A stretch of 64,000 nt of DNA from the NCBI RefSeq assembly GCF_009498035.1, contig NZ_CP034550.1:7316001-7380000 (forward strand), written 5' to 3'. Below are positions 1 to 64,000 of the stretch, piece by piece (within the stretch, counting starts at the first letter, position 1; each line of letters begins with the position of its first letter). The notes under the pieces are model-generated. The model was not told the DNA's origin. It did not search any database and saw only the letters and a list, made by a program, of their open reading frames with translations. The stretch comes from Saccharothrix syringae. GTDB lineage: Bacteria > Actinomycetota > Actinomycetes > Mycobacteriales > Pseudonocardiaceae. Made by a program: the position numbers and the translations under genes.

Positions 1-595
1 TCAGCCCCACGGCGCGCCGCTCGGCGTAGGACATGTCGCCGCGCACCGCGGCGCACGCCTGCCGGGCGAGGTCGACGGGCTCGGTGGCGGTGAGCCCGGC
101 GTCCAGCGACATCCGCGCCAGCGCGGGCAGCAGCACCCGCAGCCCGTGCCGGAACCGCTTGCGCACCACCACGGCGTCGGGCCGGGCCTGCGGCAGCAGG
201 GTGGTCCGGCCGTCCAGCGCGGCCAGCTCGAACGCCAGGGCGTCGGAGACGAGCTGGGCGGTCAGCCGGTCGCACCGGGTGCGCGCGAACGGCGCCTGCT
301 CGACCGGGTCGTCCGGCGCGGGGAGCTGGAGCAGCGGCAGCGCCAGGTAGGTCGGGTAGTCGTAGCGCTTGTCCGGCTTGTCCAGCGCGGTGGTCAGGAA
401 GGCCGCGAGCGCCTGCACGTGGGGCCAGGGCCCGCGCAGCCCCGGCAGCAGCTCGCGCACGGTGGCCAGCAACTCCAGCAGCTCGGGGGCCACGAAGTGC
501 TTGCCGGCGCTGTGGTACTCGCGCACCACCGCGCCGTAGGGGAACCTCTTCACGTCCGGCGAACGCAGCCAGGACCTCAGCTCGGCGGTGGACAC
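1..595 (-). CDS. Unidentified protein, C-terminus cut by window edge
   Basis: An open leftward reading frame starts at GTG 595-593 and runs off the left edge without a stop, giving about 198 residues. It begins V-S-T-A-E-L-R-S-W-L. The start lies 2 bases after the TAG of the kynureninase-like gene, with a purine-rich stretch (GGAAGAGGGCGG) in the end of that gene as a likely ribosome site, so it is probably the third gene of the tryptophan operon. The visible part is soluble, rich in Leu, Ala and Arg, and has no signal peptide, transmembrane segment or motif I recognise. I cannot assign a function. Its position suggests a role with the tryptophan or kynurenine product. Coding confidence comes from the long open frame, GC-rich third positions and tight operon spacing. 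Confidence 0.6.
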   Translation of the reverse strand, partial: MSTAELRSWLRSPDVKRFPYGAVVREYHSAGKHFVAPELLELLATVRELLPGLRGPWPHVQALAAFLTTALDKPDKRYDYPTYLALPLLQLPAPDDPVEQAPFARTRCDRLTAQLVSDALAFELAALDGRTTLLPQARPDAVVVRKRFRHGLRVLLPALARMSLDAGLTATEPVDLARQACAAVRGDMSYAERRAVGL

Positions 596-597
596 GG

Positions 598-1767
598 CTA
601 CCGCCCTCTTCCGGCGGCCGGGCTCTCGACGGCAAGGCTCCCGGCGGCCGAGCGGACGTCCGCGACGGCTTCGCACAGCGCCACCACGTCGTCGAGGTTG
701 TTGTAGTAGTGGAAGGACAGCCGCACGACGTCGCCGCGCGGGCTGACCGACACGTCGCGCTCCGCGAGCGCGCGCGCCAGGGCGCCGGGGTCCCGGTCGA
801 CCAGGCCGATGTGCGCGCCGCGCCGGGCCGCCGGCAGCGCGCGCACCTGTTCCCCCCTGCCGGTCAGCAGGTCCGCGGCCAGTTCAGTCAGTTGCCGCAC
901 GTGCATACGCACCTCCGCGAGGTCGAGGGCTCCGATCAGACCTAGGGCGGCGTTCGCCGCGTAGCACGCGGGGATCGCCGGGGTGCCGGTCTCGAACCTG
1001 GTCGCCGCCCCGGGGAAGTCCAGGGCGGTCGGGTCGAACGCGAACGGGTCGACCCGGCCGAACCAGCCCGTCAGCCTGGGGAGGCGGTCGGTGAGCTCCG
1101 GCGACCGCACGTAGAGGAAGGCCAACCCGGGCAGGCCGGGCAGGTACTTCATGGCGCCGGCGACGAGGAAGTCGCAGTCCAGGTCGGACACCTCCACCGG
1201 GTGCACGCCGACCGCCTGGTAGGCGTCGACGAACACCGCGGCACCCGCCTCGCGCGCGAGCCGCGCGACGTCCTCGACCGGCATCCGCCGGCCGTGCTGG
1301 TAGGTCACCAGCGGCACCGAGACCAGGCGGGTGCGCCGGTCGACCAGGCGCTCGTAGTCCTCGGCGGTGGCGGCGTGCACGACCTCGGCGCCGCGGGGCC
1401 GTTGTGCCAGCCACACGTGCGAGACGGACGGGAACTCGTCGAAGGTGCTGACGACCTTCGGTCTCCTGGTGAAGTCCACAGTGGATACGATTTGGTAAGC
1501 GCCGGTGGAGGCGTTGGGCACGAGGGCGACCTGGTCGACCTCGGCGCCGATCAGCGCGGCGAAACCCGCGCGGGCGCGGTGGACCTCGTGCTCGAACGCC
1601 TCCCACGCGCCACCGCCCGCGGTCATGTCCTCGACCATGCGGTGCAGGGCGTCGTCCAGGTCCAGCGAGCGCGCGCCGAGGCTGCAACTGGACAGGTGCG
1701 TCTTGCGCCGCAGCACGGGGAACCGCTCGCGGAAGACGGTGGACGTGAGGGTCGTGGTGACGGTCAT
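598..1767 (-). CDS. Kynureninase-like class V PLP enzyme
   Basis: 389 residues, fold type I PLP enzyme of the class V aminotransferase/kynureninase/cysteine desulfurase group. The cofactor region reads F-V-D-A-Y-Q-A-V-G (Asp that binds the PLP nitrogen), then A-M-K-Y-L-P-G with the likely Schiff-base lysine, and the C-terminal part ends in a typical small domain. ATG at 1767 overlaps the TGA of the upstream tryptophan dioxygenase by four bases, so the two are translationally coupled. With the dioxygenase it would act on (N-formyl)kynurenine, giving anthranilate and alanine if it is a true kynureninase. No formamidase gene is visible here. The segment around the lysine (A-M-K-Y-L) differs from the usual kynureninase H-K-W, so a desulfurase- or lyase-like activity on a kynurenine derivative is possible. 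Family assignment is secure; the exact reaction is inference. Confidence 0.8.
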   Translation of the reverse strand: MTVTTTLTSTVFRERFPVLRRKTHLSSCSLGARSLDLDDALHRMVEDMTAGGGAWEAFEHEVHRARAGFAALIGAEVDQVALVPNASTGAYQIVSTVDFTRRPKVVSTFDEFPSVSHVWLAQRPRGAEVVHAATAEDYERLVDRRTRLVSVPLVTYQHGRRMPVEDVARLAREAGAAVFVDAYQAVGVHPVEVSDLDCDFLVAGAMKYLPGLPGLAFLYVRSPELTDRLPRLTGWFGRVDPFAFDPTALDFPGAATRFETGTPAIPACYAANAALGLIGALDLAEVRMHVRQLTELAADLLTGRGEQVRALPAARRGAHIGLVDRDPGALARALAERDVSVSPRGDVVRLSFHYYNNLDDVVALCEAVADVRSAAGSLAVESPAAGRGR

Positions 1768-2480
1768 GTCCGCCCCGTGGGCTGTTCGGCCATCGGGCCG
1801 GTGAGGGTCAGCTCGGTGCGGACCTGCCACAGCTCGGGGAAGAACTTGTGCGAGATCAGCTTCGCCAGCACGTCCACCGGCGTGCCCTGGGTGCCCACGA
1901 CCTGGTGGCCGATGACCCGGGTCGCCATCTTGTAGTGCCGCACCCGCCACAGCGAGATCCGCTCGTCCCACTCGATCATCGCCTCGGCCAGGCGCTGCTC
2001 CGCGCTGTCCACCTTGCTGCGGTACAGCTCCGCGAGGTCGATGCCGCGGCGGCGCACCAGCTCGTCGAAGACCCGGCCCAGGTGGCGGCTGTGCCGCTGC
2101 ACCGAGCGCCATCCCGGCGAGTCGGCGCCGGAACCGTGGCCCAGCACGGTCCGGATGGTCTGGAAGTCCCACGGGGACAGGTGGCCCATCATCTCCAGCT
2201 GGTTCGTCACCAGGTCGATGCCGAGCGCGGCCCGGCCCAGCAGCCGGATCGCGGTGTCCAGGTCGTCGGTGGTGATGCGGTCCGCCGCCTCGGCCACCTC
2301 GGCGCAGGCGAGCTTCAGCCACAGTTCGGTGGACTGGTGCACCACCTGGAACAGCAGCTCGTCGCGGTGCACCACCTCCTCCGGACGCCGTTGCAGGGAC
2401 AGCAACGCGTCGGTGCGCATGTACCTGGCGTAGTCGTCCCTGCCCTCGCCTGCCAACACCTGTCGGGAGTAGTCCTTCAT
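1764..2480 (-). CDS. kynA: Tryptophan 2,3-dioxygenase
   Basis: 238 residues, a normal length for the compact bacterial enzyme. It opens the indole ring of L-tryptophan with O2 and haem to give N-formylkynurenine in the cytoplasm. Family marks are visible: H-R-D-E-L-L-F-Q-V-V-H-Q-S-T-E-L-W near residues 38-54, with the substrate-side His and the E-L-W segment, then Q-L-E-M-M-G-H-L-S-P-W-D-F, and the C-terminal R-H-Y-K-M-A-T-R-V-I-G with the region that carries the proximal haem His. ATG 2480 opens the leftward operon; the downstream kynureninase-like gene overlaps by 4 bp. Such pairs supply kynurenine or anthranilate units to actinomycete natural products, or serve catabolism. The sequence does not say which. 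Confidence 0.92.
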   Translation of the reverse strand: MKDYSRQVLAGEGRDDYARYMRTDALLSLQRRPEEVVHRDELLFQVVHQSTELWLKLACAEVAEAADRITTDDLDTAIRLLGRAALGIDLVTNQLEMMGHLSPWDFQTIRTVLGHGSGADSPGWRSVQRHSRHLGRVFDELVRRRGIDLAELYRSKVDSAEQRLAEAMIEWDERISLWRVRHYKMATRVIGHQVVGTQGTPVDVLAKLISHKFFPELWQVRTELTLTGPMAEQPTGRT

Positions 2481-2599
2481 GCAGCGACCCCCACTGTCGC
2501 GTCGCCGGGTTGGCGATCACCACGGCGACGCTACGGAGCGCGCCTATCAGAAGGGTCTTCACCCGGCTCTCATCCGATTGCCCCGTCGCGGTGCGCGAC

Positions 2600-2628
2600 T
2601 TGAGGATTGCCGCGACCGCACGTGTACC
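2600..2628 (+). promoter_or_regulatory. Candidate promoter of the glycerophosphodiesterase gene
   Basis: TTGAGG at 2600-2605 and TGTACC at 2623-2628 are separated by 17 bp. The predicted start of transcription falls near 2635, just before the strong ribosome site GGAGGAGAG (2639-2647) of the gene that starts at 2652. It was found by eye only. Confidence 0.3.
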
Positions 2629-2651
2629 GCCGCCTCCTGGAGGAGAGCCCC

Positions 2652-3719
2652 ATGACGAGGATCGCAACACCGGCCCGGCTCGCTGCGGCGGCCGTGCTGC
2701 TGCTCCAGCTCGGCGCGGTGCCGCCGGCTGCCGCTCATCCGGGTCCGGAAGTCGCCGCCGGGCACGGCAGGCCGCTCGTCATCGGGCACCGCGGCGCGTC
2801 CGGTTACCGGCCCGAGCACACCGCGGGCGCCTACGAGCTGGCCGCCCGGATGGGTGCGGACTACCTGGAGCCCGACCTGGTGTCCACGAAGGACGGGGTG
2901 CTGGTCGCGCGGCACGAGAACGAGATCGGTGGTAGTACGGACGTGGCCGCGCACCCGGAGTTCGCTTCCCGTCGGACTACCAAGGTGGTTGACGGTTGGG
3001 AGATGACGGGGTGGTTCACCGAGGACTTCACGCTGGCCGAGCTGAAGACCCTGCGGGCGCGCGAGCCGCGGCCCTCGTTGCGGCCCGGGAGCGCGGCGTA
3101 CGACGGTCGGTACAGCGTGTTGACCTTTCAGGAGGTCATTGCGCTGGCTCGGCGGTTGTCTCGGGAGCTGGGTCGTCCCATCGGGCTGTACCCGGAGACC
3201 AAGCACCCGTCGTACTTCGCCGGCCTGGGGCTGCCGCTCGAACCGGCGCTCGTGCGCACGTTGAACGCGAACGGGCTGAACCACCGGGGGGCGCGGGTGT
3301 TCGTGCAGTCGTTCGAGTCGGACAACCTGCGGTGGTTGGACGGTCGGCTGCGCGTGCCGCTGGTGCAACTGGTGTGGGCGCCGGAGCAGGTGACGGTTGA
3401 GGCGCTGGCTGCGATGGCTGGTTACGCCGATGTCGTGGGGGTTGACCAGACCATGGTGATCCCTTGGGAGGAGGACGGCACTCTTGGGAAGCCGACGGGG
3501 TTGGTGCGGCAGGCGCATCGGGTGGGGTTGGCCGTGCACGCCTACACGTTCTCCGCGGAGAACGAGCTGCTGCCCGGGGCTTACCGGTCTTCGGCGGATG
3601 GTGCTGGGCGCGGGCGGATGGCTGATCTGTTGGAGGAGTACTTCGAGGTGGGGTTGGACGGGGCGTTCACCGATCACGTTGATTTGGGGGTGACGGCTCG
3701 GCGGCAGGCTCGGCGGTGA
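2652..3719 (+). CDS. Secreted glycerophosphodiester phosphodiesterase
   Basis: 355 residues. It hydrolyses glycerophosphodiesters to glycerol 3-phosphate and an alcohol, outside the cell. Residues 1-28 form a signal peptide: M-T-R start, a hydrophobic Leu/Ala core, and A-A-A-H as the cleavage zone. The catalytic GDPD signature follows as G-H-R-G-A-S-G near residue 45, P-E-H-T, then the acidic metal-binding part Y-L-E-P-D-L and the later R-H-E-N. A further acidic pair lies in Y-P-E-T-K-H, and the barrel ends with A-F-T-D-H. ATG 2652 is chosen because GGAGGAGAG stands 5-12 bases upstream; a start 45 bases earlier would add residues that do not fit a signal peptide. It is monocistronic and divergent from the tryptophan operon. 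Codon use is less GC-biased than its neighbours (many TTG and GGT). It is probably a housekeeping GlpQ-type enzyme. Confidence 0.9.
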   Translation: MTRIATPARLAAAAVLLLQLGAVPPAAAHPGPEVAAGHGRPLVIGHRGASGYRPEHTAGAYELAARMGADYLEPDLVSTKDGVLVARHENEIGGSTDVAAHPEFASRRTTKVVDGWEMTGWFTEDFTLAELKTLRAREPRPSLRPGSAAYDGRYSVLTFQEVIALARRLSRELGRPIGLYPETKHPSYFAGLGLPLEPALVRTLNANGLNHRGARVFVQSFESDNLRWLDGRLRVPLVQLVWAPEQVTVEALAAMAGYADVVGVDQTMVIPWEEDGTLGKPTGLVRQAHRVGLAVHAYTFSAENELLPGAYRSSADGAGRGRMADLLEEYFEVGLDGAFTDHVDLGVTARRQARR

Positions 3720-3864
3720 GGTCAGCTGCACGCTCAGCCGGGCTTCACGAGCTGCCCAGCCCCGAAGAGCACCCCCCACAGTCCCACCCAAAGCCCCCAC
3801 AGCTCAGAGCGCCGACCGCTCCGGCAAGACCCGGCTGATACGCCGCCGTCCTAGCGTCGGACCG

Positions 3865-6621
3865 GTGAAGATGCGGTGGCAGGTGACACGGTCGCGCGGC
3901 ACCCTGGTCGCGCTAGGCGCTGTCGTCGCGGTGCTCCTTGCCGCGACCGGGGTGTGGGTCTCCCGCGATGGTCCGACGACCCCCTCGGTGAAGGTCGAGG
4001 AGGGCTTTGTCGAGGTGGCCGGCGGGGTGTCGCTGGAGACCAGCCTGTTCCTACCCGAGCGGACCCCTGCGCCCGCCGTGCTGTTGGCGCACGGCTTTGG
4101 CGGTGACAAGCACAGCGTGGACACCGATGCGCGGGAGCTGGCCGAGGCCGGGTTCATCGTGCAGACGTACTCCGCTCGGGGGTTCGGGCGCAGCACTGGT
4201 CGGATCGGGTTGAACGATCCCGGGGCCGAGGTCGCCGACGCCCGGTACCTCGTCGACCGGCTGGCCGCGCGGCCGGACGTCGTGCTGGACGGGCCCGGTG
4301 ATCCGCGCATCGCCGTGTCCGGCGCGTCTTACGGTGGTTCTCTGTCCCTGCTGTTGGCGGGCACCGACCGGCGGATCGACGCACTGGTCCCGGTGATCAC
4401 TTACAACGACCTCGTGCAGGGGCTGTTGCCCAATGCGGCCTCCGAACGGCCGAGTGGGGGCACTACGCCGGCTTCCGGTGCCTTTGCCGCCAACGGGGTG
4501 TTCAAGAGTTCCTGGGCCGGGTTCCTCTACTCCATGGGCGTGGACTCCGTGGTGCCCTCCGAGGGCACCACGGAACCGGCGTCGCTCCAGGTCGGTGCCG
4601 ACCTGGCCGCGGTATGCGGGCGCTTCACCGAGGCGGTCTGCCGGGCCTGGACCGAGCTGGCCACGACCGGGGCGATGGGCGAGGACACCCTGCGCCTGCT
4701 GCGCACCCTCTCCCCCGCGTCGGTGACCTCCTCGATCACCGCGCCGACCCTGCTGGTGCAGGGTGAGCAGGACACCCTGTTCGGGCTCGACCAGGCCGAC
4801 GCCAACGCGCGGCAGATCACGGCTGCCGGCGGTGACGTGCAGGTGGTGTGGTTCGCGGGCGGGCACGACGGGGCGTACCCCGACGAGAAGTTGCGCGCCC
4901 GCATCGTCGACTGGCTGGAGTTCCGGCTCATGGGCACGGGCGCCAATCCTTTTGGTGCCTTCGAGTACGACGTGCAGGGTGGGATCACGCCGGAGGGCGC
5001 GCCGTCCACCCGGACGGTGCGGGCCGACTCTTACCCGGGGTTGCGCGGCGGTGCCACCGAGCGCCGGCGGCTGGAGCTGGCCGGTGGCGAGCAGGTGGTC
5101 ATCACGCCGCCCGGTGGGCTGCCCGCCGCGATCAGCGGGATGCCCGCGTTGAACGGCCGGTTGGCGCAGTCGCCCCTGGCGTCGCTGTTCGGCATGGACC
5201 TGCCGGGGCAGCAGGCCACCTTCACGTCCGCGCCGCTGGACGGCCAGTTGCTGGCCGCGGGCTCCGCCTCGATCCGGCTGCGGGTCTCGGCCGTGGGGCC
5301 GCCCGGTGAGGGCGTGCTGTTCGTCAAGGTCTTCGACCGCGATCCCAACGGCACCCGCGCGCTGCCCGGCAACGCGGTCGCACCGGTCCGGCTGCCACCG
5401 CTGCCCGCGGACGGTTCGCCGGTCGAGGTGACCGTATCCCTCGCGGGCATCGTGCGTCCCTTCGACAGCGGTCACGAGCTGCAGGTCTCGGTGGCCACCA
5501 CCGACCAGACCTACCGCACGCCCACCGTGCCCGCGTCCTACCGGGTGTCGCTGGCAGGGTCGGTGGAGGTGCCGGTGGTGGCGGCCGTGCCGATCGAGTC
5601 GTCCGCGCCGGTGGCGCAGTTGCTCGGCATCGCCGGGGTGCTCGGCGCGGCGCTGTTGCTCGCGCTCGTGGTCGGCTTCCGGCGCAGGCGCGTGCAGGAC
5701 TTCGACCCCGCGCTGGCCGGCACGCCGCTGGTGATCTCCGACCTGTCCAAGTCCTACACGAGCGGCTTCAAGGCCGTCGACGGGCTGTCGTTCCGGGTCG
5801 AGCGCGGCCAGGTGCTCGGGCTGCTCGGCCCCAACGGCGCGGGCAAGACGACCACGCTGCGCATGCTGATGGGCCTGATCACGCCGACCGGCGGGACGAT
5901 CCGGGTGTTCGGCCGCCTGGTGACGCCGGGCGCGCCGGTGCTGGCCCGGATCGGGTCGTTCGTGGAGAGCGCCGGGTTCCTGCCGCACCTGTCCGGCCTG
6001 GAGAACCTGCGCGCCCACTGGGCGGCGACCGGCAGGCCCGCCGAGCAGGCGCACCTGGAGGAGGCGCTGGAGATCGCCGGGCTCGGCGACGCGGTGCACC
6101 GCCCGGCGCGCACCTACAGCCAGGGCATGCGGCAGCGGCTGGCCATCGCGCAGGCCATGCTGGGCCTGCCGGACCTGCTGGTGCTCGACGAGCCGGCCAA
6201 CGGGCTGGACCCGCCGCAGATCCACGCGATGCGCGAGGTGCTGCGCCGGTACGCCGCGACCGGCCGGACCGTGCTGGTGTCCTCGCACCTGCTGGCCGAG
6301 GTGGAGCAGACCGCGTCGCACGTCGTCGTGGTGCACCACGGCCGGGTGATCGCGTCCGGCGCGGTGGACGAGATCGCCGCGGCGGGCGGTGCGGCGAGCT
6401 TCGCGGTCGACCGCCCCGAGGTCGCCGCCCTCGCCCTGGGCGCGATCCCCGGCGTGTCCGACGTGGTCGTCGACGGCGACGAGGTGCACGCGAACCTCAA
6501 CGGCGTGCCGTGCGGGGACGCGGTGGCCGCGCTGGTGGGCGCGGGCGTCTCGGTCGGGCGGGCCGGTCCCCGGCGCCGGCTGGAAGACGCGTTCCTGCAA
6601 CTGGTCGGAGAGGGATCATGA
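3865..6621 (+). CDS. Membrane-anchored S15-type hydrolase fused to ABC ATPase
   Basis: 918 residues with two enzymes in one chain. Residues 13-32 are an N-terminal membrane anchor. About 45-560 form an alpha/beta hydrolase of the CocE/X-Pro dipeptidyl peptidase (S15) group, with nucleophile motif G-A-S-Y-G-G near 152, acid in G-E-Q-D-T near 300 and His in G-G-H-D-G near 332, followed by a beta-rich S15 C-terminal domain. A second membrane segment lies near 585-606. About 622-918 are an ABC ATPase: Walker A G-P-N-G-A-G-K-T-T near 655, signature Y-S-Q-G-M-R, Walker B L-V-L-D-E-P. GTG 3865 may be leaderless, with a TAGCGT box ending 7 bases upstream; ATG 3871 is an alternative. The stop overlaps the permease ATG by 4 bp. 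Presumably the hydrolase lies outside and the ATPase inside. The transported substrate is unknown. Confidence 0.85.
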   Translation: MKMRWQVTRSRGTLVALGAVVAVLLAATGVWVSRDGPTTPSVKVEEGFVEVAGGVSLETSLFLPERTPAPAVLLAHGFGGDKHSVDTDARELAEAGFIVQTYSARGFGRSTGRIGLNDPGAEVADARYLVDRLAARPDVVLDGPGDPRIAVSGASYGGSLSLLLAGTDRRIDALVPVITYNDLVQGLLPNAASERPSGGTTPASGAFAANGVFKSSWAGFLYSMGVDSVVPSEGTTEPASLQVGADLAAVCGRFTEAVCRAWTELATTGAMGEDTLRLLRTLSPASVTSSITAPTLLVQGEQDTLFGLDQADANARQITAAGGDVQVVWFAGGHDGAYPDEKLRARIVDWLEFRLMGTGANPFGAFEYDVQGGITPEGAPSTRTVRADSYPGLRGGATERRRLELAGGEQVVITPPGGLPAAISGMPALNGRLAQSPLASLFGMDLPGQQATFTSAPLDGQLLAAGSASIRLRVSAVGPPGEGVLFVKVFDRDPNGTRALPGNAVAPVRLPPLPADGSPVEVTVSLAGIVRPFDSGHELQVSVATTDQTYRTPTVPASYRVSLAGSVEVPVVAAVPIESSAPVAQLLGIAGVLGAALLLALVVGFRRRRVQDFDPALAGTPLVISDLSKSYTSGFKAVDGLSFRVERGQVLGLLGPNGAGKTTTLRMLMGLITPTGGTIRVFGRLVTPGAPVLARIGSFVESAGFLPHLSGLENLRAHWAATGRPAEQAHLEEALEIAGLGDAVHRPARTYSQGMRQRLAIAQAMLGLPDLLVLDEPANGLDPPQIHAMREVLRRYAATGRTVLVSSHLLAEVEQTASHVVVVHHGRVIASGAVDEIAAAGGAASFAVDRPEVAALALGAIPGVSDVVVDGDEVHANLNGVPCGDAVAALVGAGVSVGRAGPRRRLEDAFLQLVGEGS

Positions 6622-7478
6622 GCGAAGTCCTGGACCTCGACGCGGAGCACGGGTTCCGGCCCTCCCGCACGCTCCGGCTCGGCGTGGAGCTGCGCAGGCA
6701 GTTGCGCCGCAAGCGGACGAAGCTGCTGCTGGGCCTGGTCGCGCTGCTGCCCGTGGTGCTGGTGGTCGCCTTCGGCGTGGGCGGCGACCCGGACCCGGAG
6801 CAGCGCGGCAGCACGTTCGCCGACCTGGCGGTGGTCAGCGCGCCCAACTTCGCGGTGTTCGGCCTGTACGTGGCGGGCTCGTTCCTGCTGCCGCTGGTGG
6901 TCGCCTCGTTCTTCGGCGACGCGGTCGCGGGCGAGGCGTCCTGGTCGACGCTGAAGTACCTGCTGGCCATCCCGGTGCCGCGGCCGCGGCTGCTGCGGCA
7001 GAAGGCGCTGGCCGCCGGTGTGCTGTCGACGGGCGCGCTGCTGCTGTTCCCGGCGATGTCGCTGCTGGTGGGCGTGGTCCGGTACGGCGCGGGTGACGCG
7101 ACCAGCCCGGCGGGTGACGCGGTGCCGTTCGGCGAGAGCGTGCTCGCGCTGGCCATCACCGGCGCCTACATCGTGGTGCAACTGGCGTGGATGGCCGGGC
7201 TCGCGCTGCTGCTGTCGGTGGTGTTCGACTCGCCGCTGGCGGCCGTGGGCGGCGGGGTGCTGGCGGCGGTGCTGTCGCAGATCCTGGACGCGATCACCGC
7301 GCTGGGCGCCGCGCGGGAGTACCTGCCGACGCACTACGCGTTCGCCTGGATCGACGTGTTCTCCGCGTCGGTGGACTGGACGAACATGGCCAACGGCACG
7401 CTGCTGTCGCTGGTCTACGCCACCGCGCTCGGCGTGCTGGCGGCCCGCCGGTTCAGCCGCAAGGACATCACCAGCTGA
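6618..7478 (+). CDS. ABC transporter permease (ABC-2 type)
   Basis: 286 residues with about six hydrophobic segments after a basic N-terminus (R-R-Q-L-R-R-K-R-T-K), typical of ABC-2 membrane subunits. It starts at ATG 6618, which overlaps the TGA of the hydrolase-ATPase fusion, so the two form a complete half-transporter pair. A long first extracytoplasmic loop (G-G-D-P-D-P-E-Q-R-G-S) follows the first membrane segment. Its job is to form the membrane channel for the fused ATPase. Substrate and direction are not known, although this class usually exports drugs, lipids or polymers. It ends at a long hairpin shared with the convergent flavin reductase gene. Confidence 0.85.
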   Translation: MSEVLDLDAEHGFRPSRTLRLGVELRRQLRRKRTKLLLGLVALLPVVLVVAFGVGGDPDPEQRGSTFADLAVVSAPNFAVFGLYVAGSFLLPLVVASFFGDAVAGEASWSTLKYLLAIPVPRPRLLRQKALAAGVLSTGALLLFPAMSLLVGVVRYGAGDATSPAGDAVPFGESVLALAITGAYIVVQLAWMAGLALLLSVVFDSPLAAVGGGVLAAVLSQILDAITALGAAREYLPTHYAFAWIDVFSASVDWTNMANGTLLSLVYATALGVLAARRFSRKDITS

Positions 7479-7481
7479 CCG

Positions 7482-7531
7482 GTGCGCCGGGTGTCCCGCG
7501 TCCCGGAAGGGGTTCAGGACACCCGGCGCAC
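7482..7531. terminator. Convergent hairpin between permease and flavin reductase
   Basis: A perfect 15-bp inverted repeat: left arm GTGCGCCGGGTGTCC at 7482-7496 and right arm at 7517-7531, with a 20-base loop. The right arm lies inside the last codons of the flavin reductase, so the hairpin can end transcripts arriving from both sides. There is no T-run. Confidence 0.6.
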
Positions 7532-8044
7532 GGCGTTGGCGGGACCGCGGCGGTGCCACACCAGGCCGCCGCCGTCGTTGTCCTCGGGGCTCGCCACCTC
7601 CACCACCCGGCCGAGCAGGATGGTGTGGTCGCCGCCGTCGCGGACGCCGTCCGGGGTGCAGACGATCCGCACCCGCACGTCGGTCAGCTCGGGCGCGGCG
7701 CCGTGGCGCACGCGCTGCCCGGAGAAGCGGTCGACCGGCGACGCGAACCGGGTGGCGAGGTCCTGCTGACCCGGTTCGAGCACGTGCAGGCAGAAACCGG
7801 CGGCGTTGACCACGAGGTCGTGGCTGTAGTTCGCCCGGTTCAGGCAGACCAGCACCAGCGGCGGTGACGCGGACAGCGAGCACACCGCGTTGACGGTCAG
7901 CCCGACCATCGCCCCGTCCGGCCCGTAGCAGGTCAGGACGGTCAGCGGGGCGGGCAGTTGGGCCATGGCCCGGCGGAACGTGGCCGCGTCCACCGAAGGC
8001 CGGTGCGAGTGCGCGAAAATCATTTCAGGTTCCACCGGAATCAC
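7514..8044 (-). CDS. Flavin reductase-domain protein
   Basis: 176 residues of the HpaC/flavin reductase-like (FMN-binding split barrel) family. It uses NAD(P)H to make free reduced FMN or FAD for a separate oxygenase. Visible family marks are F-R-R-A-M-A-Q-L-P-A-P-L-T-V-L-T near the start, T-V-N-A-V-C-S-L-S-A-S-P-P-L-V-L-V-C-L-N (flavin-binding core), and the conserved F-C-L-H-V-L followed by L-A-T-R-F-A. GTG 8044 follows a GGGGTG stretch; ATG 8023, with GGTGGA upstream, is an equally plausible start. It stands alone, convergent with the ABC permease and divergent from the FemX-like gene. Its oxygenase partner is not adjacent; flavin monooxygenases elsewhere in the window appear to be single-component types, so the partner is unknown. 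Confidence 0.85.
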   Translation of the reverse strand: MIPVEPEMIFAHSHRPSVDAATFRRAMAQLPAPLTVLTCYGPDGAMVGLTVNAVCSLSASPPLVLVCLNRANYSHDLVVNAAGFCLHVLEPGQQDLATRFASPVDRFSGQRVRHGAAPELTDVRVRIVCTPDGVRDGGDHTILLGRVVEVASPEDNDGGGLVWHRRGPANAVRRVS

Positions 8045-8160
8045 GCTAACCGCACCCCGTATCAGCCATCTCTCAAAAATTGCGTGAAATATCCCGATAA
8101 TGATCTGAGACCGAGGTGAGAGCGGCCCTGCATAGCTTCCTGAGCAGGGAGGTGTGCGGC
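8045..8160. promoter_or_regulatory. A/T-rich divergent promoter region
   Basis: The 116 bp between the flavin reductase and the first FemX-like gene contain the most A/T-rich patch of this area (8070-8105). A GATAAT box lies at 8096-8101 rightward. Leftward, TTCACG and TGATAC are 18 bp apart. GGGAGGTG just before 8161 is the ribosome site of the rightward gene. Exact promoters are not resolved. Confidence 0.35.
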
Positions 8161-9231
8161 ATGACTGTCACACATACCGGCCAGGGGACGGGCTGGTTGC
8201 GGTCCGATCGACTGCCGGAGCAGGTGGTCCCCAGCAGCCTTTACGACTCCGCGGGCTGGCTGCGGACGTGGGAGACCAACAGCATCGAGCAACGCACGCG
8301 CCACACCTACATCAGCGCGGAGCTGGCCGGCGGGGTGTCGGTCGTGCCGCTCTACGAGACCACCTCGTCGCCGTTCTGGCACGGCTACGAGGTCCAGTGC
8401 GACCTGGTCGGCCGGTTCGGCAACCCCATCGTGTTCGCGGGGTCGCCCTACTCCATGTACACCAAGCGCGGTCACGTCCCCGCCGAGCTGGTCCGGGGCG
8501 CGCACGCGACCGCCATGGAGTGGATCGGGACCGGTGACGCCGAGGTGCTCGTCGTGCCCAACCTGACCGGCGAGGGCGTCGAGGACTGGCTGCGGGTGGC
8601 CGGCCCGCCCGTCGGCCGGGTGCTGCTGGAGCGCACCTACAGCGTCGACGTGGTCGGCAGCTTCGAGGAGCACCTGGTGGCCAGGCTCCCGAACAAGATC
8701 AAGCGGGACGTGGAGCGGCGGCTGCGCCGGTCCGAGGAGCGCGGGCTGACCGTGCGCATGGTCGAGGGGCCGGAGGCGCACTCGCTGGTCCGCCACGCCT
8801 ACCCGCTCACCGTGGACACCAGCGACAAGAACGACTGGCCCGCGCTGTTCAGCGAGGACTCGCTGAACTCCATGCTGACCGTGCCCGGCGGCATGATGCT
8901 CGCCGCCGAGGTCGACGGCCGGCTGGTCGGCGCCTTCTTCGCGTTCCGCCACGGCGACGAGGTCACCTACATGTGCGGCGGCGTCGAGTACGCGGGCCTC
9001 AAGGAGCTGAGCACGTACATCGCCCTGATGTACCGCGGCACGCAGTGGGCCTACGACAACGGCATGCGCCGGATCGAGTGGGGCCGCGACAACTACAGGT
9101 TCAAGGAGAAGCACGGATTGACCGGCACCGACCTCTGGGCGCTCGTGTACGCCCCGCACCCGCGACCCGACCTGGCCGCGGCGCTCGAAGGCATGCACGG
9201 CGTGCTGTCCGCCTACATCGAGGGCACCTGA
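8161..9231 (+). CDS. FemX/BioF2-type GNAT-fold transferase (first copy)
   Basis: 356 residues of the BioF2/FemXAB-like acyltransferase fold (two GNAT-like halves). The middle carries L-P-N-K-I-K-R-D-V-E-R-R-L, the basic helix that in this superfamily precedes the acceptor site. The end carries R-I-E-W-G-R-D-N-Y-R-F-K-E-K-H-G, matching the usual G-x-x-x-Y-K-x-x-x-G closing motif. FemX-type members move amino acids from aminoacyl-tRNA to an amine; others use acyl-CoA. ATG 8161 is chosen for its strong GGGAGGTG ribosome site. The stop codon overlaps the MFS start by one base (TGATG). It opens the four-gene group with the exporter, beta-hydroxylase and second transferase. Donor and acceptor are unknown. 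Confidence 0.75.
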   Translation: MTVTHTGQGTGWLRSDRLPEQVVPSSLYDSAGWLRTWETNSIEQRTRHTYISAELAGGVSVVPLYETTSSPFWHGYEVQCDLVGRFGNPIVFAGSPYSMYTKRGHVPAELVRGAHATAMEWIGTGDAEVLVVPNLTGEGVEDWLRVAGPPVGRVLLERTYSVDVVGSFEEHLVARLPNKIKRDVERRLRRSEERGLTVRMVEGPEAHSLVRHAYPLTVDTSDKNDWPALFSEDSLNSMLTVPGGMMLAAEVDGRLVGAFFAFRHGDEVTYMCGGVEYAGLKELSTYIALMYRGTQWAYDNGMRRIEWGRDNYRFKEKHGLTGTDLWALVYAPHPRPDLAAALEGMHGVLSAYIEGT

Positions 9232-10523
9232 TGGGGCCGGGCCAGCGCCGCGCCGCGCTGCTGCTGATCGCCGTGATCAGCGTCAACGCGTCGTACACCG
9301 TGCTGATCCCCTTCGTACCCGACCTGGAGGAACGGGTGGGCGCGGGGCCCACCGTCATCGCGCTGATGTTCGCGCTGTTCGCGGCGACCAAGACGCTCTT
9401 CCAGCCGGTCGGCGGCTGGTGGGTCGACCGGTGGGACGCCAAGAACGTCGCCTTCGTGTCGCTGCTGATCGCCGCCGCGGGCATCGTGGTCACCGCGTTC
9501 GCCGGCGACTCGGCGACGATGCTCGCCGGGCGGGCGCTGTGGGGCGTGGGCGAAGGGCTCGTGTCCCCCGCGCTCTACGCGGGCATGGCGTCGCTGTGCA
9601 GGCACTACGAGATCTCGACCAGCCGGATGATGGGCAACTTCGGCTCCGCCGCGGTGGCCGGGTTCCTGCTCGGGCCGCTGATCGCGGGCGTGGCCACGCC
9701 GCTGGGCCTGGAGGCGTTGTTCGTGCTGGGCGCCGCGATCACCGCGGCCACGGCGTTCGGCCTGCTCAAGGCCATCCCGGCGGCCCGGCCCGACCCGGTC
9801 GCGGCGGAGCCGGAACCGACCGGGTCGGCGGGCGGGCCGGTCGCGGACGCCTCGGCGAAGCCCGCGCGCAGCTGGTGGACGTGGGTGCTCGTGCTGGGCG
9901 GGCTGGACATGTTCACCGCCTTCATCTACTCCTCGCTCGAACCCGTGCTGCCGCTGTACCTGAGCACGGAGCAGGACAGCTCGGCCCGGTCCGCCATCTC
10001 CGTCGTGTTCGTCGCGGGCCTGGCCACCTCCGGGCTGGCCATGTGGGTGCTCGGCCGCTACGCCGAGCGGCTGCGGCTCGTCACCATGATCCGGATCGGC
10101 CTCGCGCTCGCCGGCGTCGGCCTCGCCGGGATCACGATCAACGCGGGCGTGCTGCCGGTCGCGGCGTGCTTCGTGGTGTTCATGGGCGGCTACGCGGCGC
10201 TGTTCCTGAGCGCGCGGCGCGGCATCGTCGAGCTGAAGTCGGCGGCGGGCAGCCAGGGCAAGGCATTCGGGGTGTTCGGGTTCATCTCGGACGTCGGCAA
10301 CATCGTCGGTCCCCTCGTCGGCGTCGTGCTGTACGAGACGACCGGCCGGATGTCGTTCGTGCTGCTGGGCGCGATGAGCGGCCTCCTGCTCGCCGTGCTG
10401 GCCCTCGCGGCGGGGCGCTTCCCGCCGGGCGGCAGGCGGGGGGCGACCGCCGGGCCCGAGCTGGTACCGACCGCGAACGCCGTGGCGGGAGAAGCGAAAG
10501 ACAGGAGACAACCAACACCATGA
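9231..10523 (+). CDS. MFS exporter
   Basis: 430 residues, major facilitator with about 12 hydrophobic segments. The loop 2-3 motif reads G-G-W-W-V-D-R-W-D-A-K, a variant of the family's G-x-x-x-D-R-x-G-R-K/R. A charged, Pro/Ala/Glu-rich stretch near residues 182-212 forms the cytoplasmic loop between the two six-helix halves. Start ATG 9231 overlaps the previous stop by one base, and the TGA overlaps the next ATG by four, so it is translated as part of the operon. From context it most likely exports the product of the FemX-like and beta-hydroxylase genes and may give self-resistance. Substrate specificity cannot be read from sequence. Confidence 0.88.
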   Translation: MGPGQRRAALLLIAVISVNASYTVLIPFVPDLEERVGAGPTVIALMFALFAATKTLFQPVGGWWVDRWDAKNVAFVSLLIAAAGIVVTAFAGDSATMLAGRALWGVGEGLVSPALYAGMASLCRHYEISTSRMMGNFGSAAVAGFLLGPLIAGVATPLGLEALFVLGAAITAATAFGLLKAIPAARPDPVAAEPEPTGSAGGPVADASAKPARSWWTWVLVLGGLDMFTAFIYSSLEPVLPLYLSTEQDSSARSAISVVFVAGLATSGLAMWVLGRYAERLRLVTMIRIGLALAGVGLAGITINAGVLPVAACFVVFMGGYAALFLSARRGIVELKSAAGSQGKAFGVFGFISDVGNIVGPLVGVVLYETTGRMSFVLLGAMSGLLLAVLALAAGRFPPGGRRGATAGPELVPTANAVAGEAKDRRQPTP

Positions 10524-11527
10524 CGACCCCTCCCTACCGACTCTGCGAAGCCCACGTCGGCTCCCACCCGTCCGCGGTCAGGCTGCTGCCCACGTTCGAC
10601 CTCCAGCGGCTGCTCGCGGACCTCAAGACGCTCGACGGCCACCAGTGGGCGTTGCAGCAGACGTTCGAGACCGACGGCCCGGCCGAGGAGGCCGACTTCG
10701 ACTGGCGCGCGCTGCCGCTGCGCAGCCCGACGGGCAGCGAGCTGCGCACCGACCCCGGCGGCGCGGGCCTGGACGACTTCGCCGACACCAAGTGGCTGGC
10801 CGAGGCCCCCTACCTGGCCGAGGTCCTGGCGTCGATCCCGGCGCCGCTGCGCTGCGTGCGGCTGCTGGCGCTGGGCCCGGGCGCCCAGAGCGAGCTGCAC
10901 TTCGACACCAAGATCGGTTTCCCGTGGGGCAACCTGCGCCTGCACGTGCCGCTGGTCACCAACCCCGGCGCCACCCTGCTGATGGACGGCGACGTGCACG
11001 TGTGGGAGCCGGGCACGTTCTGGTTCGGCGACTTCTGCCGGCTGCACCAGGTGGAGAACACCGGCACCCGCAAGCGGGTCCACATGGTCATCGACACCAC
11101 GCTCACCCCCGAGGTGCTGTCGCTGTTCCCGGCGGAGTTCCTGGAGGCGCTCGACGCCGACGAGGTGCTGTTCAACCGCCCCGCGGTGCCCTGCGACGAC
11201 CTGGCCCGCCACCAGTGCGAGTTCGAGGTCCCGCTGTCCTTCCTGGACTTCGAGGAGGCGGAGGGCGAGTTCACCAAGCCCCAGGAGCACCTGCCGGCGA
11301 GCGTGCGCATCGACGGCGACCGGCTCGTGCTCGCCGTCTCGGGCGAGCCGCGGTTCGGCCTGGTCCACGTGGGCGACGGCGAGTTCCGCTTCTCCGGCTG
11401 GACCGACGAGCGCACCGTGCAGGTCCTGCCGGGCGGCGACCGCGCGACCGTGGTCCTGCGCACCCGCCAGGGCACGCGGGAGCAGCGCCTGGACGTGCCC
11501 GCGGTGGTCGGCGCCCCCGCGGTCTGA
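10520..11527 (+). CDS. Aspartyl/asparaginyl beta-hydroxylase-type Fe(II)/2OG oxygenase
   Basis: 335 residues. Residues 1-200 form a cupin-type Fe(II)/alpha-ketoglutarate oxygenase of the aspartyl/asparaginyl beta-hydroxylase family. The metal triad is visible as H127-x-D129 (in S-E-L-H-F-D-T-K) and H176 (R-L-H-Q-V-E-N), with R186 positioned to bind 2-oxoglutarate. Residues about 215-335 form an additional beta-rich region I do not recognise. AGGAGA at 10503-10508 precedes ATG 10520, which overlaps the exporter's stop. In natural-product clusters this family hydroxylates the beta carbon of a free or carrier-bound amino acid. Here it probably modifies the amino acid that the neighbouring FemX-like transferases handle. 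A perfect hairpin follows the gene. Confidence 0.85.
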   Translation: MTTPPYRLCEAHVGSHPSAVRLLPTFDLQRLLADLKTLDGHQWALQQTFETDGPAEEADFDWRALPLRSPTGSELRTDPGGAGLDDFADTKWLAEAPYLAEVLASIPAPLRCVRLLALGPGAQSELHFDTKIGFPWGNLRLHVPLVTNPGATLLMDGDVHVWEPGTFWFGDFCRLHQVENTGTRKRVHMVIDTTLTPEVLSLFPAEFLEALDADEVLFNRPAVPCDDLARHQCEFEVPLSFLDFEEAEGEFTKPQEHLPASVRIDGDRLVLAVSGEPRFGLVHVGDGEFRFSGWTDERTVQVLPGGDRATVVLRTRQGTREQRLDVPAVVGAPAV

Positions 11528-11547
11528 CGCCACCCCACCCCTCGACC

Positions 11548-11578
11548 CCCACCGGGCGGCCACGAGCCGCCCGGTGGG
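11548..11578 (+). terminator. Strong hairpin between hydroxylase and second FemX-like gene
   Basis: A perfect 13-bp stem, CCCACCGGGCGGC with its complement, and a 5-base loop (CACGA), lies 20 bp after the hydroxylase stop. There is no T-run. It may be a partial terminator or a processing or stability element, since the next gene on the same strand begins only 23 bp further on with an excellent ribosome site. Confidence 0.6.
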
Positions 11579-11601
11579 ACCCGCATGTCTAGGAGGCACG
11601 C

Positions 11602-12537
11602 ATGGAGGTCGCGGTCGCGCTCGGCCTGAGGGCCGGCCTGATCACCGTCGACGAGGCGCTGGCCGGCGACTGGCGCGGCACGCCCGGCCTGGACCTGGTC
11701 AAGGTCGTGGACCCGCCGCCGGTGTCCTGGGCGCCGCTGACCGCCGCCGGCTTCCGCGTGCAGCCGGCGTGGATCACCTGGACCGCCCCGGTCGGCCCGT
11801 CCGAGGCGGAGTTCCTGACCCGGCTGCCCCGCAAGGAGCGCTACCACGTGCGCGCGGGCCAGAAGGCCGCCGCCGAGCAGGGCGTCCGGCTCAAGGTGGT
11901 CACGCCGCTGGACGCGCCGTCCTTCGACGAGTTCCTGGGCCTGTACGAACCACAGGTCGCGGCCATGCGGCACGGCGTGCCGTACGCCAGCATGGAGCGC
12001 GACGAGATCCTGGACCAGGGCGAGGACTACTTCGCGGTGCAGGCGTACGCGCCCGACGGGCTGGTCGGCTCGTGCGTGTGCCGCATCCGCCGGGACATCT
12101 CCACGGTGGTGATCCGGTTCGCCACCACGGCGCCGGGCGGCCGGCAGCAGGGCCTGGTGCGCGCGCTCTACATGCGCGTGTTCGAGGCGGCGCGGGAGAT
12201 GGGCCACCGGGAGATCTCGCTGGGGTCCGACCCCGCCCTGTACGGCCACATGACCAAGCCGGGCCTGTTCGCGTTCAAGAGCGGTCTGCGCTTCACCCCG
12301 GTGCCCTCCAGGCTGTTCGGCTCGATGGACGACCCGGACGAGGCGACCCGCGTGGTGAGCCTGGAGCGGCTGACCGACCCGTCGTTGATGATCTCCTACC
12401 AGGTCGACGCGAACACCCGGGTGATCACCGCGGACACGCCGCTGCGCCTGGACTCGGTGACCGCCGACCCGACCGTCGAGCGGTCCGCCTACGACGCGCC
12501 GTTCGCCGTGGACACCGGCGTCATCCTGGTCCCCTGA
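11602..12537 (+). CDS. FemX/BioF2-type GNAT-fold transferase (second copy)
   Basis: 311 residues, related in layout to the first transferase but divergent. It carries F-L-T-R-L-P-R-K-E-R-Y-H-V-R (the same basic L-P-x-K element), then a GNAT-like core with Q-Q-G-L-V-R-A-L-Y-M-R-V and G-H-R-E-I-S-L-G-S-D. It ends with Y-G-H-M-T-K-P-G-L-F-A-F-K-S-G, resembling the family's Y-K-x-x-x-G end. AGGAGG at 11591-11596 sits ideally before ATG 11602. A strong hairpin lies between it and the hydroxylase, so its expression may be partly separate. Two different FemX-fold enzymes beside an amino-acid hydroxylase suggest two successive aminoacyl or acyl transfers. Function is inferred from fold and context only. 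Confidence 0.72.
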   Translation: MEVAVALGLRAGLITVDEALAGDWRGTPGLDLVKVVDPPPVSWAPLTAAGFRVQPAWITWTAPVGPSEAEFLTRLPRKERYHVRAGQKAAAEQGVRLKVVTPLDAPSFDEFLGLYEPQVAAMRHGVPYASMERDEILDQGEDYFAVQAYAPDGLVGSCVCRIRRDISTVVIRFATTAPGGRQQGLVRALYMRVFEAAREMGHREISLGSDPALYGHMTKPGLFAFKSGLRFTPVPSRLFGSMDDPDEATRVVSLERLTDPSLMISYQVDANTRVITADTPLRLDSVTADPTVERSAYDAPFAVDTGVILVP

Positions 12538-12544
12538 AACGGGT

Positions 12545-12576
12545 GCGGGCCTTCCCCGTGCAGGGGGAAGGCCCGC
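12545..12576. terminator. Bidirectional terminator hairpin
   Basis: A perfect 13-bp stem, GCGGGCCTTCCCC at 12545-12557 pairing with 12564-12576, and a 6-base loop. It lies between two convergent genes (FemX-like copy 2 and the secreted protease), where a terminator is expected for both. Confidence 0.75.
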
Positions 12577-12584
12577 GCGACCGC

Positions 12585-13370
12585 CTACCTCAACGACCGC
12601 ACCGCCTGGTCGACCCACCTGGACTGCACGGCGACCGAGGTGAACGCCGCGTACCGCTTGCCGGGCACGTCGGAGAACAGCGACACCACGCCGACCTGCC
12701 GGTACCCGCCGTGCTCGGCCCGGACCAGCAGCGGGCCGCCCGAGTCGCCGTAGTTCACCACCGGCCCGCCCGCGGCGCAGATCGACGTGGGGCCGTAGGA
12801 CGGCGGGTTCCACATGACGTCGGTCCCGCACGCGCCGTCCCGGTCGACGACCAGCCCGGCCGCCCGCAGCGAGTCGGGCGCGGTGCCGTAGCCGGGCGGC
12901 GCGTCCGTGTACCCCCACCCGGCGGTCACCACCCGCTCCCCCGGCCGCGGTTCGCGGTGCGCGAGCCGGACCGTTGGCGAGTGCTGGCGGGACGCCAGCC
13001 GGACGACGGCGATGTCGGCCCGGTTGTCGACCGACAGGTCGAACTCGGCGGGCACGCGGTGCGCGACGACCGGCACCGGGCGGGCCCGGTCCCAGCGGTC
13101 GGTGTCGGTGCCGACCACGGCCACCAGGCCGCCCTCGGGTATCCCGGCGACGCAGTGGGCGGCGGTCAGCACCACGTCGGGGGCGATCAGCGTGCCACCG
13201 CAGAAGTGCTCCGCGGGCGCCTCGGCGAACCTCAGCGAGACCATGAAGCGGAAGTGCTGGAACGGCGCGTCGTACCCGTCGTGGATGGCCTGGGCGGGTG
13301 GCGCGAGCAGGCCGCAGGCGAGGGCGGCGGCAGCCACCACCGCCGACGAGCGGCGGACGAGTGAACGCAT
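12585..13370 (-). CDS. Secreted trypsin-like serine protease (S1)
   Basis: 261 residues. Residues 1-28 are a signal peptide (M-R-S-L-V-R-R, Ala/Leu core, A-Q-A). The mature start I-H-D-G-Y-D resembles an S1 activation neo-N-terminus. The catalytic triad is visible: His in T-A-A-H-C, Asp in N-R-A-D-I-A-V-V, and Ser in N-Y-G-D-S-G-G-P. The residue at the base of the specificity pocket, six positions before the Ser, cannot be judged safely. Four Cys suit two disulfides. ATG 13370 follows GGGAGGT. It is transcribed alone toward a shared terminator. It is probably an extracellular degradative enzyme unrelated to the biosynthetic cluster. Confidence 0.9.
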   Translation of the reverse strand: MRSLVRRSSAVVAAAALACGLLAPPAQAIHDGYDAPFQHFRFMVSLRFAEAPAEHFCGGTLIAPDVVLTAAHCVAGIPEGGLVAVVGTDTDRWDRARPVPVVAHRVPAEFDLSVDNRADIAVVRLASRQHSPTVRLAHREPRPGERVVTAGWGYTDAPPGYGTAPDSLRAAGLVVDRDGACGTDVMWNPPSYGPTSICAAGGPVVNYGDSGGPLLVRAEHGGYRQVGVVSLFSDVPGKRYAAFTSVAVQSRWVDQAVRSLR

Positions 13371-13530
13371 CAAGACCTCCCGGTCGTGTGGGCAGGGCGG
13401 GCGCGCGTCGGACCGCCGGTTCCCGGCGGTGATCGCGCGCGTACCCACCACGGTCGCGTTGAGCGGTCTCCCGGGGCTCTCAGGGCTTGGCGCCGGCTCC
13501 CGGGGCGTTCGACGACCCGCCCGGAATGCG

Positions 13531-13554
13531 AAAAAAGGAGCCCACCGGCTCCTT
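13531..13554 (-). terminator. Intrinsic terminator facing left, without an obvious gene
   Basis: On the minus strand an 8-bp stem (AAGGAGCC / GGCTCCTT, loop GGTG, forward 13535-13554) is followed directly by a run of six T (forward A-run 13531-13536). This is a textbook rho-independent terminator for leftward transcripts. No leftward gene ends here: to the right is the start of a rightward glycosyltransferase. Confidence 0.6.
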
Positions 13555-13577
13555 CCCACTCTCAACTTATAGCGCAC

Positions 13578-13600
13578 GGGGGATCTTGCGGCAAGCCCCC
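13578..13600. promoter_or_regulatory. Imperfect palindrome upstream of glycosyltransferase
   Basis: GGGGG-AT-CTTG-CGG-CAAG-CCCCC forms a two-part inverted repeat with an AT bulge, 58 bp upstream of the glycosyltransferase GTG. A TTATAG box (13567-13572) precedes it. It could be an operator or a leader hairpin; nothing distinguishes these. Confidence 0.3.
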
Positions 13601-13658
13601 GGTCGTGCCGCACACTTCCCGCTCGAAGCCAAGACCTGCGAAAACATGGAGTCGCGTA

Positions 13659-14888
13659 GTGCGCGTGTTGTTGTCGACGTACGGGTCCCGCGGTGACGTC
13701 GAACCGCTGGTGGCGCTCGCGGTGCGGTTGCGGGCGCTGGACGCGGAGGTGCGGGTCTGCGCGCCGCCGGACGAGGAGTTCGGGCAGCGGCTGGCCGGTG
13801 TCGGCGTGCCGCTGGTGCCGGTCGGCCCGTCGGCACGCGCCCTGGCCACCTCGGCACCGCCGCCGACGTCCCTGCCCGAGCGCGCGGCCATGCTGATCGC
13901 CTCGCAGTTCGAGGCGATCCCCCCGGCGGCCGAGGGGTGCGACGCGGTGGTGGCGACCGGCGCGCTGCCGGCCGCGGCGGGAGCCCGGTCGGTGGCCGAG
14001 CTGCTGGGCATCCCCTCGGTGTCGGTGACCTTCCAGCAGCTCACCCTGCCGTCGCCGCACCACGCGCCGCTGGCGTACCCGGGTCGCCCCCTCCCGCCCG
14101 GGGTGACCGACAACCGGGCGCTGTGGGACCTGGACGCGCGGTACGTCAACGAGCTGTTCGGCGAGGCGCTGAACGCGAACCGGGCGTCGGTCGGCCTGCC
14201 GCCGGTGGCGGACGTCCGCGACCACGTCGTCGGCGACCGGCCGTGGCTGGCGACGGACCCGGCGCTGGACCCGTGGCGGGGACCGGCGGACTTCGAGGTC
14301 GTGCAGACCGGCGCCTGGGTCCTGCCCGACGAACGGCCCCTGCCGGTGGAGCTGGAGGCTTTCCTGGACGACGGCGCGCCGCCGGTGTACGTGGGCTTCG
14401 GCAGCATGAGGGTGCGGGAGGGCGTCGCCGACGCGGTCGTCTCGGCGGTCCGGGCGCGGGGGTACCGCGTGGTCGTGGCCCGGGGCTGGGCGGACCTGGG
14501 CGAGGACCTGGACGGCTGCTTCGTCGTGGGCGAGGTCAACCACCAGGCGCTGTTCCGCCGGGTGGCCGCCGTCGTGCACCACGGTGGCGCGGGCACGACG
14601 ACGACCGCCGCGCGGGCCGGTGCGCCGCAGGTGGTGGTGCCGCAGCTCGCGGACCAGCCGTACTGGGCGGGTCGGGTGGCCGGGCTGGGCATCGGCGCGG
14701 CGCACGACGGGCCGGTGCCGACCGCCGGGTCGCTGTCGGCCGCGCTCGACACCGCCCTGGCCCCGGGGACCCGGGCGCGGGCGGCCGCCGTGGCCGGTGA
14801 GCTCCGGGGGGATGGGGCGGAGGTGGCGGCGGAGCTGCTGGTCGACCTGGTCGGCCGGGAGGGGTCCGCGGTGTCCACCCGCGACTGA
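13659..14888 (+). CDS. Natural-product glycosyltransferase (GT1/MGT type)
   Basis: 409 residues, GT-B fold family 1 as in vancomycin- and macrolide-type glycosyltransferases. The N-terminal motif V-L-L-S-T-Y-G-S-R-G-D-V-E-P is the classic acceptor-domain start. The C-terminal donor site shows V-H-H-G-G-A-G-T-T-T-T-A-A-R-A-G and P-Q-L-A-D-Q-P-Y-W-A, the sugar-nucleotide motif with the D-Q pair. GTG 13659 is chosen because GGAG stands 7 bases upstream and the protein then begins at the conserved motif. It transfers a sugar from an NDP donor to a small-molecule acceptor in the cytoplasm. It lies outside the dense core but next to the SARP gene, so it may belong to the same pathway. The donor sugar is unknown. 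Confidence 0.88.
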   Translation: MRVLLSTYGSRGDVEPLVALAVRLRALDAEVRVCAPPDEEFGQRLAGVGVPLVPVGPSARALATSAPPPTSLPERAAMLIASQFEAIPPAAEGCDAVVATGALPAAAGARSVAELLGIPSVSVTFQQLTLPSPHHAPLAYPGRPLPPGVTDNRALWDLDARYVNELFGEALNANRASVGLPPVADVRDHVVGDRPWLATDPALDPWRGPADFEVVQTGAWVLPDERPLPVELEAFLDDGAPPVYVGFGSMRVREGVADAVVSAVRARGYRVVVARGWADLGEDLDGCFVVGEVNHQALFRRVAAVVHHGGAGTTTTAARAGAPQVVVPQLADQPYWAGRVAGLGIGAAHDGPVPTAGSLSAALDTALAPGTRARAAAVAGELRGDGAEVAAELLVDLVGREGSAVSTRD

Positions 14889-14945
14889 ACGCCGCGGGCC
14901 CGGGTGCCGCTGCTGGGCGTGCGCTGCGGCAGGGACAATTCCGCT

Positions 14946-17831
14946 GTGCGGATCGGCATCCTGGGGCCCCTGGAGGTGCGCGCCGACGACGGCGCGCCGG
15001 TCGCCGTCGGCGGTCCCCGGCCCCGCGCCCTGCTGGTGCTGCTCGCCCTGAACGCCAACCGCGTGGTCGGGACCGACTCGATCGTCGCGGCCCAGTACGG
15101 CGACACCCCGCCCGCCGACGCGGCCGGTGCCGTGCAGGCCCACGTGTCCCGCCTGCGCAGGGCCGTGGGCGGGGTGGTGTTCGAGGGCGGCGGCTACCGG
15201 CTGGTCGTCGACCCCGACGACGTGGACGCGCTCCGCTTCGAGCGACTGGCCGCCGACGGCCGCCGGCTGCTCGCGGCCGGTGCGCACGACCGGGCCGTGG
15301 GCGTGCTGCGGGAGGCGGTCGACCTGTGGCGCGGTCCCGCGCTGGTCGACCTGCCGCACGGCGCCGCCCGGGCCGCCCGGCTGGAGGAGCTGCGGCTCAC
15401 CGCCCTGGAGGATTTGCACGACGCCGAGTCGGCGTTGCCGGGTGGCGCGCCGGTCGCGGAGCTGCGGGCGCTGGTCGCCGCCCACCCGCTGCGGGAGCGG
15501 CTGCGCGGCCTGCTGATGCGGGCGCTGCACGCGGCCGGTCGGCAGGCCGAGGCGCTGGCGGAGTTCTCCGACGTCCGCCGGTTGCTCGCGGACGAGCTGG
15601 GCGCCGACCCCTCGCCCGAGCTGTCCGCCGTCCACCTCGCGGTCCTGCGGGCCGACCAGGCGCCCCGCCCGGCCCGGCCGCCCGCCCAGCTGACCAGCTT
15701 CGTCGGCCGCGCGGCCGAGCTGGACCGGCTCGCCGGGCTGCGGGACCGGCGGTTGGTGACGATCGTCGGTCCCGGTGGTACGGGCAAGACCCGGCTGGCC
15801 GTCGAGGCGGTGGACGAGGCGTGCTTCGTCGACCTGTCCCCCGTCGACGACGGCGCCCTCGTGCCGCACGCGCTGCTCGGCGCGCTCGGCCTGCGGGAGA
15901 CCGGGTTCGCGCCGACCGCCGGCGACCCGGTCCGGCGGCTCGTCGCCGCGCTCGACCGGCCCGCCCTGCTGGTGCTCGACAACTGCGAGCGGGTCGGTGG
16001 CGCGGTCGCCGCGCTGGTCCGGGTGCTGCTGGCCGAGTGCCCGGCGCTGACCGTGCTCGCCACGAGCCGGGAACCGCTCGGCCTCACCGGCGAGGTGCTG
16101 CTCCCCCTCGCCCCGCTCGACGACCCGGCGGACGCGGTGCGCCTGTTCGCCGACCGCGCCGCCGCCGTCCGCCCCGGCTTCGCGGTCACGGCGGACGACC
16201 GCGAGGCCGTAGCCGCGATCTGCGCGGCGGTCGACGGGCTGCCGCTCGCCATCGAGCTGGCCGCGGCGCGGCTGCGCCAGTTCACGGTGGGCGAGCTGGC
16301 CGCGCGACTGGCCGAGCACGGTCCGTTCCGGCTGCTCTCGCGCGGCGACCGCACCGCGGCCGCCCGGCACCGGACGCTGCGCGCCGTCGTCGCGTGGAGC
16401 TGGGACCTGCTCACCCCGGGCGAGCGGTCGGCCGCGGCCCGGTTCTCGGTGTTCGCGGGCGGCGCCCCACCGGCCGCGGCCGAGGCGGTGTGCGGGACCG
16501 AGGACGTGCTCGCCGACCTGGTCGACCGGTCGCTGCTCCTCGTCGACGGCCACCGCTACCGGATGCTCGACACGATCCGGTTGTTCTGCGCCGAACACCT
16601 GGAGGACGCCGACGACGCGCGCCGCGCGCACGCCCGGTACCACCTGGCGCTCGCCCGGCGGGCCGACCCGCACCTGCGGCGCGCGGAGCAGCTCGACTGG
16701 CTCGCGGTGCTCGGGGCCGAGCACGAGAACCTGGTGGCCGCGCTGCGCTGGTCCGTCGACGCCGACCCGGCGACCGGGTACCGGCTGGTGGCGGCGCTGA
16801 CCGCGTACTGGTGGCTGTCCGGTCGGCACGGCCAGGCGCGCGAGGCGGCCGCCGCGCTGCTCGACCGGGACGTGCCGCCGGGGTGCGACGAGGAGTACGT
16901 GGCCTGCGTGGTGCACGCGGCCCCGGCGGAGGCGGCGCACTGGGTGCGGGCGGGCGAGGTCGTGCGCGGGCTCACCGGGCCGGTGCGGTACCCGTTCGTG
17001 ATCGCGCTGTGGGGCATGACCACCGGTCCCCGGCGGTCGGGGGGTCCGCTGCTCGACGCCGACCCGTGGAACGCGGCACTCGGCCGGTTGAGCCTGGCGA
17101 TCCTGCGGGTGCTGGACGGGGAGCCCGGTCGCGGTGAGGAGGAGTTGCGGGAGGTGCTGGCGGTGTTCCGCGGGCTCGGTGAGCGCTGGGGCGCGGCGCA
17201 GGCGCTCGACTGGCTCGGCGAGGTGGCCGGCTGGCGCGGTGAGTGGGGGCGGGCCGGGGAGCTGTGGGCGGAGTCGCTGGCGCACTACGAGCGGTTCGGT
17301 GCGCTGGAGGAGTGCGTCGACGTGCTGTGCCGGCGGGCGGACTGCCTGGTGCGGCAGGGAGACGTGGCGGGTGCCGGGGCGGATCTCCGGCGGGCGGGTG
17401 AGCTGGACCGGTTGGCCGGGCGGGCGGAGTCGCCGGGGGTGCTGCTGGGGCGGGCCGTTGCCGGTGGGCCGGAGCTGTGCTCGCGGGTTCTGGCCGTGGC
17501 GCGGGAGGACTTCGGCGGGACGCCGTGGCGGGTGCGCGCCCTGACCGCGTTGGGGCGGCACGAGGAGGCCGTCGCGGTGGCCCGGGGGTACCCGATGGTC
17601 GCGCCGTTGGCGGGGGCGGTGGAGGGGTTGGCCGGGGTGGTGGCGGCGGAGCGGGCAGCGTTCCTGCTGGGGACGGCGGTGGCGTTGCGGGGCATGGCGG
17701 TGGCGGGCGATCCGGTGGCGTCGGCCGCGGCGGCCAGGGCGACCGCGGCCCTGGGACCGGCCGCTTTCGCCGCGGCCTACGCCGATGGGGCTCGGCAGAG
17801 CCGTGAACAGGCGCTGGCCGCGCTCGGTTGA
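14946..17831 (+). CDS. SARP/AfsR-type transcriptional regulator with NB-ARC and TPR-like regions
   Basis: 961 residues. About 1-92 are an OmpR-type winged helix beginning R-I-G-I-L-G-P-L-E-V and containing H-V-S-R-L-R-R. About 95-240 form the bacterial transcriptional activation domain ending L-L-A-D-E-L-G-A-D-P-S-P-E-L. About 250-540 form an NB-ARC-type ATPase with Walker A G-P-G-G-T-G-K-T near 275-282, Walker B L-L-V-L-D-N-C-E, and G-L-P-L-A-I-E-L-A-A. The rest is helical and TPR-like. GTG 14946 is where SARP homology starts; GACAAT ends 7 bases upstream, so the mRNA may be leaderless. SARPs activate secondary-metabolite promoters, so this is the best candidate regulator in the window. Codon use becomes less biased toward the C-terminus. 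Confidence 0.9.
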   Translation: MRIGILGPLEVRADDGAPVAVGGPRPRALLVLLALNANRVVGTDSIVAAQYGDTPPADAAGAVQAHVSRLRRAVGGVVFEGGGYRLVVDPDDVDALRFERLAADGRRLLAAGAHDRAVGVLREAVDLWRGPALVDLPHGAARAARLEELRLTALEDLHDAESALPGGAPVAELRALVAAHPLRERLRGLLMRALHAAGRQAEALAEFSDVRRLLADELGADPSPELSAVHLAVLRADQAPRPARPPAQLTSFVGRAAELDRLAGLRDRRLVTIVGPGGTGKTRLAVEAVDEACFVDLSPVDDGALVPHALLGALGLRETGFAPTAGDPVRRLVAALDRPALLVLDNCERVGGAVAALVRVLLAECPALTVLATSREPLGLTGEVLLPLAPLDDPADAVRLFADRAAAVRPGFAVTADDREAVAAICAAVDGLPLAIELAAARLRQFTVGELAARLAEHGPFRLLSRGDRTAAARHRTLRAVVAWSWDLLTPGERSAAARFSVFAGGAPPAAAEAVCGTEDVLADLVDRSLLLVDGHRYRMLDTIRLFCAEHLEDADDARRAHARYHLALARRADPHLRRAEQLDWLAVLGAEHENLVAALRWSVDADPATGYRLVAALTAYWWLSGRHGQAREAAAALLDRDVPPGCDEEYVACVVHAAPAEAAHWVRAGEVVRGLTGPVRYPFVIALWGMTTGPRRSGGPLLDADPWNAALGRLSLAILRVLDGEPGRGEEELREVLAVFRGLGERWGAAQALDWLGEVAGWRGEWGRAGELWAESLAHYERFGALEECVDVLCRRADCLVRQGDVAGAGADLRRAGELDRLAGRAESPGVLLGRAVAGGPELCSRVLAVAREDFGGTPWRVRALTALGRHEEAVAVARGYPMVAPLAGAVEGLAGVVAAERAAFLLGTAVALRGMAVAGDPVASAAAARATAALGPAAFAAAYADGARQSREQALAALG

Positions 17832-17858
17832 TCGGTACCGCCACCACCACAGCCCGGC

Positions 17859-18647
17859 TCACCGCCACTCGGTGACGGTGACCTCGTCGCCGACAGCGAT
17901 CTCCCCGGTCCCGAACACCGCCGCCTTCAACCCGAAGCTGACGCCCTCGGTCTCGCGGCGGTAGTCGGCCAGGGTGCGCAGCGGCTCGGGGCCGACGCGC
18001 ACCCCGGTCACCTGGTCGACGAGCGTGACCGCGCAGCGGATGGCCGGCTCGCCGAAACCGATCTCGACGTCACCGACCGCCATCCGCGCCACCCGGTCCT
18101 CGGTGTGCGGCTCCGACCAGCCGCCGACCACGATGTTGGGCCGGAACCGGTCCATCGGCACCCGGGCGGCCCCCCGCTCCGCGATCCGCGCGTTCAGGTC
18201 GTCCAGCGTGGACAGCGACAGCACGTGCAGGGCGGTCGGGTCGATCCCGCTGCGGGCCCGGTTCTCCCGGGCCGGCTCGCGCACCAGGCGCACCGGCGTG
18301 CCGATCGCCTCCGACAGCCACTCGGCCGCCTCGTCGCCCTGGTCGACGCCGGCCCCCGGCCACTTCTCCACCTCGACCGGCCGGGCCGCCCCGTCCACCA
18401 CCACGTCCACCACCAGCCCGCCCGCACCGGGTGCGCTCAGCTCCAGCTTCGCGCCGTCGTGCAGGACCCGGGCCCGGACCGCGGCCAGTTTCGGCGCCTC
18501 GCCCTGCCAGACGATCCCGCCGTCCGGCCCGACCGGCGCGAACAGCCGGTCGTGGAGCAGCCCGGTCGGGGTGACCTCGGCCCGTTCCACGGCGACGCCG
18601 GCGCAGCCCTTGATCGGGTAGAACGTCAGCGCGTGAACGGTTGCCAT
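17859..18647 (-). CDS. MOSC-domain protein (MOSC N-terminal plus MOSC)
   Basis: 262 residues. The N-terminal beta-barrel domain starts with T-F-Y-P-I-K-G-C-A-G and contains H-D-R-L-F-A-P-V; the C-terminal MOSC domain has F-R-P-N-I-V-V-G and E-P-A-I-R-C-A-V-T, with the conserved Cys that in mARC/YiiM-type proteins binds molybdenum. Such proteins reduce N-hydroxylated compounds or deliver sulfur. ATG 18647 is close to a TATTTT box on the same strand, so the message may have almost no leader. It is divergent from the FAD monooxygenase, with an inverted repeat between them. It is probably a detoxifying N-reductase and is not clearly part of the cluster. Confidence 0.85.
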   Translation of the reverse strand: MATVHALTFYPIKGCAGVAVERAEVTPTGLLHDRLFAPVGPDGGIVWQGEAPKLAAVRARVLHDGAKLELSAPGAGGLVVDVVVDGAARPVEVEKWPGAGVDQGDEAAEWLSEAIGTPVRLVREPARENRARSGIDPTALHVLSLSTLDDLNARIAERGAARVPMDRFRPNIVVGGWSEPHTEDRVARMAVGDVEIGFGEPAIRCAVTLVDQVTGVRVGPEPLRTLADYRRETEGVSFGLKAAVFGTGEIAVGDEVTVTEWR

Positions 18648-18668
18648 GCGGCCAAAATACCGCCACCA

Positions 18669-18706
18669 CCGACACCCCTGTCAGCCACTTGTCAGCGGGG
18701 TGTCGG
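18669..18706. promoter_or_regulatory. Inverted repeat enclosing a direct repeat, candidate operator
   Basis: CCGACACCCC (18669-18678) is perfectly inverted at 18697-18706. Inside it TGTCAGC occurs twice (18679-18685 and 18690-18696), 11 bp apart start to start, close to one DNA turn. The element sits in the 82-bp gap between the divergent MOSC and monooxygenase genes and could regulate both. No regulator gene is adjacent. Confidence 0.45.
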
Positions 18707-18729
18707 CCGCCCCGGCGAACCTCCCCGCC

Positions 18730-19881
18730 GTGAAGAACACCACCATGAAGAACACCACCGTCCTCATCTCCGGCGCCGGCATCGCCGGCCCGGCCCTGGC
18801 CCTCTGGCTGACCCGCTACGGCGCCACCACCACCATCGTCGAGAAGGCACCCGCCCCCCGCACCACCGGCCAAGCCGTCGACTTCAAGGGCGCCACCCAC
18901 CGCACCGTCCTGACCAGGATGGGCATCCTCGACGACGTCCACCTCCGCCGGACCGGCGGCACCGACCAGACCGTCGTCGACGCGAACGGCCGCCCCCTCA
19001 CCGTGATCCCCGGCGCGTTCACCGGTGGCGACGTCGAGATCCGCCGCGGCGACCTGGTCGAACTCCTGCACGACCGCACCCGGCAGGGCTGCGAGTACGT
19101 CTTCGGCGACTGGATCACCTCCCTCACCGACACCCCCGGCGGCGTGCACGTCACCTTCGCCCACGGCGCCCCGCGCACGTTCGACCTGGTCGTCGGCGCC
19201 GACGGCATCCACTCGAACGTCCGCCGCCTCGCGTTCGGCCCGGAGGAGGACCACGTCCGCTTCCTCGGCCACCACTACGCCCTGGCCGACCTGGACGTGG
19301 CGGGCGAGCACCTGGTCTACAACGAACCGGGCCGCATGGTCGCGCTCGGCGGTCCGAAGGCGCAGGCGTTCTTCGTCTTCGCCTCGCCCGAACCGCACCC
19401 CCACCGCGCCGACGTGACTACGCAGAAGGAACTGCTGGTCAACGCCTACCGGGGCGGCGGCTGGCGCATCCCGGAGATCCTGGCCGCGGTGCCGGCCGTG
19501 ACGGGCTTCCACCTGGACTCGATCAGCCGCGTCGACCTGGACGACTACGCGCGGGGCCGCGTGGTGCTGCTGGGCGACGCCGCGTACGGCAACACCCTCG
19601 GCGGCTTCGGCACCGGTTTGGCGATCGTCGGCGCCCACGTGCTGGCCGGCGAGCTGCGCCGCGCCGACGGCGACCACACGACCGCGTTCCGCCGCTACAC
19701 CGAGCTGTTCCGCGGCTACGCGGCGGTCGCGAAGAAGGGCAACGCCGGGCCGTTCCTCGCCCCCCGCACCGGGCTCGGCATCCGGTTGCGCAACCTGGTC
19801 TTCGAGCACAGCGCGCTGTTCGGCGCGATGATGCGGTTCACCGACCGGTTCGCCACCCGCATCGACCTGCCGGAGTACTGA
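18730..19881 (+). CDS. FAD-dependent monooxygenase (PHBH/TetX-like)
   Basis: About 383 residues from GTG 18730, or 378 from ATG 18745. It shows the Rossmann FAD motif I-S-G-A-G-I-A-G-P-A-L-A, the NADPH-side D-L-V-V-G-A-D-G-I-H-S-N-V-R, and the ribityl motif V-V-L-L-G-D-A-A-Y-G, all typical of single-component aromatic hydroxylases and TetX-like enzymes. The two candidate starts lie in a 15-base tandem duplication: K-N-T-T is repeated after each start codon. It inserts one oxygen atom into an unknown substrate using NAD(P)H and O2. It is divergent from the MOSC gene and 66 bp upstream of hmo, so it could be a cluster gene or a flanking detoxification enzyme. Confidence 0.85.
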   Translation: MKNTTMKNTTVLISGAGIAGPALALWLTRYGATTTIVEKAPAPRTTGQAVDFKGATHRTVLTRMGILDDVHLRRTGGTDQTVVDANGRPLTVIPGAFTGGDVEIRRGDLVELLHDRTRQGCEYVFGDWITSLTDTPGGVHVTFAHGAPRTFDLVVGADGIHSNVRRLAFGPEEDHVRFLGHHYALADLDVAGEHLVYNEPGRMVALGGPKAQAFFVFASPEPHPHRADVTTQKELLVNAYRGGGWRIPEILAAVPAVTGFHLDSISRVDLDDYARGRVVLLGDAAYGNTLGGFGTGLAIVGAHVLAGELRRADGDHTTAFRRYTELFRGYAAVAKKGNAGPFLAPRTGLGIRLRNLVFEHSALFGAMMRFTDRFATRIDLPEY

Positions 19882-19947
19882 CCGGCGACCGCTGGTGCGC
19901 GACGCGCCCCGGTGGTGTGATGGGACCACCGCGGCGATGGGGGGCGC

Positions 19948-21030
19948 ATGGCAGGCGAGGGGAACCTCCCGGACGTGTGGTCGGTGTCCGACGTGGAGCG
20001 GTTGGCCGCCGCGCGCCTGGCACCGCAGGTGCGGGACTACATCGCGGGCGGCAGCGGTGAGGAGGTCACCGTGGCCGCCAACCGGGCCGCGCTCGACCGG
20101 GTGGCCGTGGTGCCGCGCGCGTTGGTGGACGTCTCGGCCTGCGACACCGGGTGCGAGCTGTTCGGCGCGCGGTCGTCGTTGCCGGTCGCGGTGGCGCCGA
20201 TGGCCTACCAGAAGCTGATCCACCCCGGCGGTGAACGGGCCGCGGCGAGGGCGGCCGGGTCGGCCGGCGTCCCCTACGTCATCAGCACCCTCAGCTCCGA
20301 ACCGATCGACGCGGTGGCCGGCGCGGCCGGCGCGACGTGGTTCCAGCTGTACTGGCTGCGGGACCGCCGCACGGTCGTCGACCTGCTGCGCCGCGCCGAG
20401 GACGCGGGCTGCCGGGCCGTCGTGCTCACCGTGGACGTGCCCCTGCTCGGCCGGCGGCTGCGCGACCTGCGCAACGGCTTCGCCCTGCCCCCGGGCATCC
20501 GACCGGTCAACGTCGACGGCGACGTCGGCGAGCACGTGCCGGGCGACTCGGTGCTGGCCCGGCACACCGCGGCCGTGTTCGACCCGTCGCTGAGCTGGCG
20601 CGACCTGGACTGGCTGCGGGAGCACACCTCGCTCCCCGTCGTCCTCAAGGGCGTCCTCGACGCCGAGGACGCCGACCAGGCCGTCGACCGCGGCGTGGAC
20701 GGCATCGTCGTCTCCAACCACGGTGGCCGGCAGCTCGACGGCGCCGTTCCCGCCGTCACCGCCCTGCCCGAGGTCGTGGCCGCGGTCGACGGCCGGTGCC
20801 CGGTGCTGCTGGACAGCGGCGTGCGCACCGGCGCGGACGTGCTGCGCGCCCTCGCCCTCGGCGCCACGGCCGTGCTGGTCGGCAGGCCCGTGCTGTGGGG
20901 GCTGGGCGCGGGCGGCGAGCGGGGCGTGGCAACGGTGCTGGACCTGCTCCGCGAGGAGCTGGAAACCGCGCTGCGCCTGGCCGGCTGCCCCGACCTCGCC
21001 TCGGCGCGCCGCCTCAGGACCAGGGGTTGA
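19948..21030 (+). CDS. hmo: 4-Hydroxymandelate oxidase
   Basis: 360 residues, FMN-dependent alpha-hydroxyacid oxidase. It oxidises 4-hydroxymandelate to 4-hydroxyphenylglyoxylate, the second step of 4-hydroxyphenylglycine synthesis. Family residues are visible: V-A-P-M-A-Y-Q-K-L for FMN, W-F-Q-L-Y-W-L-R-D, V-V-L-K-G-V with the FMN Lys, S-N-H-G-G-R-Q-L-D-G with the catalytic His and substrate Arg, and L-D-S-G-V-R-T-G. The segments R-R-L-R-D-L-R-N-G-F-A-L-P and Q-L-D-G-A-V-P agree with what I recall of glycopeptide Hmo proteins. The other two pathway genes, hmaS and hpgT, are in this window on the opposite strand, which supports the assignment. Its 3' end overlaps the convergent hydrolase gene by 17 bp. 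Confidence 0.88.
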   Translation: MAGEGNLPDVWSVSDVERLAAARLAPQVRDYIAGGSGEEVTVAANRAALDRVAVVPRALVDVSACDTGCELFGARSSLPVAVAPMAYQKLIHPGGERAAARAAGSAGVPYVISTLSSEPIDAVAGAAGATWFQLYWLRDRRTVVDLLRRAEDAGCRAVVLTVDVPLLGRRLRDLRNGFALPPGIRPVNVDGDVGEHVPGDSVLARHTAAVFDPSLSWRDLDWLREHTSLPVVLKGVLDAEDADQAVDRGVDGIVVSNHGGRQLDGAVPAVTALPEVVAAVDGRCPVLLDSGVRTGADVLRALALGATAVLVGRPVLWGLGAGGERGVATVLDLLREELETALRLAGCPDLASARRLRTRG

Positions 21031-21958
21031 ACCAGGACCTCAGGTAGTCGGCCGCCTCGCGCTGCGCCCGGTGGGCCGCGTCGAGCGCGCCGGTCATGGC
21101 GAAGAAGCCGTGCACCATGCCCGGGTAGCGGGACGCGACCACGGGCACGCCGGCCTCGCGCAGGCGTTCGGCGTACTGCTCGCCCTCGTCCCGCAGCGGG
21201 TCGTGCTCGGCGGTGATCACGAGCGCCGGCGGCAGCCCGCTCAGATCCTCGGCCAGCAGCGGTGACACCAGGGGGTTGCGACCGTCCTCCGGGTCGGCCA
21301 GGTAGTGGGCCCAGTACCAGGCCACCGACCGGTTGTTGAACAGCGCCGGGTCGTCATTGGCGCGCATCGACCCGGTCTCGCCCCGGTAGTCGGTGTTGGG
21401 GTAGACCAGCACCTGGGCGACGAGCGCCGGCCCGCCGCGCTCGCGGGCCAGCAGGGTGACCGCGGCGGCCAGGTTGCCGCCCGCGCTGTCACCGGCGATC
21501 GCGAGCCGGCCGGGGTCGACGCCCAGCTCCGCGGCGTTCGCCGCGATCCAGGACACCGCCGCGTAGCAGTCGTGGACGGCGGCCGGGAACCGGTGCTCGG
21601 GCGCCAGGCGGTAGCCGACGGTGATCACCTGGCACGGCACGGCGTTGGCCAGCGCGCGGCAGATGCCGTCGGAGGTGTCGACGCTGCCCAGCGCCCAGCC
21701 GCCGCCGAAGAGGTAGACCAGGGTGGGCAGCGGGTCGGTGCCGTCGGTGGGGCGGTAGACGCGGACCGGCAGGTCGCCGTCCGGGCCGGGGACGTGGCGG
21801 TCGGTGACGTGGCGCACCGGCTCGCCCGTGCCGGCCGCGGCCCGGACGGCCGCGAGGTCGGCGGCCCGCGCCTCCTCCACGGACAGCGTGTAGAGCGGCG
21901 GCGTGCCTGCGGCGATCACGCGCTCGCGCATCGCGCGCACCTGGGGGTCGAGCGGCAT
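21014..21958 (-). CDS. Alpha/beta hydrolase of the HSL esterase family
   Basis: 314 residues. The nucleophile elbow G-D-S-A-G-G-N and the acid/base region (A-E-H-D-P-L-R-D and H-G-F-F-A-M) are the usual hormone-sensitive-lipase triad. The oxyanion motif reads Y-L-F-G-G-G-W: the common H-G-G-G has Phe in place of His. ATG 21958 is preferred because GGAGG stands 5 bases upstream; ATG 21970 is possible but has a poorer site. It is the last gene of the long leftward operon, 14 bp after the E1 beta stop. It could hydrolyse an ester or thioester intermediate, or remove an acyl group from the final product. The true substrate is unknown. Confidence 0.85.
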   Translation of the reverse strand: MPLDPQVRAMRERVIAAGTPPLYTLSVEEARAADLAAVRAAAGTGEPVRHVTDRHVPGPDGDLPVRVYRPTDGTDPLPTLVYLFGGGWALGSVDTSDGICRALANAVPCQVITVGYRLAPEHRFPAAVHDCYAAVSWIAANAAELGVDPGRLAIAGDSAGGNLAAAVTLLARERGGPALVAQVLVYPNTDYRGETGSMRANDDPALFNNRSVAWYWAHYLADPEDGRNPLVSPLLAEDLSGLPPALVITAEHDPLRDEGEQYAERLREAGVPVVASRYPGMVHGFFAMTGALDAAHRAQREAADYLRSWFNPWS

Positions 21959-21972
21959 GTCCGCCTCCATAG

Positions 21973-22941
21973 TCAGTGCCTCAACACCTTCTGCACCGCG
22001 GTCGCCAGCTGGAGGCGGTCGGGTTGCACGGCCCGGTCGAGCGCCGGGGCGAACGGGACCACCGCGCCGTCCGGCCTGGTCACCCTGGCCGGCGGGGCGA
22101 GCAGGGTGAACCGCTCGGCCGCGGTGGCCAGCACCTCGGCGCCGATGCCGCACGTGCGGTTCGAGTCGTCCACCACGACCAGGCGACCGGTCTTCGCCAC
22201 CGAGGCGGCCAGGCCCTCCCAGTCGAACGGGTACACCGTGCGCGGGTCGAACACCTCGACCGAGACGTCGTCGGCCAGCTCGTCGGCGACCGCGAGCGCG
22301 TCGTGCACCAGGTGCCCGACCGCCACCACCGTGACGTCCTCCCCCGCCCGGTGCACCCGGCCGACGCCGAGCGGCACCGGGCCGAGTTCGGCGTGGTCGA
22401 CGTCGACGCGCACGCCGAGCGCCGCCGCCGGCGCGAACACCACCACCGGGTCGTCGTCCCGGATCGCGGTGACCAGCAGGCCGTAGGCGTCCGCGGGCGT
22501 GGCCGGCACCGCGGTCTTGACCCCGGCGTGGGCGAACAGGCTGTACGGGTGGTCCGAGTGCTGCCCGGCCCAGCCGGTCCGCGAGCCCGAGCCGGTCACC
22601 AGGTAGGTCACCGGCACGCGGGCCTGGCCGCCGGTCATCAGGGAGAACTTGTGCGCCTGGTTGACGATCTGCTCGAACACCAGGAACAGCAGCGACGGGA
22701 CCTGGAACTCGACCACCGGCCGCAGGCCGGCCAGCGCGGCGCCGGTGGCGAAGCCGGTGAACGCCTGCTCCGACAGCGGCGCGTCCAGCACCCGGTCGGG
22801 CCCGAACCGGCCGACCAGGCCCGCGGTCACGTGCGACACGGCCACCCGGACGTCCTCGCCGAGCACGAACACCGCCGGGTCGCGGGCCAGCTCGTCGCCC
22901 AGCGCCCGGTTGAGCGCCTTCTGGTAGGACAGCCACGGCAT
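21973..22941 (-). CDS. Pyruvate dehydrogenase-like E1 beta subunit
   Basis: 322 residues, the transketolase-type beta subunit of a 2-oxoacid dehydrogenase E1. It begins with L-S-Y-Q-K-A-L-N-R-A-L and has V-F-V-L-G-E-D-V near 27-34, D-A-P-L-S-E-Q-A-F-T-G-F-A-T-G (cofactor and subunit contact) and the C-terminal D-P-R-T-V-Y-P-F-D. It works with the alpha subunit directly upstream (TGATG one-base overlap) to decarboxylate a 2-oxo acid, or cleave a ketose, with thiamine diphosphate. No E2 or E3 gene lies nearby, unlike housekeeping complexes. Similar bipartite E1 pairs are known in pristinamycin phenylglycine synthesis (PglB/PglC) and in C2-unit loading onto ACPs in quinocarcin-type clusters (QncN/QncL). 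Confidence 0.9.
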   Translation of the reverse strand: MPWLSYQKALNRALGDELARDPAVFVLGEDVRVAVSHVTAGLVGRFGPDRVLDAPLSEQAFTGFATGAALAGLRPVVEFQVPSLLFLVFEQIVNQAHKFSLMTGGQARVPVTYLVTGSGSRTGWAGQHSDHPYSLFAHAGVKTAVPATPADAYGLLVTAIRDDDPVVVFAPAAALGVRVDVDHAELGPVPLGVGRVHRAGEDVTVVAVGHLVHDALAVADELADDVSVEVFDPRTVYPFDWEGLAASVAKTGRLVVVDDSNRTCGIGAEVLATAAERFTLLAPPARVTRPDGAVVPFAPALDRAVQPDRLQLATAVQKVLRH

Positions 22942-23927
22942 CAGCAACCACTCCCCGGCCGGGGGCGGGTCCCGTCGGCGTACAGGTGCTCCAGGGCGTC
23001 GGCCGGGTCCGGGTGCGGGCTGCCCAACGCGAAAGCCACCGCGGCATCCAATGTGGACTCGATTTCGGCGTCGACCAGGGTGCGGTCCGCACCGGTCAAC
23101 CGGGAACCCTGGATCTCCACCGGGTCCCGCGACCGTCCACTGCGGACCTCCTCGTCGTCGCGGTAGCGGACCCGGGCCCGGTGCTCCCAGGTGTGGTGCG
23201 CGTCGAACCGGTAGGTCAGGCACTCCAGCAGCGACGGCCCGCCGCCGGCGCGGGCGCGGTCCACCGCGGTCCGCGCCGCCCCCAGCACGGCCACCGGGTC
23301 CATCCCGTCCACCGTCACCGACGGCACGCCGAACGCCTCGCCCCGACCGGGGATCGTGCCGGCCACCGCGTCGGCGACGGGCAGGGTCGTGGCGTACCCG
23401 TTGTTCTCGCAGACGAACAGCACCGGCAGCCGCCACAGCGCGGCGAGGTTCAGCGACTCCAGCAGCACGCCCTGGTTGACCGCGCCGTCGCCGAAGAAGC
23501 TCACCGCCACCCGGTCGGCGCCCGCCCGCTTGGCCGCCCACGCCGCGCCGACGGTGATCGGCGCGTTCGCCCCGACGATCGCGTTCGCGCCGAGGATGCC
23601 CAGCCGGAAGTCCGCGGCGTGCATCGACCCGCCGCGGCCCCGGTTCAGCCCGGTGGCGCGACCGGCCAGCTCCGCGAGCACCCGGGCCGGGTCGGCGCCC
23701 TTGGCGAGCACGTGCCCGTGCCCGCGGTGGGTGCTGGTGATCACGTCGTCGGCGCGCAGCGCGGCGCACACCCCGGCGGCGACGGCCTCCTGCCCGGTGC
23801 AGGGGTGGATGCCGCCGACGATGTCGCCGGTGCGCACCAGCTCGACCGCCCGCTCCTCGAACCGGCGGATCAGCCGCACCACCCGGTAGAGGCCGACGTG
23901 GCCGTCCGGCCCGTGGGTGCCCGCCAT
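22941..23927 (-). CDS. Pyruvate dehydrogenase-like E1 alpha subunit
   Basis: 328 residues, the thiamine-binding alpha subunit of a 2-oxoacid dehydrogenase E1. Visible marks are the T-G-Q-E-A-V region near 46-51, the S-T-H-R-G-H-G-H active-site loop, R-G-R-G-G-S-M-H, and the thiamine diphosphate motif F-G-D-G-A-V-N-Q-G ending in C-E-N-N-G-Y. ATG 23927 follows the PhyH gene by 20 bp. Neighbours are hmaS, an ACP and AMP ligases. Two roles fit: decarboxylation of hydroxyphenylglyoxylate or hydroxyphenylpyruvate with acyl transfer to CoA or an ACP, or delivery of a glycolyl unit from a ketose phosphate. Sequence alone cannot choose between them. Confidence 0.9.
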   Translation of the reverse strand: MAGTHGPDGHVGLYRVVRLIRRFEERAVELVRTGDIVGGIHPCTGQEAVAAGVCAALRADDVITSTHRGHGHVLAKGADPARVLAELAGRATGLNRGRGGSMHAADFRLGILGANAIVGANAPITVGAAWAAKRAGADRVAVSFFGDGAVNQGVLLESLNLAALWRLPVLFVCENNGYATTLPVADAVAGTIPGRGEAFGVPSVTVDGMDPVAVLGAARTAVDRARAGGGPSLLECLTYRFDAHHTWEHRARVRYRDDEEVRSGRSRDPVEIQGSRLTGADRTLVDAEIESTLDAAVAFALGSPHPDPADALEHLYADGTRPRPGSGC

Positions 23928-23947
23928 GCGCCGCGTCCCGCCGGCCG

Positions 23948-24856
23948 TCAGGAGCGCCACAGGGTGGGGCAGAACTCCGGGTCGGCGTAGTCCGGCCTGC
24001 CGTCCGGGGTGCGGCGCACCAGGGAGTCGTGGTTGTAGAAGGCCAGGCTGCCGTCGGACAGCGGGAACTCGCGGTAGGCGTTGTCGCCGTCCTGGAGGTG
24101 CAGGGAGATGGCCTGGCGCGGCCGGTCCGCGCGGTTGGGCCCGCTGCCGTGGTAGGTGCGGCAGTGGTGGAAGCTCATGTGCCCCTTCGGGATGACCATG
24201 GGCACCCTGGTGACCTCGGCGCCGTTGTGCGCGGCGTTGGCGGCCAGCAGGTCGTCGAGGTGCCCGGGTTCGCGGTCGGCGAAGTGCCGGGTGGTGCTGT
24301 CGTCGCCGCCGACCTCCTCCCACCGGTGGCTGCCGTCGACCATGGTGATGGTGCCCAGCCGCTCGTCGCAGTCGTGGAACGGGATGAACGCGGTGAGCAT
24401 CCGCTCCGAGGACGACGACGACCAGTAGTGCTTGTCGAAGTGCCAGGGCACCACGTTGGACGGTTCGTCGGCCACCGGCGGCTTGAGGATCAGGGTCGAC
24501 TGGAACACCCGGATCTCCGCGGCCCGCGCCAACCGCGCGGCCACCGCGCCGATCAGCGGCTTGAGCAGCACCTTGGCGATCGCGTCGCTCTCGTAGTGCA
24601 CGTAGTCGTTGTGGCGCTGCACCTCGCCGTGGGACGGCTCCCAGTAGGCCAGCCGCGGCGGGCGCGCCGGCAGCAGGCGGCTGCGCTCGCCCTCGTAGTA
24701 CCGCTCGGCCGCCGCGGTCAGCTCGTCGACCTCGTCGTCGGAGAGCAGCTTCCCGGACAGGTACCAGCCGTGCTCGGCGAAGAACCGCACGTCGTCGTCG
24801 GTCGGCAGCAGGGCCCGCTCCTGCTCGGTCAGCGTGAACCGGTTCACCCTGGTCAC
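23948..24856 (-). CDS. Phytanoyl-CoA dioxygenase family (PhyH) oxygenase
   Basis: 302 residues, Fe(II)/2-oxoglutarate oxygenase. The facial triad is visible as H139-x-D141 in P-W-H-F-D-K-H and distal H236 in R-T-Y-H-G-S-G-P-N, with R247 suited to hold 2-oxoglutarate. The region before the triad (P-P-V-A-D-E-P-S-N) and the Y-W-S-S-S-S-S-E patch probably line the substrate pocket. ATG 24856 overlaps the hmaS stop by four bases. In clusters this family hydroxylates aliphatic or amino-acid carbons, sometimes on carrier-bound substrates. Its place between hmaS and E1 suggests oxidation of an arylglycine- or arylacyl-type intermediate, which is inference. Confidence 0.87.
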   Translation of the reverse strand: MTRVNRFTLTEQERALLPTDDDVRFFAEHGWYLSGKLLSDDEVDELTAAAERYYEGERSRLLPARPPRLAYWEPSHGEVQRHNDYVHYESDAIAKVLLKPLIGAVAARLARAAEIRVFQSTLILKPPVADEPSNVVPWHFDKHYWSSSSSERMLTAFIPFHDCDERLGTITMVDGSHRWEEVGGDDSTTRHFADREPGHLDDLLAANAAHNGAEVTRVPMVIPKGHMSFHHCRTYHGSGPNRADRPRQAISLHLQDGDNAYREFPLSDGSLAFYNHDSLVRRTPDGRPDYADPEFCPTLWRS

Positions 24857-25938
24857 TTCCCCTTCCCCACGGCCGCCCGGTCCGCCAGCTCGCCGCGCTT
24901 GGCCTCGTACAACGCCTTGATGTTCCCGCTGCCGAAGGTCAGCGCGCCCCGCCGCTCGATGATCTCCAGGAAGAGCGTGCGGCGGACGTGCATGGACTCG
25001 GTGAAGATCTGGAGCAGCTGCCCCCAGTGGTCCCGGTCGACCAGCACGCCGAGCCGGCGCAGCTCGTCCACCGGCGCGTCCAGGTGCCCGACCCGCTCCT
25101 CCAGGGAGTCGTAGTAGCCCGCCGGCGTGCCGAGGAACCGGACGCCGTGGTCGGCCAGCGTGGTGACCGCCTTGACGATGTCGTCGGTGCCGAACGCGAC
25201 GTGCTGCACGCCGGCGCCGGCGTGCCAGGTCAGGAAGTTGTCGATCTGGCCCGGCTGGCGCTCGGGGTCCGGTTCGATCAGGGTGAAGGTGACGTGCCCC
25301 GACGGGCTCTGCACCACCTTGGAGTCCATGCCCTGGCCGCCGACCTCCACGTACTCCTCGAAGATCTGCTCGAACCCGAACACGTCCACGTAGTACCGGG
25401 CGGTCGGGGCGAGACCGCCCGCGGGCACGCAGATCGCGATGTGGTCGATGGTGCGCAGCAGTTTGCCGTCGCCGTGCGGGTCGGGCTCGGTGACCTCGAT
25501 CGCGCCGGGCAGGAACTCGCGCCCCGGGCCGTGCCGCTCCACCAGCCGGTGCGTCACGTCGGAGAAGCCGGAGACCTCGGCGACCACGACCCGCTGGTCG
25601 TCGTCGCCGAATTGGGCGGGCGGCGCCACGGCCTCGGCGCCGCGCCCGACCAGGGTGCGGTAGGCGGCCGCGGCGTCGTCCACGCCGATGCCGATCACCG
25701 CCACGCCGTCGCCGTGCCTGCGCACGTACTCGGTCGCGGGGTGGTCGGCGACCAGCCCGGAGGTCAGCACGACCTGGATGCCGCCCTGCCGCAGCAGCAG
25801 GGAGCGGCGGCCGGGCAGGCCGGTCTCGGGGCCGCCCTGCCCGCAGACCTTGAAGCCGAACGCGGTGCAGAGGTAGAACGCCGTCTGCCGCGCGTCGCCG
25901 ACGTACAGTTCGATGTGGTCGATGCCGGAGATGTCCAT
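24853..25938 (-). CDS. hmaS: 4-Hydroxymandelate synthase
   Basis: 361 residues, two glyoxalase/vicinal-oxygen-chelate halves. It converts 4-hydroxyphenylpyruvate, O2 and Fe(II) to 4-hydroxymandelate. The iron triad is H166 (I-D-H-I-A-I-C), H246 (V-Q-H-V-A-F) and E325 (L-F-L-E-I-I-E-R). The segment K-V-V-Q-S-P-S-G-H-V-T-F-T-L-I-E-P-D agrees, as I recall it, with glycopeptide HmaS rather than with catabolic hydroxyphenylpyruvate dioxygenase, which makes homogentisate by a related reaction. Co-occurrence of hmo and hpgT in the same window, with no homogentisate-pathway gene, supports HmaS. ATG 25938 overlaps the stop of the upstream ACP by one base. Confidence 0.87.
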   Translation of the reverse strand: MDISGIDHIELYVGDARQTAFYLCTAFGFKVCGQGGPETGLPGRRSLLLRQGGIQVVLTSGLVADHPATEYVRRHGDGVAVIGIGVDDAAAAYRTLVGRGAEAVAPPAQFGDDDQRVVVAEVSGFSDVTHRLVERHGPGREFLPGAIEVTEPDPHGDGKLLRTIDHIAICVPAGGLAPTARYYVDVFGFEQIFEEYVEVGGQGMDSKVVQSPSGHVTFTLIEPDPERQPGQIDNFLTWHAGAGVQHVAFGTDDIVKAVTTLADHGVRFLGTPAGYYDSLEERVGHLDAPVDELRRLGVLVDRDHWGQLLQIFTESMHVRRTLFLEIIERRGALTFGSGNIKALYEAKRGELADRAAVGKGK

Positions 25939-26213
25939 CAGGTCGTCCCGATCGCTTCCCGCAGCACGTCGGCGGCCCCGGACACGGTGGTCATCCGGCC
26001 GTACTGGTCCTCGTCCAGTTCCACGCGCACGCCGTAGCGCTGCTCGACCTGGTGCACGAGCCAGGCCAGCTCCATCGACTCGATCCGCTCGGGCACGTCG
26101 TCCGCCGACCTGCCGTCCAGGCCGGCCAGGATGGCCACGATGTCGTCCCGACCGGGCGTCCCGCCCTGGCCCATACCGCCACCCCGTTCCTCTTCGGCGG
26201 GTTCCGCCCTCAT
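25938..26213 (-). CDS. Free-standing acyl carrier protein
   Basis: 91 residues if started at ATG 26213; an internal ATG at 26174 would give 78 residues. The carrier helix is I-E-S-M-E-L-A-W-L-V, where the Ser of E-S-M is the expected phosphopantetheine site (usual motif D-S-L/M). The C-terminal helix follows after E-L-D-E-D-Q-Y. The first 20 residues are charged and look disordered (E-E-E-R-G-G-G). It lies 7 bp after the AMP ligase and overlaps hmaS by one base, so ligase and carrier are probably a loading pair. The acyl group could be aryl or aliphatic. The E1 subunits downstream could also deliver to it. Confidence 0.82.
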   Translation of the reverse strand: MRAEPAEEERGGGMGQGGTPGRDDIVAILAGLDGRSADDVPERIESMELAWLVHQVEQRYGVRVELDEDQYGRMTTVSGAADVLREAIGTT

Positions 26214-26220
26214 CGCGAGA

Positions 26221-27627
26221 TCACTTCCCCTCCCGCGCGGCCCGGCGCAGCACCGTGGGGTCGCGGACGAGCTTCCCGGTGGTGGTGCGGGGCATCGCGG
26301 GCAGCACGTGCAGCCGGCGCGGTCGCTTGTAGGCGGCCAGCCGCTCGGTCAGGCCGGCCTCGACGGTCGCCGCGGTGGCGGGCTCGGCCAGCTCCGCGTA
26401 CGCGGTGACCACCTCGTCGTGCAGCACGACCGCGGCCACCACGCCCGGCAGGCCGCCCAGCGTGGCCTCGACCTCCGTCAGGTCGACCTTCAGGCCGCCG
26501 ACCGAGATCTGGGAGTCCAGCCGCCCCTTGACGGTGACCAGCCCGGTGCTCGGGTCGACCGCGCCCGCGTCCCGGGTGTGCAGCCAGCCGTCGGCCCACC
26601 GGGTCGGGTCGGCCAGGCCGACGTAGGGCGACTCGGGCCGGCTCACCAGCAGCTCGCCACCGCGCTCGACGACCTCCAGGCCGGGCGCTGGGGTGAGCGC
26701 GGGCCGGTGCTCGCCGAACAGGTCGGTGGCGATCACGCCGACCTCGGTCATGCCCCACATGTTCCCCAGCGGCACGCGGTACTTCCCGGTGAACGCGGCC
26801 GCGGTCGCGGCGGGCACCAGCTCGCCGCCGGTGGTCATCCGCTTGAGCTGCGGCAGCGCGGGCGGGTCCACGACGGACGCGAGCAGGCCGATGTGGAACG
26901 GCACGCCCAGCACGGTCGCCGGGGTGGCCTCGGCCGCCACCGCCTCCAGCACGCTGTCCCCGGTGAGCCGTTCCGGCGGCCGGACCTGCACGCCGGCGTG
27001 CAGCCCGTACAGCAGGGCGCCGACGAGCCCGAGCACGTGCACCATCGAGGCCAGCACGACGATCCGCTCACCGGGCAGCGGCACGCCGTCGATCCGGGTG
27101 TACCGGTCGATCTCGGCGACCAGGTCGGCGGCGGTGCGACCGATCACCTTGGACGGTCCGGTCGAGCCGGAGCTGAGCTGGATCACCGCGTGCGGCGTCG
27201 CCGCCGGGCGACCCGGGTGCGGCGCAACGGTTTCCTCGACCTCGGCGAAGGCCCGCAGGGGGTTGCTGCGGACCCGTCCGGGCGCGACCACCACCTGCGG
27301 TGCCAGCCGCTCCAGCGCGAGGTCGACCTCGTACGGGGTGAGGCGGTGGTCGAGCAGGACCACCTGGGCGCCCGCGCGCCACCCGGCGAGCAGGTTCGCC
27401 ACGTACGCCAGGGAGGGCGGCAGCCGCAGCGCCAGGGAGCCGCCGGGGCGCAGGCCCGCGGCGGTCAACCGCTCCTGCCGCTCGGCCACCATCGACCGCA
27501 ACGCGCGCCGGTCGACCGGTCCGCCGGCGTGCAGGCACACGTCCCCGTCCGCACCGCGGAGCAGGACCTCGTCCACCCATTCCGGACCCGCGACCGCTCC
27601 GCCGGTCGCCGCCAGGCCAGTGGTCAT
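26221..27627 (-). CDS. Stand-alone adenylate-forming enzyme (acyl/aryl ligase)
   Basis: 468 residues, ANL superfamily. The ATP loop is intact (L-S-S-G-S-T-G-P-S-K-V), the A5-like motif is M-W-G-M-T-E-V, the D-A-G and K-G-R-L-D-S-Q hinge are present, and the catalytic C-terminal Lys is in T-T-T-G-K-L-V. It activates a carboxylate as acyl-AMP and probably loads the ACP encoded 7 bp downstream. ATG 27627 is chosen because GGGAG is well placed; an upstream extension to 27735 reads through the intergenic gap and has no homology. An 85-bp gap separates it from hpgT, the only break in the operon. The substrate cannot be predicted reliably from sequence by eye. Confidence 0.85.
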   Translation of the reverse strand: MTTGLAATGGAVAGPEWVDEVLLRGADGDVCLHAGGPVDRRALRSMVAERQERLTAAGLRPGGSLALRLPPSLAYVANLLAGWRAGAQVVLLDHRLTPYEVDLALERLAPQVVVAPGRVRSNPLRAFAEVEETVAPHPGRPAATPHAVIQLSSGSTGPSKVIGRTAADLVAEIDRYTRIDGVPLPGERIVVLASMVHVLGLVGALLYGLHAGVQVRPPERLTGDSVLEAVAAEATPATVLGVPFHIGLLASVVDPPALPQLKRMTTGGELVPAATAAAFTGKYRVPLGNMWGMTEVGVIATDLFGEHRPALTPAPGLEVVERGGELLVSRPESPYVGLADPTRWADGWLHTRDAGAVDPSTGLVTVKGRLDSQISVGGLKVDLTEVEATLGGLPGVVAAVVLHDEVVTAYAELAEPATAATVEAGLTERLAAYKRPRRLHVLPAMPRTTTGKLVRDPTVLRRAAREGK

Positions 27628-27712
27628 CAGCACTCCCGCCCGGTTCCGCGCCTGGAGAAATACGGTTGCCGAGCCGATACCCGCCAACGAATTGAGCGGA
27701 TCGAAGCGTACG

Positions 27713-29104
27713 TCACGGCTCACCCGCCGCACCATCGGCCAATCGGTCGCGGTTGATTACCGCGACCGCCGGTCGACCGAGGCGGTCATTGATCAATGCC
27801 GCCACCCGGTCCAGACCGGTGTCGATCCGGTCGGGAGAAACGGTGCTGAAGGAAAGCCGGAGCGCCCGGACGGCGGTGACGTCGTCGTAGAAATGCCCCA
27901 TGGGTGTCCACAGCACGCCGTAGTCGCGCGCGGAACGCGCCAGCAGGTCGTCGTCGACCGGGAACGGGACGGTGACCACGACGAAGAACCCGCCGGTCGG
28001 CGCCGTCCAGGTGACGCCGTCGGCGGCGCTCGGGAAGCGCTCGGCCAGCCCGTCCAGCACGCGCCGCAGGTTGCGGGCGTACAGCTCCCGCTCGCGCGCG
28101 TTCGCCCCGGCCAGCCGGCAGCCGCTCGCCAGCAACCGGCCGCCGACCACGGCCTGCGCGATCGGCGAGGTGTTCACCGTCAGCATGCTCTTGATCTTCG
28201 AGAGCTGGTCGGCCAGCAGCCCGACACCGCCGCAGGCGTCGCGCACCCGCTGGTCGGCGACCGCGTAGCCGACCCGCGCGCCGGGCAGCACGGACTTGGC
28301 GAACGAGCCCAGGTAGACCACGCGGCGGGAGGTGTCCAGCGCCTTGAGCGTGGGCAGCCGGTCGGCATCGCCGTGGAACAGCCCGTAGGGGTTGTCCTCG
28401 ATCAGCAGCAGGTCCTCGGCCTCGGCGACGGCCAGCAGCGCGCGCCGGGTGGGCAGGTCCATGCTCAGGCCGGACGGGTTGGCGAAGTCCGGCATGACGT
28501 AGCAGGCCCGGGGCCTGCGGCCGGCCGCGCGCTCCCGCCGCACGACCGCGACCAGGTCGTCCAGGTCGATGCCGCGCGCGCCGGTCGCCACCGGCCGCAC
28601 CGGCAGGTCGACCAGCCGCGCCGCGCCGGTCAGCCCGACGTAGGTGGGCGACACCGCGAGCAGCACGTCCCGCTCGTCGGCCCGCAGGGCGCGCAGGACG
28701 AGGAACATCGCCTCCTGGCAGCCCGCGGTCACCACCACCGACTCCGGGTCGACCTCGGTGCCCTCGTCCAGCCGGAGGTTCTCCGCGACGAGTTCGTGGA
28801 TGATGCCCTTGGTCCGGCCGTACTGCAATACGGTGCGCCGCACGCGTTCCCCGGAGTAGCCGAGTTCGTCGGCCAGGTACCGGCAGAACAATCGCAGATA
28901 TCGGTGCACGTCGGCCAGGTCGAAGAACTCCTCGGTCGGCCGCCCGGCGGCGAGTTGTATCGCGTCCGGGTAATGCAGGGCGACCTCGTTCAGGAAATTC
29001 ATCGAGTTCAACGCCGGATCGTCGAGCGCGCCGAACAGCGCGCTCGTGGCCAGGTCGGCGATTTCGTCGGTCTTCACGGGTCGAGCGCAATCATCAACCG
29101 TCAC
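27713..29104 (-). CDS. hpgT: 4-Hydroxyphenylglycine aminotransferase
   Basis: 463 residues, fold type I PLP aminotransferase. It turns 4-hydroxyphenylglyoxylate into L-4-hydroxyphenylglycine, classically with tyrosine as amino donor, which regenerates hydroxyphenylpyruvate for HmaS. Marks: S-M-N-F-L-N-E-V near 34-41, A-A-G-R-P-T-E-E-F-F-D, P-D-F-A-N-P-S-G (Asn/Pro PLP region), and L-G-S-F-A-K270-S-V-L-P-G with the Schiff-base Lys, followed by K-I-K-S-M-L-T-V-N-T. The M-N-F-L-N-E opening and the K-S-x-x-P-G-A-R-V-G-Y-A-V-A-D-Q-R-V block agree with glycopeptide HpgT as I recall it. GTG 29104 overlaps the NRPS end by 11 bp. It is the third member of the route with hmaS and hmo. Confidence 0.88.
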   Translation of the reverse strand: MTVDDCARPVKTDEIADLATSALFGALDDPALNSMNFLNEVALHYPDAIQLAAGRPTEEFFDLADVHRYLRLFCRYLADELGYSGERVRRTVLQYGRTKGIIHELVAENLRLDEGTEVDPESVVVTAGCQEAMFLVLRALRADERDVLLAVSPTYVGLTGAARLVDLPVRPVATGARGIDLDDLVAVVRRERAAGRRPRACYVMPDFANPSGLSMDLPTRRALLAVAEAEDLLLIEDNPYGLFHGDADRLPTLKALDTSRRVVYLGSFAKSVLPGARVGYAVADQRVRDACGGVGLLADQLSKIKSMLTVNTSPIAQAVVGGRLLASGCRLAGANARERELYARNLRRVLDGLAERFPSAADGVTWTAPTGGFFVVVTVPFPVDDDLLARSARDYGVLWTPMGHFYDDVTAVRALRLSFSTVSPDRIDTGLDRVAALINDRLGRPAVAVINRDRLADGAAGEP

Positions 29105-32015
29105 CCCGGGTGCTCCGTCGGCGGTCGCGGGCGGCCAGGACCGCGCGCAGCAGGTCGTCCAGTTCCTCGTCGGACATCTCCCCCAGCTCGTCGGCCGGGT
29201 CGTCGGCCGGGTCTTCGGCCGGGGCCTGGCCCAGCTCGGCCGAGACGATCCCGGCGAACGCCGCGATCGTGGGGGTGGCCACGAGCAGGTGCACGGGCAG
29301 GTTCACGCCGTAGGTGTCGGCGACCCGCGAGGCGAACCGGATCGCGGTCAGCGACCCGGCGCCGAGGGCGAACAGGTTGTCGTGCACCCCGATCGGCTCG
29401 GTGGTGCGCAGCAGCTCGGCCCAGATCCGGGCCATCTCCTCCTCCACCGGCCCGCGCGGCGGCACCAGGTCCGCCCGCGCGGCACCCCAGTCGGGCTCGG
29501 GCAGCCCGGCCCGGGTGGGCGGCAGCTCCGGCAGCACGACGACGAGCGCGGGCACCCCCGGCTCGGGCAGGACCGCCGACAGGTGGGGCCGCAGCAGCGC
29601 GGGCAGGTCGGTCCCGGCCCGCGCGTCCGGGTCGGGCACGACGTAGGCCACCAGCGCGGTCCCGCCGTCCCTCGGCACGCCGACCACCGCCGCCCCGCGC
29701 ACCGCCCGGTGCGCCAGGAGCACGGCCTCCACCTCGCCGCAGTCGACCCGGGCACCGCGCACCACGACCCGCCGGTCGGTCCGGCCGAGCAGTTCGAGGC
29801 TCCCGTCCTCGCGCCACCGGCCCAGGTCGCCGGTCGCGAACCCGCCCCGGGCCACCCCGACGCCCGACACGTGCACCTCGCCCACGGCCCCGACGGGCAC
29901 CGGCACCGACCGCTCGTCCAGCACCCGCACCCGGTTGCCGTCCACGGGCACCAGCCCGTCCGTCCCGGCCGCCGCCCACACCGCCGTCTCGGGGTGGCCG
30001 TAGAGGCGCCACACCGCGACGCCCGGAGCGGTGAGCGAGTCCGCGAGTTCCCGCGACAGCCCGGTGCCCAGCCGCAGCCGCACGCCCTCGGGCACGCCTC
30101 CCCCGGACACCAGCAGCCGCCAGGTCTCCGGGGTCGCGTGCAGGGCGGTCACGGCGTCCCGCGCCAGCAGCGACCGGAGCCGACCCGCCTCCCGGGCCTC
30201 GTCGGCGGCCACCACCACCAGGTCCGCGCCGCACACCGCCGGCAGCAGCAGTTCCGGCAGGACCAGGTCGAACGAGGTGGTGGTGACGGCCGCGAACCGG
30301 TCGCCGGCGCTCAGCCCGAGGTCCCGGCGCAGCACGGCGAGCAGGTTCGCCAGCGCACCGCGCGTGACGTCCACACCGGCGGGCCCGTCCGGAGTGGACG
30401 TGAAAGCCGTGTACGCCACGGCGTCCGCGGGCACCGGCACGGGTTCCCGCGGTTCGGCCGCCTCGTCCGGCACGACCACCGCCACGTCCCCGGCAATCGA
30501 ACCGGCCAGCCCGGCGTGCTCGTCGTCGGCCACCACGAGCCCGAGCCCCGCGGTGCGTGCCACGACCTCCAGCCGCCGCAGGGGCAGGTCCGGTTCCAGC
30601 GCGACCGTCGCGCCGCCCGCCCACCACACCCCGAGCAACGCGGTCAGCAGCCCGACGCCGCGACCCACGCACACCCCGACCCGCGTACCCGGCCCCACCC
30701 CGCGTTCGACGAGCACCCGGGCGAGCCTCGCGGCCCGGTCGCACACCTCGGGCACCGGCACCGCCCCGGCCCGGTCGGTGACCGTCGCCGTCGACTCGCG
30801 CAACGCCGCCACGACGTCCAGCTCCACGGGCGGCGCCCCCACCGGGAGCGGCCCCTCCCCCAGCGGCAGCTCCGCCACCGGGGTGCCCGGCGCCCGTGCG
30901 GCGTGCTCCAGCACGGTCACCAGCGAGCACAGCAGCCGGTCGGCGAACGCCGCGTCGGCGCGGTACCGCAGCGCCAGGGTGCCGTCACGGCCCACGCCCA
31001 GGTCCACATCGGCTTCGACCGACGGGGGAAGCGGAAGCCGTCCACTCACGACCGCACCCGGCAGGTCCACCGTCGCGGCCACCGAAGGCCGGGGGTCGAA
31101 CCGGGCGGTGAGGTCGGCGTCGAACCCCAGCTCCTCCGCGAGCTTGGCGAGCGGCAGCTCGTCGTGCGCCAAGGCGTCCTCGGTGGCCTCGCGCACCCGG
31201 TCGAGCAGTTCGGCGAAGGTCCCGCCCACGGACAGCCGCACCGGCACCACGTCGGCGAACGGACCCACGACCGGCTCCAGCTCCGCCCGGACGCGGCCGT
31301 CCACCACGACGCCGACCACCACGTCGGACTGCCGCGCGTACCGCGACAGCACCACCGCGTACCCGGTCAGGACCGCCACGTCCGACACCGGGTCGAGCAC
31401 GGCCGTGACCGTCCCGGCGGCCCCTCCGGTGGGCAGCGCGAGCCCGAAGGACGCGCCCCGCAGCGGCTCCCGCCAGTGGTCCACCTGACGCGCCAGTTCC
31501 GCGCCGCGCAACCGCTCGCGCTGCCACACCGCGAAGTCCCCGTAATCCATCCACAGCTCCGGCAGCGACGCCGCGTCGCGCCGGTACGCCGCGGACAGCT
31601 CGTCGAGCAGGACGCCCAGCGCGGCCTCGTCGAGCACGAGCCGGTGTGCCACGAGCGCGAACAGCCACCGGTCCGGGGCCACCTCCACCAGGCACGAGCG
31701 CAGCAGCGGACCGCGCGCCGGGTCGAACGGGCGCGCGGCGAGTTCCGCGACGACCGCCTCCGCCTCGGGAGCACCCGCGACGACGTGGTCGACCACCACG
31801 CGGCCCGCGTCGTCGACGACCTGCTCGGCCCCGTCGAAGGTCGAGCGCAGCACCGGGTGCCGCGTGACCACCACGTCCACCGCCCGTTGCAGGGCGACGG
31901 GGTCGAGCACGCCTTCGAGCCACCACGCGCGGGCCAGGTGCGCCGCGGGGTCGCCCGGCGCGACCCGGGAGCGGTCCCACAGCTGCTGCTGCGCGAACGA
32001 GAGCGGATACCGCAC
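29094..32015 (-). CDS. Single-module NRPS (C-A-PCP) with degenerate C and A sites
   Basis: 973 residues. C domain about 1-430, A domain about 435-860, PCP about 870-935, then an acidic tail (A-E-D-P-A-D-D-P-A-D-E). The C active site reads A-H124-R-L-V-L-D129-E against H-H-x-x-x-D-G, so the catalytic second His is Arg. In the A domain the ATP loop reads F-T-S-T-P-D-G-P-A-G-V, without the usual S-G-S-T-G and Lys. The C-terminal catalytic Lys region reads T-R-A-G-L-P-E, again without Lys, while A7 T-G-D-L-G-R and the hinge are kept. The PCP motif L-G-A-G-S-L is intact. It may therefore serve mainly as a carrier or scaffold. It overlaps hpgT and starts 3 bp after the ligase upstream. Confidence 0.85.
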   Translation of the reverse strand: MRYPLSFAQQQLWDRSRVAPGDPAAHLARAWWLEGVLDPVALQRAVDVVVTRHPVLRSTFDGAEQVVDDAGRVVVDHVVAGAPEAEAVVAELAARPFDPARGPLLRSCLVEVAPDRWLFALVAHRLVLDEAALGVLLDELSAAYRRDAASLPELWMDYGDFAVWQRERLRGAELARQVDHWREPLRGASFGLALPTGGAAGTVTAVLDPVSDVAVLTGYAVVLSRYARQSDVVVGVVVDGRVRAELEPVVGPFADVVPVRLSVGGTFAELLDRVREATEDALAHDELPLAKLAEELGFDADLTARFDPRPSVAATVDLPGAVVSGRLPLPPSVEADVDLGVGRDGTLALRYRADAAFADRLLCSLVTVLEHAARAPGTPVAELPLGEGPLPVGAPPVELDVVAALRESTATVTDRAGAVPVPEVCDRAARLARVLVERGVGPGTRVGVCVGRGVGLLTALLGVWWAGGATVALEPDLPLRRLEVVARTAGLGLVVADDEHAGLAGSIAGDVAVVVPDEAAEPREPVPVPADAVAYTAFTSTPDGPAGVDVTRGALANLLAVLRRDLGLSAGDRFAAVTTTSFDLVLPELLLPAVCGADLVVVAADEAREAGRLRSLLARDAVTALHATPETWRLLVSGGGVPEGVRLRLGTGLSRELADSLTAPGVAVWRLYGHPETAVWAAAGTDGLVPVDGNRVRVLDERSVPVPVGAVGEVHVSGVGVARGGFATGDLGRWREDGSLELLGRTDRRVVVRGARVDCGEVEAVLLAHRAVRGAAVVGVPRDGGTALVAYVVPDPDARAGTDLPALLRPHLSAVLPEPGVPALVVVLPELPPTRAGLPEPDWGAARADLVPPRGPVEEEMARIWAELLRTTEPIGVHDNLFALGAGSLTAIRFASRVADTYGVNLPVHLLVATPTIAAFAGIVSAELGQAPAEDPADDPADELGEMSDEELDDLLRAVLAARDRRRSTRGDG

Positions 32016-32018
32016 GAG

Positions 32019-33665
32019 CTACCTCCCGCGGGGCACGTCCGCCAACACCCGTTGCCGCATCACGAACTTGCGCACCTTCCCGGTCGGTCCGAACACCACC
32101 CCGTCGTCCGGGACGACCTCGACCCGCCGCAGGGTCCGGGCCACCGCCTCGCCGAGCGCGGCGCGGACCGCGTCGCCCCGGTCCAGGTCGGGGTCGGCGC
32201 CCTCGTGCAGCATCAGCAGCACGTCGGTCACCGGCGGCCCGTCGCCCTCCGCGGCGGCCAGCACGGTGCAGTCCCGCACGTCCGGGCAGCGGGCCAGCAC
32301 GCGTTCCTCGGACAGCGCGGTGTAGAGCCAGTTCCCGCCGCCGAGGTCGACCGCGTCGTTGACCCGGTCGACGTGGTAGTAGTAGCCCTCCTCGTCCCGG
32401 TACATCAGGTCGCCGGTGAGGTAGTAGCCGTTGAGCCGGGTGCGGTAGGTCGCGGTCGAGTCGTTCCAGTAGCCCGGCGCCAGCGTGGGCGACCTGAGCC
32501 CGCACTGCCCGACCCGGCCCACCGGCACCTCCTCGCCCGTGGTCACGTCGAGCAAAGCCACCTCCGCGAACGGGTACGGCTTCCCGACGCACCGGTCGTA
32601 GCGGTCGCTGCCCGGCCGGTGGCTGATGAAGAACGCGCTGTGGCCCATCTCGGTCGAGCCGAGCATGTCGACGAACTTGGAGCCGGGCGCGTCGACCAGG
32701 CCCTCGCGGGTCCAGGTCGGGGTGCTGCCGACCGCGACGAGCCGCCGGATGTGCGTCTCGTGCGCGCAGTCGCCGGTGCTGGACCAGTTGCGCACCGAGC
32801 CGAGGTCCCGGGTGGACAGGTCGTGGCGGGCCAGCTCCGACCACGTCACCGCGAAGCCGTAGACGCCGGTCGGCCGCCACCGCTCGATGGCGTCCAGGAT
32901 CACCTCGCCGCTGCGCTCGAACCGGCCGCCCTGCGCGGACAGGCACAGGATCTCGTAGCCGTTGCACAGCGCCTGGTTCACCACGATGAGCCCGGCGGCG
33001 TGCGCGGCGGGCAGCGCGGACAGCTCGCGCACCGGGCCGTGGGGCCGGGCCTCGGTGAGCCGCACGGCGCGGATCGCGGCGAACAGGCTGTGGTGCGAGT
33101 GCACGACCGGGGTGGGCGTGCGGGTGGTGCCCGAGGAGTGCGTGATCGCCACCGGGTCGTCGCCGTGGTGGCGGTAGTGGGCGGGGGCGCGGGTCGGGTC
33201 GCCGGTGCCGGTCTCCGCCGCGTCGCCCAGGACCGGCACGCCGAGGTCGTGCTCCCGCAGCGCCGCGTGGTCGGCGTCGAGCAGCACCCCGACCCCGCGC
33301 AGCCGGCGGACGAACCCGGCCGCGACCTCGATCGGCATGTTGCCGTTCATCAGCGCGGGGATCGCGCCCAGCCGGTTGAGCGCGAAGTAGTTGAGGAACA
33401 CGTCGGCGGCCGAGGTCACGAAGATCGCCACCGGGTCGCGCCGCCCGATCCCCTTGCGGGCGAACCAGTCCGCCCGCGCGGCGACCCGCTCGGTCAGGTC
33501 GCGCAGGGACAGCGGCGTCCACGCCGGGATGCCGTCCACGTCCACGTCGAAGCTCAGCCGGGGCACGTCCGGGTCGGCACCGTGCTCGGTGAGCATCAGC
33601 GGCACGTTGCCCGCCCCGACCCGCATGTCCCGCGCCAGCGCGGTGCGCAGGTTCGCCGGACTCAT
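32019..33665 (-). CDS. Stand-alone adenylate-forming enzyme with altered ATP loop
   Basis: 548 residues, ANL superfamily, length as in acyl-CoA synthetases. The ATP loop reads H-S-S-G-T-T-R-T-P-T-P-V: the usual G-x-P-K is changed and no Lys is present. The rest is well kept: L-G-S-T-E-M-G, Y-L-T-G-D-L-M-Y, and the C-terminal G-P-T-G-K-V-R-K-F with the catalytic Lys. The hinge region D-R-V-N-D-A-V-D-L-G-G-G-N-W is unusual. ATG 33665 follows GGGAGG and overlaps the permease TGA by four bases. It precedes the degenerate NRPS by 3 bp, so it may charge that protein's PCP in trans. The substrate is unknown. Confidence 0.83.
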   Translation of the reverse strand: MSPANLRTALARDMRVGAGNVPLMLTEHGADPDVPRLSFDVDVDGIPAWTPLSLRDLTERVAARADWFARKGIGRRDPVAIFVTSAADVFLNYFALNRLGAIPALMNGNMPIEVAAGFVRRLRGVGVLLDADHAALREHDLGVPVLGDAAETGTGDPTRAPAHYRHHGDDPVAITHSSGTTRTPTPVVHSHHSLFAAIRAVRLTEARPHGPVRELSALPAAHAAGLIVVNQALCNGYEILCLSAQGGRFERSGEVILDAIERWRPTGVYGFAVTWSELARHDLSTRDLGSVRNWSSTGDCAHETHIRRLVAVGSTPTWTREGLVDAPGSKFVDMLGSTEMGHSAFFISHRPGSDRYDRCVGKPYPFAEVALLDVTTGEEVPVGRVGQCGLRSPTLAPGYWNDSTATYRTRLNGYYLTGDLMYRDEEGYYYHVDRVNDAVDLGGGNWLYTALSEERVLARCPDVRDCTVLAAAEGDGPPVTDVLLMLHEGADPDLDRGDAVRAALGEAVARTLRRVEVVPDDGVVFGPTGKVRKFVMRQRVLADVPRGR

Positions 33666-34426
33666 GAGACCTCCCGGTTGAAAAGGCGGACGGACCACCC
33701 GACGCTCACCGCGCAGGCCGCGACCATGACCAGCGCGCCCTGCCAGACCGCCGGGTCGGTGAAGCCGCCGGTGAACAGGGCGCGCAGGCCGTCGGTCGCC
33801 CAGGCGAACGGGTTCCACCGCGACACGTCCTGCACCCACAGCGGGGCGAGGGCGAGCGGGATGACCGCGCCCGCGAGCAGCGACACCGGCTGGCCCACGG
33901 TGTTGATCAGGGTGCCCAGGCTGTTCTCGTTGCGCACCAGCATGGCGATGCCGTAGGAGACGGAGATGCTGAGCAGGATCACCAGGGACAGCAGCGCGTA
34001 GGAGACCGCGAGGTCCAGCGGGCTCACCCGCAGGCCCAGCGGCAGCGCCGCGAGCGTGATCACGGTGGCCTGGAACTCCAGCAGCGCCACGTGCATCAGC
34101 GCCCGGCCCAGCACCAGGCCGGTGCGGCTGACCGGGGTGACCCGGCACCGGTCGATGACGCCCGCGCGCAACGAGCTGAGCAGGCCGTAACCCGCGTACA
34201 GGCCGCCGAACAGGCCCATCGCCACGAACAGGCCCGGCACGTAGACCGCGTAGGCGTCGCCGTAGTCGTCGACGCCCCGGGTGGCCATCGCGGCCTTGAG
34301 GAACGGCGCGAAGAAGACGAGGTAGGCAATCGGCTGGGCGAGCGTCAGCGCGATCAGGCCCGGGTTGCGCGCCATCACCTCGGTCTCGTGCCGGAAGATC
34401 AGCCAGGTGTCGCGGAGCACCTTCAC
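33662..34426 (-). CDS. ABC-2 permease of a drug exporter (DrrB-like)
   Basis: 254 residues with about six hydrophobic segments, ABC-2 type like daunorubicin resistance DrrB. The first hydrophobic stretch follows an N-terminal R-D-T-W-L-I-F-R-H-E-T-E; the family segment P-F-A-W-A-T-D-G-L-R-A-L is near the C-terminus. GTG 34426 is chosen because it begins the conserved N-terminus and has GAGGAG upstream; an upstream extension would be non-homologous. It lies 13 bp after its ATPase and overlaps the next ligase. With the ATPase it should export the cluster product and give self-protection. Confidence 0.88.
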   Translation of the reverse strand: MKVLRDTWLIFRHETEVMARNPGLIALTLAQPIAYLVFFAPFLKAAMATRGVDDYGDAYAVYVPGLFVAMGLFGGLYAGYGLLSSLRAGVIDRCRVTPVSRTGLVLGRALMHVALLEFQATVITLAALPLGLRVSPLDLAVSYALLSLVILLSISVSYGIAMLVRNENSLGTLINTVGQPVSLLAGAVIPLALAPLWVQDVSRWNPFAWATDGLRALFTGGFTDPAVWQGALVMVAACAVSVGWSVRLFNREVS

Positions 34427-34439
34427 GCCCTCGGCTCCT

Positions 34440-35492
34440 CTAGTCGCGCAGGGAACGGCCGGTCTTGGCCAGGAAGACGTCGTCGAGGCTCGGCCGGCGC
34501 GACTCGATCGCACCCGCCCGGACCCCGGCGCGCAGCAGGGCGCCGATGATCGGCGGCACGGCGGTCGCCGCGCCGTCGACGTAGAGGCGCAGCGTCGTGC
34601 CGACCGCTTCCACGCCGTGCACGAAGGGCTGCCCGGTCAGCACGGCGACGGCCGCCTCGGTCGTCGCCCCGTCCACCAGCCCGGCCGTGCCCGGCGCGGC
34701 GAGGTCCACGGTGACCACGTCGCCGGAGATCTCCCGCTTGAGGTCGGCCGGCGTGCCCTCGGCGACGATGAGCCCCCGGTCGATGATCGAGATGCGGTCG
34801 CACAGCGCGTCCGCCTCGTCGAGGTAGTGCGTGGTCAGGAAGATCGTCATGCCGTTGTCCCGCAACCGCCTCACCTCGCGCCACATGCGCGCCCGGCTCT
34901 GCGGGTCGAGCCCCGCGGTCGGCTCGTCGAGGAACATCACGCCGGGTCGGTGGATCACCCCGATGGCGAAGTCGAGCCTCCGGCGCTGCCCACCGGAGTA
35001 GGTCTTGATGCGGCGGTCGGCGAACTCGGCCAGGTCGAAGGACTCGACCGCCTCCTGGGCCAGGCGCAGCGCCTCGGCCTTGCCGCGCCCGTGCATCCGC
35101 GCCTGCACGACGAGTTCCTGCCGGCCGGTGGCGTCGTCGTAGGTGCCGCTGCTCTGCGCCACGAACCCGATCGCGTCGCGCACCCGCGCCGGTGCCCGCA
35201 GCAGGTCCGCGCCGCCGATGGTGGCCCGCCCGCCGTCCGGCCGGACCAGCGTGGCCAGCATCCGCAGGGTGGTCGACTTGCCCGCGCCATTGGGCCCGAG
35301 GAAACCGAAGATCTCACCGGCGCGCACGGCGAAGTCCACGCCGCGCACCGCTTCGACCGCCTCGGCCCGGCGACCGCGCCCCCGGTAGGTCTTGCGCAGA
35401 CCACTGGCCTCGATCACCAGTTCCCGCTGCGCGGGCGCGGCCGGTCCGGGCACGACGGCGTCGTGCTCCGGCACCAGCGGTCGCAGGCTCAT
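34440..35492 (-). CDS. ABC ATPase of a drug exporter (DrrA-like)
   Basis: 350 residues. Walker A G-P-N-G-A-G-K-S-T, Q-loop V-A-Q-S-S-G-T-Y-D, signature Y-S-G-G-Q-R-R-R-L, Walker B V-M-F-L-D-E-P-T-A-G-L-D-P and switch T-T-H-Y-L-D-E-A are all intact. The C-terminal about 100 residues, ending R-R-P-S-L-D-D-V-F-L, are typical of DrrA-type exporters. ATG 35492 may be used on a leaderless message, since a good promoter ends 6 bases upstream. It is the first gene of the leftward run of 12 genes that ends with the esterase at 21014, so exporter and biosynthesis would be expressed together. Confidence 0.92.
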   Translation of the reverse strand: MSLRPLVPEHDAVVPGPAAPAQRELVIEASGLRKTYRGRGRRAEAVEAVRGVDFAVRAGEIFGFLGPNGAGKSTTLRMLATLVRPDGGRATIGGADLLRAPARVRDAIGFVAQSSGTYDDATGRQELVVQARMHGRGKAEALRLAQEAVESFDLAEFADRRIKTYSGGQRRRLDFAIGVIHRPGVMFLDEPTAGLDPQSRARMWREVRRLRDNGMTIFLTTHYLDEADALCDRISIIDRGLIVAEGTPADLKREISGDVVTVDLAAPGTAGLVDGATTEAAVAVLTGQPFVHGVEAVGTTLRLYVDGAATAVPPIIGALLRAGVRAGAIESRRPSLDDVFLAKTGRSLRD

Positions 35493-35498
35493 CAGCCC

Positions 35499-35527
35499 AG
35501 GCTAGGTTCGCGTTTTCCACGTGGCAA
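35499..35527 (-). promoter_or_regulatory. Promoter of the exporter/Hpg operon
   Basis: On the minus strand TTGCCA (35522-35527) and TAGCCT (35499-35504) are 17 bp apart. The expected transcription start coincides with the ATG at 35492, giving a leaderless message. TTTTCCAC occurs at 35513-35520 and again at 35566-35573, a possible activator direct repeat. Confidence 0.45.
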
Positions 35528-35574
35528 TCATGCTTTCGGACGCGTTCTACTTCGGTCCGCAGGCATTTTCCACC

Positions 35575-36459
35575 TCAGGGTCGCGCACCCAGCCGGGCGG
35601 AGATGGCGGCGCCGAACCGCGCCACCGGCTCGGGCAACAGCATGTGCTCGTGCCGGCAGTCCACCTCGACCACGTCGACCGGCCCGGCCACGTGGTCGGC
35701 CCACGACGCCAGCTTCGCCGCGGTGGTGTCCTCGGTCCGGGTCGCGGCCAGGAACAGGACCGGGGCCCGCACCCGGCCGGGCCGATGGCGTTGCGCCACC
35801 GCGATGTTGTTGCGGATGATCCGCGGCAGGGCGCGCACCCGCCGGTCCGGCCACTCGTGCAGGCCCAGCCCCGGCCGGCCCCGGACCACCTCCAGCATGC
35901 GGCCCACCGGGTCCGGGTCGTCGGGCTCGACCACCGGCTGGTAGCCGAACTCGCGGAGCACGAAGTCGCACAGCAGCCACACGTTGTCGTCGGCCACGCT
36001 GATGTTGTCCGGCAGGCCCGGGGTGGCGTCCCCGATGACGAGCGAACCGACCTCGTGGCCGCGCCCCTCCAGCTCCTCCGCGATCGCGTGGGCCATGTTG
36101 CCGCCCAACGACCAGCCGAACAGGTGGTACGGGCCGTCCGGTCGGGTCTCGGTGATCCGGTCGGCGAAGTCGCGCGCCAGCTCGGCCATGTCCACCGGCA
36201 GGGGTTCGGGTCTGCGCAGTCCCCGCGACTGGAGCGCGTACACCGGGTGCGCGGTCCCGAGGTGCGGCAGCAGCGCGAGGTAGCACCAGCCGGCACCGAC
36301 CAGCGGCGGCGCGCAGAACAGGGCCGGCCCGTCACCGCCCTCCCGCAGCGGCAGCACCAGGTCGAGGATGCCCCCCGCGGCGCGGATGTCGGCCCGCCGC
36401 TGCCTGGCCCACGCGAACTCCTCGGCGGCGGGCAACGCCTTCGTCCTGGACACGTCCAC
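35575..36459 (-). CDS. External NRPS/PKS-type thioesterase
   Basis: 294 residues. After about 35 residues resembling a post-carrier linker, an alpha/beta hydrolase thioesterase begins with A-L-F-C-A-P-P. The nucleophile elbow is L-F-G-W-S117-L-G-G-N, acid near I-G-D-A-T-P, and His in C-R-H-E-H-M-L. This is the fold of type I terminal thioesterases, here as a free protein. GTG 36459, 8 bases after GAGG, is chosen; GTG 36453 is possible. It lies between the glycosyltransferase and exporter genes on the same strand. It is the one thioesterase in the window with a normal Ser nucleophile, so it is the best candidate for release of the assembled chain. Confidence 0.87.
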   Translation of the reverse strand: MDVSRTKALPAAEEFAWARQRRADIRAAGGILDLVLPLREGGDGPALFCAPPLVGAGWCYLALLPHLGTAHPVYALQSRGLRRPEPLPVDMAELARDFADRITETRPDGPYHLFGWSLGGNMAHAIAEELEGRGHEVGSLVIGDATPGLPDNISVADDNVWLLCDFVLREFGYQPVVEPDDPDPVGRMLEVVRGRPGLGLHEWPDRRVRALPRIIRNNIAVAQRHRPGRVRAPVLFLAATRTEDTTAAKLASWADHVAGPVDVVEVDCRHEHMLLPEPVARFGAAISARLGARP

Positions 36460-36539
36460 GCGCCCATCCTCGCGGGCGGGTGCGGCCGGGCGCCAGCCTC
36501 CACCGCGACCGGGCAACCCCGGACCGTCCGCGCGGGCCC

Positions 36540-37700
36540 CTACGCGCCCGCCAGCGCCACCAGGTGCGCGGCCGCCGCCGGCGCTCCCCCGGCCGCGGCG
36601 AACTCGTCGGCCAGCCACCGGGCCCGCCCGCGGTAGCCCGGCTCGTCCAGCACGGCCCGCACCGCCGCACCGACCTCGTCCACCGAGGCGTCGGAGATCG
36701 AGATCTCGACCGCCGCGCCCGCCGCCGCGACCTGGCGGGCCAGGGCCACCTGCTCGGCCCGCACCGGCGCCACGACCATCGGGACCCCGCACGCCAGCGC
36801 CTCGTTGACCGCACCGCCCGCGTGGCACACCACCGCGTCCAAACGGGGCATCAGGTCGAGCATCGGCACCAGTTCGGCGGCGATCGCGTTGTCCGGGAAG
36901 GACTCCGCGGGCACCCCGGAGGTGACGAACACCGCCTGCACCTCATCCGCCATCGGCGCCAGCGCCGCCGCCGCCCGCCGGTAGAAGTCGCCGACCATGT
37001 GGCCCACCAGGGTGCCCACGGTCACCAGCACGTGCCGCTTGCCGGGGTCCCAGGCGTGCCACGGGAAGTCGGGCGCGTTCGGCCGCACGCCCAGCGCCGC
37101 GCCGGTGAGCACGCAGCGCGGCGGCAGCACCGCGTCCCCCATGAGCCCCTTGGTGCTCAAGGCGATCACCAGGTGCGGCGAGAACCGGGGGTCGACCGGC
37201 TCACCGGCGGGCAGGCCCGCCATCGCCACCACCCGGGCCACCCGGTCGGCCACGAAGTCGTCGAACCCGGCCAGCTCCGCGGGCGGCGCCAGCTCCAGCG
37301 CACCGGTGCACAGCGAGGCCCACGGCACGCCGCGCCGGTGGGCGACCAGCCCGCCCGCCAAGGCGTACTGCTCGGCCACCACGACGTCCGGCCGGTGCTC
37401 GGTCACGGCCGCGTCGACGGCGTCGAGCACGAAGCGGGTGAAGGGGATCAGGTAGCCGTCCCACATCGCGCGCACCCCGGCCATGCCGGTCTCGCCGTAA
37501 CGGCGGTAGGCGCGTACGCCGGTGGGGTGCACCGTCGCGTCCGGACCGACCAGCGGGCGCAGGGTCCGCTCCGGACCGCACCACACGACCTCGTGGCCAT
37601 TGCGGACGAGTTCCTGCCCGACGGCGAGCATGGGGAAGAGGTGGCCTTGCAGCGGCAGCACTACGAGCAGGAACCGCGACACCGCACGATCATGGCACAT
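36540..37700 (-). CDS. Glycosyltransferase (MGT family)
   Basis: 386 residues from ATG 37700, or 380 from GTG 37682, where homology begins (V-S-R-F-L-L-V-V-L-P-L-Q-G-H). GT-B fold, MGT/macrolide type. The N-terminal G-H-L-F-P-M-L-A-V-G and the C-terminal donor motif V-C-H-A-G-G-A-V-N-E-A-L-A-C-G-V-P with P-V-R-A-E-Q are clear. It moves a sugar from an NDP-sugar to a small-molecule acceptor. It is divergent from the KAS III gene with only 21 bp between starts, so promoters must lie within coding sequence. No sugar-nucleotide biosynthesis genes are in the window; the donor may come from primary metabolism or from another locus. Confidence 0.87.
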   Translation of the reverse strand: MCHDRAVSRFLLVVLPLQGHLFPMLAVGQELVRNGHEVVWCGPERTLRPLVGPDATVHPTGVRAYRRYGETGMAGVRAMWDGYLIPFTRFVLDAVDAAVTEHRPDVVVAEQYALAGGLVAHRRGVPWASLCTGALELAPPAELAGFDDFVADRVARVVAMAGLPAGEPVDPRFSPHLVIALSTKGLMGDAVLPPRCVLTGAALGVRPNAPDFPWHAWDPGKRHVLVTVGTLVGHMVGDFYRRAAAALAPMADEVQAVFVTSGVPAESFPDNAIAAELVPMLDLMPRLDAVVCHAGGAVNEALACGVPMVVAPVRAEQVALARQVAAAGAAVEISISDASVDEVGAAVRAVLDEPGYRGRARWLADEFAAAGGAPAAAAHLVALAGA

Positions 37701-37721
37701 CGTTGACGGTGCCGGAACCGC

Positions 37722-38669
37722 GTGGTGAGATCCGGGATCGTGACCGCCCTCGACGCGGTGTCCGTGTACACACCGGCCCACCGCGTGCCGATCGAAAGCC
37801 TCGCCGAACCGCTGGAGCTGACCGACGTCCAGGTCCGCCTCTTCCGGCGGTTCCACGGGCTGGGCGAGGTCCGGCTGGACCCGGACCGGTCGCTGGCGGA
37901 CCTGTTGCGCGCGGCCCTGGACGGGCTCGTCGAGCTGCGCGGGCGGGAGCACCGCGTCCGCTACGTCATCCACGGCCGGGCGATGCCCGTAGTGGTCCCG
38001 TACCCGCACAACCCGCTGCACGAGGTGTGCCGCGAGTTCGGTTTGGCGCACGCGCTCGCCTTCACCGCGACGCACCAGAGCTGCGCGAGCGGTCTGCTGG
38101 CGGTCGAGCTGGCGGGCCGGCTGCTCGCGGCGGACGCGGACGACGACGCGCTGGCGCTCGTCCTGGCGGGCGAGAAGGCGTTCACCCGGGATGCGCGGCT
38201 GCTGCCGGGCACCTCGATCTTCGGCGAGGGCGCGTCCGCGTGCCTGGTGAGCGCGAACGGGCGCCGCGACCGGTTGCTGTCCTACGCGTGCGACCAGCGC
38301 GGCGAGTTCGACACCGAGTTCGGCGAGCGCACCGAGCTGTTCCAGCGCGAGTACCGCCCGTCGCTGGCCGGGGTGATCCGCCGGGCGGTGGCCGACGCCG
38401 GCCTGGGGCTCGACGACATCGCCCTGGTCCTGCCGCACAACGTCAACGTCGTGACCTGGCAGCGGTTGTGCACGCTGATGGGGTTCCCGGTGCGGCGGGT
38501 GCTGCTGTGCAACGTGCCGGTCAACGGCCACTTCTTCTGCGCCGACGCGTTCGCCAACCACCGGACCGCCGTGGAGCGCGGGCTGCTGCGCGAGGGGGAC
38601 CGCTACCTGGTCGCGACCGTCGGCGCCGGGGCCGGTGCGACGTTCTCCGCGATGGTGTTCGAGCACTGA
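37722..38669 (+). CDS. KAS III-family ketosynthase or acyltransferase
   Basis: 315 residues (309 if GTG 37740 is the start). Thiolase fold of the 3-oxoacyl-ACP synthase III group. The triad is complete: C121 in T-H-Q-S-C-A-S-G, H239 in L-P-H-N-V-N, and N268 in V-P-V-N-G-H-F-F. The near-C-terminal G-A-G-A-G-A-T-F replaces the usual G-G-G-x-x-W-G. In secondary clusters these proteins either start fatty chains or, as CerJ/ChlB3-type enzymes, transfer acyl groups from ACP to an alcohol or amine. The following ACP (30 bp downstream) is a likely partner. It heads a rightward operon with ACP, KAS-like protein and DegT aminotransferase. Confidence 0.85.
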   Translation: MVRSGIVTALDAVSVYTPAHRVPIESLAEPLELTDVQVRLFRRFHGLGEVRLDPDRSLADLLRAALDGLVELRGREHRVRYVIHGRAMPVVVPYPHNPLHEVCREFGLAHALAFTATHQSCASGLLAVELAGRLLAADADDDALALVLAGEKAFTRDARLLPGTSIFGEGASACLVSANGRRDRLLSYACDQRGEFDTEFGERTELFQREYRPSLAGVIRRAVADAGLGLDDIALVLPHNVNVVTWQRLCTLMGFPVRRVLLCNVPVNGHFFCADAFANHRTAVERGLLREGDRYLVATVGAGAGATFSAMVFEH

Positions 38670-38699
38670 ACGAGATCCCGTCCCACCGAGGAGGCTGGC

Positions 38700-38981
38700 A
38701 TGACCGCACCCGATGCCCAGGTCGACGTGGAGTTGCGGCAACGCGTGGTCGACACCCTGTCGACCGTGCTGGTGCGGCTGCTGGAACGCGACGAACCGGT
38801 CACCGAGGACATGAACATGGCCGACGAGCTGGGGGTCAGCTCGTCGCTGGGCCTGGAGCTGCTGCTGGAGGTCGAGGAGCAGTTGGGCGTCCAGATCGAC
38901 GTGGAGACCATGCACACCGACGAGCTGCGGACCGTGGGCGAGCTGGCCACGTTCATCGCCGGCCACAGCCGGCCCTGGTAG
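38700..38981 (+). CDS. Free-standing acyl carrier protein
   Basis: 93 residues. The helix 2 region reads A-D-E-L-G-V-S-S-S-L-G-L-E-L-L: the phosphopantetheine Ser is about residue 48, and the Asp that normally precedes it is Ser. The start of helix 3 and the C-terminal T-V-G-E-L-A-T-F-I are typical of type II ACPs. It has a GAGGAGG ribosome site at 38689-38695. It lies between the KAS III and KAS-like genes, with gaps of 30 and 6 bp, and is likely their acyl donor or acceptor. Lack of the Asp may narrow the range of partners or transferases. Confidence 0.83.
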   Translation: MTAPDAQVDVELRQRVVDTLSTVLVRLLERDEPVTEDMNMADELGVSSSLGLELLLEVEEQLGVQIDVETMHTDELRTVGELATFIAGHSRPW

Positions 38982-38987
38982 TCCGGG

Positions 38988-39773
38988 GTGCACCTGATCC
39001 GCGCCGAGCGCGGGACCTTCGCCGGCCCGGCGGCGTTCCTCGCCGACGAGCGGCGCCGCGCCGACGTGGCCGCGTACCTCGCGGACATGGTCCGGCCGTT
39101 CGGCGCGCGACCGGGCCCCGAGCTGTCCGGCCACTCCTACGGCGAGATGGCCGCGGCGCTGGTGGCCGCGACCGTGCCGGAGGACGAACCGGTCGACCTG
39201 CTGGTGCTGGCGTTCGCCGTCCACGACATGTGGCCCGGCCGGGCCACCGCCACCTACCTCAGCCACCTCTGCCCGGGCACGCCGCTGTCGTTCGCCGTGT
39301 GCGACCAGGGCACCGCCGCGCCCTTCACCGCGCTGCGCCTCATCCGCGACCTCAAGCCCCGCAAGGGCTTGCTGATCGCCGTGGAACAGGCGATGCTGCC
39401 CTACGACTCGGCGGTCCCACCCCCGGTGGAACACCGCGGCGTCGCCGTGCTGTGCGGTGACGGCGCGGGCGCCCGGGTCACCGACCTCCGCCAGTACCCC
39501 GACGTGGCCCCGGACTCCGTGCCGGGGCAGGCTTCCCTGCGGATCGCCGAACTCACCGCCGGTCACCCCGGTGCGCGCCTCGTGCTGGGCGACGCGCTCG
39601 CCGAGGCGTGGCCGGACCACCCCGACTGCGTCCGCGTGCCGGCGGGCCGGCCCACCACGGGGGTGTGGTGGCACCTCGCCGGGGCGCTGCGCGGTCCGGC
39701 CGGTCCCGTCGTGGTCGCCGACTACGACCGGGACCTGCGCTACCTCTGCCTCGCCGCGATCGAGGTGCGCTGA
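38988..39773 (+). CDS. Degenerate KAS III-like (thiolase-fold) protein
   Basis: 261 residues. The layout resembles the KAS III superfamily: L-L-V-L-A-F-A-V-H-D, then T-A-T-Y-L-S-H-L-C-P-G-T-P-L-S-F-A-V-C-D-Q-G-T-A-A-P-F, with R-K-G-L-L-I-A-V-E-Q-A after it and G-V-A-V-L-C-G-D-G-A-G-A near 155. The active-site Cys position seems to be occupied by another residue (a Cys lies a few places earlier), and no clear His/Asn pair follows. The C-terminal domain is shortened. GTG 38988 is 6 bp after the ACP stop. It may be a partner subunit of the KAS III enzyme, comparable in idea to a chain-length factor, or an acyltransferase with altered chemistry. Assignment is tentative. Confidence 0.55.
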   Translation: MHLIRAERGTFAGPAAFLADERRRADVAAYLADMVRPFGARPGPELSGHSYGEMAAALVAATVPEDEPVDLLVLAFAVHDMWPGRATATYLSHLCPGTPLSFAVCDQGTAAPFTALRLIRDLKPRKGLLIAVEQAMLPYDSAVPPPVEHRGVAVLCGDGAGARVTDLRQYPDVAPDSVPGQASLRIAELTAGHPGARLVLGDALAEAWPDHPDCVRVPAGRPTTGVWWHLAGALRGPAGPVVVADYDRDLRYLCLAAIEVR

Positions 39774-39804
39774 ACCAGCAACCCCGCACGACGAAGGAGC
39801 ACCC

Positions 39805-40923
39805 ATGATCCCCCTCTTCAAGGTCTCGATGTCGGACGCCGCACCGGCGGAGGTCGAGAAGGTGCTGCTGAGCGGCTTCGTCGGCCAGGGACCGAAGGTG
39901 GACGAGTTCGAGCGCGCCCTGGCCGCCCGGATCGGCAACCCCAGGCTGGCCACGGTGAACAGCGCCACCTCGGGCCTGCACCTCGCCCTGCACCTGGTGA
40001 CCGGCGGCCCGGGCGGCCCCGGTGGCGAGGTGCTGACCACCCCGATGACGTGCTCGGCCACCAACTGGCCGATCCTGGCCAACGGCCTGAAGATCAAGTG
40101 GGTCGACGTCGACCCCGGCACCATGAACGTCGACCTGGACGACCTGGCGCGCAAGATCTCCCCCGCCACCAAGGCCATCGTGCTGGTGCACTGGTCCGGC
40201 TACCCGGTCGACCTCGCCCGGCTGCGGGCGGTCCTGGACCAGGCGGAGCAGGCGTTCGGCTTCCGGCCGGTGGTGATCGAGGACTGCGCCCACTCCTGGG
40301 GCGCGACCTTCCAGGGCGAGCCGCTGGGCAACCACGGCAACATCGCGGTGTTCAGCTTCCAGGCCATCAAGCACCTCACCTGCGGCGACGGCGGCCTCAT
40401 GGTGCTGCCCGACGAGGAGCTGCGCCGCCGGGCCCGGTTACTGCGGTGGTACGGCATCGAGCGCGAGACCAACGCCAGGTTCATGTTCAAGAACGACATC
40501 CCCGAGTACGGGTTCAAGTTCCACATGAACGACATCAACGCCAGCATCGGCCTGGCCAACCTCGACCTCGCCGACGCGAACCTGCGCAGGCACCGCGAGA
40601 ACGCGGCCCACTTCGACGCCCACCTGGCCGACGTGCCCGGCCTGGAGCTGACCGAGCGGTCCGCGGACCGGGAGCCGTCGTTCTGGATCTACACCGTCAA
40701 GGTCGACGACCGGGACGGGTTCATGCGCAAGATGGACGAGGCCGGCGTGATGGTGAGCCAGGTGCACGAGCGCAACGACGTCTACAGCGGCGTGCGCGAG
40801 TTCGCGACCCTGCTGCCCGGCCTGGACAGCGTCAGCGAGCGGATGGTGTCGATCCCGGTCGGCTGGTGGCTCACCGAGGACGACCGCGACCACATCGTCT
40901 CGACGATCAGGTCCGGCTGGTAG
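39805..40923 (+). CDS. DegT/DnrJ/EryC1/StrS aminotransferase
   Basis: 372 residues, PLP sugar-aminotransferase family. P-L-F-K-V opens it; V-N-S-A-T-S-G-L-H near 51-59 binds phosphate, V-I-E-D-C-A-H-S carries the Asp, and F-S-F-Q-A-I-K189-H carries the Schiff-base Lys. GAAGGAGC lies just before ATG 39805. Members aminate keto-sugars (NDP-linked) or cyclic ketones. Here no sugar-nucleotide genes are nearby, so the ketone may be a sugar from outside or a cluster intermediate. Codon 212 (40438-40440) is TTA, the only in-frame TTA I found in this window, so translation may depend on the developmental tRNA-Leu (bldA). A strong shared terminator follows. Confidence 0.88.
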   Translation: MIPLFKVSMSDAAPAEVEKVLLSGFVGQGPKVDEFERALAARIGNPRLATVNSATSGLHLALHLVTGGPGGPGGEVLTTPMTCSATNWPILANGLKIKWVDVDPGTMNVDLDDLARKISPATKAIVLVHWSGYPVDLARLRAVLDQAEQAFGFRPVVIEDCAHSWGATFQGEPLGNHGNIAVFSFQAIKHLTCGDGGLMVLPDEELRRRARLLRWYGIERETNARFMFKNDIPEYGFKFHMNDINASIGLANLDLADANLRRHRENAAHFDAHLADVPGLELTERSADREPSFWIYTVKVDDRDGFMRKMDEAGVMVSQVHERNDVYSGVREFATLLPGLDSVSERMVSIPVGWWLTEDDRDHIVSTIRSGW

Positions 40924-40930
40924 GCCGGGT

Positions 40931-40958
40931 GGACCGGCGGGCCCGCACCCGCCGGTCC
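40931..40958. terminator. Bidirectional terminator hairpin
   Basis: A perfect 11-bp stem, GGACCGGCGGG (40931-40941) with CCCGCCGGTCC (40948-40958), loop CCCGCA. It fills the 36-bp gap between the convergent DegT and HisC-like genes. Confidence 0.8.
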
Positions 40959-40959
40959 G

Positions 40960-41967
40960 CTACCCGAGGTGGTCCCGCGCGAACGCCAGGAACCGGTCGT
41001 TGGCCTCGTCCGAGCCGACGGTGACCCGCACGCCCCGGCCGTCGAGGGCGGCCACCAGGATGCCGGCGGCCCGCGCCGCTCCGGCGAACGCGCCGGCCCG
41101 CTCGCCCAGCGGCAGCCACAGGAAGTTCGCCTGGCTGGGCGGCACGGCGACACCGGCCTCCCGCAGGCCGTCGGCGAGGCGGTCCCGCGCCGCCACCACC
41201 GCGGCGCAGCGCCGCTCCAGCTCCCCGGTCACGTCCGGCTCCAGCGCGCGCAGCGCCGCGGCCTGGCCCAGTGAGCCGGGGAAGAACACCATGCCGACCA
41301 CGCGCACCGCCATCGCCAGCGCGGGCGGCACGACCGCGTAGCCGATCCGCAGGGCGGCCAGGCCGTACGCCTTGGAGAAGGTCCGCAGCACGCACACGTT
41401 GGGGTAGGCGCGGTAGAGGTCCATCGCGTCGGGCACGTCCGGGTCGGTGACGAAGTGCCGGTACGCCTCGTCGACGACCACCGGCACGTCGGCCGGGACG
41501 CGGTCGAGGAAGTCGACCAGCTCGGCGCGGCGCAGCGCGGCGCCGGTGGGGTTGTTCGGGTTGCACACCAGCACGCACCGGGTCCGCGCGGTCACCGCCG
41601 CCGCCATGGCGGGCAGGTCGTGGCCGTGGCCGTCCATCGGCACGGGCACGGCGGTGGCGCCCGCGTTGCGCACGATCAGCGGGTAGCCCTCGAACGACAG
41701 CGCGGCGTGCACCACCTCCGGCCGGGGCCCCAGGGCCTGCACCAGGTGCTGGCACAGGCCGGCCGAGCCGGGGCCGACCAGGATCGACCCCGGGTCGACG
41801 CCGAGTTCGCGCGCCAGGCCGGCGGTGAGCGCGCCGGCGAGGCGGTCCGGGTAGCGGTGCAGCCGCGCCGCGCCCTCCTCGACGACCCGCCGCAGGCTCG
41901 GCAGCGGCGGGTACGGCGTCTCGTTCATCGACAGGTCGTCCAGCCGGTCGGTCTCGACGGAGGTCAT
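40960..41967 (-). CDS. HisC-type aromatic/histidinol-phosphate aminotransferase
   Basis: 335 residues, class I/II PLP aminotransferase like histidinol-phosphate and aromatic aminotransferases. M-N-E-T-P-Y-P-P-L-P starts the fold. N-P-N-N-P-T-G near 136-142 and D-E-A-Y near 166-169 bind PLP, K199 in T-F-S-K-A-Y-G is the Schiff-base Lys, and R-I-G-Y follows. It lies at the end of the terpenoid operon, 6 bp after the FAD enzyme, and apart from any his genes. A plausible role is tyrosine to hydroxyphenylpyruvate, the substrate of HmaS, or amination of a terpenoid or aryl ketone. Slightly short for HisC (about 350). Specificity is inference. Confidence 0.8.
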   Translation of the reverse strand: MTSVETDRLDDLSMNETPYPPLPSLRRVVEEGAARLHRYPDRLAGALTAGLARELGVDPGSILVGPGSAGLCQHLVQALGPRPEVVHAALSFEGYPLIVRNAGATAVPVPMDGHGHDLPAMAAAVTARTRCVLVCNPNNPTGAALRRAELVDFLDRVPADVPVVVDEAYRHFVTDPDVPDAMDLYRAYPNVCVLRTFSKAYGLAALRIGYAVVPPALAMAVRVVGMVFFPGSLGQAAALRALEPDVTGELERRCAAVVAARDRLADGLREAGVAVPPSQANFLWLPLGERAGAFAGAARAAGILVAALDGRGVRVTVGSDEANDRFLAFARDHLG

Positions 41968-41973
41968 CGGGCC

Positions 41974-43251
41974 TCACTTCACTCCGGGACGGGCGCGGTC
42001 GGTGGTGCCGGCGTTGCGGTCGACGAGCAGCCCGAGCTGGTAGAGCCGGTCGACGAAGGTCAGGGGTCGCACGTCGGTCCCGGACAGGTTGCCCGCGGTC
42101 CGCCGCAGCAGCCGGGGGTTGGCCGCGGTCCGGCGCATCATCCGCGCGCCGAGCAGCCGCGGCGCGCCGGACAGCGCGGTGATCATGCGGGCGGCGTTGT
42201 GGCTGACCGTGGCGATGTGGTCGAGCCGGGGCCCGCGGGCCTCCTGGTAGGACTCCAGGGCCGCGTCCACCCCGGTTTCGCGGTCCAGCGCGGCGGCCAG
42301 CGCCTCGGCGTCGGCGAGCGAGCTGTTGACGCCCTGCGCCGCCATGGGGTGCACGGCGTGCGCCGACTCGCCGACCAGCGCGAGACCGGGCACGGCCAGC
42401 CGGTGCGCCCGCAGCCGGTGCACCGCGAACAGCTGCCTGCGGTGCAGGCTCGCCCGCAGGGGCCCGGCCAGCGGCGCGATCGCGGGCACCTGGGCCAGCA
42501 GCGCGTCGCACCACCGGTCCAGCTCCGCCGTGCCGGACGCGCGGAACTCGTCCGGGCGCACCTGGACGTAGAGCCGGCAGCGCCGCCCGGGCAGCGGGTA
42601 GACCAGGCACAGGCCCCGGCCGGTGCGGTAGGCCGACAGCTCGGCGTCGACGTCCGCCTCCGCCACGTCGAAGGCCAGCAGGCGGTGCGGGTACTCGTCG
42701 CGGTCCACGGCGATGCCCGCGTCCTTGCGCAGCGCCGAGGACATGCCGTCGGCGGCGACCACGAGCCGGGCCCGGACCTCGGCGCCGCCGTCACCCCTCC
42801 CGCCGGCCACCCGCACGCCGGCCACCCGGCCCGCGTCGTCGCGCAGCGCCCCGGTCACCCGCACGCCGTGCCGCACCTCGACGGTGCCCGGCAGGCTCCG
42901 GCCGATCGCCTCGCGCAGGTCCGCGTAGTCGGCGCAGAACACCTGCCGGTACGGGCCGGGCAGCTCGGCGTAGTCGATGGCCAGCAGCTCCGCGCCGGTG
43001 TGGTCGCGGATGGCCAGGCGGTCGACCGGTCGGGCGTCGCCGGCCCTGAGCGCGTCGAGGGCGCGCCACTCGTCGAGGACGCGGATCGACTCGGGCTGGA
43101 GGATCTCGCCCTTGGCGGTGGGCCCGGGGACGCGCTGGCGGTCCAGCACGAGCACCCGCAGGCCGGTGGCGCCCAGCGCCCTGGCGGCGGCCAGGCCGCC
43201 CGCGCCCGCACCGGAGACCACGACGTCGACCGAGGCCGGGAGGTCCGCCAT
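41974..43251 (-). CDS. FAD-dependent monooxygenase/epoxidase of the terpenoid operon
   Basis: 425 residues, PHBH-fold flavoprotein. V-V-V-S-G-A-G-A-G-G-L-A-A-A is the FAD motif, V-V-A-A-D-G-M-S-S-A-L-R the middle motif, and L-V-G-E-S-A-H-A-V-H-P-M-A-A-Q-G-V-N the ribityl motif, with Glu in place of the usual Asp of G-D. The last 60 residues are Arg-rich and helical (L-L-G-A-R-M-M-R-R-T). Similar enzymes include UbiH-type hydroxylases, geranylgeranyl reductases and XimD-type prenyl epoxidases. ATG 43251 overlaps the cyclase stop by one base. In this operon, epoxidation of a prenyl double bond to trigger cyclisation is the most attractive role, but reduction or ring hydroxylation cannot be excluded. 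Confidence 0.82.
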   Translation of the reverse strand: MADLPASVDVVVSGAGAGGLAAARALGATGLRVLVLDRQRVPGPTAKGEILQPESIRVLDEWRALDALRAGDARPVDRLAIRDHTGAELLAIDYAELPGPYRQVFCADYADLREAIGRSLPGTVEVRHGVRVTGALRDDAGRVAGVRVAGGRGDGGAEVRARLVVAADGMSSALRKDAGIAVDRDEYPHRLLAFDVAEADVDAELSAYRTGRGLCLVYPLPGRRCRLYVQVRPDEFRASGTAELDRWCDALLAQVPAIAPLAGPLRASLHRRQLFAVHRLRAHRLAVPGLALVGESAHAVHPMAAQGVNSSLADAEALAAALDRETGVDAALESYQEARGPRLDHIATVSHNAARMITALSGAPRLLGARMMRRTAANPRLLRRTAGNLSGTDVRPLTFVDRLYQLGLLVDRNAGTTDRARPGVK

Positions 43252-44951
43252 CAGGCGACCATACCCGGCTCGTCGGCGACGTCGGCCGCCCTGGCGGTCC
43301 GGTACTCGGCGAGCGCCTTGAGCGCGACGCCCTGGGTGACCACGGCGTTGGCGTAGAGCATGTGGTGGCGGATGTAGTTGCAGACCCGGGTCGGCGCCCA
43401 GCCGCCCTCGGGCCGGGCCGCGGCCACCAGCCAGGCGGCGCCCCGGTCGACCGCGTGGTCGACCCCGGTGCCGCCGCCGGCGGCGAGCAGGCCCTGCACG
43501 GCCCAGCCGGTCTCCTCGGCCGAACCGGCGGTGCCGTCGCCCGGGCCCCACGAGCCGTCGGCCAGCTGCGTGTCGCACAGCCAGGTCACGGCCCGGCGCA
43601 CCACGGCGTGCCGGGCGTGCCCCGCCCGGGACAGGGCGCCGACCACCACCGCGGTGCCCGAGGTGTGGTCCCGGTACCACAGGTTGTCGAACGTGCCGTC
43701 CGGGTTGGCCGCGGACAGCAGCCACCGCGCGGCGGCGGCGACGGCCGGGTGGTCGACGGGCAGGCCCGCGTCCAGCAGCGCGGTGACCGCCTGGCTGGTG
43801 ATCGCCGGGCACGGCCCGTCGTTGGCCAGCCTGGTGTCGCGCACCCACAGGCTCCACGAGCCCCGCGAGTCCTGGCGGCCGACCAGCCAGTCCAGGCCGC
43901 GGCGCAGCACCGGGTCGGACCCCGCGCCCGGGAGCCCGGCCAGCGCGCTGAGGATCTCCGCGGACTCCAGGGTGGCCGGCCAACCGCGTTGGTTGGAGAA
44001 GCTCCAGCCGCCGGGCGGCACGTCCAGCACGTCGAACCGCTCGGTCTTCTGCGCGGCGTGGAAGAACCCCTTCGTCGCGGCCAGCCGGGGGTCGTCGGCG
44101 AACCCGGCCGCGACCAGGCCCGTGGCGGCGTAACCGGAGCGGGTCAGGTCCAGGTTGGTCACCGCGTCCCACGCGCCGTCCGGCCGGACCGCGCGGCGCA
44201 GCCAGCCGGCCACGTCCCGCGCCACGTCCGGTGCCTCGCCCGAGCGGGCCAGGCCGAGCAGCACCAGCGCGGCCGGCCACGGGTCCTCGCTCATCGCGCC
44301 GGTCCGGCCCTCGTGCTCGTGGACCGAGCGCAGCAGCCGCAGGGCGGCCGGCCGGGCGCGGCGCAGGGTGAAGCGGCGCAGCGGGCCGGCGGGCAGCAGG
44401 TCGGCCTGCATCAGGGCCAGGCCGACGAACGGCGTGGTGCGGAACGAGATCAGCCGGCGCCGGACCCTGTCCAGCAGCACGATCTCCAGCGGCAGCCGGC
44501 GCAGCGGGCCGGCGTCGCCGGTCAGCCCGGCCATGGTGAGGAACTGGCGGCACATCAGGGCGATCGCCCGGTCGGTCACCGCGTCCACGCCGCCGAGCGC
44601 GGCCAGCCGGGCGCGGCCCGCGTCGATGGCCTCGGCGCTGACCTCCGGCGCGGTCATGGCCAGGGCGGCGACCGCGATCGCGGTCGGCACCACCCCCACG
44701 GGCGCGCCGGTGACACCTCCCCACCCGCCGTCCGGGAGCTGGTGCGCGCGCAGCCACGCGGTGCCCGCCTCGACCAGGTCGGCGTTGCCGTCGGGGTCGG
44801 CGGCGTGCAGCGCGGCCACGGTCCCCGCCGTGCCCAGGACCGACGCCAGCGGGTCGTCGCCGAACGCGCCGTCCGGGCGTTGGCGCGCCCACAGGGCCTC
44901 GGCGCCGCGCTCCACGGCCCCGGCCACCTCGACGTCGGACACGGCTGTCAT
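43251..44951 (-). CDS. Squalene/hopene-cyclase-like terpenoid cyclase without DXDD
   Basis: 566 residues, alpha-alpha barrel repeats of the squalene cyclase/class II diterpene cyclase family. QW-type repeats occur at about 71-78 (Q-L-P-D-G-G-W), 360-367 (Q-D-S-R-G-S-W), 462-468 (Q-L-A-D-G-S-W) and 513-518. The block P-P-G-G-W-S-F-S-N near 312-320 should lead into P-D-x-D-D-T-A; instead it reads W-P-A326-T-L-E329-S-A-E. The catalytic Asp position is Leu328, and only Glu329 and Glu332 remain nearby. So it is either a cyclase that protonates with another acid (an epoxide substrate would need less acid strength), or a non-catalytic homologue. ATG 44951 overlaps the UbiA stop by four bases. Confidence 0.78.
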   Translation of the reverse strand: MTAVSDVEVAGAVERGAEALWARQRPDGAFGDDPLASVLGTAGTVAALHAADPDGNADLVEAGTAWLRAHQLPDGGWGGVTGAPVGVVPTAIAVAALAMTAPEVSAEAIDAGRARLAALGGVDAVTDRAIALMCRQFLTMAGLTGDAGPLRRLPLEIVLLDRVRRRLISFRTTPFVGLALMQADLLPAGPLRRFTLRRARPAALRLLRSVHEHEGRTGAMSEDPWPAALVLLGLARSGEAPDVARDVAGWLRRAVRPDGAWDAVTNLDLTRSGYAATGLVAAGFADDPRLAATKGFFHAAQKTERFDVLDVPPGGWSFSNQRGWPATLESAEILSALAGLPGAGSDPVLRRGLDWLVGRQDSRGSWSLWVRDTRLANDGPCPAITSQAVTALLDAGLPVDHPAVAAAARWLLSAANPDGTFDNLWYRDHTSGTAVVVGALSRAGHARHAVVRRAVTWLCDTQLADGSWGPGDGTAGSAEETGWAVQGLLAAGGGTGVDHAVDRGAAWLVAAARPEGGWAPTRVCNYIRHHMLYANAVVTQGVALKALAEYRTARAADVADEPGMVA

Positions 44952-45967
44952 GAATCGCCCTCCCCGTGGACCCGGCGGTGGGCGGCGACCGCGACCGCCC
45001 TGGTGGTACCCAGCTCGTGCCTGGTCCGCATGGCGGTCTGCGTCCACCAGGTCAGCGCCGCCGCCGGCACCAGCAGCCCGAGCTGCCAGCCGACGCCCAG
45101 GCCCACCCCGACGGCCGCCGAGGCCAGCACGAGCCGTTCGACGACCAGCACCTCGTGGGCGCGCAGCGACAGCACGACCGGCGGGTCGGCGCGGTGCGCG
45201 ACCAGCGGGGCCAGCGCGACGACGCCCAGCACCGCGGCCACGCCGACGGTGACCGGGTAGGCCGGTCGGCCACCCGCGCCGAGCAGCGCACCCGCCACGA
45301 ACGCCGCGCCGATCACCGCCGCGTACAGGCCGACCGCGGTCCACACCGCGAACGGCAGGCCGCGCTGGACCGGCAGCGTGCGGAAGCCGCCCGCCCGGTC
45401 GCCCGCCACGTCGCGCAGCGTGCCCACCAGGTTCGAGGCGGTGTCGTGCAGCCAGAACACGGCGGCCAGCACCAGCAGCGGCGCCACCGCGCCGGGCGGC
45501 CACGGGCCCGCGGCGCACGCGCCGAACAGCAGCGCGACCGCGCCCAGCGCGCCCCGGACCAGGTTGCCCGCGATGCCGCGGGCCTTGAGCCAGCGGCTGT
45601 AGGCGACGATCCCGAACACCCCGAGCACCGCGGCCAGCGTGGTGCGCCAGCCGCCGGCCAGGGCCAGCCCGATCAGCACGGCGATGCAGGCGTTGCCGCA
45701 CACCAGGGCGGTCCGCAGGCCCAGCCGCCCGGACGGGATCGGCCGGTGCGGCTTGCTGCCCGCGTCCAGGTCCCGGTCGAACCAGTCGCCGAGGTAGTGG
45801 CCGCCCAGCCAGGCCGCGGTGGGCGCCGCCCACGCCGCGACCAGCCGCCACGGCTCGCCGTCCGCGCCGACCAGCGCCGCGCCGCCGAGGCCGACCAGCC
45901 CCACGTACCACAGCGTGTACGGCCGCCAGGTCTCCACGTGCGCCCGCAGCGCCACCCCGATGCTCAC
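44948..45967 (-). CDS. UbiA-family membrane prenyltransferase
   Basis: 339 residues, about nine hydrophobic helices. The first prenyl-diphosphate motif is G-D61-W-F-D64-R-D-L-D68 (family N-D-x-x-D-x-x-x-D, with Gly for Asn); the second is R-D186-V-A-G-D190-R-A-G-G-F-R. Both Mg-binding sets are complete. It transfers a polyprenyl chain to an aromatic ring or other acceptor at the membrane. GTG 45967 overlaps the synthase stop by four bases (GTGA), so chain synthesis and transfer are coupled. The C-terminal 25 residues are charged. Possible acceptors are a hydroxybenzoyl- or anthranilate-type ring, both of which could be made by enzymes in this window. The acceptor is unproven. Confidence 0.88.
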   Translation of the reverse strand: MSIGVALRAHVETWRPYTLWYVGLVGLGGAALVGADGEPWRLVAAWAAPTAAWLGGHYLGDWFDRDLDAGSKPHRPIPSGRLGLRTALVCGNACIAVLIGLALAGGWRTTLAAVLGVFGIVAYSRWLKARGIAGNLVRGALGAVALLFGACAAGPWPPGAVAPLLVLAAVFWLHDTASNLVGTLRDVAGDRAGGFRTLPVQRGLPFAVWTAVGLYAAVIGAAFVAGALLGAGGRPAYPVTVGVAAVLGVVALAPLVAHRADPPVVLSLRAHEVLVVERLVLASAAVGVGLGVGWQLGLLVPAAALTWWTQTAMRTRHELGTTRAVAVAAHRRVHGEGDS

Positions 45968-46980
45968 TGCTCTTCGCTCGTGATCCAGCGGGCGATGTCG
46001 GTGAGGACGGTGGTGCTCGGCGAGGGCGCGAGCACCGCCAGCTCGGCCAGCGCGCGCCGGACGTGGGACGCGAGCTGGGCGCGCGCGCCGGCCACCGCGC
46101 CGTACTCGTCGACGAGGCGGTGCACCCAGTCCACGTCGCCGTCGCGGGCGGCGCGGCGGTCGAGCACGGCGCGCAGCTCGTCCCGCTCGGCGTCGCCCGC
46201 CGCCTGGTAGGCCAGGACCAGCGGCAGCGTCGGCCGCCCGTTGAGCAGGTCGCTCGTGCCGGGCTTGCCGGTCTGCTCCGGCGTGGCCACGAACGACAGC
46301 AGGTCGTCGCGGATCTGGAAGGCGATGCCGACGTGCTCCCCGTAGGCGGCGAGCCCGGCGCCGACGTCGGCACCCGCGCCGCCGAGCGTCGCGCCGATGC
46401 AGCAGGCGGCGCGGAACAGGGCGCCGGTCTTGAGCCGGACCACCTCCGCGTACCAGCGCGCCCCCTCCTCCAGGTCGCCGACCAGCCGGGACTCCAGGGC
46501 CTGGCCGCGGCACAGGTCCCGGCCCGCCTCGGCCAGCTCCCCGACGGCGGCCACCACGCGGGCCGGCGAGGCCACCCACGGTTCGTCCACCAAGGACTCG
46601 AAGGCGCTGAAGATCAGGTGGTCGCCCGCGACGATCGCCGTCGGGATCCCGTAGGCGGCGGGCACCGAGGGCAGGCCGCGCCGGGTGTCGTCGCCGTCGA
46701 TGATGTCGTCGTGCACGAGGGTCGCGGCGTGCAGGTACTCCAGGCCCAGCACGGCGGAGATCACGTCGGACGGGTTGCCGCCCACGGCTTCCGCGGCGTG
46801 CAACGCCATCAGCGGCCGGAGCATCTTGCCCGCGGGCACCAGCACGTAGCGGTTGATGTCGGCCAGCTCGTCGGTGGTCTCCGGCCAGCGGTGGCGCAAC
46901 TCCTGCCGCAGCAGGCGTCCCGACGTGCTCTGGGCCAGACCGTCGATGAAAGTCCTCTGCGGCGATCCCGAGACGGTCAT
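45964..46980 (-). CDS. Polyprenyl diphosphate synthase
   Basis: 338 residues, trans-isoprenyl diphosphate synthase. G-K-M-L-R-P near 51-56; first Asp-rich motif D91-D-I-I-D95; second motif D225-D-L-L-S229, where the last Asp of D-D-x-x-D is Ser. Five residues before the first motif is Ala (A-T-L-V-H-D-D), as in medium- and long-chain synthases, suggesting a product of C20 or longer. ATG 46980 has GGAGGGGG upstream and heads the leftward terpenoid operon with its own promoter. It condenses IPP onto an allylic diphosphate and feeds the UbiA enzyme. The chain length estimate is inference. Confidence 0.9.
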   Translation of the reverse strand: MTVSGSPQRTFIDGLAQSTSGRLLRQELRHRWPETTDELADINRYVLVPAGKMLRPLMALHAAEAVGGNPSDVISAVLGLEYLHAATLVHDDIIDGDDTRRGLPSVPAAYGIPTAIVAGDHLIFSAFESLVDEPWVASPARVVAAVGELAEAGRDLCRGQALESRLVGDLEEGARWYAEVVRLKTGALFRAACCIGATLGGAGADVGAGLAAYGEHVGIAFQIRDDLLSFVATPEQTGKPGTSDLLNGRPTLPLVLAYQAAGDAERDELRAVLDRRAARDGDVDWVHRLVDEYGAVAGARAQLASHVRRALAELAVLAPSPSTTVLTDIARWITSEEQ

Positions 46981-47026
46981 GCGCGTCCCCCTCCGAGCAG
47001 GGAATTGGTCCGGCGCCTAGCGAGGA

Positions 47027-47055
47027 ACGGTACGGCGCGGCCATTGCACCGACAA
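47027..47055 (-). promoter_or_regulatory. Promoter of the terpenoid operon
   Basis: On the minus strand TTGTCG (47050-47055) and TACCGT (47027-47032) are 17 bp apart, giving a leader of about 40 bases before ATG 46980 with GGAGGGGG as ribosome site. The region lies in the 109-bp gap after the methyltransferase gene. Confidence 0.45.
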
Positions 47056-47089
47056 GCCGACGATCAGCCGAACAGCGGGCGCGCCGGCG

Positions 47090-48121
47090 TTACGGTGAAC
47101 GCTGCGCGGTGAACTCCAGGAGCGCCAACCCGGCCTTGCCCGACCAGGTGCGCGCGGGCGCCAGGCCCGCCGCCGCGGCGAGCGCCACGTGCGCGTCGTG
47201 GTCGCGTTCCCGGCCACCGACCTCCACGAGCATCCTCAGGTCGTACGGGGACAGGTGGGGCACGTGGGGTTCGGTGGGCAGCACCTCGACCACCAGCACC
47301 CGCCCGGTCGGCCCGGCCGCCTCCGCGCAGCGGGCCAGCACGGCGGTCGCGGCCGCGTCGTTCCAGTCGGTCAGCGCCCGGGAGACCAGGTAGACGTCGG
47401 CCCCGGTCGGCAGGGCCCGGAAGAAGTCGCCGACCACCGCCTCCGCCCGGTCGGCCAGCCCGCGCCCGGCGAAGGCCCGCGCCGCCGTGGCCACCGGCTC
47501 CGGCCGGTCGACCAGGGTGCCGCGCAGGTGCGGGTGCGCGGTCAGCAGCTCGGCCAGCAGCGCGCCGGAACCACCGCCCACGTCGGCCACCCGGCCCACC
47601 TCGTGCCACGGGTAGAGCGCGGCCACCTGGGGCGCGGTGTCGGCCTGGAGGCTCGCCATCAGCTCGTCGAAGTGGCTTCGGTATCCCGGGTTGGCGTCGA
47701 GGTCGGCCCACAGGTCGCGGCCGTGCACCTCGGCGTAGCCGGGCCCGCCGGTGCGGACCGCGTGCGGCAGGCCGAGGATTGCGAGGTCCATCCGGGCGGC
47801 GAAGCCGTCGAGGTCCAGCCGCGTCCCGTACCCGCCGTCGGTGCGGTCGCACAGCAGCTCGCCGATCCCGGTCAGGCCGAACTCGTCGGGCGAGGACTCG
47901 GTGAAGACCCCGCGGTGCACCAGGTAGCGCAGCAACCGCCCCAGGGAGTCGCGGTCGGCCTCGCACGCCACCGCCAGGTCGTCGAGCTCCGTCGTGCCGG
48001 ACGCGATCCGGTCCGGCACCCGCAACGTGACCGCCGTGCGCACCGCCAAGGGGGTCACCAGATCAGTGAGCTCGTCCAGCCGTGCGGCTGCGTTCCCGGG
48101 TACCACGTCGTCCGACACCAC
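47090..48121 (-). CDS. SAM-dependent O-methyltransferase-fold enzyme
   Basis: 343 residues (GTG 48121, or GTG 48118). The N-terminal dimerisation helices and winged helix of the small-molecule O-methyltransferase family (DnrK/TcmN type) are followed by the SAM motif [12 protein letters not shown] near 180. The position of the general base, usually H-D-W in this family, reads L-T-D-W-N-D, so the His is Thr. Homologues with this His replaced, such as DnrK and RdmB relatives, can methylate by proximity or do other reactions. It ends 109 bp upstream of the terpenoid operon promoter and is divergent from the TauD-like gene. The substrate is unknown. Confidence 0.83.
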
Positions 48122-48195
48122 CGACGCAGAGTCCCGAACGGCCGCACCGCAGTCAAGCCGTGGACCTTTCCGTTGTCTTGGCGCAGACTGGGCCG

Positions 48196-49074
48196 ATGCA
48201 GACCGGGCAGCTGACCAGTGCCACCGCGCCGGAGATCCGGCTGTCGTCGGGTGCGCTCGGCGCGGAGATCCGCGGCATCGACCTCAACGCGTTGACCGAC
48301 GAGCAGTTCGAGCTGATCCACGACACCCTGCTGCGCCACCAGGTGATCTTCCTGCCCGGCCAGGGGAACCTGGAGCCCGAGGCGCACATCGCGTTCGGGC
48401 GGCGCTTCGGCGAGGTCGAGCTGCACCCGTACCTGCCCCGGCTGGAGGGGCACCCGGAGATCGTCGTCATCGACTCCGACGAGGGCGCCAAGGTCGACAT
48501 CTGGCACACCGACATGACCTTCCACCAGAGCCCGCCGATCGCCTCGGTGCTGCACCTGGTCGAGCTGCCGCCCAGCGGCGGCGACACCATGTGGACCAAC
48601 CAGTGCCTGGTGTACGAGTCGCTGTCGGCGCCGCTGCGCGACCTCGTGGACGGGCTGACCGCGATCCACACCATCCGGGTCGGCACCGAGTTCTCCAGCC
48701 GCGCCGAGCACCCGGTGGTGCGCGTGCACCCGGAGACCGGCCGCCGCTCGCTGTACGTCAACCGGCTCTTCACCTCGCACATCCCGCAGCTGACCCGCAA
48801 CGAGAGCGACGCGCTGCTGGAGTACCTGTTCCGCTTCTCCGAGAGCCCCCAGTTCACCTGCCGCTACCGCTGGTCGCGCGGCGACGTGGCGATGTGGGAC
48901 AACCGGGTCACCCAGCACTACGCCGTCAACGACTACCGGGAGCGCCGGCGCGGCCAGCGCATCACGGTCCTCGGCGACCACCCGACCGGCAACGAGCCGC
49001 GGTGGGAGCACCACGTGCCCGCGCCCGGCGACCGGTACTGGCCGGACCGGGTGAACGCGGTGGAGGGCTACTGA
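48196..49074 (+). CDS. TauD/TfdA-family Fe(II)/2OG dioxygenase
   Basis: 292 residues. [10 protein letters not shown] near the start is a family hallmark. The metal ligands are H104-x-D106 in I-W-H-T-D-M-T-F and a distal His in V-T-Q-H-Y-A-V, and an Arg in R-E-R-R-R-G-Q-R can hold 2-oxoglutarate. ATG 48196 is chosen because the conserved N-terminus starts right after it. The 3' end overlaps the convergent P450 by 7 bp. Family members hydroxylate, desaturate or cleave C-N/C-S bonds, and some make isonitriles from ACP-bound amino acids. No other isonitrile genes are adjacent in the known order, so hydroxylation is the safer guess. Confidence 0.87.
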
Positions 49075-50234
49075 TCGTCCCGCCACACCACGGGGAACGA
49101 CTCGATGCCGCCGTTGATCCGGTCGTGCCGCCAGGGCAGCTCGTCGATCGGGACGGCGGGCGCCAGGCCGGGCAGCCGGCGCAGCAGCGTCGTGATGGAC
49201 AGCTCGACCTGGAGCCTGGCCACCGCCGTGCCCAGGCAGAAGTGCGGCCCGTAGCCGAACGCCAGGTGCGGTGAGGTCGGGGTCCGGTCGATGTCGAACT
49301 CGTTGGGGTTGGGGAAGATCCGCGGGTCGCGGTTGGCCACCCACGGGATCGCCATGACGCGCTCGCCCGCCCGCAGCTCCACGCCGCCCAGCACCAGGTC
49401 CTCGGTCACCACCTGGACCCGGAACATGCTGCTGACCGCGGTGTAGCGCAGGATCTCGTCGATCGCCGCGGGCGCCTTCCCCGGGTCGCGCACCAGTTCC
49501 GCCATCTGCTCCGGGTGCAGGAACAGCGCCCGCACGCCGGCCGCGGTCGAGTTGACCTCCAACCCGCCGCGCAGCAGGCCCATCGCCAGCACGACCAGCT
49601 CCTGGTCGGTGAGCCCGTGCTCCTCCTGCCCCTCCAGCCACACCGACAACAGGTCGTCGCCCGGCGCGGCGCGCTTGGCCGCCACCTGACCGGACAGGTA
49701 CACCCACAAGCCCTTGGCGGCCTCCGCCGAGTTGTAGGTGAGCACCGAGTTCAGGCCGGCCAGCCAGCCCTCGAACTGCTCGCGGTCCGGTGCGGGCACG
49801 CCCAGCAGCTCGCAGGTGACGCGCACCGGCAGCGGCGCCACCAGCGCGGCCACCAGGTCGGCCGGGCGCGGTCCGGCGACCATCGCGTCGACCAGTTCGT
49901 CGACCACGGCCTGGATTCGCGGCCGGTAGGACTCCACCCGGCGCCCGGTGAACGCCCGTCCGCCGACCCGGCGCACGGCGGCGTGCGCCGGGCCGTCCAT
50001 GTTCAGGTCCCGCGGGCGGTCCGGGGTGACCGCCCCCGGCGGCAGCCGGGCGAACCGCGGGTCGGCCAGGACCGCGCAGCAGTTGGCGTAGTCCAGCACC
50101 AGCCAGGCGGGTTCGCCGTCGGGCAGCAGCACCCGGCTCACCGGGTCGGTCTCGATCATGTCGAGCAGTTCGCCGGGCAGGTCGCCGGTGAACGGCGTGA
50201 AGGGGTACCGGCGCAGCTCGGGGACGACGGCCAT
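49068..50234 (-). CDS. Cytochrome P450 lacking the I-helix Thr
   Basis: 388 residues from ATG 50234 (TTG 50243 would add three). E260-I-L-R263 is the ExxR pair, and F-G-Y-G-P-H-F-C333-L-G carries the haem Cys. The I-helix reads L-L-R-G-G-L-E226-V-N-S against A-G-x-E/D-T-T, so the conserved Thr that helps split O2 is Val. Such changes occur in P450s that use substrate hydroxyls, perform coupling, or act as peroxygenases. It is convergent with the dioxygenase and divergent from the glycosyltransferase/P450 pair. Ferredoxin and reductase are not encoded nearby. It may couple or oxidise the aryl part of the product. Confidence 0.88.
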
Positions 50235-50258
50235 GGACGACAAGGCTCCGGCAGAAAC

Positions 50259-50274
50259 CCGTTGGCGTCAACGG
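50259..50274. promoter_or_regulatory. Palindrome between divergent P450 and glycosyltransferase
   Basis: CCGTTG-GCGT-CAACGG is a perfect 6-bp inverted repeat in the 76-bp divergent gap, 25 bp from the P450 start and 37 bp from the glycosyltransferase start. TAGCAT at 50300-50305 could be the -10 of a leaderless glycosyltransferase message. A regulator site is plausible. Confidence 0.35.
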
Positions 50275-50310
50275 ATTCCCCCGCACCCGTGGTCGGGGTT
50301 AGCATGCGAG

Positions 50311-51468
50311 GTGCGCATTCTGATGTCGACCTGGGGCTGGCGTTCGCATTTCTACAGCTTGGTGCCGCTCGCGTGGGCGTTGCGGTCCGCGGGGCACGAG
50401 GTGCTGGTGGCCGGGCACCCGTCGATGGCCCCGATCATCACCGAAGCCGGTCTCGGCGCGGTGCCGCTGGGCGAGGACATCGACTTCGAGTCGGTGTTCA
50501 CCGGCCGCATCGGCAAGGTGACCCCGTCCGGTGGCGCGGGTTCCCTGGAGCCGGCGATCACCCCCGACGGCGGGGTGGTCCGCATGGCCGAGGCGCTGCT
50601 GGACGACCTGGTCGCGTTCGGACGGTCCTTCCGGCCGGACCTGGTGGTCTGGGAGCCGTTCAACCTCGCGGCCCCGGTGGCGGCGGCCGCGCTGGGCGTG
50701 CCCGGCGTGCTGTCGCTGTGGGGACCCGACCACATGTCCGAGCTGAGCCTGGACCACGAGGCCGTGGTCGGCCCGCTGGCCCGCCGGTTCGGGCTGGGCG
50801 CCGACGAGGTCTCGCTGACCGGCCGGCTGACCCTGGACCCGGTGCCGCCGCCGGTGCAGGTCCCGCTGGGCGGTCCGGTCCAGCCGATCCGCTACGTGCC
50901 CTACAACGGCGCCGCCGTCCTGCCGCGCTGGTTGCACGAACCGCCGCGGCGCCCGCGCGTCTGCGTCACCGGCGGCACGGTGGCCGGTCCCGGCCTGTCC
51001 GCCCGGACGGACCTGCCGGCGGTGGTCCGCGCGGTGGCGGAGCTGGACGTCGAGGTGGTGGTGGCCGTGATGCGGGCCCACCGCGACCTGTTCGGGTCGC
51101 TGCCGGACAACGTCCGGCTGACCGACGGCCCGCTGGCGCTGCGCCTGCTGCTGCCGTCCTGCTCGGCGTTCGTCCAGCACGGCGGCGCGGGCACGATGCT
51201 GACCGCGTTGGCCTGCGGGGTGCCGCAGCTGATCCTGCCGCAGGTCGGCGACGAGCACTTCCTCGCCGAGCGGCTGGCCGTCTCCGGTGCCGGGACGTGG
51301 CTGGACGACCCGGACGCGGCCACCGTCGGGGAGACCGTCGCCGCGCTCGCGCAGGACGGTCCCTGGCGCGCGGCGGCCCACGTCATGCGCGACCGGGTGC
51401 GGGAGATGCCGGCGCCCGCCGAGGTGGTCGGCGCGCTCGTCGCGCTCGCCGAGGGGGCCCGCACGTGA
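50311..51468 (+). CDS. Glycosyltransferase (EryCIII/MGT type)
   Basis: 385 residues, GT-B family 1. R-I-L-M-S-T-W-G-W-R-S-H-F-Y starts the acceptor domain. The C-terminal donor motif is V-Q-H-G-G-A-G-T-M-L-T-A-L-A-C-G-V-P-Q and P-Q-V-G-D-E-H-F. GTG 50311 is where homology begins; ATG 50323 is an alternative. It overlaps the following P450 by four bases, a pairing that resembles deoxysugar transferases linked to P450-type helper proteins, although that P450 keeps its haem Cys. It is one of three glycosyltransferases in the window. Donor and acceptor are not known. Confidence 0.88.
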   Translation: MRILMSTWGWRSHFYSLVPLAWALRSAGHEVLVAGHPSMAPIITEAGLGAVPLGEDIDFESVFTGRIGKVTPSGGAGSLEPAITPDGGVVRMAEALLDDLVAFGRSFRPDLVVWEPFNLAAPVAAAALGVPGVLSLWGPDHMSELSLDHEAVVGPLARRFGLGADEVSLTGRLTLDPVPPPVQVPLGGPVQPIRYVPYNGAAVLPRWLHEPPRRPRVCVTGGTVAGPGLSARTDLPAVVRAVAELDVEVVVAVMRAHRDLFGSLPDNVRLTDGPLALRLLLPSCSAFVQHGGAGTMLTALACGVPQLILPQVGDEHFLAERLAVSGAGTWLDDPDAATVGETVAALAQDGPWRAAAHVMRDRVREMPAPAEVVGALVALAEGART

Positions 51469-52784
51469 CGGCACCCGACCCGGCGACCCCGGACCCGACG
51501 ACCCCGGACCCGACGACCCCGAGCCCAACAACCCCGAGCCAAACAACCCCGGACCCAACAACCCCAAGCCCAACAACCCCGAGCCCAGGGCCACCGGCCC
51601 CCATCGGCTTCCCGCTCCCCCCGGCGCCCACGATCCACCACCCGTCACCGGAGTACGCCCGCCTGCGCGCGGAGGACCCGGTGCCGAGGGTGGCGCTGCC
51701 CGACGGCACGATCGCCTACCTCGCCACCCGGCACGCGGACGTGAGCCGGGTGTTCACCGACCGGCGCTTCAGCCGGGCCGCCGCGGCGGGGCCGAGGGGC
51801 CCGGAGTGGGAGCTGGGCTCGCTGGCCGACGACTCCCTGCTGGGCATGGACCCCCCACTGCACACCAGGGTCCGCCGGGTGGTGGCCAACGCCTTCACCG
51901 CGCGCCGGGTGGAGGGGATGCGCGCCGAGGTGGCCCGGCTCGTCGACGGGATGATCGACCGCCTGGAGGCCGCGGGCCCGCCCGCCGACCTGATCGAGCA
52001 CGTCTCGGCGCCGCTGCCGATCCACGTCATCAGCAGGCTGTTCGGCGTGGCCGAGGAGGACCGGGACCGGGTCAGGGAGTGGTCCGACGCGCTGGTCGGC
52101 GACTGGCGCGCCGACCCCGGGCCGCCGCGGGCCGCGCTGGCCGCGTTCGGCGAGCTGGTCGAGCGGCGGCGGGCGGACCCCGGTGACGACCTGATGAGCG
52201 CGCTGGTCGCCGCGTGGGACGAGCAGGACGACCTGACCGAGCGGCAACTGGTCTCGGTCACCGCCGGCCTGCTGGCCGGGGGCCACGAGTCGACCACCAA
52301 CCAGATCAACCTGTTCCTGCTCGTCCTGGCGCGCAACCCGGACCAGCTCGCCGGGCTGCGGGCCGACGACCCGGGTGCGGTCGCCCGCGCGGTGGAGGAG
52401 CTGACCCGGTACGTCCAGTTGGGATCGACCGGCATCCTGCTGCCCCGGGTGACCACCGAGGAGGTCGAGCTGGGCGGCGTGACGATCCCGGCGGGCTCGG
52501 CGGTGCTGCCCGGGGTGGTCTCGGCCAACCGGGACGCCGCCGTGTTCGACGCCCCCGACCGGCTCGACCTGGACCGGCACCCCAACCCCCACATCGGCTA
52601 CGGGGTCGGTCCCCACCACTGCATCGGTGCGGCGCTGGCGCGGATGGAGCTGCAGGAGGCGCTGGGCGCCCTGCTGCGCCGGCTGCCGGGGCTGCGGCCG
52701 GCCGTGCCCGAATCGGAGCTGCGCTTCAAGCCGGGGGTGGTGGTGCGCAGCCTGGAGGAGCTGCCGGTGACCTGGGACCGGTGA
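51465..52784 (+). CDS. Cytochrome P450 with N-terminal Pro/Thr repeat
   Basis: 439 residues. Residues 5-39 are seven pentapeptide repeats of the form [D/S]-P-T-T-P; the P450 fold starts near residue 46 (P-I-G-F-P-L-P-P). The I-helix A-G-G-H-E-S-T-T, E312-L-T-R, and the haem loop G-Y-G-V-G-P-H-H-C386-I-G are intact, with Tyr for the usual Phe. GTG 51465 overlaps the glycosyltransferase stop by four bases and has GAGGGGG upstream, and no other start lies between the repeat and the fold, so the repeat is probably translated. It oxidises the cluster product or intermediate; redox partners are not encoded nearby. Confidence 0.88.
   Translation: MTAPDPATPDPTTPDPTTPSPTTPSQTTPDPTTPSPTTPSPGPPAPIGFPLPPAPTIHHPSPEYARLRAEDPVPRVALPDGTIAYLATRHADVSRVFTDRRFSRAAAAGPRGPEWELGSLADDSLLGMDPPLHTRVRRVVANAFTARRVEGMRAEVARLVDGMIDRLEAAGPPADLIEHVSAPLPIHVISRLFGVAEEDRDRVREWSDALVGDWRADPGPPRAALAAFGELVERRRADPGDDLMSALVAAWDEQDDLTERQLVSVTAGLLAGGHESTTNQINLFLLVLARNPDQLAGLRADDPGAVARAVEELTRYVQLGSTGILLPRVTTEEVELGGVTIPAGSAVLPGVVSANRDAAVFDAPDRLDLDRHPNPHIGYGVGPHHCIGAALARMELQEALGALLRRLPGLRPAVPESELRFKPGVVVRSLEELPVTWDR
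51477..51581 (+). repeat. 15-bp coding minisatellite, seven units
   Basis: Seven in-frame 15-bp units encode D/S-P-A/T-T-P at the start of the P450; the fifth has Gln for Pro. The first three use GC-rich codons (CCG, ACG, GAC); the last four use CCA, ACA and AGC, so they are visibly less GC-rich than the neighbourhood. Confidence 0.85.
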
Positions 52785-52812
52785 GGGGGTGCTCCGCCCG
52801 CGCGGTCGGGGA

Positions 52813-54216
52813 TCAGCCCACGACCACGCCGGGCACGTCCACGCGGGTCGGCACGCCCGCCTCGAACGCGGCCTCCACGGCCACCTCCTCCACCCCCCGG
52901 AGCACGGCCTCCACCTCCTCCGAGGTGAGCACCGCCATGTCGAACAGGCACTGGAGGTGGACGACGTCGGGCCGGTCCTCCACGCTGATGAACAGCTGGT
53001 CGGGCGCCCGGGTGTGGTCCAGGTAGCCGTCCCAGGACAGCAGCGTCTCCGGCAGCGCCGCCCGGACCGCCTCCCGCGTCACCGCCGCACCGCGCGCCGC
53101 GGCCTCCGCCCTCGGCCTGGTGCTGAACCGCCGGTCGCTGATCCGGCAGGTGACCTCGGCCGGGTACCCGCGCTCGGCGTCGAGGCGCGCGATCAGCTCA
53201 TCCAGCTGGTCCGGGTCGTAGTAAGCCTGCATCCACGCGCGCGTGGTCTCCCGCCGCGCCCGCCCGACCACGTCGTCCACGGTGCCGTCGAGGTCCAGCG
53301 TCAGCACCGAGTCCTGGCTCAGCGAGGCGATCACGTCGGACAGCCCGGGGCGGAACCGGTTGCTCACGATCACGCTCGTGGTGAGCGGGGTGATGCCGGT
53401 GACGCGGCCGATGGCCGTGGCGATCACGGCCAGCAGGACGCGCGAGGTGTCCGTCCGGGTCCGCTGGGCCAGGGCGACCACGGCCAGGTGCGCCGCGGGC
53501 GAGATGAACCGCCCGTGCCAGTACCGGTGCCCCAGCCGGCCGGGGTGCTTCGGCTCGCCGAACGTCGTGGGCGGCAGGGGGCGCAGCTGCTCCTCCCAGT
53601 AGCGCATGGCCCGGTCGCTGATCCGCCGCAGCGCCGGGGTCTGCTCGCGCCGCGCCAGGTCGACCGTCCACACCGCGTTCGGGTCCACCTCCTGGTCGGC
53701 CAGCTCCCCGATCCCGAGGTCGGTCATGAGCAGCAGCGTGCCCACCCCGTCGGCGACCAAATGCCCGACGGTGAGCACCAGGTACACCGCGGCACCGCGG
53801 TGCTGCATCACCGCCATCCGCAGCAGCCACGGCGACAGCGGTTCCATCATCCAGTCGAACCAGAGCCTGTTGCCGAAGTCGACGGCGGCGCTCCGGTCGA
53901 GGTCGTCGGCGAAGGTGAAGACCTCCAGGTCGATCTCCCCGGACCCGACGACCTCTTGGCACGGCCTGCCCTCGTCGTCGGTGCCCAGCCGCATCCGCAG
54001 CGCGGGGTGCTTGCCCATCAGCCGGCCCAGCCGCTCGGCCACGTCCGCGACGGTGAGCCCGTCCGGCAGCGGGTGCGCCCCGCTGTTGTTGTGGGTCCAC
54101 CCGGTGACCCGCATGTCCTTCATGATCGCCTTCTGCCCCCAGGCCAGCGGCGCGGTGCCCGCTCCCGGACCGGAGAACGGCACGGCGATCCGCTCGGAGG
54201 TGAAACCCTCATCCAT
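52813..54216 (-). CDS. Stand-alone condensation-domain protein
   Basis: 467 residues from ATG 54216 (GTG 54222 possible). Condensation/acyltransferase fold: the active-site loop reads V-G-H152-L-V-A-D156-G, so the catalytic second His, Asp and Gly are all kept and only the first His is Gly. The latch region near V-I-V-S-N-R-F-R-P-G and the C-terminal part are typical of stand-alone C or PapA-type ester- or amide-forming enzymes. It overlaps the KS gene by 8 bp. With the KS and ACP it makes a three-gene leftward operon. It probably joins an ACP-bound acyl group to an amine or alcohol. Confidence 0.83.
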   Translation of the reverse strand: MDEGFTSERIAVPFSGPGAGTAPLAWGQKAIMKDMRVTGWTHNNSGAHPLPDGLTVADVAERLGRLMGKHPALRMRLGTDDEGRPCQEVVGSGEIDLEVFTFADDLDRSAAVDFGNRLWFDWMMEPLSPWLLRMAVMQHRGAAVYLVLTVGHLVADGVGTLLLMTDLGIGELADQEVDPNAVWTVDLARREQTPALRRISDRAMRYWEEQLRPLPPTTFGEPKHPGRLGHRYWHGRFISPAAHLAVVALAQRTRTDTSRVLLAVIATAIGRVTGITPLTTSVIVSNRFRPGLSDVIASLSQDSVLTLDLDGTVDDVVGRARRETTRAWMQAYYDPDQLDELIARLDAERGYPAEVTCRISDRRFSTRPRAEAAARGAAVTREAVRAALPETLLSWDGYLDHTRAPDQLFISVEDRPDVVHLQCLFDMAVLTSEEVEAVLRGVEEVAVEAAFEAGVPTRVDVPGVVVG

Positions 54217-55444
54217 TGGCACGCCCCAGGATCACGCTGACGTTGTGGCCGCCGAAGCCGAAGGAGTTGGACATGACCGCGTCCACGGCCGCGGCGGCCG
54301 GTTGTTCGAGGACGTGGTTGAGGTCGCAGGCGGGGTCCGGGTCGTCGAGGTTGTGGGTCGGCGGGAGCAGCCCGCGGCGCAGGGCCACCACGCCGATCGC
54401 GGCCTCGATCGCGCCGGAGGCGCCGAGCAGGTGGCCGGTCACGCCCTTGGTGGAGCTGACCGGCGGCATGGCGTCGCCGTACACGTCCCGGATCGCCGCG
54501 GCCTCGGCGGCGTCGCCCGCCTTGGTGCCGGTGCCGTGGGCGTTGAGGTAGCCGACGTCCCCGGTGGACAGCCCGGCGTCCCGCAGGGCGATGCGCATGC
54601 TCTCGGCCGCGCTGGAGCCGTCCGGTCGCGGGGTGGTCGGGTGGTAGGCGTCGCTCGTCGCGCCCCAGCCGAGCACGTCGGCGTGGACGGTCGCGCCGCG
54701 CGCCCGCGCGAACCCCGGCCGCTCCAGCACGAGCACGCCGGCCGCCTCGCCGAGCACCAAACCGTTGCGGCGCCGGTCGAACGGGCGGCTGGCGGTGGTC
54801 GGGTCGGCCCAGCCGCGGGCCAGCGCGAGCGCGTTGCCGAAGGCGTCGGCGAAGGTCGGGAACAGCGGTGCCTCGGTGCAGCCGCACACCACCACGTCGG
54901 CCTCGCCGGAGCGCAGGATGCGCGTCGCCTCGCCGATGGACTGGCCGCCCGCCGCGCACGCCGTGCCGACCGAGGAGGAGTAGCCGCGGACGCCGAACTT
55001 GATGGCGATCCGCGCGGCCGCCATGTTCGGCAGCACGCCGGGCAGCATGAACGGGCTGACGCCGAGCCTGCCGCGCCGGGACCGCTCGACCGCCTGGTCC
55101 GCGAGCGTCGCCAGGCCGCCGACACCGGAGACGACGACCGCGACGCGGTACGGGTCGACGTCCCGGCCGACCTCGATGCCGGCGTCCGCCAGGGCGTCGC
55201 CGGCGGCCCGCACCGCCATCACGATCGAGCGGTCCACCACCCGCGCCTCCTTGGCGGGGATGACGCTCGCCGCGTCGACGGCTGGGCTGAACGCAGCCAC
55301 GTCCACGACACCGTGCAGCGCATGGCCCTCCGGCGGCCGCACCAACCCCGACCGCCCGGCGCAGACCGCGTCGAACACCTCGTCCACCGCCGTGCCGACC
55401 GGGCTGACCAGCCCGATGCCGGTCACGGCAACGCCGGTGCTCAC
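54209..55444 (-). CDS. Ketosynthase of the KAS II (FabF) family
   Basis: 411 residues. The Cys-His-His triad is intact: C163 in V-G-T-A-C-A-A-G-G, H303 in N-A-H-G-T-G-T, and K333/H338 in S-S-T-K-G-V-T-G-H-L-L-G-A. The C-terminal N-S-F-G-F-G-G-H-N is also normal. It performs decarboxylative Claisen condensation on the ACP encoded directly upstream (GTGA overlap). No chain-length-factor partner, ketoreductase, dehydratase or enoyl reductase is in the window, so it may add a single C2 unit or borrow primary FAS enzymes. GTG 55444 is the start of homology (T-G-V-A-V-T-G-I-G). Confidence 0.9.
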   Translation of the reverse strand: MSTGVAVTGIGLVSPVGTAVDEVFDAVCAGRSGLVRPPEGHALHGVVDVAAFSPAVDAASVIPAKEARVVDRSIVMAVRAAGDALADAGIEVGRDVDPYRVAVVVSGVGGLATLADQAVERSRRGRLGVSPFMLPGVLPNMAAARIAIKFGVRGYSSSVGTACAAGGQSIGEATRILRSGEADVVVCGCTEAPLFPTFADAFGNALALARGWADPTTASRPFDRRRNGLVLGEAAGVLVLERPGFARARGATVHADVLGWGATSDAYHPTTPRPDGSSAAESMRIALRDAGLSTGDVGYLNAHGTGTKAGDAAEAAAIRDVYGDAMPPVSSTKGVTGHLLGASGAIEAAIGVVALRRGLLPPTHNLDDPDPACDLNHVLEQPAAAAVDAVMSNSFGFGGHNVSVILGRANG

Positions 55445-55701
55445 GTCGCGGAGGTCGTCCGCACCCGTTGCGCCACCGCGGCGCAGAACTCGCCGACGGT
55501 CATCGCGGCGAAGGTCTCGGCCTCGTCGGCGTCGAACCGCACCCCGTACTGGTCCTCCACCCGCATGGCCAGCTCGGCCAGCGCCAGCGACTCCATGTCG
55601 ATCCCGGCCGGACCCAGGACCGTGTCGTCGCCGAAGCCGTCGGTGTCGTACTTCATCTCCGTCAACGACTCCAGCAGGAACTGGCGGATCTCCGCGGTCA
55701 T
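55441..55701 (-). CDS. Free-standing acyl carrier protein
   Basis: 86 residues. I-D-M-E-S-L-A-L-A-E-L carries the phosphopantetheine Ser, with Glu in place of the usual Asp before it; Y-G-V-R-F-D-A-D-E-A-E-T-F follows. ATG 55701 starts the KS/C operon, and the stop overlaps the KS start by four bases, so ACP and KS are made together. It probably carries the chain extended by the KS and used by the downstream condensation enzyme. Confidence 0.86.
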   Translation of the reverse strand: MTAEIRQFLLESLTEMKYDTDGFGDDTVLGPAGIDMESLALAELAMRVEDQYGVRFDADEAETFAAMTVGEFCAAVAQRVRTTSAT

Positions 55702-55734
55702 GGCGCACGCTCCACTTCGCCGGCGAGTCCACGA

Positions 55735-55764
55735 ATCTTTTGCCATCGGCCTCGACACCGTCAA
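55735..55764 (-). promoter_or_regulatory. Leftward promoter of the ACP-KS-C operon
   Basis: TTGACG (55759-55764) and AAAGAT (55735-55740) on the minus strand are 18 bp apart, about 35 bases before the ACP start. Rightward in the same 129-bp gap, TTCGCC (55774-55779) and GACTAT (55798-55803) could serve the AMP ligase operon. Confidence 0.4.
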
Positions 55765-55830
55765 GCGCGTCGCTTCGCCACCGGCGCGCGGACTGCGGAC
55801 TATGGACCGCGATCCGGTCAGGACCCCAGA

Positions 55831-57285
55831 ATGTGCCCCATGGCGCCGGCGACGCTCGACCTCGTGACCCACTCGGGCGCACCGCCGCGCTCGCCCGCCC
55901 TCCACCTGCCCGGCGCCGGGGAGATGACCTACGCGGAACTGGCCGGGCTCGTCGACGAGGTGGCGCGGTCGCTGCGCCACGACAACAAGGCGCTGGTGCT
56001 GTGCGCCGGGGACCGCGACCTGCCCACGCTCCTGGCCTACCTGGCGGCGCTGCGCCTCGGCCACGCGGTCGCGTTCCTGCCCGCGTCCGCGGAGGTCCTC
56101 GCCGCGTACCGACCGGAGTTCGTCGTCCCGGCCCCCGGCGCCGGGCCGGACCCGACCGGGTCCGGCTACCGACTCATAGGCGAATCACCATGCGGTACAA
56201 AGATCTTCCGACGCCACAGCGGCCATCCGGCCGATGACGTCGATGAGCAGACGGCCCTGCTGCTGGCCACCTCCGGCACCACGGGCAGCCCCAAGGCGGT
56301 GCGGCTGTCGTACGCCGGGGTGGCCGACAACGCCGACGCCGTGATCGAGGTCCTGGGCATCACCGCGGCCGAACGCGCGCCGACCACCCTGCCCATCACC
56401 CACGCCTACGGGCTGTCGGTGCTCAACACCCACCTGCGCGCGGGCGCGACCGTCGTGCTGGACGACCGGTCCCCGCTGGCGCTGGCCACCTGGGACCGCC
56501 TCGCCCGCACGGGCGCCACCTCGTTCGCCGCCGTGCCGACGACCTACGCGGCGTTCGGCCCAGCGCACGTGAACCTGTTGGGCCGCACGGCGATCCGCAC
56601 CATGACGCAGTCGGGCGCCCGCCTGGGCGACGAACTGACCATGCGGTTGGTGCGGATGATGGAGCAGCGCGGTGGCCGGTTCTTCCCGATGTACGGCCAG
56701 ACCGAGGCGACCTCCCGGATCGCCTGCCTGCACCCCGCGGACCTGCCGGACCGCCTCGGCTCGGTCGGGCCGGCCGTGCCGGGCGGCACCATCACGATCG
56801 GGCCCGCGCCGGCGCACCACCGGGCCGTGCCCGGGGAGGGCGCGGTCCTCTACCGCGGCCCCGGTGTCATGCTCGGCTACGCGACCTGCCGCGCGGACCT
56901 GGCCCGAGGCGCCGAAGTGGACGTCCTGGACACCGGCGACCTCGGCTACCTGCGCGACGGCTACCTGTACCTGACCGGCCGCACCAAGCGGATCGTCAAG
57001 GTGCTCGGCGTCCGCACGAGCCTGGACGACCTGGAGCGCGTGGTCGAGCACCCGGACCACCCGGCCGCGGTGGTGTGCGGCGCGGACGACGTGGTGCACC
57101 TGGTCGGCGCGGGCGACCCGGCCGTGCACGAGCGGCAGCGCGGGCTGCTGGCCGAGGCGCTGGGCGTGCCGGTCCGGCACGTGCTCTTCCGCCCGGTGGA
57201 CCACCTGCCCCGCACCCCCGGCGGGAAGGTCGACTACCGGGCCCTGGCCGGAATCGTGGACGACCGGGAGGTCCGGTGGAGCTGA
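55831..57285 (+). CDS. Stand-alone adenylate-forming enzyme (A-domain type)
   Basis: 484 residues, ANL superfamily with all main motifs: L-L-A-T-S-G-T-T-G-S-P-K-A-V, Y-G-Q-T-E-A-T-S-R, L-D-T-G-D-L-G-Y, G-R-T-K-R-I-V-K-V-L-G-V-R, and T-P-G-G-K-V-D-Y with the catalytic Lys. It is short for an NRPS A domain but complete. ATG 55831 has AGGA upstream; ATG 55840 is possible. It heads a rightward six-gene operon (A, TE, partial A-PCP, A, PCP-TE, C) and overlaps the next gene by 10 bp. It probably loads one of the two PCPs of this operon. The substrate is not predictable by eye. Confidence 0.88.
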   Translation: MCPMAPATLDLVTHSGAPPRSPALHLPGAGEMTYAELAGLVDEVARSLRHDNKALVLCAGDRDLPTLLAYLAALRLGHAVAFLPASAEVLAAYRPEFVVPAPGAGPDPTGSGYRLIGESPCGTKIFRRHSGHPADDVDEQTALLLATSGTTGSPKAVRLSYAGVADNADAVIEVLGITAAERAPTTLPITHAYGLSVLNTHLRAGATVVLDDRSPLALATWDRLARTGATSFAAVPTTYAAFGPAHVNLLGRTAIRTMTQSGARLGDELTMRLVRMMEQRGGRFFPMYGQTEATSRIACLHPADLPDRLGSVGPAVPGGTITIGPAPAHHRAVPGEGAVLYRGPGVMLGYATCRADLARGAEVDVLDTGDLGYLRDGYLYLTGRTKRIVKVLGVRTSLDDLERVVEHPDHPAAVVCGADDVVHLVGAGDPAVHERQRGLLAEALGVPVRHVLFRPVDHLPRTPGGKVDYRALAGIVDDREVRWS

Positions 57286-58052
57286 CGAGCTGGCGGTGCC
57301 TGGCCGACCGGGGCACCGACCTGGTGCTGTGCCTGGACTTCCCGGGCGGCCGCGCCGCGGCGGGCTTCGCGGAGCTGGCGGCCGGCGTACCGGTGGGCGC
57401 GTGCTTCCTCCACATCGGCCGGACGGGTCCGGGCCCGCTGGAGGAGGCCGTCGACCGCTGGGTGGCCGAGGCGCTGGGCACCGGCCGCCCGGTGCGCGCG
57501 GTGCTGGGGTACTGCGCGGGCACGGCGCTCGCGACCCGGGTGGCCGACGCGGTCGCCGAGGCGGCGGCGCCACCGGTGGTCCTGCTGTTCGACGCGGTGG
57601 CCACGACCTCCGGTTCGCTGGCCCACCAGTTCACCACCGCGCTGGAGACCTCGGCCGCGCACCTGACCGCCGACGAGCTGGACGACGCCCGCCGGCTGGC
57701 CGACGAACTGGTCGAGGCGCACCCGGACGACCCGGCGCCCGTCGCCGCCGGCCTGACCGGGCGCTACGACCGGTTGATGGGCGCGGTGGCCGCCCGGCTG
57801 TCCTTGAACGACTTCTTCCGGCAGGAGCTGACCTGCGGGTTCACCGACTACGCGGACTACCTGCTGCTGGCTGCGCAAGGCGGGTTCGCCACGCGCGCCG
57901 GCGAGCCGCTGTTCCTGTCCTCGAAGGACCACGAGCCCCCGGTGGCGGGCGCGCGGGACCTCGCGCTGGCCGTCGAGCACACCGACCTGCTGCGCGATGC
58001 CGAAGTGCACGCGCTCGTCGCCGAACTGCTGAGAGGAGAGCGCCCGTGGTGA
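57276..58052 (+). CDS. Thioesterase-like hydrolase with Cys nucleophile
   Basis: 258 residues, alpha/beta hydrolase resembling NRPS/PKS thioesterases. The nucleophile elbow is V-L-G-Y-C80-A-G-T-A, so Cys replaces Ser; a C-terminal His lies in S-K-D-H-E-P-P and an Asp near L-L-F-D-A-V. Cys thioesterases of this type often form amide or macrocyclic products or move chains between carriers. GTG 57276 overlaps the ligase by 10 bp, and its stop overlaps the next start. There is no signal peptide. It may transfer an acyl group from one carrier to the next in this dissociated assembly line rather than hydrolyse it. Confidence 0.75.
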   Translation: MELTSWRCLADRGTDLVLCLDFPGGRAAAGFAELAAGVPVGACFLHIGRTGPGPLEEAVDRWVAEALGTGRPVRAVLGYCAGTALATRVADAVAEAAAPPVVLLFDAVATTSGSLAHQFTTALETSAAHLTADELDDARRLADELVEAHPDDPAPVAAGLTGRYDRLMGAVAARLSLNDFFRQELTCGFTDYADYLLLAAQGGFATRAGEPLFLSSKDHEPPVAGARDLALAVEHTDLLRDAEVHALVAELLRGERPW

Positions 58053-58555
58053 CACCGGCGGAGATAGCCGAGGTGCTGGCGGCCCACCCCGGGGTGGGCC
58101 GGGCCGAGGTCGCCGTCGTGCGCCACGACGGGCGCGACGTCACCGTCGCGGTGGTCGAGCCGACCGAGTACCTGAGCGGGCCGCTGCTGCGCAACCACGC
58201 GCGGCGGGAGCTGGGCGACGACGGCGCGCCGGCCGGGGTGCTGATCGTCGACCGCATCCCGACGGCGGGCGGCGCGGTCGACGCCGACGCGGTGGCCGCG
58301 GCCGTCGCGGACGGCCGGTGCACCCTGTTCGAGGACCCGCGCGACGACGTGGAGCGCCGGGTGGCGGAGATCTGGGCGGCGCAGATGGACGTGCGGTCCG
58401 TCGGCGCGAACGACGACTTCCTGGAGCTGGGCGGCGACTCGCTGTCGGCGCTGGGCATCATCGCCGCCATCGAGGCGGAGTTCGACCGGTCGCTGGACGT
58501 GTACGAGTTCATGAGCGCGGCCAGCGTGCGGCGCCTGGCCGAGATCCTGCGGTAG
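58046..58555 (+). CDS. A-domain C-terminal subdomain fused to PCP
   Basis: 169 residues. About 1-90 resemble the small C-terminal subdomain of adenylation domains: E-V-L-A-A-H-P-G-V-G-R-A-E-V, then G-V-L-I-V-D-R-I-P-T-A-G-G-A-V-D. The position of the catalytic Lys (G-K-x-D) is Ala/Val, so it cannot catalyse adenylation. About 95-169 are a PCP with D-F-L-E-L-G-G-D-S-L. GTG 58046 has GAGAGGAG upstream (GTG 58049 also possible). It has no large A subdomain. The remnant may dock this PCP to the stand-alone ligases upstream or downstream. It lies 2 bp from the next ligase. Confidence 0.78.
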   Translation: MVTPAEIAEVLAAHPGVGRAEVAVVRHDGRDVTVAVVEPTEYLSGPLLRNHARRELGDDGAPAGVLIVDRIPTAGGAVDADAVAAAVADGRCTLFEDPRDDVERRVAEIWAAQMDVRSVGANDDFLELGGDSLSALGIIAAIEAEFDRSLDVYEFMSAASVRRLAEILR

Positions 58556-58557
58556 CC

Positions 58558-60012
58558 GTGGCGCTGCCCGTGCACCGGCGGATCGACGAGGTCGCCCGCG
58601 CCGAACCCGACCGGACGGCCCTGGTCGGCTTCGACGCGGACCTGGTCGAGCACACCGTGTCCTGGCGCGAACTCGCCTCCCGCGTGGCGGACGCGGCGGG
58701 CGCGCTGCGCGTGGTGGGCGCGGGTTCGTGCGTCGTCGTGGAGGCGGCCAACACCGTGGCCGCGGCGACGGGCATCGCGGCGGCGCTCGCGGCCGAGGTC
58801 CCGGTCTTCCCGCTCAACCCGGCCACCCCGCCGGCCGAGCGGGACCTCCTGCTGGGCCTGCTGGGTCGGCGCTTCGACCGCGTCCACCTGCTGGACGAGC
58901 GGCACCGGCCGCGACCGGTGGACGTGCCCGGCGGCCCCGCGCGCCCGGGTGGCCCGGTGGCGTACCTGTTGGCCACCGGCGCGAGCACGGGCGTGCCGAA
59001 GATCTCGGCCCGGCCCGGCCCGCTGCGCTACGACCCGGCGCGCACGCCGTCGCTGGTGATCCGGCAGACCGGCTGGCGGACGGGCCAGCGGCAGCTCGTC
59101 GTCGGCCCGCTGTACCACGCCGCGCCGTTCACCGCGTTCGTGGACGCCCTACTCGACGTCAACACCGTTGTCCTGCAACCGTTCTTCTCCCCCGCGTGGA
59201 CGGTGGAGCTGATCGCCGGGCACGGCGTCGAGTGGGTGCAGCTCACCCCGACGCACATGCGCGAGATCCTGGCCGCGAACCCCGCGCCCGGGAGCTTCGA
59301 CAGCCTGCGCGGGATGCTGCACACCGCCGCGCGCTGCGACCCGGCCACCAAGCGCGGGTGGCTCGACCTGCTCGGCCCGCACCGGGTCTTCGAGCTGTAC
59401 GGCGCGACCGAGGGCATCGGCGTGACGCTGGTCCGCGGCGACGAGTGGCTGGCCCGCCCCGGCACGGTCGGGCGCGGTTTCCTGACCCAGATCAGGATTC
59501 TGGACGACGACGGCGCGCCGGTCCCGCCGGGCACCACCGGCACCGTGTTCATGCGGACCCCGCAGCGGGTCGGCCGCTCCGACTACCTCGACGGCCTGGT
59601 GGTGCGCACCACCCCGGACGGGTTCGCCACGGTGGGCGACCGCGGCCGGCTCGACCCCGACGGCTACCTCCACCTGCAACCCCGCGACCACGGCACCATC
59701 AACGTGGGCGGGGAGAAGGTCGACCCGGACGAGGTGGAGGCGGCGCTGCTGGCCCACCCGGCGGTGGCCGACGCGGTGGCCCTGGCCGTGCCGCACCGGA
59801 CGCTCGGGTCGGTGGTCGGCGCGCACGTGGTGCTGCGCCCCGACGCGACCGTCCGCCGCGCCGAGCTGGCCGCGCACTGCGGGCGGCGGCTGGCCGGCTA
59901 CAAGATCCCCAAGCACTTCACGTTCGTCGACCAGGTGCCCCGGTCGGCGGCCGGGAAGGTGCAGCGCTGGCGTCTGGCTCCCAACCCCGAGGACGGTGCG
60001 ACCCCGCGATGA
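58558..60012 (+). CDS. Stand-alone adenylate-forming enzyme (acyl-CoA synthetase type)
   Basis: 484 residues. The ATP loop reads L-L-A-T-G-A-S-T-G-V-P-K, a variant of T-S-G-T-T-G-x-P-K that keeps Pro-Lys. Y-G-A-T-E-G is A5, V-G-D-R-G-R-L stands for the T-G-D motif, N-V-G-G-E-K-V-D-P-D-E-V is FadD/CoA-ligase-like, and S-A-A-G-K-V-Q-R-W has the catalytic Lys. GTG 58558 is 2 bp after the previous stop, and the TGA overlaps the PCP-TE start. It probably activates a carboxylic acid for the PCP on either side. The sequence is more like acyl or aryl ligases than amino-acid A domains. Confidence 0.85.
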   Translation: MALPVHRRIDEVARAEPDRTALVGFDADLVEHTVSWRELASRVADAAGALRVVGAGSCVVVEAANTVAAATGIAAALAAEVPVFPLNPATPPAERDLLLGLLGRRFDRVHLLDERHRPRPVDVPGGPARPGGPVAYLLATGASTGVPKISARPGPLRYDPARTPSLVIRQTGWRTGQRQLVVGPLYHAAPFTAFVDALLDVNTVVLQPFFSPAWTVELIAGHGVEWVQLTPTHMREILAANPAPGSFDSLRGMLHTAARCDPATKRGWLDLLGPHRVFELYGATEGIGVTLVRGDEWLARPGTVGRGFLTQIRILDDDGAPVPPGTTGTVFMRTPQRVGRSDYLDGLVVRTTPDGFATVGDRGRLDPDGYLHLQPRDHGTINVGGEKVDPDEVEAALLAHPAVADAVALAVPHRTLGSVVGAHVVLRPDATVRRAELAAHCGRRLAGYKIPKHFTFVDQVPRSAAGKVQRWRLAPNPEDGATPR

Positions 60013-60926
60013 ACCCGACCGTCGACCTGACCGACACCGGCTACTCCCGCCCGAGGGACCCGGTGGAGCTGTGGCTGGCCCGGCAGTGGCAGGAGGTGCT
60101 GGGCTTCGGCGTCGGCATCCGGGAGAACTTCTTCGGCGTGGGCGGCAACTCCCTCGACGCCGCCCGGGTGATCAACGCGGTGCTGGAGGAGTTCGGCGTC
60201 CAGCTCCCGCTGAACGTGCTGACCGAGCACCCGACCGTGGCGGGCCTGGCCGGTCGCCTGCGCGCGCAGAACGAGCGGCTGACCGGTCCGCTCGTCCCGG
60301 TCCAGCGCGGCGACGGCACCCGGCCACCGCTGTTCCTGGTCCACCCGGCCGACGGGCGGGTCGGCGCGTACTGCCCGCTGGCCCAGGAACTGGGCGAGGA
60401 GCACACCGTCTACGCCCTCCAGGCGGTCGGCCTGTACGACGAGGAAGACCCCCTGCCCGCGCTGCCCGCGATGGCACGGGCCTACCTCGACGCGATCCGC
60501 GCGGAGCACCCCACCGGCCCCTACCTCCTCGGCGGCTGCGCGGCCGGCGCGGCGATCGCCCACGAGATGGCCGCCCGGCTCGTCGAGGAGGGCGCCGAGG
60601 TGCCGCTGCTGGCGGTGATCGACGCGGACCTGGTCGAGCCGGTCGGCCTGTGGGCGGAGGAGCCGCGGGAGTTGGACCTGCCCGGCACCCTGGCCGACTG
60701 GAAGGCGCGCGACCTGGTGCCGGAGGACGCGACACCCGGGTTCGTGGCGCGCTCGCTGCGGGTGTGGCGGGCCAACCGGGACGGCGTGCGCAGTTGGCGA
60801 CCGCGGCCCTACCCCGGTGCCGTGGACGTCTTCGGCGCCGTGCGGACCGAGGACTGGCCCGCGGGCGAACGACGGCTCCACGACGGCGACCGCTGGGTCG
60901 ACGCGCTGCGGGAGCTGGTCCGGTGA
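60009..60926 (+). CDS. PCP-thioesterase didomain with altered nucleophile
   Basis: 305 residues. PCP about 15-88 with F-F-G-V-G-G-N-S48-L. TE about 105-305 with P-L-F-L-V-H-P-A-D-G (oxyanion region), the elbow L-L-G-G-C177-A178-A-G, acid in V-I-D-A-D and a C-terminal His in R-R-L-H-D-G-D. Aligned with G-x-S-x-G or G-x-C-x-G thioesterases, the nucleophile position is Ala178 and a Cys sits one place earlier. The TE may therefore be inactive or use a shifted Cys. ATG 60009 and the stop both overlap neighbours by four bases. It could be a carrier platform whose release step is done by another thioesterase. Confidence 0.82.
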   Translation: MNPTVDLTDTGYSRPRDPVELWLARQWQEVLGFGVGIRENFFGVGGNSLDAARVINAVLEEFGVQLPLNVLTEHPTVAGLAGRLRAQNERLTGPLVPVQRGDGTRPPLFLVHPADGRVGAYCPLAQELGEEHTVYALQAVGLYDEEDPLPALPAMARAYLDAIRAEHPTGPYLLGGCAAGAAIAHEMAARLVEEGAEVPLLAVIDADLVEPVGLWAEEPRELDLPGTLADWKARDLVPEDATPGFVARSLRVWRANRDGVRSWRPRPYPGAVDVFGAVRTEDWPAGERRLHDGDRWVDALRELVR

Positions 60927-62683
60927 GCACCGGCACCGGTCCGCACCGCAGGCGGCGGGTGCAGCTGACCCCGCTGCCGCCGGTCCCGGTCGCGTTCACC
61001 GGGCGGCGCCAGGGCGAGGGACCGCTCACCCTCGGCCAGCTCAACATCTTCCGGTGGCTGGACCGGACCCCCGACCACTTCTACGCCGTGCTGGCCGTCC
61101 CGCTGCCGGTGCCCGACGGCGCGTCCGTCGACGACGTGGCCGCGGCGGTCGCCGTGCTGGTGGCCCGGCACGAGGCCCTGCGCACCAGCTACTCGGGCGG
61201 TGAGCGCCCGCGCCAGCGCGTCGCGGCGTCCGGCGTGCTCGCGCTGGAGGTGTTCTCCCTCGGCGCGGGCCGGTGGGGGCCGCGCGACGGCACCGCGGTG
61301 GCCGACGCGCTGGTCCGGGTGCTGCGCGAACCGCCGCCCGGCCCGCGGCGGCCCGAGGTGCGGGTGGCCGTGGCCACCGCGCCCGACGAGGGCGACCGGG
61401 TCGTCGCCTGCGCCGCCGGGTTCTCGCACCTGGCGGTGGACCACGGTGCGATCGAGGTCGTCCGGCGCGAGTTCGCCGAGCTGGTCGGCAACCCCTCGCT
61501 GCGGCAGGTGGGAGAGCCCCGCCACCACCCGCTGGACCAGGCGGAGCTGGAGGCCCGGTCCGTCGAGCGGCGACGTGCCGAGGCGTCGTTGGACTACGTG
61601 CTGGAGCAGTCGTGGCGGATACCGCGGGTCCTCTACGCCCTGCCGGGCGGGCGGGCCAGCGGCGAGTCGCTGGCGGTGGAGCTGTCGTCCGTGGCCGCCG
61701 CCATGGCGGTGCGGCGGGTGGCGGCCCGCACCAGGGCCAGCCGGTCCAGCATCGTCCTGGCCGCCGTCTGCGCCGTGCTCGCCCACCGCACCGGGTACCG
61801 CGAACTGGTGCTGCCCCTGCTGTCGGGCAACCGCTTCGAGCGCCACCTGGTGAACTACGTCGGTTCCCTGGCGCAGGGCTGCATCGCCACCGTCGAGGTC
61901 GGCGAGGGCAGCTTCGACGCGCTCGTCAAGCACACCTGGACCGCCGTGCTGGAGGCCAGCAGGCACGCCCGCTACGACGCGGCCCGGCGGGCGGCCGAGG
62001 ACGCGGTGATCGAGCGCGAACGGGGCCTGCGGTTCAACTACGACCCGCTGTTCAACAGCCTCGTCCCCGAGTCCTGGTCCGGTGTCACCGCGGGCGTCGG
62101 CTTCCGGCCCGAGGAGGTCGAGGCCGCGCTGGGGCGGACCGAGCTGCGCTGGCGCCCGGTGCACCGCAACGGCACCCCGGTCCGCTTCGGCCTCAACCAG
62201 GTCGACGGCCGACTGGTGCTGGACCTGTGGAGCTCCGACACCGGCCTGGTGCCCCGGGCCGACATGGAGGCGTTGCTGACCGCGGTCGAACGCCTGCTGG
62301 TGGCCGCCTCCCGGGCCGACCTGGACGCCGGTCGCGTCCGGGAGGCCATCGCGCTGGAGCCGATCGCCCGTCCCCCGGACTGGGTCCTGGTCGACTCCTG
62401 CTGGGTCGACCCCGCCGAGGTGCGGCGGTTGCTGGACCAGGCGCTGGCGCCCGCGGTGACCCGGCTCTTCCCGTCCCTGGGCGGCCGGCCCCTGGTCGCC
62501 CACCTGACGGCGACCGACGCGGTCCGCACCCCGGAGGAGGCCCACGCCCGCTGCATGGACGCCCTGGCCGACCACCACACGGCCCTCACGCCCCGGCACT
62601 ACGTGATCTGCCGGACGGCCCCGGACGACCCCGACGACCCGCGCGCCTGGACCCCCCTCGTCAGCGGCAGCGGCAGGAGCTGA
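60923..62683 (+). CDS. Stand-alone condensation domain with A-subdomain-like tail
   Basis: 586 residues. About 30-440 are a condensation domain: L-T-L-G-Q-L-N-I-F-R-W-L-D start, active loop F-S-H169-L-A-V-D173-H with the catalytic His and Asp kept. About 450-586 are extra: S-C-W-V-D-P-A-E-V-R-R-L-L, R-P-L-V-A-H-L-T-A-T-D, L-T-P-R-H-Y-V-I-C, then P-D-D-P-R-A-W. This resembles the C-terminal subdomain of adenylation domains, again without the catalytic Lys; that reading is tentative. GTG 60923 overlaps the PCP-TE stop. It ends the operon and probably forms an amide or ester between two carrier-bound units. Confidence 0.8.
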   Translation: MSTGTGPHRRRRVQLTPLPPVPVAFTGRRQGEGPLTLGQLNIFRWLDRTPDHFYAVLAVPLPVPDGASVDDVAAAVAVLVARHEALRTSYSGGERPRQRVAASGVLALEVFSLGAGRWGPRDGTAVADALVRVLREPPPGPRRPEVRVAVATAPDEGDRVVACAAGFSHLAVDHGAIEVVRREFAELVGNPSLRQVGEPRHHPLDQAELEARSVERRRAEASLDYVLEQSWRIPRVLYALPGGRASGESLAVELSSVAAAMAVRRVAARTRASRSSIVLAAVCAVLAHRTGYRELVLPLLSGNRFERHLVNYVGSLAQGCIATVEVGEGSFDALVKHTWTAVLEASRHARYDAARRAAEDAVIERERGLRFNYDPLFNSLVPESWSGVTAGVGFRPEEVEAALGRTELRWRPVHRNGTPVRFGLNQVDGRLVLDLWSSDTGLVPRADMEALLTAVERLLVAASRADLDAGRVREAIALEPIARPPDWVLVDSCWVDPAEVRRLLDQALAPAVTRLFPSLGGRPLVAHLTATDAVRTPEEAHARCMDALADHHTALTPRHYVICRTAPDDPDDPRAWTPLVSGSGRS

Positions 62684-62689
62684 CCGGGA

Positions 62690-63076
62690 TCAGGTCTCGG
62701 CCGCCTTCCGGCAGCCCTCCTCGGCGATCGCCGCGGGCACACCGGCGATCCGGAGCGTGCCCCGGCAGATCACCGCGTCGCCGCCCGCGCCCGAGGCGCA
62801 GCCGATGTCCACCAGCAGGCCGGAGTAGCCCTGCGAGGCCAGGTAGAACGCGCAGGCCCACTGGTTGGCGGCGGTGACCCGGCCGGCGGTGCCGGCCGGG
62901 CCGGCGGCGTTCGCCCGGTCGGCGGCCACCGCCGTCGGTCCGGGGCCGAGCACCGCGGCCGCGACGGCCGCCACCACCACGCCGAGCCGGAGCAGCACCA
63001 CCCCGCCACGGTGCCGCGCCGCCGCCGCGACGGCAAGACCGCGTTCGGGGCAACGCGGTGGCAGCCGGTTTCCCAC
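62690..63076 (-). CDS. Small secreted protein, unknown function
   Basis: Up to 128 residues from GTG 63076; GTG 63001 would give 103 and a cleaner signal sequence. A hydrophobic Val/Ala/Leu stretch is followed by P-T-A-V-A-A, a likely signal peptidase site. The mature part has four Cys (W-A-C-A, I-G-C-A, V-I-C-R, E-G-C-R), enough for two disulfides. I know no family for it. It is convergent with the condensation gene (6-bp gap) and divergent from a secreted protease, so a protease-inhibitor or substrate role is imaginable but unsupported. Confidence 0.6.
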   Translation of the reverse strand: MGNRLPPRCPERGLAVAAAARHRGGVVLLRLGVVVAAVAAAVLGPGPTAVAADRANAAGPAGTAGRVTAANQWACAFYLASQGYSGLLVDIGCASGAGGDAVICRGTLRIAGVPAAIAEEGCRKAAET

Positions 63077-63113
63077 CCGTTTGCCGGAAACGGTCGCGGG
63101 TTCCGCTGAGTAA

Positions 63114-63162
63114 CTTCCACTCCACGGTCCCCTGCCGTTGATCGACCCACGAGAGGTGGAAG
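63114..63162 (+). promoter_or_regulatory. Inverted repeat over the protease ribosome site
   Basis: CTTCCAC (63114-63120) is inverted at 63156-63162 as GTGGAAG, which overlaps the ribosome site GAGAGGTGGA of the protease at 63166. If transcribed together, the pairing could mask the site. Only 7 bp with a long loop, so weak evidence. Confidence 0.25.
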
Positions 63163-63165
63163 ATC

Positions 63166-64000
63166 ATGAACCGTACCGCGAGGAAACTGGTCACCCTGGC
63201 GAGCGCGCTCGCGCTGTCGCTCGTCGCCGCACCGGCCGCGCAGTCCGCACCGGCCGCCCAGTCCGCGCCGGAGACCTACTGGACCCCCGACCGGATGCGC
63301 TCCGCCGTCCCGCTCGACGCGCCCACCGTCAGCCCGTGGCGGGTGCGCGCCACCGTCCCGACCGGCGAGCCCGCGACCGTGGCACCGCTGGCCTTCCCCA
63401 ACGGCGGCAGCGCGTGGACCGGCGGCGGCGCGGTCGTGACGACCGCGGGCCGCGTGTTCTTCACCTACCAGGGCCGCAACGCCTCGTGCAGCGGCAACGC
63501 CGTCACCAGCACCAACAAGAGCACGGTGATCACGGCCGGCCACTGCGTCAAGCTCGACGGCGCGTACCACACGAACGTGGTCTTCGTCCCGGCCTACGAC
63601 AACGGCAACGCCCCGTACGGCACGTGGAGCGCCCGCGCCACGAAGTCCACCCCGCAGTGGGAGGCGACCGAGGACATCAACTTCGACGTCGGCGCCATCG
63701 TCGTCTCGCAGCTCAACGGCCAGTCCCTGACCGACGTGGTCGGGGCGCAGGGCATCGCGTTCAACCAGCCGCGCGCGGACAACATGTACGCCTTCGGCTA
63801 CCCCGCCGCCTCGCCGTACGACGGCACCAAGCTGATCTACTGCAGCGGGCGGACGTTCAACGCCTTCCTCAGCACCGGCATCGGCATGACGTGCAACATG
63901 ACCGGCGGCGCCAGCGGCGGTCCCTGGTTCCGGGCGTTCTCCGAGGCGACCGGCACCGGCACGCTCACCTCGGTGAACAGCTACAAGATCAACCTGATCC
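63166..64000 (+). CDS. Secreted trypsin-like serine protease, 3' end outside window
   Basis: At least 278 residues; the frame runs off the right edge. M-N-R-T-A-R-K, a Leu/Ala core and A-A-Q-S-A-P form a signal peptide, followed by a propeptide-like region to about residue 85. The S1-type triad appears as His in I-T-A-G-H-C, an Asp in I-N-F-D-V-G-A-I, and Ser in G-G-A-S-G-G-P-W. Cys pairs (A-S-C-S with A-G-H-C; Y-C-S-G with T-C-N-M) suit disulfides. GAGAGGTGGA precedes ATG 63166. It resembles actinomycete extracellular glutamyl or trypsin-like endopeptidases. It is probably outside the biosynthetic cluster. Confidence 0.88.
   Translation, partial: MNRTARKLVTLASALALSLVAAPAAQSAPAAQSAPETYWTPDRMRSAVPLDAPTVSPWRVRATVPTGEPATVAPLAFPNGGSAWTGGGAVVTTAGRVFFTYQGRNASCSGNAVTSTNKSTVITAGHCVKLDGAYHTNVVFVPAYDNGNAPYGTWSARATKSTPQWEATEDINFDVGAIVVSQLNGQSLTDVVGAQGIAFNQPRADNMYAFGYPAASPYDGTKLIYCSGRTFNAFLSTGIGMTCNMTGGASGGPWFRAFSEATGTGTLTSVNSYKINLI

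Follow-up and report, generated by a model that had tools for sequence, protein, structure and literature searches.

A conserved Saccharothrix syringae locus joining arylglycine, predicted Dieckmann cyclase and meroditerpenoid genes

The 38 genes of a 43-kb locus in Saccharothrix syringae probably divide into three modules, and we put at roughly one in two the chance that all three act on one molecule, an arylglycine-derived, Dieckmann-closed and glycosylated meroditerpenoid. The elements of this reading are a complete set of arylglycine enzyme types, a predicted Dieckmann cyclase within a partly dissociated carrier-protein line and a meroterpenoid-type operon, which are retained in the same order in a related genus.

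Results

The window is a stretch of 64,000 nt (assembly GCF_009498035.1, NZ_CP034550.1:7,316,001-7,380,000, forward strand), in which genes were called and then scanned with Pfam and NCBIfam, with PDB matches obtained for selected proteins; gene content, order, conservation, co-occurrence and catalytic residues are direct observations. Positions 19948-62683 (about 43 kb) are filled exactly by 38 genes, g17-g54. The complete set of 38 is collinear in Labedaea rhizosphaerae, which belongs to a related genus (55-87% identity), and in the Saccharothrix metagenome-assembled genome (MAG) RH59 (51-88% identity). The remaining window genes give no matches in Labedaea apart from g05, an ABC paralogue hit, and 17% of g13, and none in RH59 apart from g05, so that synteny places the left border at g17 and the right border at g54. 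As a related genus retains the same genes, g17-g54 is a real unit, and the comparisons support one conserved, modular locus. The initial annotation had allowed that the terpenoid and arylglycine blocks might occur separately and be joined here by chance; the blocks do occur apart elsewhere, but their conserved joint order in Labedaea and RH59 excludes a chance junction. In the open-licence literature, no described product was found that combines an arylglycine route, a cyclised polyprenyl chain and a dissociated assembly line.

The arylglycine, or 4-hydroxyphenylglycine (Hpg), block comprises the following genes.

19948..21030, + strand: g17, Hmo, 4-hydroxymandelate oxidase-like FMN enzyme, left border (Pfam FMN_dh; best PDB match 5zzp, 4-hydroxymandelate oxidase, 404 bits)
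21014..21970, - strand: g18, alpha/beta hydrolase (Pfam Abhydrolase_3), esterase
21973..22941, - strand: g19, PDH-type E1 beta (Pfam Transket_pyr/Transketolase_C)
22941..23960, - strand: g20, PDH-type E1 alpha (Pfam E1_dh; best PDB match PDH E1 alpha, 200 bits)
23948..24856, - strand: g21, PhyH-type dioxygenase (Pfam)
24853..25938, - strand: g22, HmaS, 4-hydroxymandelate synthase (best PDB match 2r5v, 324 bits; HPPDs next, at most 290 bits)
25938..26174, - strand: g23, small stand-alone ACP-like protein (no Pfam match; carrier-type serine (E/G)SMEL in 11/11 copies)
26221..27633, - strand: g24, stand-alone acyl/aryl ligase (Pfam; weak best PDB matches)
27713..29077, - strand: g25, HpgT-like aminotransferase (identity to aminotransferases adjoining hmaS)

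HmaS, Hmo and an HpgT-like enzyme are thus encoded together, as the claim of an arylglycine route had it. The HmaS of 2r5v is annotated PCZA361.1, a protein of a glycopeptide cluster. The assignment of g25 as HpgT-like draws only on its 59% and 62% identity to hmaS-adjoining aminotransferases at two other Saccharothrix loci. The E1 pair g20/g19, the PhyH protein g21 and the esterase g18, which also accompanies the Hpg genes of Micromonospora tulbaghiae, had been passed over in the earlier reading.

The carrier-protein line lies on both sides of the terpenoid block.

29094..32015, - strand: g26, C-A-PCP with degenerate A domain (Pfam; A3/A4/A10 lost)
32019..33665, - strand: g27, stand-alone AMP ligase, relative of the diazotase AvaA6 (NCBIfam NF058622 at 407 bits, below the 975 cut-off; P-loop lysine replaced)
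35575..36459, - strand: g30, stand-alone thioesterase, Ser nucleophile GWSxG (Pfam and motif)
37722..38669, + strand: g32, KAS III-like protein (Pfam; Cys and His retained, His in place of FabH Asn)
38745..38981, + strand: g33, small stand-alone ACP (Pfam)
38988..39773, + strand: g34, protein conserved in 16 copies by alignment (no Pfam/NCBIfam match)
52813..54216, - strand: g46, stand-alone C-like protein (Pfam; HxxxDG in 15/15 copies)
54209..55426, - strand: g47, KAS II, Cys-His-His (Pfam and motif)
55441..55701, - strand: g48, small stand-alone ACP (Pfam and motif)
55831..57285, + strand: g49, stand-alone acyl-type ligase (Pfam and motif)
57276..58052, + strand: g50, predicted NcmC/TrdC-type Dieckmann cyclase, tetramate-forming family (PDB profile match; Cys80-Asp106-His235)
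58046..58555, + strand: g51, AMP-binding C-terminal (A_C) remnant and PCP (Pfam)
58558..60012, + strand: g52, stand-alone acyl ligase (Pfam/NCBIfam)
60009..60926, + strand: g53, PCP-TE, Cys at nucleophile elbow (Pfam; Cys in 7/9 copies, lost in Labedaea and the MAG)
60959..62683, + strand: g54, stand-alone C-like protein, right border (Pfam and motif)

The four stand-alone ligases (g24, g27, g49, g52), three stand-alone carrier proteins (g23, g33, g48, with the serine retained in every copy compared), two stand-alone C-like proteins (g46, g54), KAS II and KAS III that had been listed were all recovered. The thioesterase g30 and g34, which has 716 relatives at E<=0.001 among 8000 candidates scored, are additions to that list. 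The line is not fully dissociated, as had been claimed, since g26 is C-A-PCP, g51 joins an A_C remnant to a PCP and g53 is PCP-TE.

A profile search of the PDB matched g50 to NcmC (6e6t) with E 6.9e-26, the next unrelated chain being at E 0.16, so that NcmC is its only significant PDB family. The Cys80-Asp106-His235 triad is present in 10/10 copies, with the cysteine aligned to that of NcmC; the same triad is described for TrdC/NcmC-type Dieckmann cyclases in the available part of PMC10956176. These features point to a Dieckmann cyclase forming a tetramate- or pyridone-type ring. The gene had not been recognised previously.

The A domain of g26 is degenerate in four copies, including that of S. 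syringae, and missing in five relatives. The FDxS pattern is absent in g24, g27 and g49, though it also missed two of four canonical control domains, and g52 reads LYHAAPF at this position. Since a clear amino-acid-type A4 motif was found in none of the cluster ligases, entry of Hpg in amino-acid form can only be presumed. The peptidyl part of the product first predicted is doubtful, because g26 carries the sole A domain of amino-acid type, in degenerate form, the stand-alone ligases resemble acyl/aryl-type enzymes and the Dieckmann cyclase suggests closure of a tetramate- or pyridone-type ring.

The terpenoid, tailoring and export genes are as follows.

33662..34426, - strand: g28, ABC-2 exporter permease (Pfam)
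34440..35492, - strand: g29, exporter ATPase, DrrA type (Pfam)
36540..37682, - strand: g31, glycosyltransferase (Pfam/NCBIfam)
39805..40923, + strand: g35, DegT aminotransferase of the terpenoid block (Pfam; not seen in Micromonospora loci)
40960..41967, - strand: g36, HisC-type aminotransferase (Pfam/NCBIfam)
41974..43251, - strand: g37, UbiH-type FAD mono-oxygenase, proposed epoxidase (Pfam/NCBIfam)
43251..44951, - strand: g38, squalene-hopene-type cyclase without DxDD, Glu329 and Glu332 at the site (Pfam and alignment)
44948..45967, - strand: g39, UbiA prenyltransferase (Pfam; both Asp motifs in 8/8 copies)
45964..46980, - strand: g40, polyprenyl (GGPP-type) synthase, a putative chain length (Pfam/NCBIfam)
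47090..48058, - strand: g41, O-methyltransferase (Pfam)
48196..49074, + strand: g42, TauD-type dioxygenase (Pfam)
49068..50234, - strand: g43, cytochrome P450 (Pfam)
50362..51468, + strand: g44, EryCIII-type glycosyltransferase (Pfam/NCBIfam)
51681..52784, + strand: g45, cytochrome P450 (Pfam)

The polyprenyl synthase, UbiA, cyclase and FAD oxygenase genes form one operon (g40-g37), in agreement with the meroterpenoid-type block first described, and the two P450s, two glycosyltransferases and exporter were also found as stated; the TauD dioxygenase, O-methyltransferase and aminotransferases g35 and g36 had been omitted. The DxDD motif is absent from g38, the aligned site being xxLE(S/T)(A/G)E in 31/31 sequences; in a second and weaker HMMER segment, WYRDHTSGTA falls at this site, again without DxDD.

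Discussion

In the proposed pathway, module 1 (g17-g25) would supply a 4-hydroxyphenyl unit for assembly: 4-hydroxyphenylpyruvate would be converted by HmaS and Hmo to 4-hydroxyphenylglyoxylate, which the HpgT-like enzyme would then aminate, and the E1 pair and PhyH protein may modify the 4-hydroxyphenyl unit or a second precursor. In module 2 (g26-g27, g30-g34, g46-g54), a partly dissociated line, acyl/aryl acids would be loaded in trans by the ligases and extended on their carriers by KAS III and KAS II; the C-like proteins would join the pieces on g26, g51 and g53, and g50 would close the chain into a tetramate- or pyridone-type ring on release. In module 3 (g35-g45, with the exporter g28-g29), UbiA would add a C20 chain, which the FAD enzyme would epoxidise and the cyclase, using glutamate rather than DxDD, would cyclise before decoration. 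We infer the covalent link between core and terpenoid, and the identity of each substrate.

The alternative that deserves most weight, and is quite possible, is that one locus makes two independent products: the core would give an arylglycine-tetramate-type compound, and g35-g45 a diterpenoid of its own, for which only the exporter and the shared carrier enzymes would be used. At seven Saccharothrix loci the core stands without the terpenoid block, and separate terpenoid loci occur in Micromonospora as well as in S. luteola and S. texasensis; yet the full interleaving is retained in Labedaea and the MAG. Among 25 Saccharothrix and 160 Micromonospora genomes, no close cyclase was found without HmaS, which is present in 5/5 Saccharothrix with the cyclase versus 6/20 without (Fisher p 0.009, kinship ignored) and in 19/19 Micromonospora with it versus 79/141 without (Fisher p 4e-5, kinship ignored), the last figure indicating that HmaS is common in that genus. 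In the 12 of these 19 genomes that have both genes on one contig, they are unlinked, 0.15-1.2 Mb apart. Core genes from both flanks nevertheless stay with the terpenoid block in Micromonospora: g27, g31, g32, g34 and g46 adjoin the cyclase in 6/7 loci read, M. tulbaghiae additionally keeping g47-g48, and in M. humi g27-g34 are missing beside the block. On the other side, a g50 match at E<=1e-12 is lacking from 15/19 cyclase-bearing Micromonospora and a close one is present in just 2/19, which implies that the terpenoid block needs no Dieckmann step there. The separate terpenoid locus of S. texasensis has g29 and g35-g46 open (dN/dS 0.15-0.58) beside short relics of g30, g32, g34, g47, g48 and g49, with an intact core elsewhere in the genome; trees and an exporter relic suggest that the core-only form arose by loss.

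It appears unlikely that an aryl acid enters instead of Hpg, the E1 pair decarboxylating 4-hydroxyphenylglyoxylate to a 4-hydroxybenzoyl starter that g24 loads on g23, with extension by KAS and prenylation of the aryl ketide by UbiA. M. tulbaghiae holds g24, g23, the E1 pair, PhyH, HmaS, Hmo and the aminotransferase together, with KAS II and AMP-ligase paralogues and without g50; g24 matches acyl- and aryl-CoA ligases, weakly (oxalyl-CoA synthetase, 55 bits; 4-chlorobenzoyl-CoA ligase, 54 bits), and no active amino-acid A domain was seen in the cluster. However, the HpgT-like aminotransferase is retained in every locus read that holds the Hpg block, and scans of g17-g54 revealed no lipoyl E2 gene. 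An N-N (diazo-type) product, considered because g27 is related to AvaA6, is highly improbable, as the 407-bit score to NF058622 lies well short of its cut-off and a gene of the nitrite-forming CreD/CreE type is absent from scans of g17-g54.

If, as in the preferred reading, the halves make one molecule, arylglycine and Dieckmann-ring chemistry would be joined to meroditerpenoid chemistry, and a comparison of the forms found in nature (core-only, joined and split) would be at hand for studying gain, loss and relocation of a terpenoid module. The conserved DxDD-less cyclase and trans-loaded C-PCP proteins provide testable enzymology whatever the product. We propose, more tentatively, a new product class, in which a largely dissociated NRPS/FAS line would build a tetramate, or another Dieckmann ring of this kind, from 4-hydroxyphenylglycine, and this ring would then undergo C20 prenylation, epoxidation and DxDD-less, glutamate-using cyclisation. 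S. luteola and S. texasensis, whose two halves have moved to separate loci, would use them in trans.

The Hpg cassettes of glycopeptide-type NRPS clusters likewise have HmaS, Hmo and HpgT enzyme types, but the large multimodular NRPS is absent beside the S. syringae cassette, which is accompanied, as in M. tulbaghiae, by the E1 pair, PhyH, a ligase and an ACP. The TrdC/NcmC cyclases of nocamycin, tirandamycin and bripiodionen, to which g50 is related by its profile match to NcmC and its triad, release chains from modular PKS-NRPS lines in the systems covered by the accessible text of PMC10956176, whereas the S. syringae cluster has no type I PKS gene and consists mostly of stand-alone proteins. 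In the bripiodionen (bpd) tetramate cluster, a C-A-T protein with a naturally silent A domain occurs alongside the Dieckmann cyclase, as far as that text describes it (PMC10956176), which may be compared with the degenerate-A g26 and g50. The zigralone (zig) meroditerpenoid cluster of Micromonospora zingiberis also has a polyprenyl synthase, UbiA, P450s, an aminotransferase and a TPP enzyme, but differs in its Pyr4-like transmembrane cyclase and tryptophan-derived quinolone chemistry, and the available part of its description names neither HmaS nor a Dieckmann cyclase (PMC13307353). The phenalinolactone-type route, which proceeds by prenylation, epoxidation and cyclisation to judge from two 2024 titles in the references of PMC13307353, is likened here by enzyme types, sharing a polyprenyl synthase, a UbiA enzyme, an FAD oxygenase and a squalene-hopene-type cyclase that one operon encodes; in S. 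syringae, by contrast, this block is joined to HmaS, Hmo and HpgT-like genes and to a predicted Dieckmann cyclase.

Cluster content and borders

The 38 genes g17–g54 form a hybrid cluster that is real, conserved, and modular and that includes a putative Dieckmann cyclase. They were located at 19,948–62,683 by codon-usage gene calling with Pfam and NCBIfam scans, in a window (genome positions 7,316,001–7,380,000) that is part of a single-contig genome of 10.93 Mb, and the gene list of the initial annotation proved correct in nearly every item. All 38 are present in identical order in Labedaea rhizosphaerae (55–87% identity) and in the Saccharothrix metagenome-assembled genome RH59 (51–88%), but the genes flanking them in the window are not carried along in either; synteny therefore establishes as true borders the coordinates first proposed from sequence inspection. 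RNA elements and tRNAs were looked for in the window, and none was found. The features referred to by position are as follows.

19,948–62,683: the cluster, with the Hpg block (g17–g25), the terpenoid block (g35–g45), an exporter (g28/g29), and a carrier-protein/NRPS line (remaining genes)
32019–33665: g27, a stand-alone ligase
38988–39773: g34, with no match in Pfam or NCBIfam
8224–12537: GNAT, MFS, Asp/Arg hydroxylase, and GNAT genes, just outside the cluster

This hydroxylase has a 48% relative close to the core locus (Hpg block and NRPS line) of S. saharensis.

Aryl and terpenoid blocks

The nearest match of g22 is the HmaS structure 2r5v (324 bits; HPPDs score 290 bits or less), and that of g17 is a 4-hydroxymandelate oxidase (404 bits). 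The aminotransferase g25 is called HpgT-like from its identity (59 and 62%) to aminotransferases adjoining hmaS in two other Saccharothrix loci, rather than from an HpgT reference; one of these loci belongs to a large canonical NRPS locus that has an Hmo-like gene of its own. An E1 α/β pair nearest to pyruvate dehydrogenase E1, a PhyH enzyme, the g24 ligase, the ACP-like protein g23, and an esterase accompany the aryl genes, Micromonospora tulbaghiae included. In that species (contig C11, L109–L110), the Hpg block adjoins two KS-like genes and holds paralogues of g27, g47, and g48. The S. syringae genome itself has a second hmaS/HpgT-like pair (C1:6975001–7015000, L121–L122; 47% to g22 and 59% to g25), adjoining PKS, ACP-sized protein, ligase-like, and NRPS genes.

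The products of g40–g37 are a polyprenyl synthase, a UbiA enzyme whose two aspartate motifs are kept in all eight copies, a squalene-hopene-type cyclase, and an FAD enzyme of UbiH type. The cyclase g38 and its relatives lack DxDD; the corresponding site, placed by a HMMER alignment scoring 49 bits, reads xxLE(S/T)(A/G)E, and all 31 sequences carry its Glu329 and Glu332. Another alignment segment, of lower score (13 bits), is ambiguous, and it too has no DxDD. Distant cyclase relatives (about 45–53%) in other Pseudonocardiaceae (L004–L020) fall into two settings: some adjoin genes for UbiA, a polyprenyl synthase, and an FAD enzyme, others genes for a HisC-type aminotransferase and a P450.

Assembly line and putative Dieckmann cyclase

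The assembly line had been described as fully dissociated, which is not borne out: g26 has the domain order C-A-PCP, g51 carries a PCP at its end, and g53 has the order PCP-TE. In a comparison made without the copy from genome G232, the A3 and A10 motifs of the g26 A domain are lost in the window, Labedaea, RH59, and S. deserti, and all of these but the window copy also have an altered A4; in five further loci the A domain is absent, the protein there having 550–563 residues. The four stand-alone ligases look to be of acyl/aryl type as judged from sequence; a pattern search for amino-acid A domains, which covered g24, g27, and g49, was a weak test that missed two of four control domains. The amino acid itself is therefore a candidate building block. 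The P-loop lysine of g27 is absent in all core- and terpenoid-locus copies compared and present in the paralogue of the M. tulbaghiae Hpg locus. A diazo-type product from g27 was rejected, the AvaA6-family match of 407 bits being under the 975-bit cut-off and the scans of g17–g54 having given no nitrite-forming gene of CreD/CreE type. For g34, 716 relatives at E ≤ 0.001 were obtained among 8000 scored candidates from genomes and metagenomes, and the names that some of them bear conflict (for example, 2-hydroxy-acid oxidase, 4-hydroxymandelate oxidase, predicted chalcone synthase).

The putative Dieckmann cyclase g50 is a component that the initial annotation overlooked. Pfam and NCBIfam give only a sub-threshold TPR match, but a 10-member profile clearly matches NcmC alone (E 6.9e-26; next unrelated chain, 0.16), and Cys80, Asp106, and His235 are kept in all 10 copies. 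NcmC-type enzymes are described in PMC10956176 as Cys-Asp-His off-loading cyclases making tetramates. Labedaea and RH59 have lost the TE-elbow Cys of g53 but retain an intact g50, which fits Dieckmann release.

Association of the blocks and origin of the separate forms

Of 25 Saccharothrix genomes, 5 carry a close cyclase (≥78%) and 11 a close HmaS (≥83%), and the 11 include all 5 cyclase carriers. Each genome was counted once (G253 = G259, G256 = G260, G030 = G257), and three with 46% cyclase relatives (G021, G059, G240), two of which have no HmaS above 37%, were left out of the close-block carriers. Three of the five (G000, G255, G256) have both genes on a single contig at a distance of about 19 kb, G255 being scored from gene positions alone (both on contig C207, 19 kb apart). 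In the genus of M. tulbaghiae (160 genomes), all 19 cyclase carriers (64–78%) are among the 98 with HmaS (E ≤ 1e-95), which is frequent both with and without the cyclase; the genes share a contig in 12 of the 19, at distances of 153 kb to 1.23 Mb, and lie on separate contigs in 7. The Fisher p values of 0.009 (Saccharothrix) and 4e-5 (Micromonospora) ignore kinship and overstate independence. Of the refuting scenario named in the initial annotation, in which the terpenoid and Hpg blocks occur separately and are joined here by chance, separate occurrence is real (core-only Saccharothrix, unlinked Micromonospora), but a chance junction is rejected because the full gene order is conserved in Labedaea and RH59.

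Seven Saccharothrix loci have the core and lack the terpenoid block. Trees of four shared core genes and of eight Hpg-block genes, both rooted on Micromonospora, place them together as a single group within the joined loci (split support 1.000); it should be noted that the outgroup branch is long, that some inner nodes are weak (0.61, 0.77), and that the NRPS tree was midpoint-rooted. At the exporter site, S. deserti retains a 75-residue relic of g28 (48%, 63.5 bits), and no relic above noise was found in the other six. Because of the nested position and this relic, recent insertion of the terpenoid block into a core-only cluster is not favored, and the sequence comparisons favor loss of the block. 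The stretch examined of genome G215 ends inside g51, and g17 was not found in those of the S. saharensis and S. texasensis core.

In S. luteola and S. texasensis, one locus holds a complete or near-complete core, and a terpenoid locus closest in trees to the block of RH59 lies elsewhere. The terpenoid locus of S. texasensis contains short pieces of g30, g32, g34, g47, g48, and g49 and an incomplete g28, with g29 and g35–g46 open (dN/dS 0.13–0.58 over two comparisons). This pattern would be expected if redundant core copies decayed and the terpenoid genes stayed useful, perhaps being served in trans.

One product or two

In 15 of the 19 Micromonospora with the cyclase there is no g50 match (E ≤ 1e-12), and a close g50 is present in only 2. 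One of these two, G416, has g49–g54 (63–73%) with relatives of g30 and g31 at a separate locus (contig C22, L125–L126), a predicted stand-alone NRPS/Dieckmann module. Thus g49–g54 is itself a mobile module, and the Dieckmann ring cannot be required by the terpenoid block everywhere. The odds that the product is one covalent aryl-Dieckmann-meroditerpenoid are about even. No product joining arylglycine, Dieckmann, and meroditerpenoid terms was found in the open-licence literature, and publication elsewhere is possible. The cluster is a new combination of module kinds already known; PMC10956176 describes a C-A-T protein with a naturally silent A domain that is loaded in trans, a close parallel to g26 with its degenerate A domain.
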